From Terana coerulea (lineage: Eukaryota > Basidiomycota > Agaricomycetes > Polyporales > Phanerochaetaceae), in NCBI GenBank assembly GCA_024811115.1, contig JAKOGH010000880.1, positions 175,873 to 239,872 of the forward strand: DNA of 64,000 nt, in the 5' to 3' direction. The position numbers and the translations under genes are program-made. This document shows, piece by piece, positions 1 through 64,000 of this stretch (positions are counted from its first letter, which is position 1; every line of letters begins with the position of its first letter). The notes under the pieces are model-generated. The model saw only the letters and a program-made list of their open reading frames with translations. It did not search any database and was not told where the DNA came from.

Positions 1-666
1 AACGCGTACTGCTCAGGCCTGGTGTCAGCGAGTGCACTTCGAGTGAGTTACAATGTCTGCGAAAGTCATAGAGCACGTACTGCTCGCCCTGTGCATGAAC
101 TTGAAGATGCCGCGGCTCTCGCAAGACTACCGCCAAATCCTGGCCGGGGTCCATCGTGAAATCTCTCATATGAACACCAATGCCGACTTCCCACGTCTTT
201 TTGGGTACATCGCGGATCTTCGAGCCTAGCTGTCGAAACTGCAGTCGTTGGGTGCCAATGGCTTGTCCAAGCACACCTCCAGCCAGCTCCCATGCTGGCC
301 CTTCCTCGATCCTAAGCGCCTCCGTTTGCGACTGGCGAATTGTGAGAGAGGGGAGGCGCGAGTAGACGTCGGCATATTTTTGGAGTACAGGAAGTTTCTG
401 TGCTTTGCTTAGAGGATGGCTAGAGTTGTCTTCCAGACCCAGCAGTGCCAGGTCGATCTTGTATTTGAGCGGGAGGCAGTCGTCTATCACTTCGCGTAAC
501 GCGGAGCACACCTGAGCAGTTAATCAGCAAGAGTTGGATGATCAAATGTCCAGTTGCGCACCAGTCGGCATCTGAGTAGGTCGATATGAGATATCTCCTC
601 CAGGATGCTAACTAGTAACTCGACCGGTAACGCGCCCAGAGTTTGGCCCCAGGTTATGCCAGACAT
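1..666 (-). CDS. F-box-like protein, N-terminal part, runs off the window
   Basis: The minus strand starts with ATG at 666-664 and reads MSGITWGQTLGALPVELLVS, then ILEEISHIDLLRCRL, which is the LP.ELL..I...I...DLLRCRLVC pattern of an F-box. A 50-nt intron lies at 512-561 (exon 1 is exactly 35 codons). Exon 2 continues VCSALREVIDDCLPLKYKID and stays open to base 1. The text after the F-box (LKYKIDLALLGLEDN, then SKAQKLPVLQKYADVYSRL) follows the layout common in basidiomycete F-box proteins. Such proteins usually act as substrate receptors of SCF ubiquitin ligases; the substrate here is unknown. The gene is divergent from PAN2, sharing a 334-bp intergenic promoter region. The C-terminal part is outside the window. 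Confidence 0.75.
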
Positions 667-1000
667 AGGCTGAGATATAAAAAAACTGGAAGAAAAGCAC
701 GGTTGACGTGGAGAGTATCAAAGATGGGGAAACCTGGCCGACAGACGTTGAGATGTCTGGAATGAGGAGGTTTGTCGGCAGTTTATAGGTGACAGTCCGG
801 AGCGGAGGTACGGTGTTACTGTAGCGCCAAGAGTGACATGACCTCGGGCGCATCAAGCGCATCAATCCCGTCTTCGGATGCAATGTGCCCGCCGTACGCG
901 TCTTACCTCTTCCCCAGTGCCCACAACCTGCCCTCCCCTCCATCTATGCTCTTCACCTCAAATCCTTGACATCGCAAAGCTTCAGCACCCACAATTCGCA
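667..1000. promoter_or_regulatory. Divergent promoter region, F-box gene / PAN2
   Basis: This 334-bp gap separates two divergently transcribed start codons, so it should carry both promoters. I see no clear TATA box for PAN2. The stretch 911-960 is rich in C and T, as is usual just upstream of starts in fungi. No other gene is visible here. Confidence 0.4.
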
Positions 1001-4000
1001 ATGGCCGCCACGTATCGCCCAATAACCCCGATTACCCACCAGCGCGACGTTTACCCCCAACCTATTACTGCCTTGTGCTTCGACCCAGTTTCAGATACGA
1101 TATGGTCAGGATCCAACTCAGGAACGGTAACGGCGTACTATTCCGCGCAGGGTATGCGTGGGGTTACATATCCAGTTGGCGGTAATCTCGCCGTGAAGAA
1201 CATCGTCGCCGGAGATGCGACCGTGCGCGCTGCAAGTATTGGGAGTGATGGAGTCGGGGCGTGGACCAAGGGTGGGGCGAACAAGTGGTTTTACAGGTCA
1301 GTCAAGGTCTCCTGGGAAGGTGAAAGGGTTCTCAATTCCCGTATAAGTGCTACTTGCTTACCCTTGCGCTTGTCGGATTAGGTCCTCCAACGCCGTGACC
1401 GCCTTCTCCAATAATTCTACCACAGGACCGGTCTTCTTCGCATCCACAGCTGCACAAGAGCTCCTCTCTATCAACTCTCAAACGGGTGACTTGGTGCGGA
1501 GGTCTCCGGCCGTCACCATATACTCGCATCTCGTCAACAGTACGAATGTCCTGCTCTCCGGTGCCTCAGACGGCTACGTGCGCACACACGATCCACGAAC
1601 GAGCAGCGCATCCGTGAACGCGGTGCAGGCACACACTCATGGCATACAAGGCCTTGCTGCCACCGGAACGTATTTGTACACTATCGGCCTCGGCCTGAGG
1701 TGATGCAATTCATTACTTTCACTGGAACATCTTCATGAAACAACACCATTCCTACAGGCAGGGTCACCATTATCCTGATCCTCTCGTCAAAGTATACGAT
1801 ACGCGAACGTTACGTCCTTTGACGCCTGTTCCATTCTCCACCGGACCTGCGTTCATCGATGTCCTACCAAAGCGGTCCTCAACCATAGTCATAACGTCGG
1901 GACACGGACTGGTCAACATCGTAGACGTGTCTAACATGAGCAGCTCAGAGTTTTACCAGGTGATTATGGCTATTTTCTGCGCTTGAGACGGCTAGCTGAT
2001 AGTACTTTTAGCTAGATACCCCTACGTATGTCACCTCGGCTGCCGTCTCGCCATCAGGCACGTATTTGGCATTCGGAGATGCCGAGGGAGCAATATCGCT
2101 CTTAACGGCCGGCGACGAGTCCGTCAGCCTGCCCTTCAACGGATTTGAGGGCCAGCCGGTTGAATGGGCAGATACGCCTGAACCTCTGCAGGACATCCAG
2201 TGGACGGACACTACGTGCGTATTCCCTCGTTTGTTTTGAAGAGGCTCTCATCGGTAGTATCAGCCCTCTAAACATGATCGGCCTACCGCATTACTCGAGT
2301 CTGCTTCTTTCCTCGTGGACGTCCAAATTTCTGCCCCCATCTTCTGCAGTTGTGGCCCCTCCAGCACCCAAGATTCCCTCACAAGTTTTGAGCACGATGA
2401 AAATGAACGACAATGTCGCGTATGCGTCGCTACCGAAGGAGCTCAAGGGCCGGCGTAACGTTGCGCCTTCTCAGACTAAGAGCAAGGGCCGCTTCAGAAG
2501 TGGCAAAGGTAGAGGGGATGTAAGTGGTCTCGTATACTTGTGTGCAGATGGTAGGATTCACTAATAACTCTTTTCCCGGATACTAGGCAGAGCCTGAGAC
2601 ACCGACTTATGAGTATGATCCGGAAGACATCCCCAGGATGTATCGCAAAGTCGAGATTGAATACTCCAAGTTTGGTGTTGAGGACTTTGACTTTGGGTAT
2701 GTTGGGAGGTACCCTCACTGATCTGCCGACGCTAACATGCTGTCCTATTAAAGATACTACAATCGTAGCCCTTACAGTGGTCTCGAAACGCATATAACCA
2801 ACTCCTACACGAACCCTCTACTGCAAGTCTTGCATTACACCCAACCTGTGCGCGAGCTTGCCAAGTCGCATATAGCCACAGACTGCCAACGGGAACACTG
2901 CTTGTTCTGCGAACTGGGTTTTATGGTTCGTATGCTGGAGGACGCGAAGGGCACGAACTGCCAGTCGAGCAACTTCTGCAAGACGGTAGGAGTGCTGACA
3001 CAGAGTAAGCACATGGTGTTGGCTCTAAAGCGATCTGTACGCTGACTCTAACTGTCTCGCATAGCGCACAACTTGATTGAGTTGATGGACTACGGCGTCG
3101 AGTCCCCAGACCACAACTATTCGCATATGATCCAGTCCTTCCACCGGTTCCTCATGGACACCCTGTCTGCTGAAGGCAACGCGTACCCGAACAATCCTCG
3201 CTTAGTACGCCCAGATTCGTCAGGCCAAGTGCCTGAAGGCGCAGCGAGATTGGATCCCGTGCCCGCTCCTATAACGCAGCTGTGTGGTGTGGACGCCAAG
3301 AATATCATCACTTGCACCAGCTGCGGTGCAGTCCGAGAAAAGGACAACCTGGTGCACGTCATTGACCTCGTGTATCCGCGAAAGGTGTGCATGCCAGCCA
3401 TGCGTCGCCAATCACATTTACTGAGTCGTGGCAATGCAGGTCCCCGCGAACGATCCCGCGCACCAGTCCGACTTCACGTCCGTCCTGCGCACGTCTCTCC
3501 TCCGGCACAGCGCGCACAAGGCGACGTGCGCGAGCTGCGGCAAGCAGTTCGCGTCTTTCGAGAGCAAGCGCTCCATCGCCACCAGGGACCTGCCGCCCGT
3601 TCTCGCGATCAACGCCGCGGTCTTCTCGGAGGACAACTTGCGGTACTGGCGGGACTCGCGGCAGCGCGGGCAGACGCAGTATTTCCTGCAGCCGACGGTC
3701 GAGCTCAGAGGGCAGATCAACGGGGTGGATGACCTCGATACGGTGTTGTACGAGCTCAGAGTAAGTTCTCCGTCAATTTCAATCCGACTTCGTGTTGAGA
3801 GCTGGGGTTTAGGGCGTTGTGGTGCGCGTGGTGACCAAGGACGACAAGTCCCACCTTGTCGCCATCGTGAGGATACCGGATGACGAGTTCTTGTACCAAG
3901 AGGAGCATGAGCTCGACACATCGTGGTATGTATTCAACGACTTCACGGTCCGCAACGTGATCGAGCCAGAGGCGCTGAGCTTCCCTGGGAACTGGAAGGT

Positions 4001-5425
4001 GGGTGGCACTACCACTCTTGTTACCGACGTTTTGACATTGACCGATGCACAATACTGCTTTAGGTGCCGACTATCTTGTATTTTGAGCGGGTCGACTCGG
4101 CCAGTCGACTGGACTTTAGCTCCCTGCCCAAAGAAATCGATGTGTCAATCCTTTGCCAGGACACCAACATCACATTGTACGCCTTTCCAATGCGCAAATC
4201 GTCGCATTACTTACGAATGCCCGCATAGGAATCGCGATGCAAGCCTCATGAAGCATGAGATTCTCCAGCCTGAAGAACTGCCCAGGCCGGGAACGCTAGT
4301 CGCTATCGACGCTGAGTTTGTGTCTATGCAGCAGGTACGTCTCCCAACAACGACGCCCCACAAGTAACCAACTTGCTATGCAGGAGGAGACAGAATATCG
4401 TTCGGATGGTACGAAGAAGGTCTTGCGGCCCGCTCGGCTGAGTTTGGCTCGAGTCTCGGTTCTTCGTGGCAATGGTGGGAAGGAAGGCGTCCCCTTCATC
4501 GACGACCACATCCACACAAGCGAGGTCATCGTCGACTACTTGACAGAGTTTTCCGGGATCAAATGTGCGTTTACAGTATCTACCTTCGCCAGGGTTGCAC
4601 TGACGAATCGGTATTGTAGTTGGCGACCTTGACCCTCACCTATCACATTATACGCTGACACCGCTCAAGGTTGTCTACAAGAAGCTCCGCGCCTTAGTGG
4701 ATCGAGGCTGTATCTTCATCGGGCACGGGTTGTCCAAAGACTTCCGAATCATCAGTGCGTGTCTTTACACCCGGTTTCAGGAACATGGTCGCTTACGGCT
4801 CGACATGCATCCTCAGATCTCTTCGTTCCTCCTGAGCAAGTCATCGATACCGTTGACCTGTACTTCATCAAAGCTCGTCAACGCCGCCTCTCACTACGCT
4901 TCCTCGCTTGGTTTGTCTTGAAGGAGAACATTCAGACGGATACCCACGACTCTATCGAGGACGCGCTGTCGGCATTGCGCTTGTACAAGACGTACATTCA
5001 GTTTGAAGCGGAAGGAGTATTCGACGAGAAGCTCGACGAGCTGTACAGGGAAGGCAAGCAATATGTGAGTAACACATCTCTGAATCCCGTCGTCTTCATT
5101 TACGTTGTCCTAACAATACATCCAGAGCTGGAAACCTCCACCGCCGCCTGCGGGTGCCCAAGTTCAGCCACCCAGTGCCAGCGTCGGTCCCGCCTCAGGA
5201 GCCGTTACGCCGCACACGGGCATGATGTCTCCGCAGTACGCCATGCAAGGCAACCTTCTGCAATCCGCCTTTGCTGCCGGCCAGTTCAACCCGATGGCCG
5301 TCGCAGGCATGCAACCACATCCCTCGTTCTTCTCACCGCCGCCTCAGTCGGGCGCAGGATCGCCATTCGCTCAAAGTGAGAGCAGACCCAGATGGGAATA
5401 CAGAACGCAAAAACGACCAATATAA
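1001..5425 (+). CDS. PAN2: PAN2, catalytic subunit of the PAN2-PAN3 poly(A) nuclease
   Basis: PAN2 shortens mRNA poly(A) tails in the cytoplasm, guided by PAN3. About a dozen short introns interrupt the gene; the first are 1297-1381, 1700-1756 and 1960-2011. The order is an N-terminal WD40 part (for example YVTSAAVSPSGTYLAFGDAE), a linker, a ubiquitin-hydrolase-like domain (from about 2750; CREHCLFCELGFMVRMLEDA-type block and the CTSCG and CASCGKQF knuckles) and a C-terminal DEDDh exonuclease. The exonuclease residues are visible: Asp and Glu in AIDAEFVSMQ, Asp in GHGLSKDF, and His and Asp in the HDSIEDA block. The tail is rich in Pro, Gly and Ala. Length is about 1,200 residues, normal for the family. 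The start is the first ATG in frame with the WD40 part. No frame break was found. Confidence 0.95.
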
Positions 5426-5664
5426 CTGTATAGTACCCTACATGTAGGAAATGTACTCATATGTGTGTGTAAAAACAAAAGTAGCAGTGACGGGCACTGG
5501 ACAGTCGCCGCGCTTTGCAAGTTCCTCGTGCCTGCATGTGACCGTGTTAGACGCCATGAATCGCGACGCGAGCTGACGCGCGTCAAGCCAGCTTGCACCC
5601 GACGCCCACGGCCCTCTCACCTCCTCACAAATTGTCACCATTTCATCTCATTTAAGTCTGATTT

Positions 5665-7360
5665 ATGGCTGACGATGCCGCCGCCAAGTTTCTCGACGCC
5701 GACATCCCCGACCCGACCGACTTTCCGGGCGAGTCTGACGCACCTGGGCTGCGGCAGCTCGACGAGGCTCTACGGTGCACGATGTGCCGCGAGCTCTTCG
5801 AGGCTCCGGTGACCGTGAATTGCCCGCATGGGCACTGTTTCTGCTCACTTGTACGTTGTTGTATCTCTCGTACGAATGTAAAGAGACCTATGGCAGCAAA
5901 GTGTATCCGAAGCACGATGGCGAACAAGGAAGAGTGCCCGCTCTGCAGAAGCCCGGTCACGGAGTACCACATACGGAAGAACCCCGCTATGGAGGACGCG
6001 GTTAAAGCATGGAGTGCTGCGAGGTGCGTCGTGAGACCTTTATGTAGCTTCGGACACGCTCAACGAGGGCTTCTCAGACCGTTCGTGCTTCAGTTACTGA
6101 AAGAACGCAGTGAAGCTGAAGTCGCGGTTGCGGCCTCAGCGGAAGCTATACAGTCAAAAAGCAAGTACTTTTCTTCCGGCAAGCCAAAGTCGAAGAAGCG
6201 GAAACGCACGCCGGTGGAGATCTCGGACGACGAAGACGTTATAGAGCTCAACGGTAGGTGCGACCCTCAAAACCCATTTGTGGCTGAGATTCTCATCAAT
6301 CTTCAGGTAAAGGCTCAGGTAAAGGTACGCCGGCCGAGCCAGCTGCTTCACCGTCTTCTGCAGGCGCACCCTCCTGTAAGCAACCCATGCCACGCATACA
6401 CCAATATCAGCACACAGCTGACACGCTGCTCACACAGCCTCCGCGCCCGACATCATTCAATGCCCCGTCTGCAGCCGCAATGTGCCCCTCGCGAACATCA
6501 ACAACCACCTGGACCGCAACTGCCCGGCGTCCACCGCATCGGGCTCAGCTTCCACCCCCAAACGCCAGACGCCGCTCTCGCCCAGCGGCAAGGACAAAGG
6601 CAAACAAAAGCAGGAGTGGTCTCGGCTATTTTCAGGGCATTGACGCTCCTTCGAGTTCGTCTGGCGGCGCGGGCATGGGTAAGAGCAAAGCCAGGTAAGT
6701 AGGGCTTGCGGCTCGCTCGTGCTGTGTGAGGTTGGATTTGCTTATGACCGTGGGCTGTGGGTAGGGCGACCGATGAGAAGTTGGACGAGCGGTGTGAGCC
6801 TCTTCCGAAAGTCGCATACGACACCATCAAGCCGAAGCGGCTGCGCGAGATCCTGGAGGAGCAGCAGCTCCCGACGACGGGCGACAAGCAGGCGATGGTC
6901 GCCCGGCATTCGCGGTGCGTCCGCGCCATTCTTCCCTGTATGCACGGCAAGGCTGACGGCGCGTGTCTGCTGCGGCAGGTGGGTGAACATGTACAACGCG
7001 AACCTCGACGCGTCGCCCGCAGCGCGCAAGACGCCGAAGCAGCTCCGCGTCGAGCTGCGGCGGTGGGACGAGGCGGAGGAGCGCAAGAGGGCGAAGGGCA
7101 GGAGTGACGCGAAGGAGCTCGACGCGGAGGAATATCAGGTGCGTTCTCGGCCTCCCACCCGCCCGTTCGCGGTTCTGACGGCGTTGGTGGACTATTTGGG
7201 CATGCAGAGAGAGAATAAGTCGACGTTCGCCCGGCTTGTAGCGGCCGCGAGGCCCAAACCACCAGAGAAGAAAGCCCCGGCAGTGGACGGAGACGTAGAG
7301 GAGCAGAGACTAGTGAAGGACGCGGTGGATCAGGTGGAGGTGATGGTGATAGACGAATGA
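5665..7360 (+). CDS. RAD18: RAD18, E3 ubiquitin ligase of post-replication repair
   Basis: RAD18, with the E2 RAD6, monoubiquitinates PCNA at stalled forks in the nucleus. The N-terminus carries a RING finger: CTMCRELFEAPVTVNCPHGH continues into CFCSL, and an intron at 5851-5901 joins this to CIRSTMANKEECPLC, restoring the FCSLCIR pattern typical of RAD18. A Lys/Arg-rich stretch (KPKSKKRKR) looks like a nuclear signal. It is followed by a UBZ4-type zinc finger (CPVCSRNVPLANINNHLDRNC) and a SAP motif (KPKRLREILEEQQLPTTGDK, then QAMVARHSRW), then a charged tail. This domain order is diagnostic. At least five short introns are needed. It lies 239 bp downstream of PAN2 on the same strand. Confidence 0.93.
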
Positions 7361-8121
7361 TGCATCTACGAGTACTTTCTTGTAGTCTTGGCTGAGGATT
7401 CAACACCTACGTTCATGTCCTTCACTTGCATGCGTCAAAGTGGGCTTGGGACTTGCGGCCGGAGTTCATTAGATCGAAAGCCTTCAAGCCAACTGCCACT
7501 ACTCTCAGATTCAAAGTTATCGCACGTGTCACACCAAGGAGAAGGGCAAAAGCCGTGTTTTGTATTGTCTACGCTACATGACAACTTGGCAGGTCCGGGA
7601 AGGACGCTCAACAGAAACTGGAGCACTACACAAGTGTGACAATGTACTACGAACCCTTTGTTTGGATTTGATCTACTTTTATCTATTTTTCTCCGCTTTT
7701 GCGATTTCTCAATGTTTTTGCGCTTGTCGGGTTTCTCGTCTTTTTGGTGTTTGCTTTTTCTGCGAGTCCGGGAGCCACGAGATGGGAGCGAAGGACCAAG
7801 AGAGTCAGGGCGTCCCCCTCCTCGGCTTGGTTCTGTCGACGTATTAGGCGATTGTAGGAGGGAAGAAATATGGCGGATCCAGAAGGGAGGATCGGCGGAC
7901 GAATAGATGATGTACCGAATATAGTAGCTGGGACGCCGCTGGCGGGCGGAATTAGGCGGTTGTGGAAGGGAGTAGTGTTGAATAGCGACGCTGGGATCCG
8001 CTGAGGCGCGGTAATTAGTTGAGAGGGATATGGTATGGGGATAAGGAGTGCTTGTGAGTGAGCGCCGACGCGTGGATCCATGGCAGTGACTAAGTGCAGA
8101 GTTGTGAGGACAATGTGCCGC
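7361..8121. other. Intergenic, convergent gene ends
   Basis: RAD18 and the coiled-coil gene end towards each other here. The segment holds the 3' ends and T-rich tracts (7665-7760) that could serve transcript ends. I see no gene. Confidence 0.5.
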
Positions 8122-10472
8122 TCAGAAGGCGGAGAGGGCATCGGCATCGTCGTCTTCGCGTAGGTTAGAAGCAGCGCCGCCCGCAGGGACAGTGAAACCC
8201 ATCTGGAACGAAATATGATGAGACGCCAGCGAGATACAGGAGTAAGCTGGAGAGCTTACCAAGCGCTGGAACACACGAGGCGAGTAGAAGAGACCGGAGG
8301 CGTTCGAAGACGAAGCGCACGCAGGACCGACGGGAGTGGCAGAGAAGGCGAGGAAAGGAGAAGGACGACGGATTGGGGTGCTGGCGATCGGGATGTATCG
8401 CTCCGAGACATCTTCAACCTCGATGTCAGGGTAGGGTTGAGCGAGCGACTCGACAGTGGGCGGGGCAGTGTAGACTGGAAGAGGAGGGTCGGGACGAGTA
8501 TTTGAAGGCTGGAGAGGGACTTGGACTGGCGTCTGGAAGCACGTTGCAGAACCGTGCAGAATGAAGAGGCTTGAATGCACGGTCACGACCGCGCTCGTTC
8601 TCCTTCCCCGTCGAGAACAACGCCGTCAACTTCGCGTTCTCGCAGTTGAGCTCCGCAATCCGATCCACAGCGGCCGAGAGGCATTTTACGACCTCTTCAT
8701 CCACCTCGACCTCAAACGCTTTGATCTCCTCCTCGTGCTTGGCCCGCATCTGCGCGATAATGTCCGCAACGCTGTCGTCGCGCTGCTTCTCGGCAGCAAG
8801 TCTGAGAGCTCGCTCCTGCTCCAACTCGGCCTTGAGCGCAGCAACCGTCGCCGCCATCTCGTCTCGCTCCTTCGAGAAGGCGTCCTTAGCAGCCCGCTCG
8901 GCCTCAAGCGCCTTAACGGCCTCGGCCTCCTGGTGCTCGACTATCGATAGCGTGAGTCGGTCCGCCTCAGCCTGTTGGTCGGCTTCGTCTTCCACCCGGG
9001 TGACCTCTTGCTCCCAGCAGTCGTGTCGCTCTTGCAGCTTCTTCATGTCTTGTCGAACCTCGAATAGCTCCTTTTCGTACTCGTGCGCTCGCCCTGTCTC
9101 GATCTCAGCCTGAGCCACCGCGAGGGCCACCTGAGTTCGGAAGTGCCATGTCTTGTTCTCCTCGCGCCGTAGGGCCTGAGTTGACTTCGTGTGGCGGGTC
9201 CGCTCCTCGACCGCTTCGGCCTCGGCTTTGCTCGCCCGTGCTTTGAGCTCTTGAGTCTTCACCCTCTCGAGGTGGAGCTCAGATATCACTTCGCTCGTAA
9301 GTCCCTTCTCGGTGACGAGCTTGTCCTTCGCGGCCTCCAGCTGGGAGATGCAGTCGCCGGTGCGAGCCACTTCCGCGACGAGCTGAGCCTTGACATCCTC
9401 AAGTTGGGTCGACAGTTCGGCAGAATGCGCCTTTTCTTCCGTAAGCTCGGCGTGAGCACCGTCCAGCTCAATTTTGAACACGTCCCGCTCGCCCTCAGCA
9501 ATGACGAGAAGGCAGCCAAGGTGGTTCACCTCCACCGTGAGTGACATGATCTTGTCATTGGCAGCCTCGAGGTCGGCGGCGGCCTTGAAGAGGGCGGCTT
9601 GAGTGTTCCCAAGCGCCAAAGCGGTGAGCTGGCGTTCCTCGGTGAGCTCGTCTAGACGAAAGCGTGTAGTAGAAGCATCCTCGAGCGCGGTCTCCAGCTT
9701 GTCCATAAGCTCTGCCTTGCCTTCCTCCAGCTGGCGAGAGTCGCTCTGGAGATCGAGTAGTCGAGCGGAGCAGTCGGCGTGGACATTTTCCAGGCTCGAG
9801 TGCTTGAGGTGAAGCGCAGCAAGCTCAGTCTTTATGCCGCTGACGTTCTTCACGGAGAGGGCGAGGGCGTCCGAGGTGACTTGAAGTTCGAGCAGAAACC
9901 GTCTGGTTGGTGCTCGTGAGTCGGTTCAAGCGTTGAGCGAGAATGGCGTTGCGCCCCTTGTAATCGTCGGCCTTGGCCCGTTCGGAGTGAAGCTCGCTTT
10001 GAGCCTGGTTGAACTTGGCGTCGAGGGTGGCGATCTTCTTGTCGGCGTGGTACAACTTCGCGTCATAGTCCAGAGCGAGCTGCCTCTTCTCCTCCACAAC
10101 TGTTTCATGTCGAGCCTAGAATGTTGAACGGCCATGAGGTTACAGTCAACTAAAGCAGGAGGTTGGCAACGTACGATCAACGCCGCATGTGCAGAAGCCT
10201 CTCCATCCAGCCACAACATTCCAACCTCATCCATGTCCTCTTCCTCCTCTGCCTGGAGCTCCGCCGTTCCCTTGGCCGCATTGGCGGCTGCCTTATACAC
10301 GAAGAACGACGCGTGGGCATTGGACAAGCGCTGCAGAACATCAGTCAGTAAAGCCACGAGCATGCTTGCGTCGTCACTCAGCACGCACCATGACCGACTC
10401 AGTGTTGAACCGAGCAGCGAAGTCGGCAGAGCCAAAGCGTGTGATGGATGCAGTAGAGAGTGAAGAAGGCAT
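8122..10472 (-). CDS. Long coiled-coil protein, function unknown
   Basis: The minus strand begins ATG at 10472-10470 (MPSSLSTASITRFGSADFAA). It continues through an acidic segment (AELQAEEEEDMDEVGMLWLD) into several hundred residues of heptad-rich Glu/Lys/Ala/Leu sequence between about 10100 and 8590, a long coiled coil. The C-terminal exons read Pro/Ser-rich text (PSNTRPDPPLPVYTAPPTVE) and end LREDDDADALSAF at 8122. Introns are visible near 10380-10330 and 10180-10100. Two joins are uncertain: near 9890 the frame shifts by one base compared with its decayed copy at 25-27 kb, and near 8550 no splice pair fits perfectly. Either could be a sequence error. I do not recognise the family; a structural or motor-adaptor role is only a guess. 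Confidence 0.7.
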
Positions 10473-11700
10473 GGTTGAATTAAAAGGATCTAAGGTACTT
10501 GAAGAGTCGCTGGATAGGACTGGGATGGGAGTAGGAAGTGAAGGTAGATGCGAGAGTGGGAGAACGCAGGAAGTTGAACATGTCGGGTTTTATGCCAGCT
10601 TCCAGCTCGATCGCGCCCCGAAGTCAGCCTCTTTCCCAGGCTGGAATGAAACGAGGGCTCAGATCGTTACGCCCATCTTCATACCGCTGCAGGTATACAG
10701 CAGCAGTCCTGTACGACCTTCTTGTCAGCATTTTCAGCAGAAATCTGCGAAGGTGTCTCGTACCGGTGTGAGGCGTTACATCCCGTTCGTCGCGTACCTA
10801 CTGGTCTCCCGTCAAACCTTTTGAAACGCCTCCTAGCAGGCCTTAAAGACACTCGCAGAACCAATCATGAGGAACTGTGGAGAAATAGCGTCGAGATCTG
10901 TAAAGCTTTCCATTCGGTGCAGGATGTGGATGATGGACGATGGAAGTGGTCAAGAAGCACGAGCGCCGGCCAGTACTCACTTCCGCTGCCCAGAAAGGAG
11001 CGAAGCGCATCAATTGATCTCCATCAGTACAGCTGGCGGCAAGACGAAGAAGCTTTGACTTGGAACTTACTGACGAATACCGCCAGCACTTGCGCAGGTT
11101 TTCCATCCTTTCCCCCAGGAATTATTCAGTGTGTCTCTAATATCGCGTCAGGATCACATCATATACGTCGACGTTGCCTGGGCAGACCTGCGTAGAGAGC
11201 TCTTAAAAGTACCAGCTGCCACGTCCCGAAGAAGCTCCTCCAAGTCAGGATTTTGTACAAGCCCTCTCTGCCAGTACTTGGAGAGCCAATTAATCAAGCA
11301 CTCTTATCCTCTCCAGAGAGGTGCTGGAGCTCCTAGGGCTCGTCAAGCATAACTCTACCATTTACGCCAAACTTTATAACTTCATTGAGCCTAACATCGG
11401 CTACGACATCCCACTTTAAAAGGTAAGGATATATACCGACCTCATGATCGGCGAGCATCCCGCCGCCTCCTCGCTCCGCCTCTGCCTCAGCAAATCTCGT
11501 GCGACCTGTTTCGCAACAACACGGAGGTCTCCATCGATGCACCGCGTTCTTCGACCTGCGGGCCCCTCGCCCCGCACACTTAGGAATCCACGCTGAGTCG
11601 CAAACGCGTAAGAGCATGTCATGTGTGCGAAGGATATTATGCCGGCTGAGCAATAGTCTCGTGCCAGAGCCCTTCTGGCGCCCTGAGGGCTAGTCCGAAG
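10473..11700. other. Upstream region of coiled-coil gene; no gene seen
   Basis: The part 10576-10643 is the promoter-proximal sequence shared with the decayed copy at 27058-27123. The rest, up to the MITE at 11701, holds only short unconvincing open frames. Confidence 0.4.
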
Positions 11701-12033
11701 CAGCGTTGTGCGAGTCAGTGACTAGTCAGTGACTAGTCAGATAGTCACAGTTTTCTGACTGAGACGCGTTGACTGTGACTTTGACTGAAGGTTCTCCGGG
11801 TCCTGGCGCGGAGATTTCCGTCAGCCAATCACAATTCTCAGTCAGACACAGGACTACGAATACCCCTGCGTGAGAACTTTTTCAGCGTCTCCGCAGAGTT
11901 TGCATTTCAGCCGTGCCGGGTTACCATTTTGGGCGACCAGTCATTGACTGAAATCAAGTCAGTGATGGGTCACTGACTAGACGCATAGTCAATGACTTGA
12001 CTCTCTGACCGAGTCATTGACTGGCCAACGCTG
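11701..12033 (+). mobile_element. hAT-like MITE, copy 1 (333 bp)
   Basis: The element begins CAGCGTTG and ends CAACGCTG, so its ends are inverted repeats, and subterminal GTCAGTGAC/GTCAATGAC motifs repeat several times near both ends. It carries no transposase. The flanks are GTCCGAAG (11693-11700) on the left and CTTTCAAG (12034-12041) on the right: 8 bp on each side, the size used by hAT elements, but not matching each other. They match the flanks of the inverted copy at 44298-44630 instead. By eye the two copies are identical over their whole length. Confidence 0.88.
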
Positions 12034-12275
12034 CTTTCAAGTTCTTCAATCGCGTTTTGCTCCGTTCCACGATGTCCCCAGACCTCCTCGTAACACAGTC
12101 GGTTTTTGTAAATCATGTTAGCGTCGGCTCGAGGTGTAGGCTTCGATGACTTGGCGCGGTTGGTTTCCTTGAGCGACGCTGTCGGATCCTGCTGAGAGGT
12201 ACGTGCTTCCGCTTCCTCGACATTCAGTATGGGCTGACTTCTCTGTAGGATCCGTTTGTTATTTATAGGGGCCAT
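12034..12275 (-). CDS. Small ORF of unknown function, 3' end cut at the MITE
   Basis: The minus strand opens with ATG at 12275 (MAPINNKRILQRSQPILNVE) and reads about 80 codons of hydrophilic sequence before entering the MITE at 12033. If the sequence beyond the other MITE (44639 onward) is placed after it, the frame ends at a TAA two codons later, which suggests an original natural stop. No domain is recognised. It could be a chance ORF. Confidence 0.3.
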
Positions 12276-13410
12276 GTAGTGTCAATTTCTGAAGAAACAA
12301 TCGCAGGAAGCAGCACCTACCCATAGCTCTTAGGAAACCCGTCGGCCGTTCACCATGTTCTCTCGAGTTTGTCAGTGCTCATATCAGGATGCAAGTCCAA
12401 TCGCTGTTTGCATACGGACAGTGAAAGATGTCCCTGTGCAAATGACTGCGTTTTGATGAATGCTGAATTCACGTTGCGCGCATCTACTGCGAGATGTTCC
12501 TGCAAAGCTGTGCATATCTTGAATTGCAGCGATGGGAATGAAAGTGGAAGAACTCTTTTATGTGTGGCGTCCAGTTATCTATCTTGGTAAGCAATTATTT
12601 ATTTCTCGCTCGTACTTTGAATTCAGAGTGGCAGACAAAGTACGCGGATAGGTCTCCGGACCTCCATTATGCGAGCCTTCCCAGTTCTCCTCACAGCCCT
12701 TTGCACGCACAGTGGAGTAAGCGAGGCGATCACTTAGTGGGGCTGTGCACTTTCTGGCGATTTCAAAGAATGAGCGGTCCGCCCAATCAGTAGGCGATAG
12801 TAGAGGGCGGTGCACTGGTGAGTTCTTCTCGTACTTCACGAGCCTAATATGTACTCACTTTGGTCATGGAACAGATGCAGCAGGAGTCCGCTCAGAGCTT
12901 GACCTGAAGCGAACTGTGCACAGTAAGTGACTTCATGTCGGCGGTGATGGATGTTGATCAAGTCCCACGGCAGGCCCCTATCCCTGCGGCTATGAAGTCA
13001 GGAACACCTTCGCTTTGTTCTATCTCAGCCCCTTCGCATGGGGAAACGTATGTTAAGTCTACTATACTCACGATTTTCCAAGACCGGATTCTGTGTAGTG
13101 CACTACCACCAGTGTGCAATAGATGAAGAGTACTGTTCGTCCACTAGTACAGCCCGTCAGGTACACAAGCAGTCAGTACGGAAGGATGTGATCTGCAAGC
13201 ATCCGTGGTATTAGATCCGTCTCCAGAAGCAGTGCTAGGCATTGAGTTTGCACGTTCGAACCTTATTTACTTATCGCTGTCAGTCTCACGGCAGCTCCAA
13301 CGCCAGTGGTTCCTACTGCTATATCATGATGTACGTTGCATATAAATAACCCTTGGATCCATGCACATCCTCACTCAAGAGTCCTTACCACCCGTACAGT
13401 AACCATAGCC
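12276..13410. other. Intergenic, no gene recognised
   Basis: Only short scattered frames are present. A TATA box (TATAAATAA, 13341-13349) near the right end fits the DUF6533 gene that starts at 13411. Confidence 0.4.
13341..13349 (+). promoter_or_regulatory. Probable TATA box of DUF6533 copy 1
   Basis: TATAAATAA lies about 60 bp upstream of the proposed start codon at 13411, a usual fungal distance. Confidence 0.45.
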
Positions 13411-15147
13411 ATGTCACAGCCCACGATTCAAGAACTGACGCAAGAGCTACGGCAGTTGTACGTACTTCATGCGGAGTCTGCACCGCTGATCTAGGCATCG
13501 CGAACCTTACGTGTTCCATAGTCAGACGGGCTCGTACGCCGGGCTCAGCAGTGGCCGGTTCGTGACCCGCACCCATGATCTTCTTGCGCACAATGCTGAC
13601 AGTCTTCCTAGTGTTCACCATGTACGAATTCTTGATCACGCTGGACCAAGAGTGGATGTTCGTCTGGAAGCGGAAAGTTACCCTTCCGTCAATCCTCCTC
13701 ATCTCGATGCGGTGGAATATGGTCATAAGCCAAGTGCTAGGCTTCGTTGATGTACCTCAGGTATGTTCTCGTACGGCTATTCGTTATTTGTGCCTGATTA
13801 GCGCGTTTTTGTAGGCGTTTGTCTTTTCTGTTGCATATGCCAACCTGAATGCTCACACATGATTCGTCCTCAGATGCTTGTCTACGGGGATCCTTCGGGA
13901 AGTATTGAACTATATTCAAACGTGTCAGGTAACAGGTAAGTTATCAACCCAATACCTGTTGCAGGAAATCCAAACTTTGCCAGTATTCACCACGCTGCGC
14001 GTATATGCGCTATGGAGCAATTCAAAATATAAGCACGCCATCTTCCTACTCATCTTTTCACTGGGGATGGCAGCCTTCGCAATGGAACTGGTACGTGATT
14101 TTTCGCTCTTCGCTTATTTTACTTATAAGTGGTCAAGACCAGCGTCGCTGGTATCAAGATCTCCTATATTGGTACTCCGTATGACACGTGCATTTCCACA
14201 TTCAGGAGCTCTAAAGGACTGGACATCATGTGAGTCTGAATTCTTGATTTAAATTTCGCGTAAAATGTTCAACCAGGTAACAGGGGTATGTGATGAGTCT
14301 TGCATCCTCTGCGTACTGACATCTACTCTCAGGCACTTACCTAATCCCCATTGCTCTCATATCTGCCAACCTCCTTGTGCTTGTACTTACGTGGATTAAA
14401 ACTGTGCAGCACTGGCGACAATCGCAACAGGCCGGGATATCTGTACCTATATCCGTCTGTCTTCTCCGTGACGGTGCGTTCATCCTTGCTATCAGGCCAA
14501 GCTGGAGCTAATCGCTACTACTTCAGGGACGTTGTACTTTTTGTGCGCATTTTCTGTCGCCTTGTATATTTTCTCCGCCTTCTCACCTTTTTTTTAACCG
14601 CTGCAGGGCATTCCTTGGGATCAACCTCGCACAAACCATCGCGCCCAACATCAGCGTACGTCATTTACCCGCCCATCCGAGTTGGAACGCACCTCGCTGA
14701 CACGGACGACCTCCATACAGGACGCGAATCCCGTGTATGACCAGTTGTTCCTTGGCTTGGTACGTCCGTTCGCCGCACACCATCACCGCGACTGCTCATG
14801 ATGAAACATGTTGCCCACCGCGCAAGCAGCTTCCGGTCCTCATCGTCCGCTTCATGTTCAACCTCCGGCAGCTCGACGCGGACGGCACCGGGACCGCCAG
14901 TGCGCAATCCGCCTCGCTAAATGGACAGCAGACGGTGCGCTTCGCTGCGCCTGCAGCCACGGTGCCCTCGCTGCTGGGCAACATGGGCGAGACGCTCGAC
15001 CACGGTCATGCGGAGTGGTATATGGAGGACGAGGAGGACAGTGTGTCGGGGGCAGAGGCGTCTGAGGCGCGCGAACTTGAACACACCGGGGAAGGAGATG
15101 TGCAAGTCAGGGCGCTGGGTATAGGTGGGGACACTGGACGGGTGTAA
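13411..15147 (+). CDS. DUF6533 multi-pass membrane protein, copy 1
   Basis: Exon 1 (13411-13457) reads MSQPTIQELTQELRQL and splices into the diagnostic DUF6533 segment EFLITLDQEWMFVWKRKVTL, then PSILLISMRWNMVISQVLGF. Later exons encode TLRVYALWSNSKYKHAIFLL, GTYLIPIALISANLLVLVLT and AFLGINLAQTIAPNIS. The tail begins PVLIVRFMFNLRQLDADG and becomes acidic. Several helices are hydrophobic, so it should sit in a membrane with about seven passes. DUF6533 proteins are abundant in basidiomycetes and their function is unknown. About seven short introns are needed; no certain break was found. A second copy on the other strand at 46023-48088 is interrupted by a transposon. Confidence 0.75.
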
Positions 15148-17143
15148 CTGCCTCGGTACGGCGCGTGTTCGTTCGTGAGCTTGAGAAAGGAAAGATGTAT
15201 AATTACCGGGGACCATCGTGCGCACTGCTGTATAGAGCGGCCGCGGATCGCCCGCAGCACGCTCTGTTTCCCGCACGAGAGTATTGTAAGAACATCCAAT
15301 AACTTACATGCTGAGAAACAATGTGCAATTCTCAAGGTTTTACGTCTCAGTCTTACGCTATACACCTGGTGACCTTGCTCTGTTCTGAGGCTCCCATGTT
15401 TCCTCAACCATGGTGAATTGTCCAGAGCTTGAAAAGCAACGCAGGATGGAGTTTTATACATAAGTTCATATGTGAGAGAAACAGAGTGTTATTGTAATAG
15501 AGATGGGCACGTCCTATTGTGGCGGCGTTCCGCGCGACGCGTGCACCGGAGGCGTCGCGGCCGTGGTAGCGGGCATGCTTGCGACAGCTTGCCCTCGGTG
15601 GGGACCGACTGTGGAGGCGTTCTGCACGACGCATACGCCGGAGTCGTCGCGGGCATGTTTGCGCCTGCTTGCCCTCGGTGGGGAGAACAGACTGCATGCG
15701 TTCCGCACGACTTACACACCGGTCGGAGAGATGACCACGCCATCGCGCGGCAGCCCACCGGCCCAGCATGCTGCAAGTACCTACACAAGCCGCAGCGTTA
15801 GCATGCCACCGAGAAAAAGCGGGGTGAAATACGCACTGGTTTCGAACGTCGCGACGTCGCGTGTTCCCCAGTGGGTCGTCATGGGTGTGGCGTCCCGGGA
15901 GTGCCGGCGGTCGGCTGGGGTTCGCGGTGAGATATATGATGGCATCGAGCCGGGAAGAATGGCCGTATACTGGTAGGCATCGTGCAGATGTGTGCGAAGG
16001 TGGGTGAGGAGGTCGTGTTGCTCTGCTCAGCTGAGCTCAGGGGGTATATATACCCTCTGCAAGGGGACGCTATGGCCCGCGGCCACATTTACCACCAGCG
16101 GCTGTTGACGGAGCTGTGGCATAATGCAGTGGCCGACGTAGTGGGCGCGGAAAGTAGCCGTGGTTCGAATGTGTCGGGAAACAGGGTCGGTGACCCGCGA
16201 TGCGCCACAGGGCCAACGCCAAAGCCTTTCTGGGTGTTAGGAGCTTCTCGTGGGCTGATGGCCAAAGTAGCAATCGTTGGCCCAGAACGTTCATGACTTC
16301 GGCCTTTGCCTGCAACAATGGTACTGTGAGGCAGGGACCGGACAATAGGCGACTCAATTGTCGCTTGCAGACATTATTTGACAAAGTGAACTGCTAATTG
16401 GGCAAAATACCAGTATCTGAACATGAGGACGTGCCGGTGCATGGTGAGAAATCCCCGTGCGTTCTTGTGACGCTGCTCTCTTTCTCGTCTAGGTAAGCAC
16501 TGTTCATTCCCAGACACCTGCAGGAGTCACTGAGCAGAGCAAGTGTATCGATTAAGTATCGCTCCTACAGCCCTAACGAAGCTGGATGTGTCATCGAATG
16601 CCAAGCTGAGCGGGTTGCCAGATGAATCCGAGGCGAACAGAGTCGGGGAGAGCAAGACGGAGAGCGATATGACATTGCAGCGACAAGGAAAACGAGAAGA
16701 GAAAAAAGGCCGTGGTTCGAATGCGCAGATATTGATGTGTACATCGCCGCTTTCGCGAGCACCTTCGTCCTGATGATCATCTAAGGAAATTAGTCAGGAA
16801 AGAAGCCGTAAGAAGCAAAAGGCATACCTGCAGCTCAAATCCAGCGGCTCGAGCAATGCTCACAATCCAAAGAGTGCGAGAAGCGTTCTGACGGCCTTGA
16901 AGAGACTCCTATGATTCGGGACTCGGGAGTCGAGTCTCTGCGTTGGACGTCTTGTATGCTGTAAGACGAGCGGCCCTTTCCTGAAAGTAAACTAATAGGA
17001 TAGTTATTTATTGTACAGGGATGCCCGATCCTGGCTGTGGGCGAGATCTGAATGTGGGACGAATATTCGCAGACATGGCGGCAGGAGGCAAAGCGTGTAG
17101 ACGCCAGAAGACGCCTATGATTTCATTGGGTGACGGAGGCATT
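15148..17143. other. Intergenic, repeat-bearing, no gene recognised
   Basis: Apart from the minisatellite at 15511-15730 I see no coding pattern. The segment separates the DUF6533 gene from the first 1.1-kb element. Confidence 0.4.
15511..15730. repeat. GC-rich minisatellite, about 2.5 units of 80-100 bp
   Basis: Two diverged full units and a partial third share GGCGTTCYGCRCGACGC-like starts and the core TTGCCCTCGGTGGGGA (15590-15605 and 15670-15685). The apparent ORFs on both strands here come from the repeat and are not called as genes. Confidence 0.6.
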
Positions 17144-18240
17144 CATCACGAAAGAGGTTTTAGTTTATATTGTGTTAGATAGGGCATATAGCAATGATAG
17201 CCCCATTGACTTCCTCGACATATATTGTACTACATACCCAGGTTTTGGCTATGGGTTGTAACAGGGGGCTATCGTGCCTTTGCTATGATTCATTATGAAC
17301 AGCAGCTACACGGCGCGTGAATCAAAATGCCGGATTGGGGGAGAGCGACTTATTGATTACATAATTCTAGGATGTTTATTTACACATGAATTACATTGCA
17401 AATAGCGGCGAACCGCAGTACAGAACAGGGATGAGTATCTACTGTGGTCCGAGTCCGTTACGCTACCAGTACCAGTACTCGAGGCCAAGGTCTCGGGCTT
17501 CGTGAATCAGAGGTCAGTTGCAAATTCTTGTGAAGAAGATAATATTTACATACACGCACAGCTGCACATACGAAACCCTGAAGTCCCGAGCCTGTAGAGA
17601 AGAGTGAGTGCTGGGGGCGGTCCTTGTTCGCAGCAACACAAGGACTCACTAGCAGTCCAGAAAGCCGCCACTGCTGGAGTATTGGCAGCATTGTGGGCCA
17701 CTGGACATTGCTGTCCATGCATAGCTGCTCCAGTGTAGTCAGTGACTCGTGAGTGTTGCTGATAGTAGTAGCAATACATGTAAAATCTGGGACTTACTGT
17801 GGTGTATGCAGGTGAAATGCGGACTTCAGAGACGATGGCAGACAGCACGTCTTTGTACGTCGCGCGTGAAGACCCGGAATCGGTCTCTCGGGCGCTCAGG
17901 TCACGCCGTTAGTGAAGGGGCGATAGAAAAGGACCGAGGTACGTACAATTTTAGGTGCAGGCGCAGAGCCTCAGCTCCGTGCATGCTCGGGTATAGAATG
18001 CCAGAGCGAATGGCTTCTCGCATAGGCTCACATAAACTCTAATAGAACTTAGTCAGCCAACTGGAAGCTCCTCAAGAAGAAGGCATCTACTCGTGGTTCT
18101 CAGAGACCGTAGTAGAGCGGATCATGTACTGTAGAGCATCATAGGCTCTACTAGCCTATCATATCTTTTCTTTCAATGGATAACTCCGAGTACGTACCAT
18201 AGACAACATCAACTATGTAATTGAAACCCCTTTCCTGATG
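17144..18240 (+). mobile_element. 1.1-kb non-autonomous TIR element, copy 1
   Basis: Starts CATCACGAAAGAGGTTT and ends AAACCCCTTTCCTGATG; the second is the reverse complement of the first with 2 mismatches in 17. The flanks repeat 2 bp (TT at 17142-17143 and 18241-18242). The interior shows no transposase. Two further copies lie at 54082-55176 and 55429-56528 with the same ends and near-identical length. Confidence 0.85.
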
Positions 18241-18560
18241 TTCCCACGCCTCATTCGCATCGCACCAGTCCTTTGAACACTTTTCGTTATTCCGCTGCTC
18301 GCTTGGCCAAAAACACCTTGTGTTATTAACGTATATATGTATTACCACCAGAATCTACAGACTTTACACCCACAGCGAGCTCGGAGTCCCGAATAGCAGG
18401 TCCAGCACGGGCGCTTCTACGTAGACGAAAGTGGAAGGTCGGCCGAATTGGGTTGGTCACTTCCCGATTCAGAGCCTGAAGGCATTCGAAGCACGGTCAG
18501 CCTCGCTCGAACGTATAAGAACGGCGACGGGGACCCAACCTCTCCCTCACCTCAACAGCC

Positions 18561-19624
18561 ATGTTCGTCTTCGTCGACCTCCTCGTCGCGCTCGTTGCGA
18601 CGCTGCTCGCGCCGTTTGTCGCTCACTTCTCTGGCACTTGGGGCGCTGTGTCCTTCTCGTCTTCAAGCCTCGCTTCTCGTGTTGGACTCGCTCTTGATCT
18701 CTGGGCTCCCTTTACTTCTATCTTCTCTGTCTATGACGACAACAACATCGCTACTCCCTCCGTCCTCAACGTCTCTGCTGTCTTTGACGTTCTCTTCGAC
18801 GTCATTGGGAGACTTGGACCTGAACACTGGCTATTTTGAATACATCGACTCGGACGTCTGCCTCGTTTCATCAACGTTTCCTGAGGCTGTCGCTTCCGTG
18901 AATGCTTCCGCCGAACTGTCAATCATCGTCACCGACCCTCTTTCTGTCGACACCCCGGCTCCCACCCCGCATTGGCATCCGTTGAGACTGCCGCCGCCGT
19001 GGACGCTGCCATCGAGTCACAGATCACCGTCTTCGGCGCTCCGGCTCCCTTCACCCAAGCTCAAGTACCTGCGACGGGCGATGACGACTTCGTCGAGAAC
19101 TTGCACTTCAAGGCTCTATCCATCCGTGCATCCTGGACGTACGTTCTTGGCCGCTTGTTTGCCTTCTTCGACCCATCCGCCATCGCCGTCTTTGCATTGG
19201 TCGCTTCTCAGCTTCTCATGGTACGTTTCAACACCTGCACTCGTGCTCATCTTGGCTGACTGCGTACACAGCTGCCCGGGCTATGGCGCACTATCCGTGG
19301 ACAATGGGAAGATATCACCGACATGGGACCTGTAACTACGGATTTCTTCGTCTCGGCCGGCGACTGGCACTTCTTGAACCTGTGGGTCGACAAGCCGGAC
19401 AACATTAGCTCCACGGCCAAGGATGACGACTGGGTTCGGATTCCTCGCGAAGTCCTTCCAAGAACTCTGGCGCGATGGACGTGCGGCTGGTATTTGGACA
19501 CGCCCGGTGAGTAACAGAAACTTTCATTTATTCACATCGTATGCTTACAAAGTCGCAGGGTCTGAATCAGTTCGAAGTTGCTCTGGATGACGATCGCGAG
19601 ATGCGCAAGGAGGCCAAGTCCTAA
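18561..19624 (+). pseudogene. Frameshifted copy of lineage-specific 'gene A'
   Basis: Closely matches the open gene at 49944-50999 (-). It begins MFVFVDLLVALVATLLAPFV, a hydrophobic signal or anchor segment. An extra G near 18807 (ATTGGGAGAC against ATTGGAGAC) leads to a stop within ten codons. Two extra bases near 18968 restore the frame, and another single-base insertion near 19466 breaks it again before the conserved end REMRKEAKS. Three independent indels argue for a dead copy, although sequence error cannot be excluded for each one. Homology extends upstream to about 18420 and downstream to about 19860. Function unknown. Confidence 0.7.
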
Positions 19625-19859
19625 GCCGTCTCTACCGTCCAAGACCTTCAAGTTGCACGCGAGCTTGGCGAGCCATCTCACATCTGCCATCCCTCGAAAC
19701 TTCGCCCACCCATTGACTACAGTACCGCCGTGGCTGATATCGTGGGCATGGCTATGCAAGTGACCGGCGAGAGCGCGGCACTGCGGTCATGAAACTGAGT
19801 TCTGCACGATGCGGGCTCAGCCCCTCGATGATCGACCACGGTATGTCGATGGTGTTGGT

Positions 19860-22800
19860 GAGGTTTCGGCAGACTCGCATGACGCCATGTGCGCTGCGAA
19901 GGCAGCGATTCCCGCTCCTGCCTGTGACTCTCGAACAAGTATATTGATGTATTGGGTTTCCCGTTTTAATTAATGACCTCGATTTGTACTATTCTGGACC
20001 AGTATTGTAGGTTGTAGGCTTCACTGTATACGTACCCCGTACATATTTTTCATATTTCCGTAATGTATGGCAAGTGATATTCTGAATCTGAAGAACATAG
20101 GAGGATTTTTCTCGCTGTTATCGCCCTCTAATGTGAAAGTAAACAAGTCTATCATATATGATTGTACTAGAGATGGATATATAACCAGTGCGTCACGTCG
20201 CGTCGGCTCAGGTTTAAGCATGGGCCCAGACTGCGGGCGGCGGTTTAGGGAGAACAATTCGGGTGGCGGCGGCAACAGATACCCCCAGTGAAGTCCATGA
20301 TGGTGAAAGCCGGGTGAGTGATTGGATGGTAGGAGATGCAGATATGAAGGATGAGGGATGGACTAGTTGGAAGGCAGCAAAACCAAATGGTCTGCCTTTG
20401 TCGCCAGCAAAGCGCCGAAGCCAGTAGATCTGAGATAACCGGTGGTGGGATTGAGGAACTCTTGGATGGTGGCAGTATGATATGCCTCCTGGTAGTCGGT
20501 GTACGTCAGTGTAGCCTGGTGGTGCGTCGGGAAGGTCTGAGGGTAGGCGTGATATGGGATACCAGGCGAAGGGAACGTCTCTTCCGCATAGCCGAGGAAT
20601 GCATCCTGAAATGCCATGCTTCGGAACCTGTGGTCAGAGGGTGCGCTTTGTGAGGATAGTCCGTGCTGAGAGTAACTGTCGGCGGGGTATGCGAAGGACG
20701 ATGCGTAGCCATCCGCGGGAACAGAGAGCATCGTCATAGAGGGACCATGATGTGATTCCGAGTAAGCGTTCGGGTAGTGGGTGAGGCTCGAGCCCAGACC
20801 GGACTGAGGTTTCGCAGTGAGATATATGAACGCGTTTGCCCGGGGCGAGTGGAGGAGTTGGGTCGTGCATGATGCTGCGTATGCGAAGAGAAGATAATCT
20901 GCGCTGCTGCCAGTCCTCTCGAAAAGAAGGTATATATATGCACCTTCCCAGACGCCAGACCTTGCGCGTCATAACGAAGCTACGAGCAAGCGCAGGAGGC
21001 CTAGATGGCATCGGCCAGGACAAAGCTCACCTCGCTGGCCACTGTGGTGAAGGTGGTGCCAGTAAACTTGAGGAACAAATGTCGACGCATTGTGCGCTCG
21101 GTGGTCTTCGCGATCAAAGCGCTGGTAAGGCTAAAGAAGGCCACGCCTGGAAGACACAGTCAGACTTAACGGACTCTGTTCCACGGCGGCACACCAGCCC
21201 AGCGCACCCAATGGTACCTGCGCCAGTTGCAATGTCAGCGTGTCGCCGAGCAAAACGGAAGCGAAGTACAACGCACAACGCAGTGGGCGGTGGCCACAGG
21301 TGGTGTTTGACAATCGGCGGTATTTTAACCGGCTTAAGCGGGAAAGAGTCGCAACTTTGACCCAGGTCAAAGGGAGTGGTCCACAAGACATCCATCTTGC
21401 CCCTCCGCGGCGGTTCTAGACTCGGAAAATCACGCAGTGAGCTCAACATTCGGACTTGGTTAACGCGACGTACAGAGAGCCTGCACTTTGCACGACGTGA
21501 AGTGTTTGTGACTATGTCTACATGCATCTTGAGAGATTATAGATCCGCTGCTACAATGCAGTGTACGCGCAGCAAGAGAGCTGCTGCCCTGGACTGGCGT
21601 AGACGGTGGAGGTGGTGTCAAAAGGCAAAGCGCCTAGACGCCGAAGCGACGAAGGCGCTCTTACTGGCTGCCAGGGCGATCACTCCTGCTTGGGCTGTTC
21701 CCACGCCGCACATGTTGTCTACGGGCCATTTTTCATAGGCTGTCGCCTGCGACATACCGAAAACGCACGGAGGAACCTGTGTAGCGGTATACGCAGGCTG
21801 CCATTCAAGCATCTGTCCAGGACAAGTCCCTAGCTCAAATCTCACATAACTTACGTCGGCGCTGCGCAGGGTAGACCTAGTGGAGGGCCCTCAACTGTAT
21901 CAGCTACAACCAAGTGCTGAGGTCGAGGGAGCTCTTCAAAAATTCTTACGGATGGTGCTTGAAAACACGTAAGTGCTCAGCCGACTTCGTGGCGCTCATC
22001 AACAACGACTCTAGATCCTATCATAGACTCTGGTACGTCTTCATAGAACCAAACTCCTACATAAAAAACTCTTACAAGTTGCTTTGCAGCATATCAAATA
22101 CAGCATTCATTTCTCTCGGCTCCCCTGTCTCGGCCTATGTCCTATGTCGCCTTCCAATGCCAGAACCTGTGTACATCCGAGCCGGACTCATCATCGACTT
22201 GTATCCCATATCCCGCTGGCGACGTCGCACCTAGGGATTTTATGCCACCTAAATCACCAATAACAGTCGTAGATGTCTTCCTCACCGAAACGCGAGGACT
22301 TCCATCGCTGTGCTGTGCATATCCTTGGGCCCGCGGACCTCGTGTCTGAAAAAAACAACAGGCGCACAATAACACGCAGGAATACGCGAGGACGAAATAG
22401 GCATATTGATTAACGGTACAGCAACTGCTGAGCAAAACTTAAGTGCCGCAGTGCTGCCGCCGGAAGCATTACCACCTGTTTGAAGCGAAATCCGCGTGAC
22501 GCTGGCAATTCCGAATTCAACAATGATGGGCATGCGGGCGTGTGGACGAAGTACGTACGGTGGAATTCTATGCGCCGACATACATGCTTTATAATCTAAA
22601 AACTCATCGTGGCCGACTTCTGAGCGTAAGCAGGATAGCTCAATTTACCCAGAGACTGCCGTCTTCTTGCAAGTCGTGGCGGAAGAGTGGCAGTCTGTGA
22701 CTTCGTTGAGCTATGACTGCGAGCCGCGTATGAAGACGTGTATGAAGACGCGTACATGGATAAATGCGCGGTGCATAGACGCGCACGCAGACAATTGCGC

Positions 22801-22950
22801 ATGGAGGCCTTGAGGAGGGCCTTGGGCTAAAGCTCGCTCTGCGAATCAAGGTGCGTCGGCGAAATTGCCCGCCGGCTGCCATTGCTCAACTGTTGATCGA
22901 TTCTACGCTTATATTTTGATCGCCAGATGGCTTAAGCCGCAGTTTACCTA
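19860..22950. other. Gene-poor region with fragments only
   Basis: Contains the uncertain minus-strand ORF at 20363-20830 listed separately. On the minus strand between 21420 and 21020 there is a possible multi-exon fragment (ATGs near 21400, AKTTERTMRRHLFLKFTGTT) that I cannot assign. The rest shows no coding pattern. Confidence 0.35.
20363..20830 (-). CDS. Uncertain Tyr/Ser/Pro-rich ORF
   Basis: The minus-strand frame from about 20830 reads AKPQSGLGSSLTHYPNAYSE and continues through MTMLSVPADGYASSFAYPAD to a stop at 20363. It is rich in Tyr, Ser, Pro, His and Gln, like a transcription-factor tail. The text just upstream (PRANAFIYL) faintly recalls the first residues of an HMG box, but no such box follows. 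No start codon can be fixed and no domain is secure. Confidence 0.3.
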   Translation of the reverse strand, partial: FIYLTAKPQSGLGSSLTHYPNAYSESHHGPSMTMLSVPADGYASSFAYPADSYSQHGLSSQSAPSDHRFRSMAFQDAFLGYAEETFPSPGIPYHAYPQTFPTHHQATLTYTDYQEAYHTATIQEFLNPTTGYLRSTGFGALLATKADHLVLLPSN

Positions 22951-23012
22951 AGAACCGTGCTTACTGAGCAGGAGCAAGGCCAATCGCGTCGAGGCAGGCT
23001 CCTGAAGGTAAA

Positions 23013-23024
23013 TGTATATAAGGG
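23013..23024 (+). promoter_or_regulatory. TATA box of GST copy 1
   Basis: GTATATAAGGG about 95 bp upstream of the start at 23115. The same sequence precedes GST copy 2 on the minus strand near 43733. Confidence 0.6.
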
Positions 23025-23114
23025 ATGGCATGGTTGGGGACACATAACCCAGCAATTGCCCCTCTCGCGAAATTTTCAGCACAAACACCACTTCTTTGAA
23101 TTTCCGCTTTCACC

Positions 23115-24003
23115 ATGTCTCACGGCAAGCAGTTCACTCTCTTCACCCACAAGGGCGGTCCGAATGGCTGGTGCGTACCATTGCGTATGGATATGGAGGC
23201 TTGCCTTGACGTTAACAATACCATACTCTGCAGGAAGGTCGCAGCAGTCATGGAAGAGCTCGGGTTGACGTATGAGTCCATCTACCTCGAGTTCCAAAAG
23301 AATGAGCAGAAGGGCGAATCCCATGTCAAGTACAACCCCAATGGACGCATTCCCACTATCATTGACCACAAGAACAATGACTTCGCTCTCTGGTGCGTAC
23401 CATGTTTGCACAGGGATACCGAAGCCAAACTAATCCGCGTTTCAGGGAGTCGAACGCCATCATCCAGTACTTGGTGGACAAGTACGACACGGAGCACAAG
23501 ATCTCCGTCGCAGACGGCAATGACAAGTTCACGCAGCTGCAGTGGCTGTACTTCCAGGCGTCCGGCCAGGGCCCGTACTACGGCCAGGCCGGCTGGTTCC
23601 ACATCTACCACCCCGAGAAGATCCCCAGCGCGATCGAGCGGTACGAGAACGAGGTCAAGCGGGTGTTTGGCGTCCTTGAGAGCGTGCTCGCGAAGCAGGA
23701 GTACCTCGTCGGCGGCCGGGCCACGGTCGCGGATATTGCTTTCTGGCCGTGAGTGCTGAGTGTTGTGCGTGAAGCGTCTTCGGCTGAGTGCATCTTGCAG
23801 ATGGAACATGGCTGCGACAGGCTTCCTCATGAAGGATTTCGACTGGACCACAGAATTCCCGAAGACTATGGCGTACGTGTCGCAGTCGTCGAAGCATTAT
23901 TTGTGTTCCTAATTTTTCATCCAGCTGGCACAAGAAGATCATGGAGCGGCCCGCTGTAAAGAAGGTCTGCGACATCAGGGCTGAGCTTCTGGCGCAAAAA
24001 TAA
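23115..24003 (+). CDS. Glutathione S-transferase (Ure2-like), copy 1
   Basis: Conjugates glutathione to electrophiles in the cytosol. Starts MSHGKQFTLFTHKGGPNGW, with an intron at 23171-23233, then KVAAVMEELGLTYESIYLEF. The thioredoxin-like half carries the cis-Pro/glutathione-site block NPNGRIPTIIDHKNNDFALW and the ESNAIIQYLVDKYD motif. The helical half contains QASGQGPYYGQAGWF and ends RAELLAQK at 24003. Four introns; about 235 residues, normal for the class. The arrangement and the NGRIPTIIDH-type block fit the fungal Ure2-like group. It is convergent with the HSP20 copy at 24143-24733 (140 bp between stops), and the pair recurs inverted at 40.8-43.8 kb. No frame break seen. Confidence 0.9.
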
Positions 24004-24142
24004 GCACATTTCTTGTAGTGTAGCTCATGTGAACCCATCGATCTCGCAATGCATTTTGGATACGATGAGCATTTATTGTCACAAACCAAGTATGTTACAA
24101 ATCAGGCGTTGGTTTCATATCCCTACAGTTGTCCGTAATATT

Positions 24143-24733
24143 TCAGGAGACAGTGATTTTCTTGGGTGCTTGCTCGGGCGTAGTCTTTCGGGAACGTCAC
24201 GGTGAGCACGCCGTTCTCCATCGACGCCTTGATTTCCTCGTCCTAAAACATGGTCATCAACCCGCTGCAACGTTGAAAATTCTGCCCAGCACATACCTTG
24301 ATTCCCTGAGGAAGAGGAATCGACCGCGAGAACTTGCCGAAGCGGCGCTCGCGCACGGCGTAGCCGTTCTCGTCACGTTCAGATGACGTTTTGGACTCGC
24401 CCGAGACCGTGAGCGTGTTGTTGTGCATGTCGATGCTCACGTTCTCCTTGTTGAGACCAGGGAGCTCGAACGTCGCAGTGACCGTGTTCGTCTCGTCGTT
24501 CTGGTGGACGTCAATCCTGGGAAGAGGCATCAGCGCCGGTTCTCGGCAGGGACCGGAGACAATGTTAGTCACTTACCTGGGTCTCAGCACTCCTCGGGGC
24601 ACTGTTCTCGAAATTCTCTGCGCTGCACTTGGCTGTTGTTGTTGCCGTGTGCGCGATGAGAGAATGACTCGTCGAAGAGACGGTCGAAGTCGGTGAGGGT
24701 GTAGAATGGCTCGTGGAACCAGTAGGATGCCAT
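24143..24733 (-). pseudogene. HSP20 small heat-shock gene copy 1, frameshifted
   Basis: Small heat-shock proteins hold unfolding proteins in the cytosol. It starts MASYWFHEPFYTLTDFDRLF at 24733 and contains the alpha-crystallin domain (VTATFELPGLNKENVSID ... RERRFGKFSRSIPLPQG). Relative to the copy at 41092, exon 1 has a net loss of one base near 24610-24640, giving a TGA before the first intron. A base is also gained in the 3' end (TTCCCGAAAGAC, where TTCCCGAAGAC keeps frame), replacing the tail. Two introns as in its relatives. Two breaks in 0.6 kb suggest a pseudogene; sequencing error is the alternative. The promoter still carries heat-shock elements. Confidence 0.65.
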
Positions 24734-24830
24734 TTATGCGAGTAGCTTGAGTGTGAGTAGCGAGGGCTTGTTCGGGATCGAGGTGAGTTTGTTGGACTTG
24801 AGCTTGACAACGGTGCGCTTTTCGCGAGGC

Positions 24831-24840
24831 TTTATATACT
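24831..24840 (-). promoter_or_regulatory. TATA box of HSP20 copy 1
   Basis: TTATATACTT on the plus strand (AAGTATATAA on the coding strand) about 100 bp upstream of the ATG at 24733. It is matched by TATATAAGG at 40980-40988 in the HSP20 copy 2 promoter. Confidence 0.55.
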
Positions 24841-24927
24841 TCTAGACCCTCCGCTCCGGACTGACGCGCAGCACCTCGAGAACATTCGCAGAACCCGGCT
24901 GCCGACTCGCTACTCGGTGGCATTGTT

Positions 24928-25310
24928 TCCAGCAATTTCGTTGATCGCTTCTCGCATGTGGTCGTATTCTCGAGTCTATTCAGCTGCCGAACCTTCCAGA
25001 ACATATTAGGTCAGCATCTTTGTGGCGTGCAGTCAAAGTACGGAACAAACCGAGATGGAGGTGAAGTCATTGATGACCTGCCTTCAAGTACGATGCTTCT
25101 AGAACCAAGTTGCTGCGTACTTGCTTCTCGATCCATCGTTTCCAGCAACTTCGTTGAACGCTTCCCGCAGGTGGTCGTGATGCCGAGTCTATTCAGCTGC
25201 CGAACTTTCCAGAACACGTTATTAGGGTCATCATCTTTGTGGGGTGCAGTCGAAGAACGGCACAGACCGAGGTGAAGTCATTGATCGTCTGCCTTCGTCT
25301 GCGTCAGGCA
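24928..25310. repeat. Tandem promoter duplication, each unit with a heat-shock element
   Basis: Two diverged units of about 180-200 bp (about 24928-25115 and 25139-25310) share TTCCAGCAA(T/C)TTCGTTGA and AGTCTATTCAGCTGCCGAAC. Each holds a three-part heat-shock element: GAAnnTTCnnGAA at 24989-25001 and again at 25202-25214. The matching region of HSP20 copy 2 has only one unit (TTCnnGAAnnTTC at 40819-40831). Confidence 0.7.
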
Positions 25311-25442
25311 CGATGCATTTGAGAGCTCCGAGAGTGGCTTCGCAGCTCCGCAACTTGTTTCAGTACGCACTTGGAAAGCAGAACCCAAGGGGGGAAGGAC
25401 CAGCGGACGAATGGACAGACGCTCTGTCTCGACGGCCTCCTC

Positions 25443-26969
25443 AGCGGTTCTGGAAGGCCTTGACTGCCTCGGCTTCCTGGTGCTCGAGCATCGAGAGCGT
25501 CAGTCGGTCTGCCTCCGCCTGCACGCCCGCTTCGTCTTCCGTCCAGGCAACCTCGTTCTGCCAGTGGTCGCGTCACTCCTGCAGTTTCCACATGTCGTCC
25601 CGCATCTCCAGCCGCTTGACCTCGTACTAGCCGGCTCGCCTGTTAGCCCTCAGTTTAAGCCATTCGTTAGCATAGAGCTACCGCGTCTTCTTCTCGTCAC
25701 GCCGGAGGGTCTTGGTAGACTCTGACATGGAGAGCTCGCTCCGCGGCAACCACCGCCTCGGCCTGGCTCGCATGTGCTTCGAGCTCCTGCGTCTTCGTCT
25801 TCTCGAGGTAGAGCTCAGTCATCAACTTCGCTCATGCGTGCCTTAGTGGCGAGCTTCTCCTTGGCGCTCTCCAGCTCGGGACGAGGAATCCTCGGTGGGA
25901 GTGGCCTCGGCGATAATCTGGATCCTGGCATCCTCGAGTTGCGTGGATAGTTCAGCAGAGGGAGTCTTCTCCAGCCTCGAGCTCGAGCTTCTACACGTCC
26001 CCTCTCCCTCAGCGATGGCGACAAGGCAGCCGAAGTCGCTTGCGTCAGCTTGGAGTGCCGTGATCTTGCCATCGGCAGCCTCGAAGTTGGCGCCTTCTTG
26101 GAAGAGGGCAGGTTGGGTGTTCCCGGGCGCCGAAGCAGTGAGTCGATCATCTTCAGCGAGTTCATCCAGAAGACGGCGTGTAGACGAAGCCAACAAAAGA
26201 GAGGTGTCTAGTTTATCTAGAAGCTCCGCCTGGTCGTCTTGCAGTCCAGCGAGTTTCTCTTGGAACCAGTGTCGGACTGTGTGGTCGGCGTGCTAAGCTT
26301 CCAATCGGATGCTTCAGGTGAGGCGCGGCGAGCTCGGACTGAAGGTCGGCAGCATTTCTCGGGGCGGAGATGAGGGCGTTGGAAGTGTGCTGATGCTCCG
26401 GCAGGAGCTTGCGGTTCGCGCCGGCCAGCCAGCCGACGCGCAGAGCGAGAACGATCCTGTGCTTCTCATAGTGGTTGGCCTTGACCCGTTCGGAGTGCAG
26501 GTAAACTTGAGCTTGGTTGAGCTTGCCATTGTGATCGGCGTGGTACAGCTTATCGACGTAGTCCAAAGCGAGCGGCCTCTTCTCCTCCACGGACGTTTCA
26601 TGGCGAGCCTTGAATAGCTTGAACGCTGAACGACTATGAGATTACAGTTCTCCAGCGCAAGAGAGTGACAGCGTACAATTAATGTTGTATGTGTAGAAGC
26701 CCCTCCCTCCAACCATAACATTCCAATCTCAGTCATGGCGGCCCCTCTGTCTCAAGCTCTGCCACCCTTTTGGCCCTATTGGTAGTTGCCTTGTACACAA
26801 AGAACAACGCGTGAGTATTGGTCAAGCTCTGCAGAACATCAGTCAGTAAATACGTGAACAGGCTTGCATCGCCGTCGAGCACGCACCATGACCGACAGTG
26901 CTAAACTGGGCAGCGAAGTCGGCAGAGCCGAAGCGAGTGGCGGAGGTAGTAGAGAGTGAAGAAGGCAAT
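25443..26969 (-). pseudogene. Decayed, truncated copy of the coiled-coil gene
   Basis: Closely follows the gene at 8122-10472: SSLSTTSATRFGSADFAAQF at the start, EEKRPLALDYVDKLYHAD further in, then fragments such as LLDELAEDDRLTASAPGNTQ and AELSTQLEDARIQIIAEATP. The start codon is destroyed by one inserted base (coding-strand ACCATTGCC against ACCATGCC, at 26967-26968). Many indels and stops break the body, and homology ends near 25443 after LEHQEAEAVKAF, so the C-terminal third is missing. The promoter-proximal sequence was copied too (27058-27123). Clearly non-functional. Confidence 0.88.
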
Positions 26970-27123
26970 GGTACCTGAAGGGATAGTGGAAGGGAGTCGG
27001 ACTGTGGGATGGAAGTAGGAAGTGAAGGGAGATGCGAGGCAGGAAGAAGTTGCAAGTGAGCATGTCCGGTTTTGAGCCAATCTCCAGCTCGATCGCGCAC
27101 TGAGGTCAGCCTCTTTCCAGACG

Positions 27124-27612
27124 GTTCATCACACAGCCTGTGCTAGCTATGAGTAGCATCTTCAATACTCCAAGAATCTTGGATGGCTGGCCAGCATCTC
27201 CGATTCTCTGGTTATGCCTGACTGTAGTCGAGCGACCGCGACATCGCTGAAAGCCTTCGTAGTCTTGCTCATGGCCAGCTGTGACTTCAGCGAGTCTTTG
27301 CACGTAGATATCGAACGTCGTAGCAATGCTCCTATTTTGCCACAGGCATGTAAGACGGATAGTGCGAGAATTTAAATCGTGGCAGTGTACAACGGTGTGA
27401 GGGTCACGAAGAAAGTCCAGGGTCCCGGACCTGGCCGCGAACCTCCCTGTCCGTGCGGGTGAATAGGCGCATCAATTGTTTGCCGCCTTGTCTAGAGCCT
27501 TTCGCCAAGCCTTTGAGGGACGCTGGGCTTGGACTCGAACACCTCACACGGCATTCCGCACGCTTAATGTGAATCGCTTCCGGTCAGCCCTGGGACTAGC
27601 TTCACTGCAATA
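27124..27612. other. Intergenic, no gene recognised
   Basis: No coding pattern seen between the promoter remnant of the decayed coiled-coil copy and the small gene at 27613. Confidence 0.4.
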
Positions 27613-27890
27613 ATGCCTCGTAGGACTAGGAGAGCTCAGATTGCATTAGCAAATTTGGGGATATACGGCAAGCGCAAAGCGATTCGCGACAAGAGCAAGG
27701 CTGCACAGGACCCGAAAGGCAACGGTGAGAACGTGAGTCGATGGCTGGACTCGTTATCCTGCATCATCCTCTGACACTTGAGTCACAGCCTTCTGTTGGG
27801 ACTGAGAAGCCCAATGACCCTCAGCAAAAGGCGCGCGAGGCTCAACAACACATGTGGCAGACCTTCGACGAGATTGCGAAGCCTACCTAG
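27613..27890 (+). CDS. Small two-exon hypothetical protein, 73 residues
   Basis: ATG at 27613 gives MPRRTRRAQIALANLGIYGK and 40 codons of basic sequence. A clean GTGAGT...ACAG intron (27733-27788) joins, in frame, to PSVGTEKPNDPQQKAREAQQ, ending at a TAG at 27888-27890. The clean intron and frame are the main support. The basic N-terminus would suit a nucleic-acid-binding fragment, for example the front of a lost transposase, but nothing proves it. Confidence 0.35.
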
Positions 27891-28323
27891 TCCTCATGAA
27901 TGGCTTCTACACAGGAACGAACGGGAAGACGGTGATGTCACTTGCTACTGTACGTGGTTTGAGTAGAAAACTTGCACAGTGAGCACGAGCTGACTGTAAT
28001 CGTCGCCAGGAAATCCCGCATAGGCCAACGGCCGTCATAGTGCTTCAAGTTCAACACTCCTGGTGCAGCAAGCACTGAGTTAACACACCTCACTACTATG
28101 ATTCGCACTCTTCAAGTGGGGTCTTATGGCCTCTAATTCAAACCTCTTACAGGAACAGCATGCGCCTGGACAGTCCCTTTCTCCTACGTTGTCGGCCAAT
28201 GTCATTACATATATTACAGCTGAATAGTTTCTCTCATACATTAGCAGACACACAATGCCGACTTTGATGCTACATCTCTCTTTCACATCAACGTGTGACT
28301 CCGAAAGAATACATTCCGTCCCT
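27891..28323. other. Intergenic, no gene seen
   Basis: Contains the 3' side of HSP20 copy 3. No coding pattern recognised. Confidence 0.4.
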
Positions 28324-28912
28324 TCAATTAATGGCGATCTTCTTCGGGGCCTGCTCCGGCGTCACCTTCGGGAATGTTACGGTGAGCACGCCATTCTCCA
28401 TCGACGCCTTGATCTCCTCATCCTATGATTTGGGATCAGCTACTATTTTTGACTGCACAGAAGCAAATGCCACGTACCTTTGTTCCCTGAGGAAGAGGGA
28501 TTGAGCGCGAGAACCTGCCGAAGCGACGCTCGCGGACAGCATAGCCGTTCTCGTCACGCTCAGATGACACCTTGGACTCTCCGGAAATCGTCAACGTGTT
28601 GTTGTGCACGTCAATATTGACGTTCTCCTTGTTGAGACCAGGGAGCTCGAATGTCGCCGTGACCGTATTGGTGTCGTTGTTCTCGTGGACGTCCATCCTG
28701 TGTTGCGTCATGTTAGTAAGTGCGTCAGCTAACAATTGCATAATATCTGCTAACCTTGGTCTTAGCAATCCTGAATTACCGCCTTCACCACCAAGTTGCT
28801 TCTGCTGGACTTGGTTTTGGTTTTGTGCCTGTGAGCGGGTGAAGGCCTCGTCGAAAAGGCGATCGAAGTCAGAAAGAGAGTAAAATGGCTGGGAGAACCA
28901 GTATGAAGCCAT
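28324..28912 (-). CDS. HSP20 small heat-shock protein, copy 3 (intact)
   Basis: Starts MASYWFSQPFYSLSDFDRLF at 28912, followed by a Gln/Asn-rich spacer. The alpha-crystallin domain reads MDVHENNDTNTVTATFELPG ... RERRFGRFSRSIPLPQGTK and the last exon reads DEEIKASMENGVLTVTFPKV, ending APKKIAIN. The I-A-I tripeptide fits the C-terminal IXI anchor used in oligomer assembly. Two introns lie at the same places as in the other copies. This is the only one of three HSP20 copies here whose frame is whole to the usual end, about 155 residues. It probably acts as a cytosolic ATP-independent chaperone. Confidence 0.9.
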
Positions 28913-29009
28913 TGGAGAAGTAGTCAGATTCGTAAGTAAGTGAGGTAAGATGGAGTGGCTGGTGAGTCTGTGCTCTGCGTCGCGGTTGGCGAAAGCGTGC
29001 GCTCTGCGT

Positions 29010-29023
29010 GGGTATATATATAC
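29010..29023 (-). promoter_or_regulatory. TATA box of HSP20 copy 3
   Basis: GGTATATATATACT lies about 100 bp upstream of the ATG at 28912. Further upstream (29130-29170) TTCCAG/CTGGA and TTTCG motifs resemble partial heat-shock elements. Confidence 0.5.
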
Positions 29024-29604
29024 TTGTAGTATGCCTAAATTCAGCGAGTCAGGTCATTTCCAGGGCTTTCGATAGGTCTTGCACCGCTGTTCTTTCATTA
29101 TTTTTTGGTTGTCGCACATGTCACATGGGGGCTGTTTCCAGTAATTTCGCTGGACTATTCCAGCATCCTGCTCATGATGTGAAGCCCATTACGTCACCGA
29201 ACATTCTGGCATCTCGATTTTGTGGCGCAGTGGCGCATCAAATGCGCGTGATGCGTACAGTGTGCGTGGGAAACTCCGTCGAAACTCCGTCGATGAAGGA
29301 AAATCGGGCGTTTGACACGTTGTTGTGTAACTCGTGGGTCCCTATAACTTCAAGTCGCTATGACCAGTTCTCCTTATGTATCGATATTTGCGCCGCCGTA
29401 TACTGGAGCCAACGCGTGCATATGTCCGAAACGGGTCCAGGTATAGCCAGTCAGGATCACTGGCGGTCAACTTGAAGGATGTCGATGATGACTGTCTAGC
29501 CCGCACAAAATGCTCAAGCTCAAGGCCAGATATGTTGCGGAACCGTATGATGCACAATGCCACTGCACTAATCTGCATGTTTTGACCTCTGTTCGGAAAG
29601 CATT

Positions 29605-30480
29605 TTGATGTTGATGCTAACAGCCCACTTCTTGGAGATCAAAGGGCCACCGCTTAGGACAAACGAAGGGGATGGCCACATTCGCCATTCCTACATTGTT
29701 GCACGTGGTCAGCAACGAAAAAGATATATAAAAGTGCGTTACACCCCTTTCTTGACTCACCACATCCCAGTCCCTCTACTCGAATCTCCGCAGCAAGACC
29801 AACAACTACACATTCACAATGATACCAAATCCTACCAACACACCCCCACCATAGTCGGTCATCTCACCGGTCAATACGAGGAATTCGACGAACCTATTCA
29901 AGTAACGGTTGCTCTTACGAGATCTCCAGACCGCCCTCCCTTCCGTTACTCTCCTGACATGCACGATCCCCAACACCACACCTGGTGCATAGTCTGGCCC
30001 GTGCGACTATTCCTTTACCCCGCAAAGGACGCTCCGGCACCGGGGCATCACCAAAGCTCTGACGACGCCATAGGCCACATCGTAATTCGTCAAGTTCACT
30101 GTCAGAACCATCTCTGCTTAGACTGCTGGAAGCACGTCTCTTTGTACTGCCCGAAGGAAGTCGTGGCAGGAACAACGTCGGTGAATGTCGCCAAAATGCA
30201 GCACCACGACCTTGCTGTACTTTCCAAAGAGAAGCGAGAAGAGCTGCTCCAAGTTGCAAGTGGTGTCATTGCGGTCAAGAACGTCAAGAAACATGGGTGC
30301 GCCTATGGGAGCGGTCGATGGGAGTTGATGCGTAGTTCAGAATGGGCAAAGACAGTTTTGGATATGTGTGTGGCAGAGGATGTGATAGACGTGCACGAAA
30401 GAGCGGCATGCGCCCAAAGCATCTTGGACGCCATTCCGAAGGAGAACTTGTTTGCAAAATTGTTTTCTGAGGACTGTTAG
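29605..30480 (+). CDS. Hypothetical protein, real start uncertain
   Basis: An open frame runs to TAG at 30478-30480. Its 5' third overlaps a TATA box (GATATATAAAAG, 29722-29733), so translation should begin further down. The first ATG after the TATA box (about 29820, good ACAATG context) is in another frame and stops after 11 codons. The next ATG in the long frame is 29959 (MHDPQHHTWCIVWPVRLFLY). The frame itself looks coding from about 29820 (VGHLTGQYEEFDEPIQVTVA), so either one base is missing or non-ATG or leaky initiation is used. A Cys/His pair group (HCQNHLCLDCWKH) is the only notable motif. Family not recognised. Confidence 0.45.
   Translation: MMLMLTAHFLEIKGPPLRTNEGDGHIRHSYIVARGQQRKRYIKVRYTPFLTHHIPVPLLESPQQDQQLHIHNDTKSYQHTPTIVGHLTGQYEEFDEPIQVTVALTRSPDRPPFRYSPDMHDPQHHTWCIVWPVRLFLYPAKDAPAPGHHQSSDDAIGHIVIRQVHCQNHLCLDCWKHVSLYCPKEVVAGTTSVNVAKMQHHDLAVLSKEKREELLQVASGVIAVKNVKKHGCAYGSGRWELMRSSEWAKTVLDMCVAEDVIDVHERAACAQSILDAIPKENLFAKLFSEDC
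29722..29733 (+). promoter_or_regulatory. TATA box of the 29.8-kb gene
   Basis: GATATATAAAAG, with ATG candidates at about 29820 and 29959 downstream. Confidence 0.5.
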
Positions 30481-30807
30481 CTCCGCTACGCCTTATAGCT
30501 CAAATTTAGATGTATACCAGATAGTCTGTTATACACTGGTTACTGTCGCATTCATTCCTCCGGCTCTGTGTCTTGAGAGCAACTTTGAAATGCCAGCCAG
30601 GACTGGACGCCACAACGGCAGACTGCTGCATTTGGAGATGGGGCAAGCAGGCGCAAACATCATGACACGCGCGCAGCCGCCATTCAGAGGGTTCGACCCT
30701 AACGCTGTCCATCTCCGCCGAACTGGCTGGTTTCGAGTTTGCTCCTGCTGTCCTCCCGTGTAAACGCGCAGCCCCCTGACACGATACCCTTTGTACATAA
30801 CTGTGGG

Positions 30808-32310
30808 ATGCGACGCATCACTATCGTCAATCGTTCTCAAGATATCGTAAACTATCGCCTAGAGCAACAGCCCGAAGACAAGGAAACAACCGCGCAGCTC
30901 TTCCCTGCAGCATCAACCACGTTTGAGCTGCCCAGCTTTCGTGCAGGCCTCACGCTTACACCACATCCAACTACAAACAAGCTCAGCTCTGAGGACGAAA
31001 AATCCTCTGTCGCACCGGATGGTTTCACTATACGCGCACCTATGGCTCTCGGGGCGATGTGGAAAGAGGTTGATGTGCCAGAGACTTGCCCTTGGATAAT
31101 ATTCAGAAGCAGAGTATGTTTCTTCAAAGCTTGTACTGGACTATAAGACCGAACTCATAGTATCTGTAGGTCACAAGGAAACATCATCGCTTGCTAATTC
31201 TACCTCGACGCGACCTGAGCGCATTCTTGAGCGACATTCCAGATGCTGTCCCTCTTTCGCGTCTTGCTCTACCCGGTACACATGACACGTACGTACATCA
31301 GATACTCGAGTTATTCAGCCATCTTACTCCAGCGGTTAGTATGGCGTTCTACGGCTGGCCAATCTCCCAATGCCAATCTCTAGAGACACCTCTCGTTAGG
31401 CAGCTTGCGTCTGGAATCAGACTTCTCGATATACGCCTCGCCATCAAGAATGAGCAGCTCATTGCATACCACGGGCTATACCCTCAAAGAGCGTCCTTTC
31501 AAGACATACTGGCTGTAATTCATGCTTTTCTTACGGCGCCGAAGACGTGCGGGGAAACCATTGTCATGTCAATCAAGCAAGAAGACTTCATGACCGTACC
31601 GGGCGAGAAGTTCTCGGCACTTGTCCATAGCGAGATCATGCGCGGACCTGGCGGCAGAGCGATGTGGTACCTCAATAACCGTGTACCTCTCCTTGGTGAT
31701 GTGAGAGGCAAGGTTGTCATGTTCAGCAGGTTTGGTGGTGATGGCACGGGCTGGGAAGGTGGTTTGGAAGGCATCGGTATCCATCCCACTAATTGGCCCG
31801 ACAGTGAGAAGGAAGGCTTCACATGGGAGTGTAAGAATACGCTCGTCCGTACCCATGACTGGTGAGCAACCCTTCGATGGCATTCTTTGGTCTGACGTAA
31901 CGTTAATCCCTCTCTCCAGGTACAACATCCCGTCTTTCCTGTCAATACCGGAGAAGACTGAGCTCGCTACCCAAATCCTCCTCCCACCGCCAAACTCACC
32001 ACCCATGCCAATACTTTCCATAACCTTCTTCTCTGCAGCATCATTCCCGCTCGCCTTTCCACCTACCATTGCTCGAGGATTTGGCTGGCCGAAGATGGGC
32101 TTAGGGGTCGAGGGCGTCAACGCCCGCGTCTCACGATGGCTCATGGACGTGCTTGGTGGGGAATCTAAAGAACTCCAAGGACGGAAGGAGCCACGAATAC
32201 GTGGTTGGGCACTTACGGACTTCTACGAAGATCCAGAGAGGGCGCTTGTCCCTCTTCTCGTAGAATGCAACTTTAGAGGAAGGGTGAAGGGTGAGGAGGG
32301 TTGGTCATGA
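30808..32310 (+). CDS. PI-PLC X-domain phosphodiesterase
   Basis: Predicted to belong to the PLC-like phosphodiesterase family that cleaves phosphatidylinositol or similar lipids. A lipid-binding-like N-terminal part (MRRITIVNRSQDIVNYRLEQ) precedes the X domain. After two short introns this reads LSRLALPGTHDT joined to VSMAFYGWPISQCQ, then LASGIRLLDIRLAIKNEQLI and AYHGLYPQR. The His of GTHDT and the His of AYHG are the expected catalytic pair. ETIVMSIKQED and GKVVMFSRFG follow the family. A last intron at about 31863-31919 leads to the C-terminus at 32310. There is no Y domain, so it is the short, bacterial-like class. An upstream in-frame ATG at 30739 would add 23 residues. Confidence 0.85.
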
Positions 32311-32691
32311 TGCTCGCACGACGCACTGCGATACAATACGGACTACTAATACCAGTGTTGGATTATCCCGGCTATCCTTAATTACGAACTTTTGGACGCA
32401 ATACACGAAGCATGTACGTGTGCGGTGTCGATTTTTGTAACGGGGTGGTGTTGATGTTGCTTTCTCGGCAGGAGTTGACTTGCCCGCTGATTCAGCTCCG
32501 ACGTCTGAAAAGCGAGTTCCCCGTTCTCAATCTGGTTAGCCTACGAAGCGTTGGGGCACTGCGCATTGCCGCGGGACCTCTGGTAGATCGCTGTTGCGCT
32601 TGGGTGGCTGGTCTTTTCCAACCACAACCGTCGTTCGCCCTTTTAGACCCTCTTGCTGGAGCAGTACTTGCGTCGAACTACCGCGGCCAGT
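32311..32691. other. Intergenic, no gene recognised
   Basis: Gap between the PLC-like gene and the Cys-cluster gene. No coding pattern seen. Confidence 0.4.
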
Positions 32692-33719
32692 ATGAGCGCA
32701 AGCGGTGGCGGATCGCAACACGCTGGGCCTTCTGGGATACGCTTCGCCAGGTCAGAGAAAGGAAAAGAGGTCGACAGGACGCAAAAAGCCACTTCGCAAG
32801 TAGTGGGTAAGGCCTCAGAAGCAATGCGCGAGATGCGCAAGAACCGTGAGTTATCGGAGAGTGAAGCTGGTACGTACATATCCATACTGCTTTCGCGAAA
32901 CGGCGCTGATGATTTCTGCCCTTGGTTGCGCACATTTCAGAAGTGGTGGAGGTCTTTAACCCGCCTTGCTCTGCGTGCAAACAACGCGACATCAGCTGCA
33001 CCTCTCAGACCGGCGCAAAGAAACCTACGGTTGCTTGTGATCAATGCAATCGCGGTAGGCGTGCGTGCTCCTTCGTCGCGAAGCGCAAAGGTGCGTTCCC
33101 TGCACTTTCCGTACACGCGTTCCGGACACAACACTGACATGTTCAACCGTATTAATAGCCACGGAGATGGACACCAGCGACAGCGAGGGCAAGGCTGAAG
33201 ACGGGAATAAAAAGAAGAAGCAGCTTGCTGGCGACACGTCGCAGGCCAAACTGTCGACGTGGTTCAACCGTCAGGGCACTCCCACGTCTCGTTCACCGTC
33301 GCCCGCGTCTGCACCGGGAGAGCAAGAGTTGAAAGAGGACGTGAAGGATCCGGGCGCCCTCGAGAGTACCCAAAACGACGCACCAGAGCTCCCTGAGAGC
33401 TCCCGTTCGTCGCAGCCCGTGGACGTCGACAGCGATACACCAGACGACGCGCCGCAAAAGAGGCTGTCACCGTCCCCAGGTCGGCTCCCAAGCCCAAAAT
33501 CAAGGCGCCGACGTCGATCCCGGCGAAGCTTGCGGTAGCTCAGGCGCAAAGCAAAAGTCGCTTTGAACGGCTGCGCAAGGCGAGGCAGGCGTTCCTTGAC
33601 AAGCTTAGCAAATTGGAAGGAACGGGGGCATTGCTACGCATGACTATGACGATCTGTACGTTCTCGCTATGAGCTGGCAGACCCATGAAGATCTGGTGTG
33701 GCCTCCAGAACTGAAGTGA
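32692..33719 (+). CDS. Cys-cluster (Zn2Cys6-like) protein, frame breaks at the 3' end
   Basis: Begins MSASGGGSQHAGPSGIRFAR. A later exon has PPCSACKQRDISC, then ACDQCNRGRRACSF, giving C-x2-C-x6-C-x12-C-x2-C-x6-C, a Zn2Cys6-like pattern with a long middle loop as in many basidiomycete proteins of unknown role. Acidic and Ser/Pro-rich text follows (AKLSTWFNRQGTPTSRSPSP). Near 33450-33480 the coding signal moves to another frame (PKPKIKAPTSIPAKLAVAQA, then RFERLRKARQAFLDKLSKLE). It moves again at a run of five Gs near 33626, where THDYDDLYVLAMSWQTHEDL leads to a stop at 33717-33719. At least one break looks like a missing base. It may bind DNA, but this is not proven. Confidence 0.55.
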
Positions 33720-33903
33720 ATGTATCGTGCATATAAGTATTGCTACCCCCTGACATTACATGTCCGTGTGCAAATAAGCCCCATGTTTATACCGTAAATC
33801 CCCACTCAATGCCCGTTGTTATTATATAAGTCCATAAAACCCGAATTGAAACAAGCAAGTTCGCACCACCGGTGAAACATTCTGGGACCAAAGAGACAGT
33901 GTT

Positions 33904-34623
33904 CTACGAGCTCATCTCGAGACCATTTTCGCACGGCTCTTCGCCTTCAAGGTTCGCGGAGGCGGCCTCCGCCACATGATCCCGGCGGCGTTTCTCCAAG
34001 ATGATGAAGGTGAGTACGATCATGTCGATGTCCAGATCGCACGCGCGAATCCTGAGAAGCCATCGATGTTCGCCTTTGAAGAGCCCTTCCCTGACGAGTT
34101 CATGCATATGGCGAGCGACCTCTTGTCCGGAGCTGCGCTGTGTAAGCTAAGGAGCGAGTCACGGTTGCGCCGTGAGGGGGAGAAGGAGCGAGAAAGCTGG
34201 GTAGGTGGTCCACTTACGACATAGCCGCTGCCCTTGGAATGCTTCCAGCGGTACTCTTCGTTGTCGTTGCCCAAGAAGTACCGTGCTCTTGAAAAAATTT
34301 TTGAGGCTAGGCACAGCATACAACAGAAAGTTGACTTACGTGCTGAAAGTACTGCCCAGCTTGTACAACAGCTCCCTGACCTCGAGTTTTTGGACAGTCC
34401 CATCGAAGACGTTGCTTTGGACCACCGGGTGTGCGCCCCAGCGCCGCCACTCGACCTCTCCAACAATGCTGTCCGCAAGGCTGTCCGCCGGCCGGGATAT
34501 CCTGGTCACAGCGGCGCATCGTAAGCCACCAACTTTCGAAGTGGCGACTTTGTACTGCGCGACTCCGTTTGCCGACACCAGTGTCGTCTGTTCGGGGTCG
34601 TTAGGAACGAGATAGAGGTTCAT
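33904..34623 (-). CDS. DUF6593 family protein
   Basis: The minus strand starts MNLYLVPNDPEQTTLVSANG at 34623. It continues with the family pattern: TTLVSANGVAQYKVAT, EVEWRRWGAHPVVQSNVFDG, then after an intron YFLGNDNEEYRWKHSKGSGY, and a last exon with DLDIDMIVLTFIILEKRRRD and a stop at 33904. Two or three short introns. DUF6593 is a basidiomycete-enriched family of about 180-200 residues without known function. The hydrophobic strand before EKRRRD is usual. Transcribed towards the Cys-cluster gene. Confidence 0.82.
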
Positions 34624-35537
34624 AGCGAGGACGAAAGACGAAGGCTGGAGGGGCAGAGAGGAGAGCAAGTGCAATTATTGTTCGGGACGAGGTACCTTGA
34701 CTAACAGCTCGCAGCTGCCTTTATAGCACAGAGGCTAACATGACAGGACTGGCCGGTAGGGCCTAGAACGTTGAGCCTACATGGTTGGAGGCAAACGGTC
34801 TATTTTGAGAGTTACGAAGCCATCCACGGTGACGATCCTGACCGACGGAGGCTGGCAATAGCTGCTTCCGCGAAAGCTATAGCGGTCTAGACCGGTGTTC
34901 TGGAGCCAGAATGGCGAGCTCTGTGGATGACCGGTACGATGATAGAGTCGAACATCTGAAATCGAAATATGTCAGCGTGGGCCATGTCGGGGGCTCCAAT
35001 TCTCCCAGCCCACGTCGCAGTGAGCGTGCTGAAGCAGGATGCCGAATATGTCAGTCGAAACTCGAATGATTGAGAGTGATAGAGCAGAGATAGGAGTACT
35101 AGTGTTCAAGGGTCGTAGAACCAAGGATTAGAGACGTCTTAGGAGCCTGAGGACGTGAAGGTGAAGAAAGAAAGCGCGACTAAATAATTTCAGCAATTTC
35201 TATCCAATTTCCCGACTTTCTGATTGGCGCGTCTGCCTGGGTGCATCCTCCTCCGCACTCTCGACCATCACGGGAGCCTCGCCTACACCCGCTCATCTTC
35301 CCCGCACCTGCTTCGCCGTTACCTCATCGGCCCGGAAATGAGTACAAGAGCTGCATGCGTCGCGCCCAGCGTGACGCAGTCACCTGTGTTCGCTGCCATC
35401 ATCATCCATTCGGTCGACGCTTGGTCTTGCGGTCGTCTCGGTAGCCTCTGCACAGTCCCTGGTATAAGAAGGTCTCTTTGCCATACAACCATACAAGCTG
35501 CCCTTGAACCCATCTCCCACTCTGCGTGTGCTCTACG
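34624..35537. other. Divergent intergenic region, DUF6593 gene / GH88 gene
   Basis: Holds both promoters. TTATAGCAC near 34721 could be the DUF6593 TATA box, and GTATAAGAAG at 35462 suits GH88. No convincing ORF between them. Confidence 0.45.
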
Positions 35538-37444
35538 ATGTTTCACTCGACACTCCGACATACTTCACTCGCGCTCGCGGCGGCGTGTGCAGCAGAAGCT
35601 GCCACGAGCCTACCTGCAGAGCTCTTCTCGCCCTCGGTCGCCCAGAAGATCCTCAAGACCGCTCAAACCGTACAGAGCCCGTCCAAGTACCCGCAATACA
35701 CAGACCGAGTCGAAGGAGCTTGGCAGTACTTCAGCCCTGACACTTGGACGAGCGGGTTCTTCCCCGCGACACTTTACGAACTGAATCGGCGCGCCTCGTT
35801 ATGTCCATCTGCCGATCTGAATGGGACGGATTGGGTGGCTCTAGGACAGACTTGGAGTGCGGCGGAGGTGCCTCTCCAGACGAAGACGGGTGTAGGACAT
35901 GATGTCGGTTTCTTGAGCTTTCCGTTCGCGGAGGAGCTGCAAATGTGCGCATGCAGCTTGCTATATGCATATATGTCGCTTCATACTCATCGCCGCGAAC
36001 AGACACCCAGATAACCAGTCGGCAATTGACGGTGTGAGCAAGTTCGCTACTGAGCTCGCTGCCCGGTTCAACCCTATTGTGGGATGCACGAGGAGTTGGG
36101 ATACGTCGGACCCTACGGATTTCCAGGTTATAATAGACAACATGATGAATCTCGAGGTGAGTTCGTTTGTGATCCTCTTGCTGCATGTATATTAAGCACG
36201 CGGCCTTCACTAGGTGCTCTTCTTGTCCGCCAACCAAACTGGAAACCACACGCTCGTTGACATCGCCACTTCCCATGCAGACAAAACTGCTGTGAATCAT
36301 ATTCGTGAGGATGGTACGTGATGTTGTGAGTGTAAGACCTTCGCAGTGCTGTGACATTTGTCAGGTTCATCTTTCCATGTCGTTGATTACAACTCTACAA
36401 CCGGTGTTGTGATCAGTCAACACACCTCGCAGGGATATGCCGACAACAGGTAAGTCCGCCGTATGTGCATCGTCTCCTATTCTTACCGAAGGGTTTCATT
36501 TCATAGCACATGGAGTCGTGGACAAGCGTGGGGTATTTACGGTTTCGCTAATAGTGCGTTCTTTTCTATCGCCTATAGTACCGTTTGCCTAACAAGCAAG
36601 CTCTAGTGTTCAAGCATACACAGAACACAAGCTATCTCGAGACATCTCGAAGGATGGCCGGTTACTTCCTCTCGCATATACCGGACGATGGTGTTGTCCC
36701 ATGGTACGTCACCGCTGCTTTCCGTACACCCCGGACTTGGGCTGAGCTATCCGTCTTCGCTGCATACAGGGACTTCAATGCACCGCTCGACCCTCCACGA
36801 CCCGCTGATTCCTCGGCGGCGATGATCGCAGCGAATGGGCTGATCCTCCTTTCGCAAGGCGAGCTCTCGCTACAGCCACCTAACAAGACTGGCTCGGACT
36901 ATTATGTCGGCGCTGCTATTGACGTGCGTAGTCTGTTCTCGAAGTCTTCTCGATATCCATCGGGGCTGTCCACGAACCGTCGAGGACAGTTCCATGTGAT
37001 ACTGCGAAGATTACCGCCGTGATCCTTGGCTGAGACTCAACTTTGCTTGGATAGATTATCACGAACATGACGGCTTTGGCGTGGCGCCCTGACTGGCAAA
37101 GTCTACTGGCTAACGGGACGGTCAACAACCCGCAGCATAACAATCTCACTGGTATTGTCTATGGTGGGTTCGCAAATCCTGTTTTATGGGGGCGGTTATG
37201 CTAACGAGCTTCGTCCACAGGTGACTTCTACTTCGTGAAAGCTGGTAACGACTTGGTGTCTCTTGGCGTGGCGACTTGCAACGGCAGCCTCACGGGTACC
37301 CTACCGTCTTCTCCGTCAACATCACCAGCACCAAGTGCCTCACCGTCCGCTACGGACAGGACAACTTCTAGCGCGGAGAGAAGCCTGGAAACGACACTCA
37401 ACATGGTGGTCATGCTTGTAGTATTGGCTTTCCTGCTCTCATAA
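35538..37444 (+). CDS. Glycoside hydrolase family 88 protein, secreted, probably GPI-anchored
   Basis: Family 88 enzymes remove unsaturated uronic acids from oligosaccharides left by polysaccharide lyases. The start at 35538 gives MFHSTLRHTSLALAAACAAE, a signal peptide. The catalytic region shows the two Asp blocks of the family, VGHDVGFLSFPF and FQVIIDNMMNLEVLF, plus the WSRGQAWGIYGFA block. The end has a Ser/Thr/Pro-rich stretch (SSPSTSPAPSASPSATDRTT) and a final hydrophobic tail (MVVMLVVLAFLLS), as in GPI-anchored surface proteins. Roughly eight short introns interrupt it, and many N-glycosylation sites (NGT, NQT, NHT, NST) support secretion. It stands alone here, not in a CAZyme cluster. 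Confidence 0.87.
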
Positions 37445-38537
37445 CGATTGCACACGACTCTGTTCCCCTTTCTTGCACGGACTTCTTCATTTGCGATTTG
37501 AGATTGATATCAATGTAAATACTGCAAAGGACAATAGTTACACCCAGGCTATGAACAGCGCACCATTGTGAATATTGTGCCCTCTCTTCTCCATTCTCCG
37601 CTTCGCTGACTACATCGCGCCCATAGACCCACTGTCCGAAAGCCTGTTGAGTTTTCAAGATGTCGCGCACCGCTGGCAACTGCTATCCACGTGAAATGTC
37701 ACACGGAAATGAGCGTGTGATGTTGTCGGGGTCCAGAGAAGGTAGAGGCCCGATAGACATGGTGAGGGAGCCGACGACGGTAAGCTAGAGCACCGTAAAG
37801 AGCTTCGATCAACCATAGGCCAAAGCGTACGTGGTCGGTCGTGAGAGACAAAAGGCATTCAGGTCGCAGGGCTCCGTCGCAGCTCCGCGCGCTTCGTCCT
37901 AAGAGCGCAGCCCCTGGTGGCGTACGTCTGCCTTCCACATATCATTCTTCCTCCGAGTCTTGAGTCCTGTGTACCTTGCCGAGAACAGTGAGGTCCGAGT
38001 GGACAAAGGCCTTGCCAAAGACGGAGGAAGCGAGATGTTCGTTGTAGTTGCTACAGAGACGAAGAGAGCGCCCGTTTTTGGCTCCTGTGGAGATCTTGCC
38101 AGGGCGGGCAGTCGAGGCGCCGTAGATAGCGGAGCCACTAACTTTCGGCGCCATCGTCGTCCCCAGCGAGCTATGGCCCAACAGCACCCATGAATCGTTC
38201 GGAAAGCCTGCAGGATCCTCTTCAACGCCGTCGAAGCCACTGAGAGCATTTGAGGTAGGCTGTGAACCGCAGAGTCGAGATGGAGGAGAGGATGAAGATG
38301 GTCGTCAAACGGGATCAAGGTCTGATCTGGCTGATTGATAAGGCAGGGGGAAGTTTTTGTCGGAGTTTCAATCTCCGAGCCGTATATAAAGGCTTCGGGT
38401 TGCGTTCTCCTTCGCCCCTTCTCCCCGCCGCAGCTTTCCCACGGTTGCTAAATTCACAAATTCCATCCACGTTCTACGACGACCTCGAGCATTCGTTTGC
38501 TCGTCCTCAGTAACGTCCGCCGCCGCGCCTATACAAC
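37445..38537. other. Intergenic region with one doubtful minus-strand ORF
   Basis: The minus-strand ORF at 37942-38151 (MAPKVSGSAIYGASTARPGK, about 70 residues) has plausible composition but no recognised domain. The right end holds the TBP promoter. Nothing else stands out. Confidence 0.35.
38383..38390 (+). promoter_or_regulatory. TATA box of the TBP gene
   Basis: TATATAAA about 150 bp upstream of the ATG at 38538. Confidence 0.55.
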
Positions 38538-39678
38538 ATGTCTTTCGCCCTTCCAGCTCGTCAGGTCACTTTCGGCCGCTCCGCGGCGGTGCCACCTCAG
38601 CAGCAGTACCAGCAGTCGCAGCCGCAGCCCTATGCGCAACAGCCTCAGCCTCAGCAGGCCGAACGGCCTGGCTCTGCCCTACCAGACGAACTCCTACCTT
38701 CCTGGCCCGTCGAGCCTCGCGCTGCCTGGCCCTGTACCCACTGCGCCGACGTATCAGTCGCAGCCATTGCCGACTCCTGCGCCGTCGCAGCAGCAGCAAA
38801 CGTCGGGCTCTCCGGTCGCCAGCGGTAGCCACTCCCCCGCCATTGCCGGCCCATCCACCCCTGCACCTGCCGCTGTACCCTCGACGCCTGTGCCGTTGAC
38901 CCTCGAGCAGCAGCACATCACCGCCGTTGAGGGTATCGTACCCACTCTTCAGAACATCGTCGCGACGGTGAACTTGGACTGCCGACTTGACCTGAAGACG
39001 ATCGCCTTGCACGCCCGTAATGCGGAGTACAACCCCAAGGTTTGTCCACTTTGATTTGCTCACAGTGTAAATGTCGGATACTATCCGTCATTGCACCAAC
39101 AGCGTTTCGCGGCCGTGATCATGCGTATCCGTGACCCGAAGACGACTGCTTTGATCTTCGCGTCGGGCAAGATGGTCGTCACCGGTGCCAAGTCGGAGGA
39201 CGACTCGCGTCTGGCGTCGCGCAAGTACGCGCGTATCGTTCAGAAGCTTGGCTTCGACGCCAAATTCTCCGAGTTCAAGATCCAGAACATCGTCGGTAGC
39301 TGTGATGTAAAGTTCCCTATCCGTTTGGAGGGTCTTGCCTACAGCCACGGACAGTTCAGCAGTTACGAGCCTGAGGTGCGTCGTCATCGATTCGTTCACT
39401 CGATCGTGTGCTTACATATCTGTATGTAGCTATTCCCTGGTCTGATCTATCGCATGATCAAGCCCAAGGTCGTGCTGCTCATCTTCGTATCTGGGAAGAT
39501 TGTCCTCACGGGTGCCAAGGTGATTATTCATCCACCATGATTGGCTCAGTGCTGTCCTTCGGGACGTTCTTTACTGAGTACGCTGACACTGTCATCTCAT
39601 GACCAATAGGTCAGAGAAGAGATCTACACAGCTTTCAATACCATCTACACCGTGCTGTGCGAGTTCCGCAAACCGTAG
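38538..39678 (+). CDS. SPT15: TATA-box-binding protein
   Basis: General transcription factor that bends TATA-box DNA in the nucleus. The conserved core starts at [20 protein letters not shown] and contains both saddle repeats: [40 protein letters not shown] and [20 protein letters not shown], then [30 protein letters not shown] and [17 protein letters not shown]. Introns: 39040-39102, 39376-39429 and 39520-39609. The N-terminus is Gln/Pro-rich. The ATG with the best context (38538, [20 protein letters not shown]) is not in frame with the core: the frame must change near 38660, or translation starts at 38632 ([20 protein letters not shown]). The core is intact. Confidence 0.93.
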
Positions 39679-40540
39679 ATGGCTGACCGCATGCCATTTG
39701 CCGCCCATCCATCTGCCGTGCTGCATCGTCGTCGCCCATATGGAGTGGCTCGTCTCTGATCCACGGTGCGGATGGGGAGGCATATTAGAAAACGTGATAA
39801 GGGATGCATTGGACGAGGAGCGGACGTAGTGCACGAGAGATGCTCCCTCCTCCTTACCCTTTCGAACTCACATTATACCTCACCCACAGTTTCTTCGGAC
39901 CTTCCTGTCTTTTCTTGGTCGTCGCGCATCATCCCCTATCCCCCACCCCGCAATAACATATAAACCTACAGTAGCCATTACATTAGTGTGTCATTATTGT
40001 TTCGTGTATACAATGTATTATATCTGCATTCTTGATGTTTTGTCTCCTTAAGATATTTCGGAGCGTGGTCGTACCTACTTGAGGCAATGTCTTGACATCG
40101 GCGCAAACACTCGTGAACCTGCTCAAACATGTACGCTTTGTCCCCTCTGGCGATGATCATATTACTCATGCGCGGCTTGCTAGGAATCATAGCGCCGAGT
40201 GTTGGTATTCCAAGACACTGCAGTTGAATGCTGTACGGTTTGACTCGCGAGGAGAAATATTCTGGTATGCGTTCAAAACATTCACGAGTGCCAGAACCTT
40301 ACGCTTTAGTTAACAACGTCGTTGAAGGACTCAGTCGAAAATCATTCAACTTCGTGGCATAGACATAGCGCGACATTCGAGAACCTTCCTCCATGCATTC
40401 CTCGACACGTCGACCGGCGCCTCCGTAAGAAATTCACACGCACGCGCACCGTGGGCTCAAGTGCCTTGAATTGAAACGAGTTGCGGAGCAGCCGTCGGAG
40501 CCTCTTTCAGAAGCATCGTACTTGAAGGCGGGTCATCAAT
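39679..40540. other. Intergenic, no gene recognised
   Basis: The first 300 bases are the TBP 3' side. The last part (about 40480-40540) begins the duplicated block shared with 25.3 kb. Confidence 0.4.
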
Positions 40541-40748
40541 AGGGACTTTGGCACCGGAATATATTCCGGCCCAATTTGGTAGCCACCCAAAAGGTTGCTA
40601 TCACGGCGGGACCCGAGGTTGGAGCCCCGCTAACTGAGGGACCAATGGGGCGTGTACCTTGGATCCCGCCGTGATGGCTGTTGATGCGAGCCGTTTTAGG
40701 AGGCATACCAAATGAGGACCGGAATATATTCCGGTGCCAAAAGTCCCT
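40541..40748. mobile_element. 208-bp MITE with 3-bp target duplication
   Basis: Begins AGGGACTTTGGCACCGGAAT and ends, in reverse complement, AGGGACTTTTGGCACCGGAA, so the inverted ends run about 40 bp and include the palindrome CCGGAATATATTCCGG at both ends. It is flanked by AAT (40538-40540 and 40749-40751). The duplicated region at about 25068-25076 shows the same sequence without the element and with one AAT (CATCAATGAC in this orientation). A 3-bp duplication suits the PIF/Harbinger group, but no transposase is present. Confidence 0.85.
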
Positions 40749-40818
40749 AATGACTTCACCTCCATCTCGGTTTGTTCCGTACTTTGACTGCACGCCACAA
40801 AGATGCTGACCTAATATG

Positions 40819-40831
40819 TTCTGGAAGGTTC
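40819..40831. promoter_or_regulatory. Heat-shock element of HSP20 copy 2
   Basis: TTCTGGAAGGTTC is a perfect three-unit TTCnnGAAnnTTC site for heat-shock factor, about 260 bp upstream of the start. A looser site (TTCTGCGAATGTTC) follows at 40925-40938. Confidence 0.65.
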
Positions 40832-41091
40832 GGCAGCTGGATAGACTCGGAATGCGACCACCTGCGAGAAGCGACCAACGAAATTGCTGGAAACAACGCC
40901 ACCGAGTAGTGAGTCGGCAGCCGGGTTCTGCGAATGTTCTCGAGGCGCTGTGCGTCGTCTAGAGCGGAGGATCTGGAAGTATATAAGGCCACTGCGAGCA
41001 GCGTACCGCCGTCACCAAGCTCAAGTTTAAACAACTCACCTCGATAAAAACAAGCCCTCGCTACTCTCGCTCGAGTTACTCACTCGCGGAA

Positions 41092-41710
41092 ATGGCATCC
41101 TACTGGTTCCACGAGCCATTCTATACCCTCACCGACTTCGACCGTCTCTTCGACGAGGCCTTCTCTCAGCGCGCACACGGCAACAACCACGACCAGGTGC
41201 AGCGCAGAGAGGGTCCCGAGAATAGTGCCCCGAGGGTGCTGAGACCTAGGTGAGCGACGAACATTATCCCCAGCCCTTGCCGAGAATCGACGCTGATGCC
41301 TCTTCCTCAGGATTGACGTCCACCAGAACGACGAGACGAACACAGTCACTGCGACGTTCGAGCTCCCTGGTCTCAACAAGGAGAACGTGAGCATCGATGT
41401 GCACAATAACACGCTCACGGTCTCGGGCGAGTCCAAGACGTCGTCTGAGCGGGATGAGAACGGCTACGCTGTGCGCGAGCGCCGCTTCGGCAAATTCTCG
41501 CGGTCGATTCCTCTCCCTCAGGGAACCAAGGTATGTGCTGTGCAGATTTTTCAGCGTTGCAGCAGGTTGATGACCATGTTTTAGGACGAGGAAATCAAGG
41601 CATCCATGGAGAACGGCGTACTCACCGTGACGTTCCCAAGACTACGCCCGAGCAGACACCCAAGAAGATCACTGTCTCTTGAAATGTTACGGACAACTGT
41701 AGGAAGATGA
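41092..41710 (+). CDS. HSP20 small heat-shock protein, copy 2, altered C-terminus
   Basis: Starts MASYWFHEPFYTLTDFDRLF at 41092. Introns lie at 41250-41310 and 41531-41584. The alpha-crystallin domain is whole (VTATFELPGLNKENVSIDVH ... RERRFGKFSRSIPLPQGTK). In the last exon one base is missing compared with copies 1 and 3 (TTCCCAAGACT), so the usual end TTPEQ.PKKITVS is read in another frame and the protein runs on to a stop at 41708-41710, losing the C-terminal IXI-type anchor. The expected stop would be at 41680-41682. It is either a functional variant, a new pseudogene or a sequence error. TATATAAGG at 40980 is the likely TATA box. Confidence 0.75.
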
Positions 41711-42736
41711 CATCCAAATTGTAATATACTTAATTCGCAACAATGAATGCTCAAGTTGGTCTCTGTTTATGGGGCGTATAACAGTGTGCAATCGGTTAAT
41801 AGCCTCGTCGCAGTGCCAACAGTGGATACTCAACTTATGCAATAGCCTATCGGGATCGGTGACGATGCACGACTCATCTTCCCTTCAGATACACAACTTA
41901 TATTCCATTTTGTTTCACGAGGCCTCAGTCGGTTTTGTTATCTCGTTGAATGTTTGCCACATGCGTTTCTGAGCCTCCGATGCTCTGTGCTCTAAACTCG
42001 CGGGCTCCGTCGGAACAGCAGGGATCTGAAGCAGCCGTCACCGCAACGTTGATAATAGGGAATATTAGACTCACATCTCCGCGGCTATCTTGGTCCTTTC
42101 TGTTTTCCTTGGCTTTGTTGTTCAACTGTACCTCGCGCGCTTTACGCAGATTGACGAGTCGTGTACAGGCTGCTTTACTTCGACGCCCCATAGAAAGAAA
42201 GCAAGGTACAAGCCTGATGTAATATTGTAGGCTACGTCGCCGTGTAATGTCTGAAGGGAGTGAGGAAAGGTTAAACCAGCTCAAGTGCTGTCGGCGTTCG
42301 TAAGTAAGTTCAAGGCGCCCTCCGAGTCCGCTTTGCCGCCGCCAGCAGGGCTCGAGCGGCGTCGGCGGTAGCGCTGCCGATCGTTTGATGCGCTTCGCTC
42401 CTTTCTAGGGAGCTCGAGTGTTGGCCAACGCTCGACGTTCTTCACCACTTCTGTCGTCCACGTCCTATTGTTGCTGGTTCTTGTCAGGCTTGTTTGGTAA
42501 TGTTTGATCCCAAAGCTTCTGCCTTCCTAATGCGGGTCTAATATTCAACCATACTCCAGATCTGCTACTTGGTAGTTGAAATGGGCATGAAATAAGAGTC
42601 TTGAGAGGCTCGGTAATTGCTCAGTTTAATCGCTCGTGGTCGTTATTGATGGTCACTGTAGGGAAAGCACGACGAACAGGCGCATTGCGTACTACTTGGC
42701 TCCGCACAACTTGCACCGGCGTGGCATGCGAGCCAT
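41711..42736. other. Spacer between HSP20 copy 2 and GST copy 2
   Basis: In copy 1 the same gene ends are only 140 bp apart. Here about 0.9 kb of unrelated sequence separates them, beginning soon after 41750 where homology stops. No ORF of interest and no clear terminal repeats were found. Confidence 0.45.
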
Positions 42737-43641
42737 TTACTTCTGCGCCAGAAGCTGAGCCCTGCGGGCGAAGACCTTCTTGAGAGCGGGCTTTTCCATG
42801 AGCTTCTTGTGCCAGCTGGTCCACATTATTCAGGAAGACAGATGCTTGGGGAACCGCAACACTTACGCCATGGTCTTCGGGAACTCTGCAGTCCAGTCGT
42901 GATCCTTGAGGATGAAGTTGATTGCGGATACATTCCACCTACACACCACAGCAAGCGGAGGTAAGTACTCCGTGTATAGCGCTCCTGAGATAAAGAGCGG
43001 CACTGACGGCACGAAAGCAAGATCTGCGACCGTGGCCCGACCGCCGACGAGGTACTCCTGCTTCGCGAGTACGCTCTCCAGAACGCCGAACACCCGCTTG
43101 ATCTCGTTCTCGTACCGCTCGATCGCGCTGGGCACCTTCTCAGGGTGGTAATTGTGGAACCACCCCGCCTGGCCGTAGTACGGGCCCTGACCCGACGCCT
43201 GGAAGTACAGCCACTGGAGCTGGACGAACTTGTCATTGCCGTCGGTGACGGAGATCTTGCGCTCCGTGTCGTACTTGTCCACCAAGTACAGGATGATGGC
43301 GTTCGACTCCCTGAAACGCGGGTTAGTTTGGCTTTGGTATCCCTGCGCAAAGATAGTACGCACCAGAGAGCGAAGTCACTGTTCTTGTGGTCAATGATAG
43401 TGGGAATGCGTCCATTGGGGTTGTACTTGACATGCGCTTCGCCCTTCTGCTCATTCTTTTGGAAGTCGAGGTAGATGGACTCGTACGTCAACCCGAGCTC
43501 TTCCATGACTGCTGCGACCTTCCTGCAGAGTATGGTGTCGTTAATGTTAAGGCGGGTCTCCAGATCTATGCGCAATAGTACACACCAGCCGTTCGGGCCC
43601 GCCTTATGGGTGAAGAGAGTGAACTGCTTGCCGTGAGACAT
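42737..43641 (-). CDS. Glutathione S-transferase (Ure2-like), copy 2
   Basis: Starts MSHGKQFTLFTHKAGPNGW at 43641 and follows copy 1 closely: KVAAVMEELGLTYESIYLDF, NPNGRIPTIIDHKNSDFALW, ESNAIILYLVDKYDTERKIS, QASGQGPYYGQAGWFHNYHP and an end RRAQLLAQK with stop at 42737-42739. The four introns are at the same places. No frame break seen, so both GST copies look usable. The largest differences are in the fourth exon (WNVSAINFILKDHDWT against WNMAATGFLMKDFDWT) and the end. The TATA box GTATATAAGG is conserved near 43733. Confidence 0.9.
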
Positions 43642-44297
43642 GGTGGTAGCAAATATTCAATGAAGTGGTCGATGTGCTGAAGACCTCGAGAAGGAGATGA
43701 TTGCTGCTTGATGTCACCTCGACCAAGCCCTTCCTTATATACATTTACGTCCAGGAGTCTGCCTCGACGCGATTGGCCTTACGCGTTGCTCGCTAAGCAC
43801 GGCCCTTGGCGATAGTGTCGCTCAAACTCAGCAGCAATCACACTACAAGCGTTCAATGGATTAATAGTTGAGCACTGACAGTGTCGGGCACATTCACCGA
43901 CGCACCTCGATGACAGAGCCAGTCTCCGCCCTGTCCGTGTACGCGTCTTCGCACTGCGCATTTTCCGTGTACGCGCCTTCGCACGCGGTTCGCGGCCGTA
44001 ACTCAACGAAGCCATAGTCCGCCACTCTTCTACCACAAAGCCGTGCAGGAAGAAGGCAGTCTCTGAATATGTTGAGCTATCCCGCTTACGCGTGCAGAAT
44101 CGGCTAGGATTGGACTTCGTAATCCGAAGAATACATGTTAGCGCATTAAGAACTTTTCCATCATACGTACTACGTACCGTGTCCACACGCCGGCACGACC
44201 ATCGCGGTCAAATGCGGATGCGCCAGAATCGCAGGGGGTTCGCGTCGGGCGTTTGATAATGCGCGCGGCGGCATCGCAACGGCTGAGTCCTTCGGAC
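43642..44297. other. GST copy 2 promoter and flank up to the MITE
   Basis: Homology with the region upstream of GST copy 1 reaches about 43805. Beyond it a short repeat (CGTGTACGCG(T/C)CTTCGCAC at about 43938-43985) is the only feature. No gene is seen. Confidence 0.4.
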
Positions 44298-44630
44298 CAG
44301 CGTTGGCCAGTCAATGACTCGGTCAGAGAGTCAAGTCATTGACTATGCGTCTAGTCAGTGACCCATCACTGACTTGATTTCAGTCAATGACTGGTCGCCC
44401 AAAATGGTAACCCGGCACGGCTGAAATGCAAACTCTGCGGAGACGCTGAAAAAGTTCTCACGCAGGGGTATTCGTAGTCCTGTGTCTGACTGAGAATTGT
44501 GATTGGCTGACGGAAATCTCCGCGCCAGGACCCGGAGAACCTTCAGTCAAAGTCACAGTCAACGCGTCTCAGTCAGAAAACTGTGACTATCTGACTAGTC
44601 ACTGACTAGTCACTGACTCGCACAACGCTG
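44298..44630 (-). mobile_element. hAT-like MITE, copy 2 (333 bp, inverted)
   Basis: Reverse complement of the element at 11701-12033, of equal length and identical as far as I can read. The flanks are CTTCGGAC (44290-44297) and CTTGAAAG (44631-44638). The left flank is the reverse complement of copy 1's left flank GTCCGAAG, and the right flank is the reverse complement of copy 1's right flank CTTTCAAG. Confidence 0.88.
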
Positions 44631-45189
44631 CTTGAAAGTGCGTAAAGCGTTGAGAATGAGAGGACGCGAGCACCCTCGTACTCATTGGCTGGCAGAGATC
44701 GGCACAAATTGATCCGCGGATGCCTCCGAGCGCCGGGAGCACCGGGCCTCCGAGTTGCTGGTCGCAACTTCGTATCGACTCGACCGCAAGCACCTGGTCA
44801 AGTTGCTGAGCTGCAGAATAATGATAGGCTGGAAATAGCATCTCCTGCCTCTCGCTACTCTTCAGCTTAGTGGACATAATGCGTTAAGCTGTGAGTCGTA
44901 TTTCGTACGGTCTGTTTCGATACGGTGAGCCTGAACTGCGTCTGCTAAGAAGGGTCAGTGAGGCTGACCAGAAGCCCACAGTGGTACTACCAGCCAGTCA
45001 GCCTCAATCCCCGCAGACAGCCTCTCTCGGTCAAGGGCATCCCGGAGAGGCTTCTTCTCTCCACACCAGCACTCATAGTACAAAGTATACTAAACCACTC
45101 CGTTCTACTCTTCGCGCTCTTCACACCCTTCTATCACCTACTCTCTTTACTCTTCTGTTACACGCTACTCTTCATATCCTTCCATATCA
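44631..45189. promoter_or_regulatory. Upstream region of truncated coiled-coil gene
   Basis: Parts of it (CTCATTGGCT, ATTGATCCGCGG) recur upstream of the copy at 59318 (58790-58850), so the promoter was duplicated with the gene. Confidence 0.4.
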
Positions 45190-45976
45190 ATGATATCCTC
45201 TCCTCTCACCACCGCTACGGTCCAGAACGTCGCCGGTGCAGCACTCGAAGAACACTTGCAGAGCGGAGCACAAATGTTGAACACCGCCGCCGCCCAGGAG
45301 AAGCTCCCCAAAACCACCCTCGAGCTGGACATCGAGCGTGGCAAGGCCTGCAACCTCGCCCGGTCCCTGAAGGAAGTCAGCAACACCAAGGTTCACCTCC
45401 GCAGCCTGAAGGGACTGTATGCGCACACCCACACTACGCTGCTCGAGCGGGAGAAATTATGTGTGCGTACTCCTGGTTCTCTTCTTGCTCGCCGTGGCTG
45501 AAAAGTCGGTTACCCCACAGGCCGAGCAGCAGGCTCAGCTCACCAGAGCGCAGCAGTACATCAAATTCGTCGACTACAACCTCTACCTCGTCCGCTCACG
45601 CGTCGTCGAGAAGGACAAGGAGGTCGACGTCCTCAGGGCCCACCTGCCCGAGCAGGCCCTCCTCCAGCCTCAAATCGCCGACCTTGTCTTCAAGCAGGGC
45701 GACGCCGCCGTCCAGGACCTCACCACCCAGATCATCGAGCTGCGTACCGTCATCCTCGGCCTGCAGACCGAGAAGCGCGGCCTCATACAAGCTCTCGCGG
45801 AGGCCAAGTCCGCCGAGCAGACCCTTGCGAGCAGCCTTCTTGCCCGAATTGACTACGAGATGAAGAAAAATGAGGATTTGGAGGCGCGACTCGCTGCCGC
45901 CGAGGCAAGGGCCAACCAAGAGCAATGGATGGTTTCATACGACCTTTGGAGCAAAGCTGCGGGAAAGAGTAAAGAT
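45190..45976 (+). CDS. Second coiled-coil family, 3'-truncated copy
   Basis: ATG at 45190 gives MISSPLTTATVQNVAGAALE, then KTTLELDIERGKACNLARSL. After a short intron (about 45463-45521) it continues AEQQAQLTRAQQYIKFVDYN and a long heptad-rich stretch (EKDKEVDVLRAHLPEQALLQ ... LLARIDYEMKKNEDLEARLA). Homology with the copy at 59318 stops at about 45926 (after ANQEQ). The remaining text is unrelated and runs into the 3' end of the convergent DUF6533 copy. The gene has thus lost its C-terminal part. Function unknown; not related to the coiled-coil gene at 8-10 kb. Confidence 0.6.
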
Positions 45977-46022
45977 GTGCGTTTTATTGCCTGCATATAC
46001 ACAATCGCGCCCTTCCTGCGGC

Positions 46023-48088
46023 CTAGCCCTCACGCGGCGTCACGGCGTGTACGTCTCGGAACCCTTTGCCACTACCAGAATCTTCGACAGCCATTGGGCC
46101 GGACACGCAGCCCTCCTCATCTGCACGCCTTTCCGACTGGCTGTGGTCGAGCGGCTCGCCCATGTTGCCCAGAAGTGAGGTCGCCGTCGCGTTCGGGAAG
46201 GAAAAGTGCAGTGACGGCTGAGCGGGAAGCGAGCCTGACGGCGTGGACCGGGCGACGATGTCGAGCTGCCGGAGGTTGAACATGAACCGCACGATGAGAA
46301 TCGGCACCTATGCAGATGTGGAGTATTAATCGATGACACGTTGAAACCCTTCTGGCGCACGTACTGGACTTGTAAGCAGCTGGAAGTATACGGAGTTTGC
46401 GTTCTGTGATTGGTCCTTGCTGTCAATTAGGCGTGCAGCAATAAGCATATGAAGAGCGAACAGTAGTGTTGGGTGCGATAATTTGCGTCAGGTTAATTCC
46501 GAGGAGCGCCCTACAGCGGTAACACTATAAGAAAACAGCGAACGATGGGTAAAGAGGCAGCACAAAAGGCGCACAGAAAGTATGCGGTACCTGCAACAGT
46601 CGCAATCAGCTCCTGCTAGCTTAGCCTGGCGTTAGGGCGGTGCTCACCGTCACGTAGAAGACAGACAGTTATAGGTACGGACATTCCGGCTCGCTTCGAT
46701 CGTTGCCAGTGTTGACCAGTTTTGATCCATGTGAGAATAAGAACGAGGAGGTTGGCAATTAAAGAGGCGACGGGACTTAAGTAGGCCACTGAGGGCTAAT
46801 GTCAGTGCATAGAGGATGCGAGCGACATTGCATACCTCTATCAATCGGTTTAGGCTTTCATTCAGCAGCATTCAATGCTTTTCGACTCACAACATGTTCA
46901 CACGTTCAGAGGTGCTGCCTGTCAAAACGCACATGTAATACGGATTGCCGTCATACGAGAAATTAAAGCCAACAACACCAATCTAGATGGTTCATGAGCG
47001 CATTGATACACATATAATCCGAATCTCACGCACCACGTCCATGGCAATGGATGCTATTTCTAGAGTGAAGACAAGCAGGAAGATAGCGTGCCTATATATC
47101 GAGTTGCTCCACAACGCATACACGCGCAGTGTGGTAAATACTGAAAATATTTGAGCACCTGCAAGGCTATATGTTTGTGGCTTACACGCCACCTGGCACG
47201 TTTGGAGTAAATTCAGGACTTGCCGCGGGATTCCAGTGGAAGAGCATCTATAGGTACATTCTATGTCAGCGTTTGAACCAAAATATGCCAGAAACAAACA
47301 CGGACGCCTGCCATTGAAATATGTTAATCAAGGACACACCTTCAGATAGCCATTCGAAACACACCTGCGGGATACTGTACATTAATGACCTGACAGGGTG
47401 TCACACGTCACAGGGGGTCCCGCCTGTCCGCTATCCGGGTTTTTGTCACCGGTCACAGAGGGGTCCGCCGGTCTGTGACAGGTAAGTCCTTACCCCCAAC
47501 ATTTTGGGCCTGTGGCGCAATAAGCCTTTTTCCTACTCGACGCCCTTGAACAATGCATTCGTGGTAGATCCTGCACAATTATAGCCAAATAACGATGAGT
47601 AAACACCAAATTTGGCTCCAGATGGCCCACCCACCACCGGTCTCTGGAAGCATGTCACAAGCCTTCGACCCTGCCGCCGCTCATCCGGATCATTGCAAAA
47701 ATGTCACAGTCACAAGCGGCCCCTGTCAGGTCATTAATGTACAGTATCCACGAAACCCAGTAGCTGGCTTAAGACCATATTCCACCGCATCGAGATGAGT
47801 AGGACTGATGGAAGGGTGATTTTCTTATTCCAGACAAACATCCACTCTTGGTCCAGTGTGATCAAGTATTCGTACAAGATAAACGCTGAGAAAGACGTCA
47901 GTGCTGGGCACGAGAAGAGCGTTGCAATGAGCACAAACCAGTGAATGCAAAGCCCACAAACGAGCCTAACTGGCTGATGGACAGGTAAGGATTAGAATCC
48001 TTACGCCAGACATGTAGAATGCATGCGGTACGCACAACTGCAGCAGCTCTTCAACGTGCACCGATTCTTGTTTTATCGGCAGCGACAT
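46023..48088 (-). pseudogene. DUF6533 membrane protein, copy 2, interrupted by a MITE
   Basis: Exon 1 starts MSLPIKQESVHVEELLQL at 48088. Exon 2 encodes FVLIATLFSCPALTSFSAFI, then YEYLITLDQEWMFVWNKKIT and MRWNMVLSQLLGFVD, and is cut by a 370-bp element at 47375-47744. Taking out the element and one TA restores FVDIPQ followed by a GTGTGT donor, as in copy 1 (FVDVPQ). Later exons match copy 1: TLRVYALWSNSIYRHAIFLL, LIANLLVLILTWIKTGQHWQ, ALLGINLTQIIAPN and VPILIVRFMFNLRQLD, ending at 46023. Apart from the insertion the frame appears mostly preserved, so the loss is recent, unless the element is spliced out. Confidence 0.75.
47375..47744. mobile_element. 370-bp Tc1/mariner-like MITE with TA duplication
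   Basis: Ends CTGTACATTAATGACCTGAC and its reverse complement form inverted repeats of about 24 bp, flanked by TA at 47373-47374 and 47745-47746. It carries no transposase. It lies inside exon 2 of DUF6533 copy 2, and the joined flanks recreate the coding frame seen in copy 1. A TA target duplication is typical of the Tc1/mariner group. Confidence 0.85.
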
Positions 48089-49740
48089 GTCTGGTTACAG
48101 TGCGTGTGGTAAGGAGGCTTCAGCGAGGACGCATATCAATGCTGGGAAAACGACATACCCCGTACTCACAGACGTAACTATGGACTCGTGACATCGGATT
48201 CGAGACTGCGGTGATACTCAAACTGATACCTAGCACCGCTCCTAGTGCTGGATCTGATATCACAGATGCTGGCCGACCATGTCCCCTCCCACAAGGTGTG
48301 ATTGCTACACCAATCTACTAGCGATGGGAACTTGGGTATGCATTGGGCTTGTGAAATCCCAGGAAGACTCAGCCTTGTATGGCTTCTTGACAATATCGCG
48401 CGTCGGTGAGGCAAACTGCTTGTCTGCGGAAATTGTCGGAAGGCACAGTCCAACTGCATAGTGCTCATCTCATCGCAGATTGTCATTCATCTATCAACCC
48501 AAACCCGCTCGGTGTGCAAGGGTAGCGAGGAGGACGCGAAACGCTTGCAGAATGATGAAGTTATGAGAATACGTTTGCATCTTTTGCCTTCAACACTCAA
48601 GACTTGAATGTTGAAGGCGAAATGTGCAAAACTCCCGATACAATCAAGCACGTACTTGTAGCTAATAAATTCTGTTCTTTTCCTACACCGTCGTTGCGTT
48701 ATGTGCTGCGATGGTCCCAGTCACAGCACTTAGCGACACGCCGACAAGTACCAACGGCCCCGCCTTTCATAAGACCAGCCACCTTCCCCTGCACAGTGCT
48801 TCCCATCGCGCCGCCCGCATTACCGCAAAGAAACCCGGTGCGCGGAGACGCCGCTTTGGTGAGGCCTCGGACGAGACTTCGGTTTGGTGACTCGTGCTGC
48901 GTGAAGGTCAGATCACCGCTGTGAAAGCAGTATTTATAGCCATATTAGACGGTCGATAGATTCACATGTGGTGAATGGCGTGATGGAGCGAACCAAAGGG
49001 GATGAGCGTCGCGTCGGAGTCGGTCGGACGACTTGGGATGACACGAACATCCATCCTCACTGGCGGGCGGGCGAGCAGTGAGTATTGAGATTACAACAAG
49101 TTAATCCGTACGACCTTCAGGGCCCAGACTAGTATCCCTAGGCAGGCCCAGACTGGCTCAGGTGTCCAGCTCCTCTCGAGGAGCGGAAGTCGGGGCGGGG
49201 CAGGATTGCAAGTTGCGGATGTGTTACACGATCTGGGACCCGGTAAATCCTTTCCGCATTTGCGACAGAATCTACCCGTTGCATTTTGAGGACGTGTACA
49301 TGAGGTCGGCGCGACCTGACTGTTTTAAATCGTCCAGTTGGTCGACGTAGTGGAATAACGCGAAGCGTGTAGGCGCCGAGATGGATCTAGTGCTTGCTGG
49401 CGGCGAATTTTAGACCACCCCAAGTTCAATGGGGCAAGCAGACTAAAGAAAGCGTTTGCACCGATGAATGACGGACATAGTGTGTATTACAGTATTACGA
49501 GAAGTGTGGATTACAGTGACTAATAATGAGAGTGAAAGGTAATAAGGAGTTGAAGTGAAAAGTGAAAAGTAATCAGGAATTAAAGTGATAAATAGTGGGC
49601 TCCGAGTGTCCAGTGCTTCATCCGTAGGGGTATCGGGTGGCGAGGCGCATGGGCGACACTAGTCTCTGGCGCGGGTCTCGCAACACGAAGGGCGTCCGTC
49701 GGTGGAGTCTGCCGACACCTCACCCACTTTATTAACATAC
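48089..49740. other. Intergenic, no gene recognised
   Basis: Only short frames without coding character. An A/T/G-rich simple stretch lies at 49480-49600 (repeated GTGAAAAGT-like words). Confidence 0.4.
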
Positions 49741-49943
49741 CGTAGTTGATCATCGAGGGGCTGAGCCTGCATCTTGCAGAACTCAGTTTCATGACCGCAG
49801 TGCCGCGCTCGCGCCGGTCACTTGCATAGCCATGCCCGCGATATCAGCCACGCCGGCAGTCAACGAGTGGACAAGATGTCACCGGGAAGGCAGACGTGAG
49901 ATGGCTTGCCGAGTTTGCCCGCAACTTGGACGGTAGAGACGGC

Positions 49944-50999
49944 TTAGAACTTGGCTTCCTTGCGCATCTCGCGGTCGTTGTCCAGAGCGACTTCGAACTC
50001 GTTCATACCCTGCAACGTTGTGAGCATACGACACGAAAAAAGAAAGCTTCTGGTACTCACCGTGCGCGTCCAAACACCAGCCGCACGTCCATCGCGCCAG
50101 AGTTCCCGAAGCACCTCACGGGGGACCCGAACCCAGTCGTCATCCTTGGCAGTGGAGTTGATGTTGTCCGGCTTGTCGACCCACAGATTCAAGAAGTGCC
50201 AGTCGCCCGCCGAGATGAAGAAATCCGTAGTTACAGGTCCCATGTCGGTGATGTCTTCCCATTGTCCACGGGTGGTGCGCCATAACTCGGGCAGCTGTGT
50301 ACGCAGTCAGCCAAGATGAACACGATTGCACGTGTTGAAACGTACCATGAGAAGTTGACAAGCCGCCAAAGCGAAAAAGACAACGGCGAATGGGTTCAAG
50401 CCGCTGAACACGCGACCAAGAACATAAACCCAGGATGCACGGATGGATAGAGCCTTGAAGTTGAAGTTTCCGACAAAGTCATCGTCCGTCGCGGGTGCTT
50501 CAGCCTTGGTGATGGGAGCCGAAGCGTCAGTGACGGTGACCTGTGACTCGAGGGCAGCGTCCACGGCGGCGGCAGTCTCAACGGATGCCAATGCGGTGGG
50601 AGCCGGGGTGTCGACAGAAAGAGCGTCGATGTCGATGATTGACAGTTCGGCGGAAGCATTCGCGGAAGCTACAGCTTCAGGAAACATTGATGGAACAAGG
50701 CAGACGTCCAAGTCGATGTATTCAAGATAGCCAGTGTTGAGGTCCAAGTCTCCAATGACGTCGAAGAGAACGTCGAAGCCAGCAGAGGCGTTGAGGACGG
50801 AGGGAGTAGCGATGTTGTCGTTGTCATAGATAGAGAAAATGGAAGTAAAGGGAGCCCAGAGATCAAGAGCGAGACCAGCGCGAGAAGCGAGGCTGGAAGA
50901 CGAGAAGGAGACAGCGCCCCAAGTGCCATAGAAGTGCGCGACAAATGGTGCGAGCAGCGTTGCGACGAGCGCGACGAGGAGGTCGACGAAGACGAGCAT
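49944..50999 (-). CDS. Lineage-specific 'gene A', intact copy, function unknown
   Basis: Starts MLVFVDLLVALVATLLAPFV at 50999, a hydrophobic signal or anchor segment. It continues in one open frame through WGAVSFSSSSLASRAGLALD, an Ala/Asp-rich middle (SVETAAAVDAALESQVTVTD) and a second hydrophobic segment (SGLNPFAVVFFALAACQLLM). After a short intron (about 50284-50346) comes DMGPVTTDFFISAGDWHFLN and a final exon with MNEFEVALDNDREMRKEAKF, stop at 49944-49946. About 310 residues. No known domain recognised. The two hydrophobic stretches suggest a membrane protein with an exposed acidic middle. A broken copy is at 18561-19624. Confidence 0.75.
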
Positions 51000-51399
51000 G
51001 GTGGTTGAGGTGAGGGAGAGGTTGGGTCGCCGTCGCCGTTCTTATACGTTCGAGCGAGGCTGACCGTGCTTCGAATGCCTTCCGGCTCTGAATCGGGAAG
51101 TGATCAACCCAATTCGGCCGACCTTCCGCTTCCGTCCACAACGCGGCGCTTATGCTCGAGCAGGCCTTGCCAAGGTTGGGCCTTGGCACAGGATGACAGG
51201 GTGAGATCGAGGATGGGTAATAGGGATTAAACGGACAGCGGCGTCAGTGAACGTCGGCAGAGATTTGCTGTCTACGCGGTGGCTTGGGTAACTTATTGAT
51301 ATCTTCCAAGCTTCGCAAGCCGCACATAAGCGGAAGAAGCCTTGAGGTGTAGGCTATATCATAGTCCGGTGTACTACTCAGCCTTGTAGAATGTAACAA

Positions 51400-51800
51400 T
51401 GTTAGATTTCGCATTGCAAACCTGTAGGATCTGCGCGTGCATCTGAAAAAACCCCCTTACTATTTCTGCCTAATGCATGCTGATAAGCACTAATTCATTG
51501 CACATAAGCTTCAAAGTAACACAACTAGATAAATAGATACATTAGGCCAATAAGGCAGTTTAGTGAGGTCCTTTGCTAATTGTCTTAATTATTCTATATA
51601 TTAGGGCAATTAGTCCTATTTCTCAGCTATTTGTTTCCTTACTGTCCTATTTTGTTCCTTACATGCAGCTATAATACCACTACTGCTTGACTAGTCATCT
51701 GAGAAATCCCCCTTCTTAATTTAACCTGATGTTCTGTATTGCATATTTAGTTATCTACATACAAGACTAAGCTACCTAACACAGCAAACTACTTGTACTG
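51400..51800. other. AT-rich block
   Basis: Strongly AT-rich compared with the gene regions, without coding pattern. It is the left wall of a composition change around the GC-rich repeat at 51.9-52.56 kb. Confidence 0.5.
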
Positions 51801-51899
51801 TGCAGGTAAGCCCATGCACCATGCACCATACTCACCTGCACTGCGCCATGCCCACCTGTGTGTTGTATCTGTCAGTAACATACTTACGTACACCACTAC

Positions 51900-52560
51900 C
51901 CTGGCCCTCGTGTCGTGCACCAGCCCCTTCTGACGGGGGCGCACTTGTCAGCGTCGGTCTGCACGCGTCGTGCTTCGCCACGTCCTGCGCGCCAGCGCCG
52001 GCGCGGTGCGCGTGCTGCGCTCGTTGGCGTTGTGCTGGGGTAGCTTGCTACCCTGGTCCCTCGCGTCGTGCGTCGGCCCTTTGTAACGGCGGCACGCTCG
52101 CCTGCGTCGGCCTGCGCGCGTCGTGCTTCGCCACGTCCTGCGCGCCGGCGTTGGCGTGGTGCGCATCCGTCGGCACCGTACGTGCGTGCGCCGCTGTCCC
52201 GCCCTGCGTATCTTGCGCGTCGTGCTGTACGCGCCGGTTTCTTGTGCGTCGGCGTCGCGCTCACCTGCGTCGGTCTGCGCGCGTCGTGCTTCGCCACGTC
52301 CCGCGCGCCGGTGTTGGTGTTATGCGCGTGCTGCGTTCTCGGCGTCGCGCCTGTGTAGCTTGTTGCGCTGGTCCCTCGCGTCGTACGTCGGCCCTTTGTA
52401 ACGGTGGCGCGCTCGTCTACGTTGGCCTGCGTGCTGTGCTTCACCACGTCCCGCGCGCCGGCGTTGGCGTTGTGCGCCGCCGTTCGTGTCGTACGCGTCA
52501 TGTCGTGCACGCCGGCTTCTTGTGCGTCGGCGTCGCGGCGGCCGGCGTTGAGCTTGTTGC
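51900..52560. repeat. GC-rich minisatellite, about four units of about 155 bp
   Basis: The core TCGTGCTTCGCCACGTC recurs at about 51968, 52121 and 52283, with a diverged form near 52434. Other shared words are GCCCTTTGTAACGG(C/T)GGC and GCGCCGGCGTTGG. Long open frames on both strands here are a by-product of the GC-rich repeat, so none is called. Confidence 0.75.
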
Positions 52561-52975
52561 GTCGTGCTTGACTACGCGGGCGTTCGCGCGCGGTGTTCGT
52601 TGCTGGTGGGGGATGCGTGGTGCCTATTCATGAAAGCACCGTCCATAAGCCGTGCATGCACGGCCATGGACGGCTCTGGGTAGCAGCGGTGGATGCGGCG
52701 AGAGGGCCACGTACCTCGTTTGCAGGGGGAGCCCCTCCCCTTCAACAGCCTTGCTCGATAACTCACGCGTCCCCCCACTCTTGTGTGGTGTCGCTTGGGT
52801 CCTGGTGTCGCGGTAGGTGGTCGCGACGCAGCTAACGCGTCGGTTAGGAATGAGGGACCGAGGGAATGAAAGATGACGCCAACCAAACGCGAAGGCTTCA
52901 AAGACGTTAAGGCGCTTCAATATACCCGGTAAGTTATGACCATTCTGTACGATACCACACGCAAGCCGCTATGGC

Positions 52976-53067
52976 GTAGTTGTTAATCTACTGGGCCCAT
53001 TTACCCAGGTGATCCTGGGTTCAAGTCCTTCTGGGTGCATTGTGGTTATTTCTAGTCATCTTTTTTT
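52976..53067 (+). other. tRNA-like sequence, possible SINE head
   Basis: Contains a pol III A-box-like TGGCGTAGTTGTTA and a B box GGTTCAAGTCC. A D-stem (GTAG/CTAC) and an anticodon-type stem (CTGGG/CCCAG) can be drawn, but the loop has 8 bases, the T stem is weak and no acceptor stem pairs. A run of seven Ts follows at about 53060, a usual pol III stop. More likely a tRNA-derived SINE head or decayed tRNA than a working tRNA gene. Confidence 0.5.
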
Positions 53068-54081
53068 GAGCCTCGGCCCATTAACAAAAGCATACAGTGT
53101 GAATTACTTTGGTCGTCTGTGAAGCAGTCACTCTTTTAGAGCTATTGTGATATTTAAAATTGATTGTAACTTGTTGTTCAACTGTGGCAAATGGCAATTA
53201 TATAAGAATATAGACATTCTAGGCAAAAGCAGCTCTTTTTAGCAATTGTACAGAGCTTATATATTAGGTTATAAAGGTAATATTAAAGAGCTTCAGACTT
53301 GTCATTAACAATATCCTTAAAGCTTTGTGCACTTTGAAAACCAGTTTAATAAGGAATCCATTATGCATTTATGTGCCAACTAGGCTGAAATAGAGAATAG
53401 TAGCTACATTAACTCTAAAAGTGTAATAGTATAAGCATATAGATTAGCTGATTGGCAGAAAAGGAGGACATAGAACTAAATTAGCTTTAAGCAATACAAT
53501 AATAAGAGTCCAAGTAATAAATAAAAGCAATAGCAAAATAAGTGTCATAAGCTCTAGATAATGTCATAAATATGATACAAATAACAAGCAAATAATTAAA
53601 AGGCTAATGATAAGCTACTGATAAAATATGCAATAGTGAGAAATTAGATAAAAAGAAATATAGTAAATGAGCTAATGAAAGAATGCAATAAGGCATTGTT
53701 AAGGGATAAAAAGTCAATTAGGCAGCAAAAAGCCATTAATAATCAGCAGATTAGAATGTTAAAAGGCAATGGGCTGTTTAGCAAGCTAATAGATGTAGAT
53801 TAGCTAAATAAACTATATTTTAAGAATACATTTTCACAAAAAGCGAAAAAGAGCATAATAAACAACTTAGTGTTAAATAAGAAGCATAAAGCATAGATTA
53901 GAAAGAGGGTTTTTCCAGATGTGGTTTGTGGTACACCTGTCAGATTTCATGAGATCTATGCTGGATGGCATGAACGATACAGTCCGTAATGCATTTGGCC
54001 ATTATCCTTTGGCCAACAATTAAGGGGGATATCGCTCGTCGCAAATGACCGAACCTGCCAATTAGTTAGAATAGCAATCCA
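53068..54081. other. AT-rich, gene-free block
   Basis: About 0.9 kb of strongly AT-rich sequence, with many words such as AATAAG, AGCTAAT and ATTAGC, no coding pattern and no clear terminal repeats. It could be an old transposon body changed by C-to-T mutation. Confidence 0.5.
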
Positions 54082-55176
54082 CATCACGAAAGAGGTTCTA
54101 GTTTATATTGTGTTAGATAGGGCACATAGCAATGATAGCACCATTGACTTCCTCGACATATATTGTACTACATACCCAGGTTTTGGCTATGGGCTGTAAC
54201 AGGGGCTATCGTGCCTTTGCTATGACTCACTATGAACAGCAGCTACAAGGCGCGTGAATCAAAATGCCGGATTGGGGGAGAGCGACTTATTAATTACATA
54301 ATTCTAGGATGTTTATTTACACATGAATTATATTGCAAATAGCAGCGAACTGCAGTACAGAACAGGGATGAGTATCTACTGTGGTCCGTTACGCTACCAG
54401 TACCAGTACTCGAGGCCAAGGTCTCGGGCTTCGTGCATCAGAGGTCAGTTACAAATTCTTGTGAAGAAGATAATATTTACATACACACACAGCTGCACAT
54501 ACGAAACCCTGAAGTCCCGAGCCTGTAGAGAAGAGTGAGTGCTGAGGGCGGTCCTTGTTTGCAGCAACACAAGGACTCACCAGCAGTCCAGAAAGCCACC
54601 ACTGCTGGAGTATTGGCAGCATTGTAAGCCACTGGACATTGCTGTCCATGCATAGCTACTTCAGTGTAGTCAGTGACTCGTGAGTGTTGCTGATAGTAGT
54701 AGCAATACATGTAAAATTTGGGACTTACTGTGGTGTATGCAGATGAGATGCGGACTTCAGAGGCGATGGCAGACAGCACGTCTTTTGTACGTCAGCGCGT
54801 GAAGACCCGTGAATCGGCCTCTTAGGCGCTCGGGTCACGCCGTTAGTGAAGGGGGCGATAGAAAAGGACCGAGGTACGTACAATTTTAGGTGCAGGCGCA
54901 GAGCCTCAGCTCCGTGCATGCTCAGGGATAGAATGCCAGAGCGAATGGCTTCTCACATAGGCTCACATAAACTCTAATAGAACTTAGTCAGCCAACTAGA
55001 AGCTCCTCGAGAAGAAGGCATCTACTCGCGGTTCTCAGAGACCGTAGTAGAGCTAGGATCATGTACCGTAGAGCATCATAGGCTCTACTAGCCTATCATA
55101 TCTTTTCTTTCAATGGATAACTCCGGGTGCGTACCATAGACAACATCAACTATGTAATTGAAACCCTTTCCTGATG
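54082..55176 (+). mobile_element. 1.1-kb non-autonomous TIR element, copy 2
   Basis: Same ends as the element at 17144-18240. The 2-bp flank CA is repeated (54080-54081 and 55177-55178). It differs from copy 1 by scattered substitutions and small indels. Confidence 0.85.
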
Positions 55177-55428
55177 CAAACAAAGTTTGTCGTGTTTCCA
55201 GACGTCTGTCACATCCCTGAATCCATTCGTGTTATAAGATGTGTCACGCCGATCCTTATCATTAGATGCTTATCGTATCTATGGTTTCATTACCGGTGAT
55301 AGTGTGAACATGTCCAATGGTGTTTGCAAAGTGTTGACAGTCCCCACGGATAGTGGCTACGCTACAGTGCGGTGCAATGTGCATGGCTATCAGGTCGGTC
55401 ACATAACAGAAGGGTGCGTCCGGTGATA
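55177..55428. other. Spacer between two TIR elements
   Basis: 252 bp of non-element DNA. A 61-codon plus frame (MSRRSLSLDAYRIYGFITGD) and a minus frame (IAMHIAPHCSVATIRGDCQH) both run here; neither is recognised. It may be a fragment of an older sequence split by the insertions. Confidence 0.35.
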
Positions 55429-56528
55429 CATCACGAAAGAGGTTTTAGTTTATATTGTGTTAGATAGGGCATATAGCAATGATAGCCCCATTGACTTCCC
55501 TCGACATATATTGTACTACATACCCAGGTTTTGGCTATGGGCTGTAACAGGGGGCTATCGTGCCTTTGCTATGATTCACTATGAACAGCAGCTACACGGC
55601 GCGTGAATCAAAATGCCGGATTGGGGGAGAGCGACTTATTGATTACATAATTCTAGGATGTTTATTTACACATGAATTATATTGCAAATAGCGGCGAACC
55701 GCAGTACAGAACAGGGATGAGTATCTACTGTGGTCTGAGTCCGTTACGCTATCAGTACCAGTACTCGAGGCCAAGGTCTCGGGCTTCGTGAATCAGAGGT
55801 CAGTTACAAATTCTTGTGAAGAAGATAATATTTACATACACACACAGCTGCACATACGAAACCCTGAAGTCCCGAGCCTGTAGAGAAGAGTGAGTGCTGG
55901 GGGGCGGTCCTTGTTCGCAGCAACACAAGGACTCACCAGCAGTCCAGAAAGCCACCACTGCTGGAGTATTGGCAGCATTGTGGGCCACTGGACATTGCTG
56001 TCCATGCATAGCTGCTCCAGTGTAGTTAGTGACTCGTGAGTGTTGCTGATAGTAATAGCAATACATGTAAAATCTGGGACTTACTGTGGTGTATGCAGGT
56101 GAGATGCGGACTTCAGAGGCGATGGCAGACAGCACATCTTTTGTACGTCGCGCATGAAAACCCGGAATCGGTCTCGGGCGCTCAGGTCACGCCGTTAGTG
56201 AAGGGGGCGATAGAAAAGGACCGAGGTACGTACAATTTTAGGTGCAGGCGCAGAGCCTCAGCTCTGTGCATGCTCGGGTATAAAATGCCAGAGCGAATGG
56301 CTTCTCGCATAGGCTCACATAAACTCTAATAGAACTTAGTCAGCCAACTGGAAGCTCCTCGAGAAGAAGGCATCTACTCGCGGTTCTCAGAGACCGTAGT
56401 AGAGCGGATCATGTACTGTAGAGCATCATAGGCTCTACTAGCCTATCATATCTTTTTCTTTCAATGGATAACTCCGAGTACGTACCATAGACAACATCAA
56501 CTATGTAATTGAAACCCCTTTCCTGATG
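55429..56528 (+). mobile_element. 1.1-kb non-autonomous TIR element, copy 3
   Basis: Same ends and orientation as copies 1 and 2. The 2-bp flank TA is repeated (55427-55428 and 56529-56530). Confidence 0.85.
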
Positions 56529-57271
56529 TATATCCTTCAGTAATCCACGGGATTGCTCTTTGGATTGTCTGGAATCATCAATGGGATCGACATGCCTGCG
56601 TTCATGAAGCCTGCCACATAGTGCCTTCTTATAATGGCCATAATTGCTTATAATGGCCGTCATTTTGGGCGCTTCTGGTAAAGGTGCGTCGATCTTGGCA
56701 CGCTTCCATTGAGCTGCAATCTGCAAAAGAAATATTGGGTCTTCGAAGCTTTATCAGCGAGGTAAAACTAGTGTCAATGGTACTTCTCACCCAGCTGCAT
56801 AGCTAATTTCTCAGATTATCCTCTACTGTCGAAGGCATTATTGTTGGGAACGTCTACAAACACTCTAGACCTTGCGGCCTGTATATGTGATTTTCTCATT
56901 CATATTGCCTCACAGGAGGCGTTCACATGTGGCCGAATTTACACATACTACAAATATATTGATGAAAGTTGCAATTTCTCTGGGTTACATGGCCTTACAG
57001 AATATCTAAATATTGTTGCGCTTGTCAATGTTGAACAAGTTACTACAGTTGTCCTGCACGCAAATTTATAGTGCTCAGTAAAGCTGACCTAGCTTCACAA
57101 ACATCCGACAAAAGTAACATAATATATCTTACATTTACAAAAGAATATGCAGCTTATCTAGCCATACAAGAGCTTCCCCAAAGACCTGATGTACCACGAA
57201 AGACTCGACCCTGTTCAGGACTTTGTGGCGTGTGAACTTCACCACGATTCCTGAGACACTGGTTCGACCTA
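56529..57271. other. Gene-poor, AT-leaning region
   Basis: A minus frame ending the 56.6-56.73 kb stretch (MQIAAQWKRAKIDAPLPEAP) and a plus frame (56841-57071) have plausible composition but no recognised motif. Confidence 0.35.
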
Positions 57272-58280
57272 CTTTTGATAAGCGATATCGATATTAGTCT
57301 CGTTCCCATCTGCTCTGAACTCCGAAAGCGCTGAGGCTTTCGGCCAGTGAGTCGGACATCGAAAAAGCGATGTTCACTGGCTCGTTAGAGCGTCTGGTGA
57401 GTTTGGATCATCCGGGTGTAGATCGCTCGCATGTGACGGCTCTCTGGCTTGCTCCTGCTTGCTCTCAGAGTCGACGACGACCGCCCCTCGCTCTTTGCTC
57501 CCCTCCTACGGTTGATTCATGTTCTCTCAGCCCTCCAGGCTCGTTTCGTCTCTCCCATTAGTCTATCTCCTAGCGCTGAGTCCGGATAGCTCTTCAAAGG
57601 CGGAAGGCAACTCTACCAAGCTAGCTACACGGGCTTGGTTATTGCGAAGGTGTCTCGAGTTTGCGCAGGTGTAGGGCATTATGGGAAGAAACGAGAGGGC
57701 TAGGAGATACCAATGGAGCCTCTTCTACGGTATGTCTCTCATGTTCCGGCTTATTAATTTATCTGCACCTAGAGTCCTTTCGCTTTGCCTATTTGTGGCG
57801 ATTCGAACCCTGCAACTATCAAGCCGGTCGTGAACTGGCCTTATGCGCCCTAGGAAGCCATCCGCGCAATTCTTGTACATCATTCTCGTCAGCTGCGTGT
57901 GTGGTGGCACATTCTGCCTTCTTGTACACCCTCGCTCGCTCCCGAACAGTTGGAGGGGCTTCCAGTTGGATTTTACACTATCTTATGGGCACCGCTTGAA
58001 GCTTTAATGTATATATGACTGTATAATCCAATGCAACAATATACAAATGAAACTACACGCATACACAGAGCTCCAAGTGTTGAGTGACGAGCGAGAGCAG
58101 CAGCCGTAGCGAGCAGGCGCGGTCACGTGCGAGCCATCTACACCCGGACGGTTCAAAGTGACCAGACGTTCTATTACATTACCGTGCATCGACTTTTCGA
58201 TCTCCGCACGGCAGGTCCCGTAGGGCCAATGTCATAGATACGGCTGGGAACGAGACTATATCGATATATACGTGGCGATG
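57272..58280. repeat. Long inverted repeat, about 1 kb, possible TIR element
   Basis: The left arm (about 57272-57500) and the reverse complement of the right arm (about 58060-58280) share ATCGATAT(T)AGTCTCGTTCCCA, GAGCGTCTGGTGAGTTTGGA against GAACGTCTGGTCACTTTGAA, and CCGGGTGTAGATGGCTCGCA-like text. The arms are about 200 bp and diverged; the middle (57500-58060) is unique. Both arms can encode ERLVxLxxPGVDxSHVTA reading inward. Exact ends and target duplication could not be fixed. Confidence 0.6.
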
Positions 58281-59317
58281 AGATAAGCGCATGTTCAAGA
58301 TGTAAACCAAATAATGGTCGATCCATAGAAAGTACAAGCCAGTCAGATCAGGGCAAGAGAGTCAATGATGAGTACATACCGTAGTGAGCAATTTTATGTG
58401 ACTCATTTCAGCAGAGCTTGCCGTGAGAGGTGTGAAGAGGAATTCCCAGCGGCGGTCATTCCGGACACATATATTACTGAATGTCAAAAATCATTGAATA
58501 ACCGAAAATCGCGAATAGCCGTACACCCGTACTCAGGCGAACTGACCTTGCTCCTTGGCAGTGGGCACTTCCCACGTCCTGAGCACTGACGCAGGTTTGC
58601 TGTCGTCCGTGATAGCGACTTTTACCTGCTGCAGAGCTAACGCAGTGCGCCGAATCTTGAAGGTGGTATGCTGCGACGAAGTATAGAAGGAATCAAAGGT
58701 AACTGAAAGGTCTTGGGCAGGTCATCGACGTAAGAATTCAAGCAAGACGGACCAAGCAAAGCGTGAAGTGGCTCCAGAATAACGCGCGCTCTCATTGGCT
58801 TGCAGCCATCTGCCGATCGTGCCGATCAATATACATTGATCCGCGGGCCCCAGGACAGCCGGACTTCACTTTGGTCAAACCGTACTAACTTACATACTTA
58901 CACTTCGGCCGTAACATTCGTCTCGTCGACTCCAATCGCCATTACTCGCTGAGTTAGAATATTTCGGAAGGCTGCGAATCGACTACCAGCCTCTCTACAT
59001 GCTCTGACTCAGCATGCTCAAAGTGTTATGTCGTGTGTTCTAATACAAACGGTGGTTTCCGACACAGCGAGTCCAGACAGCAGCCGCTGCCAAACAGGAT
59101 CGGTGAGGCTGACCGCAAGGATATGAAGGCGATTGTCGGTCAGCCTCAACCTTCGCGGAAAGCCTCTTTCTGCTGAAGGGCTTCTGTACAGGCTTCACCC
59201 TCTCTATTCTTCCCTCCACCTCCACGCCGCATCCCAACGAATCATACCTACCTCATTCTGCTCTGCACATACTACACACTCTCTATACTCTACCTTCCTC
59301 TTACCCTCCATATCACA
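58281..59317. other. Intergenic and upstream region of coiled-coil copy
   Basis: From about 58790 the sequence resembles that upstream of the copy at 45190. Nothing else is recognised. Confidence 0.4.
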
Positions 59318-60535
59318 ATGATCTCATCTCCCCTCGCCACCGCGACGGTCAGGACCGTCGTCGGTGCAGCACTCGAAGAATACTCGCAGAGCGAAGCACA
59401 CATGTTGAACGCGGCCGCCGTCCAGGAGAAACTCAACAAGACTACCCTCGAGCTGGACATCGAGCGTGGCAAGGCCTGCAACCTCACCCGGTCCCTGAAG
59501 GAAGTCAGCAACACCAAGGTTCACCTCCGCAGCCTGAAGGGACTGTATGCGCACACCCACACTACGCTGCTCGAGCGGGAGAAATTATGTGTACGTGCTC
59601 CTGGTTCTCTTCTTGCTCGCCGTGGCTGAAAAGTCGGTTACTTCACAGGTCGAGCAGCAAGCTCAGCTCACCAGAGCGCAGCAGTACATCAAATTCGTCG
59701 ACTACAACCTCTACCTCGCCCGCTCACGCGTCGTCGAGAAGGACAAGGAGGTCGACGTCCTCAAGGCCCACCTACCCGAGCAGGCCCTCCTCCAGCCTCA
59801 AATCGCCGACCTTGTCTTCAAGCAGGGCGATGCCGCTGTCCAGGACCTCAACATCCAGATCATCGAGCTGCGCACTGTCGTCCTCGGCCTGCAGACCGAG
59901 AAACACGGCCTCACTCAGGCACTCCAGGCTGCCAAGTCTGCGGAGCAGACCCTCGCGAACAACCTTCTCGCCCGCCTCGACTGCGAGATGAAGAAGAACC
60001 AAGAATTGGGGCGCGCCTCGCTGCCGCAGAAGCGAGGGTCAACCAAGAGCAGGACGTCGCCGCTGGCCGCCTGCAACGGCTCGAATCCGAACAACTGAAG
60101 AATCATGACCTCACCGCCCGCCTAAGCCGCACCACCGTCCCCTCTCTGACGCCCGCCATGACGCGCACGTCACCGAAATTCAGCTCGCTGAGTCGGTGGC
60201 GGACGCCGCGGACGAAGTCTTCGTGAAGACGCTCGAGCTCGCCTTATTCGAGCTCCAGGCGTACGAGGCTACCCACGAGCTGCAACACGCGCAGGCGACA
60301 CACCAGACGGAGCTCGCGACGGTGCGCAATGAGCACCAGTGCGAGATGGCCGAGCTGCGCGCGAAGTTCGAAGCAAGAACGACGCACGGAAGGACCTCCC
60401 ACTCCTGCAGCACAATACGCCGCCGGGGCCGCGAAGCCGATGCAAGACAAGGAGAACGCCGCGACACCTGCAAACAGACTCACAAGGCGTCGCACCATCA
60501 CGTCCGCGTCCTCTAGGCGCGTGTCGTTGGTGTAA
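59318..60535 (+). pseudogene. Second coiled-coil family, longer copy with frameshifts
   Basis: Begins MISSPLATATVRTVVGAALE and matches the gene at 45190, including the intron (about 59591-59649). It reads VEQQAQLTRAQQYIKFVDYN through LLARLDCEMKKNQELG. There one base is missing (near 60008) compared with the 45-kb copy. The text goes on in another frame (ARLAAAEARVNQEQDVAAGR), again in a third (AESVADAADEVFVKTLELAL, then YEATHELQHAQATHQTELAT), and ends, after a further change, in QDKENAATPANRLTRRRTIT and a stop near 60535. The whole C-terminal half absent from the 45-kb copy is visible here. Either it is a dead copy or the sequence has base errors. Confidence 0.6.
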
Positions 60536-60697
60536 TTCCTTCACGGTCTCGGTTGCTGGTGAGTGGCATTGTCCAACACTGAAGCCTTCACGCTGACGCA
60601 TTGTGTAGGTTCAATTCGGTTTCTTTTCTGGGAGGGACTGGTTTCGCGCTTCGGATTTTTTGTTTCTTGGTTCTTCTCTGGGGCTTCTCTGTGTGGA

Positions 60698-60776
60698 CGC
60701 TACGGACTCGGACTCGGACTCGGACATTGACATGGACTTGGACATGGACTTGGACTTGGACTTGGACTTGGACTCC
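60698..60776. repeat. Hexanucleotide microsatellite (GGACTY)n
   Basis: Repeats of GGACTC, then GGACTT with GACATG variants. Every frame reads as a two-residue repeat, so the open frames through it are not called as genes. Confidence 0.8.
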
Positions 60777-60835
60777 TATAATTGTACCACCGCCCCACCG
60801 CCCCGAGCTTCAAGGCTCCAGTCGACCACCACCCA

Positions 60836-61198
60836 AGCGTGCTTGTCACCAACGAGCGGAAGGACGCAAAGGGAAGTCCATTTCATTTTCTCTCGGCGTA
60901 GGTGTAGCGGAGGGCCCGGCCAGCCTTCTTCTCACCTGCTCCGAGCTTTATCTTTTCTTCCCCCTTCCCCTTCTTGCCTACAGAGCACTCATCACTTTTT
61001 GCCTCCATAGGTTTCAGGCGCGGATATCGACGGGCGAGAAGGTCAAAAGGGAAGTCTTCTCCGATTCTTCACTCTCTGCGCTCAATACAGGTACTTAGGC
61101 GGCCTGGCCAGCCGTCTTTGCGCTCGCTTCGCGCTTTTCTTCTTCCTCCTCCCTCGCCACACACAGAGCGCTCATCACTTTTGTACCTGTCATTATAG
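60836..61198. repeat. Diverged tandem duplication, unit about 180-190 bp
   Basis: Both units share AAGGGAAGTC, then GGCC(C/T)GGCCAGCC, and later CAGAGC(A/G)CTCATCACTTTT. Together with a weaker third start (GGCTCGGCTGGTCC, about 61218) they suggest a small tandem repeat. No gene assigned. Confidence 0.55.
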
Positions 61199-64000
61199 GG
61201 TTCGGAAGGACCTGAGGGGCTCGGCTGGTCCGGCTCTTCGTTAAAGGTCAGCGGTGTTTTGAAGCGCGAACTGTGAGTCGTCTTCCTCGAGATGCTCGGT
61301 CGGATTGTGCTGACACTTGCGGGTTTGCAGGGCCCCTCGCGTCTTTGGGCATCATCCTGAGGGAAGGACGACCGCACTAGTCCGCGTTGCCCAGTCGGCG
61401 CAGACTCTTGTGCGGTTGACCTGGCGCAGGCCGTTTCGAGGCCCTTAGGATAACTACTCGTCGTGGCGAGGAAACCAAGATGCGCTTGACCCAGTCTCTT
61501 CTACCGACTCTGATACTGAATTGTCTTGCATGTCTTCATAATATCACGCTCCTTTACTTCATATGTCACTATCTTTGCGATCTCGTATGCAAGTCTACCA
61601 CGTCAACCTTGCCGAGCAGTATTGGTGAGGGCTTGCACAACGCTCCGCAGCGCATTTCTCATTAGCAGGACCGGTCACATCTGTAATATTTGCCACATTC
61701 CCATCCGCAACGCGTCTGACTGTTACTCTGACATATGTAAGCTCATCAACGGTCTTTGATTGCCCCAATCAGAGACCGCGAATGAGTTTATATAGGGACT
61801 CTGCGAGCTGTAGACGTAGCGGATGTGGGAGCGTTGGTCGGATCGAAGACAAGTGGGCGCAAATTTTCAAAGGTCCTTGCCGTTTTTGCCATGTGACCAT
61901 GACAGGAACCCCTGTTTCCTAGTCTCACTACACTCATGAACGAGTACACCATACTCGTCCATGAGTGTGGCGAGGCTCCTGGGTGCTGCCTGAGGTGCAA
62001 CTTTTGGTGTCGGCGCGCTAGGTCAACCTCGCTATATGAGCGGATAGGAGGAGTAACTTACAACTCCTATCAGCTCGCATGGCGAGATTGAATCGGAGCC
62101 GCAGACCGCAGAGAACGAAGGTTGCAAGCGTGAGATGCGGCACATCCCCAGGACAGAGGAAAACAGTGGATGTGGGTGGGTGATTGGAGTTGAGTACAGC
62201 GTGAACCTGCGAGCTCCTCAAATACCCGCGCCATCGGCACGGCGAGAAGGGCTAGACAGCTGTCACGCTGGGGTTGCACGCCTCCATGGGGAAAGCATTG
62301 GCCAGATGCACTGGCAGCACGATACCCATCTGTAACGAGGTATGCAAACCCTTATGCGAAATGGGGGCTGAGGAATTACTCCATCGTTTCCTGTGCTCAA
62401 ATGCGTCGCGGAACATCATACTGTTATACCAGACAGGTATAACGGATCATTTTCTATGCGGTAAAAGAGGCCACTGAGAAGTGCAGACTAGGTCACAGTC
62501 ACTCTCACCGGATATCTCGCCATAAATCGTAGTGCGATGTCGTCTCTTCTCTGTTCTCTGTTGGAGATATTGGTGTCCATACGGATTAGCTGGCTCCGGA
62601 TTTGTCATAAAAACCGTTCGGCGGAGCGATCTCTCCGGAAGCTTCAGCGGTCTCCGAGAATATGAAAGCACAACGACCTAAGCCTATCGCTGAGCTGACT
62701 GCGAAAGGCCTTTAGCGAACCGGGCGGTGCTTACCTCATGCTTCACAACAATAGAGCATCGCAGTTCTGCAGCTATTACGGCCCAGCGCCCAGTCATCCA
62801 TCAGGCTGCCGTGTAACTGTCACAGAGAGACTGCGCTCAGCCCCAGTGAGATATTGACGAGAGAATCCGACACTGCTCGTCCCTGTCTCAGCATCCAATC
62901 GGACAAAACATTATAAGTATTCCAACACACCGTATAATTCGTAGCGCTATTCCTACAGCAAACATCCGTCAGCCACGCACTCGCTTCCATCCCTCTTTTC
63001 TCCTTTTCCCCAGCCCACAATGCTGACGCACGTCGAGAACAAAGCTCGCAGCGGCATTGCGAAGGCATACTCCGACGAGCACTTCGGACGGTATGGATGA
63101 GTGGTGAGTGTGCATGACTCCGTTCTCTGTACCTTGACGTGAAGCGAGCCTATCCTTAAGCGTGTATAACCCGCGAAAACACTTCATAATCAGCCTTCAC
63201 GGGGCTCCTGTCAGAGTGCACTTTCGCGTACCGAGAACGCATGTGCCGGGTATGAGATGACGGTGAGGGAGGGTGACGTCGTAGTGGCTTGATACACACA
63301 TCCGGCGTAGGTTTGCAGGACCTGGCTTGTGCGTGGGCCAGTGCAAGTGCATCCCACCCGCAGCACGCGCGTTGGGCGGAGGATTCGAGTCCAGCATATC
63401 TCGGTGCACCCGTGCCGGATCCAACATACTGAGCAGGATTGTGAAAATTGAAACCACAACGCGATTTCGAGTGCGAACAGGATCCTTGCAACGCGAGACA
63501 GGTGCTCAGTAAGAGGGAGTAGATTGTCTTGTTGGAGGTGTTGGTAAACTGTTGCTATGAGGAGACCTCGACGGCCGGAGCAAACAAGGTGTGTTCTGCG
63601 GAGAAGGATAAAAGGATTCGTATAGGGTGTGCATACTGTATACATGCATGTGTAGCATCCCGTGGTGAACAGTCTTTCGGGTCGGGCAACATCGACTTGT
63701 ACACGGGACACAAATGTGCACGGCTTTTCCTAATTATTCTCGTGCATGTATGCGTTGGTCACTTCCCCACATCATGTCCCATCTTTTGGATAGACGGAGT
63801 AAGTCTTTAGTGATGCAACGAAATGAAGCGCGACGCACCTATAGTGTTGCCCGCCACTTTCACCATGCTGCTTGACACCCCAAATGCCGCTCCACTAAAT
63901 CCCGACGCTCAAACATCATTTCAAGGCCTGATTTGATACAATCTACACCACTGTTGAGAGGACCGTGTAAACGTGGAGAGACTCGGAGTGGGAGGGTCTG
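61199..64000. other. Gene-poor end of window
   Basis: I found no ORF with convincing coding character. It includes the hairpin at 61931-61967 and a second imperfect one at 62038-62078. Confidence 0.4.
61931..61967. repeat. Short near-perfect hairpin
   Basis: CACTCATGAACGAGTA pairs with TACTCGTCCATGAGTG (one mismatch in 16) around a 5-base loop. A second imperfect hairpin lies at 62038-62078. Confidence 0.6.

Follow-up and report, generated by a model that had tools for sequence, protein, structure and literature searches.

Swapped target duplications at two identical MITEs mark a well-supported 32-kb inversion in Terana coerulea that may have arisen by one aberrant transposition

The locus described here raises the question of whether two short MITEs at the ends of an apparently inverted segment served as passive homology for the inversion or made it themselves. 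The window, that is the whole stretch of 64,000 nucleotides that was analysed, comprises bases 175,873-239,872 of contig C688 in the 48.4-Mb, 896-contig assembly of Terana coerulea and contains no N. Within it two hAT-like MITEs lie in opposite orientation and agree at 333 of 333 bases (Table 1), and neither has an 8-bp duplication of its own. In the direction of the element, GTCCGAAG precedes and CTTTCAAG follows copy 1, and the reverse holds for copy 2, where CTTTCAAG precedes and GTCCGAAG follows. Swapping one flank restores both duplications, and flipping positions 12034-44297 leaves a perfect 8-bp duplication at each copy. When the flanks were re-read, the swapped duplications reported by an earlier, sequence-only reading of this DNA agreed letter for letter. 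Counted over the two strands of the window, there are five occurrences of GTCCGAAG and three of CTTTCAAG, the MITE flank sites included, and arithmetic from these window counts gives a chance expectation of about 1e-9 for two exact 8-bp matches at fixed places; chance is a negligible source of the swapped flanks. An inversion bounded by the two MITEs of the window is well supported, and the more difficult matter is how it came about.

Table 1. Positions of the MITE pairs, their flanks and neighbouring features (window positions unless a contig is named).
Feature	Position	Strand	Remark
Half-site A, GTCCGAAG	11693..11700	+	outer flank of MITE copy 1
MITE copy 1, 333 bp, ends CAGCGTTG...CAACGCTG	11701..12033	+	
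Half-site B, moved here by the inversion, CTTTCAAG	12034..12041	+	inner flank of copy 1
Segment between the MITEs, inverted (32,264 bp, inner half-sites counted in)	12034..44297	.	from flanks and model
Partner of half-site A, GTCCGAAG on the minus strand (plus-strand letters CTTCGGAC)	44290..44297	-	inner flank of copy 2
MITE copy 2, 333 bp	44298..44630	-	333/333 bases as in copy 1
Half-site B, CTTGAAAG	44631..44638	+	outer flank of copy 2
Initial 46-47 bp of a different repeat (three copies at other sites measure ~620 bp)	11654..11700	+	similarity ends exactly at half-site A
Open frame, glutathione S-transferase N-terminal domain	42826..43641	-	start ~650 bp from copy 2
Paralogue pair	13368-15014/46132-48129		co-oriented after flip-back
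Paralogue pair	18421-19876/49705-51139		co-oriented after flip-back
Paralogue pair	8910-10636/25457-27118		opposed after flip-back
Paralogue pair	17141-18241/54082-56529		opposed after flip-back
MITE of C668, + copy	C668: 7603-7935	+	GCGAGTTG before, ATGCCCGC after
MITE of C668, - copy	C668: 11714-12046	-	in its own direction ATGCCCGC before, GCGAGTTG after

Searching the assembly with the element gave at least 16 match rows: two of them are pieces of a single fragment on C582, and the others are 14 copies. A search with the end patterns brought in two further sequences, on C596 a 5' fragment and on C140 a 3' end; these copy counts are lower bounds, the best candidates having been scored. The flanking letters of the 14 copies and of C582 were read, the 3' end of the C868 copy and the 5' end of the C352 copy being re-placed by eye, and the sequences on C101, C582, C596, C140 and C667 were left unscored for duplication. 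The C667 copy is the same copy as one on C668, present twice because the contig ends overlap, and entered the count once. All eight scorable single copies keep duplications of their own. Six of these are perfect over 8 bp, as befits a hAT-type MITE, and two are imperfect: that of C352 agrees at 6 of 8 bases, and that of C693 at 4 of 8 in register, or over 7 bp if shifted by one base by eye. The TIR consensus of the hAT type begins CAGNG, and the ends of the element, CAGCGTTG and CAACGCTG, have this start. Across 132 ordered comparisons of 5' with 3' flanks among 12 copies there were four matches at 8/8 bases, all within the window pair and a second pair on C668, and the next-best agreement was 6/8, seen twice.

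This second pair is a case beyond the sequence-only reading, from the same family and with the same signature: its 8-bp duplications are swapped as in the window, its copies are identical over 333 bases and 3.8 kb lies between them. It carries two bases (alignment columns 209 and 239) that are absent from the other 12 aligned rows, the overlap duplicate on C667 apart; the window pair has no private base at the variable columns, only a combination of its own. Among the 78 pairs that 13 copies can form (a comparison that leaves out the overlap copy on C667 and the fragment on C582), the only two that are identical are the two same-contig pairs, and no other pair comes nearer than two differences. 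If 14 copies were scattered randomly across 48.4 Mb, the expected number of pairs no more than 32.6 kb apart would be 0.12, and two or more would occur with P = 0.006; the calculation assumes random placement, and insertions that cluster in favoured regions would make P larger. Given that only the same-contig pairs are identical, and given this improbability of random closeness, the sequences suggest that each close pair most likely descends from one copy and not from two unrelated insertions.

It is suggested that the 32-kb segment is truly inverted, that the MITE itself inverted it in one aberrant transposition and that this happened again, independently, on C668, a reading for which the balance stands level. 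After replication, a transposase acting in trans would bring together two ends of the one MITE, the 5' end from one chromatid and the 3' end from its sister, and would insert both at a site 32 kb distant in the opposite sense. A second, identical and inverted copy would arise on one chromatid together with an inversion of the intervening DNA, the 8-bp duplications of donor and target would be split between the two copies, and the other chromatid would keep the empty donor site; on C668 the same event would have taken place independently over the 3.8 kb between the copies. What we infer is that the living genome carries the segment inverted, that sister chromatids took part, and where the transposase came from. 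In a script working on random letters, in which the 5' end came from one sister, the 3' end from the other and the target lay on the same chromatid in inverted sense, this insertion reproduced the window arrangement exactly, and its product was the same, letter for letter, as that of recombination between inverted copies with duplications of their own. The sequence-only reading had held that aberrant transposition leaves new duplications. This is true of reversed-ends transposition, which would leave one new duplication common to the breakpoints where two swapped ones are found, but it fails when the ends share one site on sister chromatids, as the script and PMC2775673 indicate. In its general form the proposal is that this cut-and-paste MITE family repeatedly inverts DNA in one step in nature, by hybrid element insertion between sister chromatids, and that its close pairs are born inverted, identical and duplication-swapped; this is advanced tentatively, with confidence a shade short of even. 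Although the element is non-replicative, the proposed behaviour may amount to replicative inversion.

A serious rival is that local transposition during replication placed an identical, inverted copy nearby and that ectopic recombination later flipped the segment. The identity and closeness of the copies would both follow, the letters produced in the script are the same as those of the one-step model, and a published analogue exists in In(2L)Cy, for which PMC7642927 reads the order of events as transposition first and then recombination with the donor site. Hybrid element insertion and ectopic recombination are described as "strikingly similar" in PMC2775673, with identical copies expected of the former and chimeric copies of the latter. 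Identical breakpoint copies with swapped duplications, as hybrid element insertion predicts, are present in both pairs; inverted copies with swapped duplications are also what ectopic recombination gives, but the chimeric copies that would go with it are seen in neither. By the identity criterion of PMC2775673 both pairs would therefore fall on the side of transposition. This criterion is not final for two reasons: first, copies made by local transposition are also identical before they recombine, and second, gene conversion could equalise recombining copies and keep them identical. Moreover, non-chimeric copies count only against recombination between different parents, since identical parents hide chimerism. 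One step is nevertheless weighed higher, because both close pairs of the family (2/2) are inverted, identical and duplication-swapped, and no close direct pair or close unswapped pair was found among the copies retrieved by the element and end-pattern searches. Local transposition with recombination needs two steps in each of two cases, an inverted orientation that arises about half of the time in each, and then a flip on only 333 bp of homology; it keeps a real, though minor, share of the probability.

An arrangement of this kind could also be made by an assembler, given that a contig flipped at a 333-bp identical inverted repeat would show exactly this pattern, in both pairs, where the true chromosome carries two normal insertions. 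This is unlikely, because unmerged overlapping contigs suggest long reads, and such reads span 333 bp. The overlap in question, of C667:14615-23030 with C668:1-8392, was left unmerged over 8.4 kb at 99.0% identity; the differences are 39 substitutions and 32 indels, all but three of the indels being one or two bases long (29), and from its sequence it looks like the ends of long-read contigs or, possibly, represents two haplotypes. The + copy of the C668 pair has the same two flanks in C667 and in C668, perhaps from shared reads, which also speaks against a flip, and the closeness and identity of both pairs would be left unaccounted for.

That two unrelated insertions of the family later recombined, as the sequence-only reading had proposed, would explain the swapped duplications but is highly improbable, given that differences between the parents would remain whereas the copies are identical in both pairs, and given that random closeness would be needed twice (P ~0.006, for random placement); what stands of that proposal is an inversion bounded by the MITEs, and what is disfavoured, on the identity of the copies and the shared pattern of both close pairs (2/2), is their separate insertion.

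The surroundings of the breakpoints add one feature that is predicted by no model and fits none specially. The break in the repeat fragment at half-site A falls no more than one base from the duplication, and the repeat is not resumed in the partner half-site at 44290. In six other copies of this repeat found by pattern search, and in the copy on C117, the sequence after the site differs from that following the partner half-site, and the repeat was therefore either already cut, or cut later, within one base of the duplication. The cut is a possible exception to the rule of no loss or gain beside the breakpoints under hybrid element insertion. Use of the repeat as an empty-site test was rejected: its other copies continue differently, and the join is neither restored nor contradicted. 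With ~2.5 kb from each side of both breakpoints as queries, no allelic contig was found in the same assembly. C839 is 92-94% identical to parts of window positions 47744-62487, which stop short of the breakpoints, for the 8,000 of its 28,527 bases that were read; neither in the window nor in these 8,000 bases were paralogues found that cross the joined sites A and B.

Gene orientation was rejected as evidence for the inversion. It had been claimed that flipping the segment back brings paralogues into the same orientation, a claim that did not hold up: two of the four gene-sized pairs that cross a breakpoint become co-oriented and two become opposed, and counting an 86-bp match (10934/42460) gives three co-oriented pairs out of five. 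Beside copy 2 lies an open frame with a glutathione S-transferase domain, the best solved relatives of which are the PcUre2p glutathione transferases, where Pc presumably stands for Phanerochaete chrysosporium, a white-rot fungus. Given how near to copy 2 this frame starts, the inversion would have changed the sequence upstream of the gene; an effect on its expression is speculation. Searches of the window for tRNAs and against Rfam gave no match.

As to the source of the transposase, the genome has 13 matches to hAT dimerisation domains, and in the two of these 13 loci that were scanned no 8-bp duplications with matching ends were found. A search for an autonomous element with the ends of the MITE, by end patterns with up to three mismatches, gave only members of the family, the 5' fragment on C596 and the 3' end on C140. 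Both of the latter were rejected as autonomous partners: C596 holds only a 30-bp 5' fragment, and C140 shares only the 3' end, with no matching start in the 1.5 kb upstream. Other MITE families were considered as controls. In one of these, represented by 53 candidates (40 of them scored) and 44 match rows, two copies that are 93% identical lie close together and inverted on C539, 26 kb apart, and two others, at 95%, lie in direct orientation 41 kb apart on C861; the family was rejected as a control, since its duplications are TA and cannot show a swap. No close pair of complete copies was found in the 15 match rows of a 544-bp MITE family. Within the 333-bp family itself, only two close pairs bear on the proposal.

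Swapped target duplications are commonly read as a mark of ectopic recombination; here they come together with identity, closeness and recurrence in one family, and this combination is a prediction of single-step aberrant transposition. There is a fair chance that the locus is an example from nature of a mechanism seen mostly in laboratory work, and one group stated in 2020 that inversions by single-step aberrant transposition were not known to its authors from wild populations. If chromosomes with one MITE exist but never chromosomes with both MITEs unflipped, these would be natural inversions with a directly testable one-step origin, and short MITEs would be active makers of inversions and not only passive homology.

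The end product seen here is the same as that of bacterial intramolecular replicative transposition of the IS26/Tn3 type, in which an inversion forms between the old copy and a new inverted copy and the duplications are shared out between them. The bacterial elements copy themselves by replication whereas hAT elements cut and paste, and under the one-step proposal the extra copy must therefore come from the sister chromatid. Both parts of the picture are already known: inversions at transposons with swapped duplications from Galileo, and inversions made by transposase from experiments with P and Ac/Ds. The inversion breakpoints of Atlantic cod described in PMC12368964 also have hAT-derived MITEs, but these are tandem accumulations at large inversions read as ectopic recombination, whereas here there are single copies with exact swapped duplications. 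Reversed-ends Ac/Ds inversions of maize resemble the present case in their hAT-type element, their origin by transposase and their 8-bp duplications; according to PMC8225341 they require two nearby elements, lose the intervening segment and leave one new duplication common to the breakpoints, where here two are swapped. Also comparable are hybrid element insertion of the Drosophila P element and sister chromatid transposition of maize Ac/Ds, which employ the ends of one element on sister chromatids jointly, as is proposed here. According to PMC2775673, hybrid element insertion yields an inversion that has identical copies at its two ends and one donor and one target duplication; the P element and Ac/Ds cases are known experimentally, whereas here transposition is proposed from sequence. 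The Galileo inversions of Drosophila buzzatii, also from PMC2775673, share with both pairs described here the transposon copies in opposite orientation at the two breakpoints and the swapped target duplications. Galileo has 7-bp duplications and long TIRs where the present element is a 333-bp MITE with 8-bp duplications, and at 2z3 its copies are chimeric, which its authors took as proof of ectopic recombination, whereas in both pairs here the copies are identical.

The inverted MITE pair on contig C668 (L051/L052), in which exchanged 8-bp duplications flank 3.8 kb, is counted within the main finding, alongside the pair in the window. Beside copy 1 of the window pair lies a partial repeat, comprising the opening 46-47 bp only of a repeat of ~620 bp that has three near-identical copies elsewhere in the genome. 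The fragment terminates precisely where the MITE duplication begins. In the other copies the repeat continues with 19 bp for which the window has no match when up to 3 mismatches are allowed.

Coordinates of repeated and MITE-related features
Feature	Location	Detail
Inverted MITE pair	C668:7603-12046	
Partial repeat	11654-11700	
Diverged inverted block pair	22455-25071; 40749-44273	77-89% identity
1.1-kb unit (n=3)	17141-18241; 54082-55176; 55426-56529	95-97% identity
MITE-like element	47374-47745	long inverted repeats ACTGTACATTAATGACCTGACAGGG
Candidate 1,010-bp element	L065:856-1865 (C881)	16-bp perfect inverted repeats, 8-bp duplication GCCTGCGG

Both diverged blocks lie within the flipped interval and each carries a glutathione S-transferase-like frame; their similarity stops 16 bp short of half-site A (the 8-bp outer flank of copy 1, whose partner is the inner flank of copy 2 at 44290-44297). 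Two of the three 1.1-kb units are in tandem.

The MITE-like element in the window is separate from the 333-bp hAT-like family, has an apparent TA duplication and gives at least 44 matches in the genome (40 scored of 53 candidates). The lone C881 copy of the hAT-like family is nested within the candidate 1,010-bp element.

Parts of window 47744-62487 match contig C839 at 92-94% identity, and 51276-57191 and 57289-58261 are missing from the first 8,000 bases of that contig. C839 may represent the second haplotype, set apart by large insertions or deletions.
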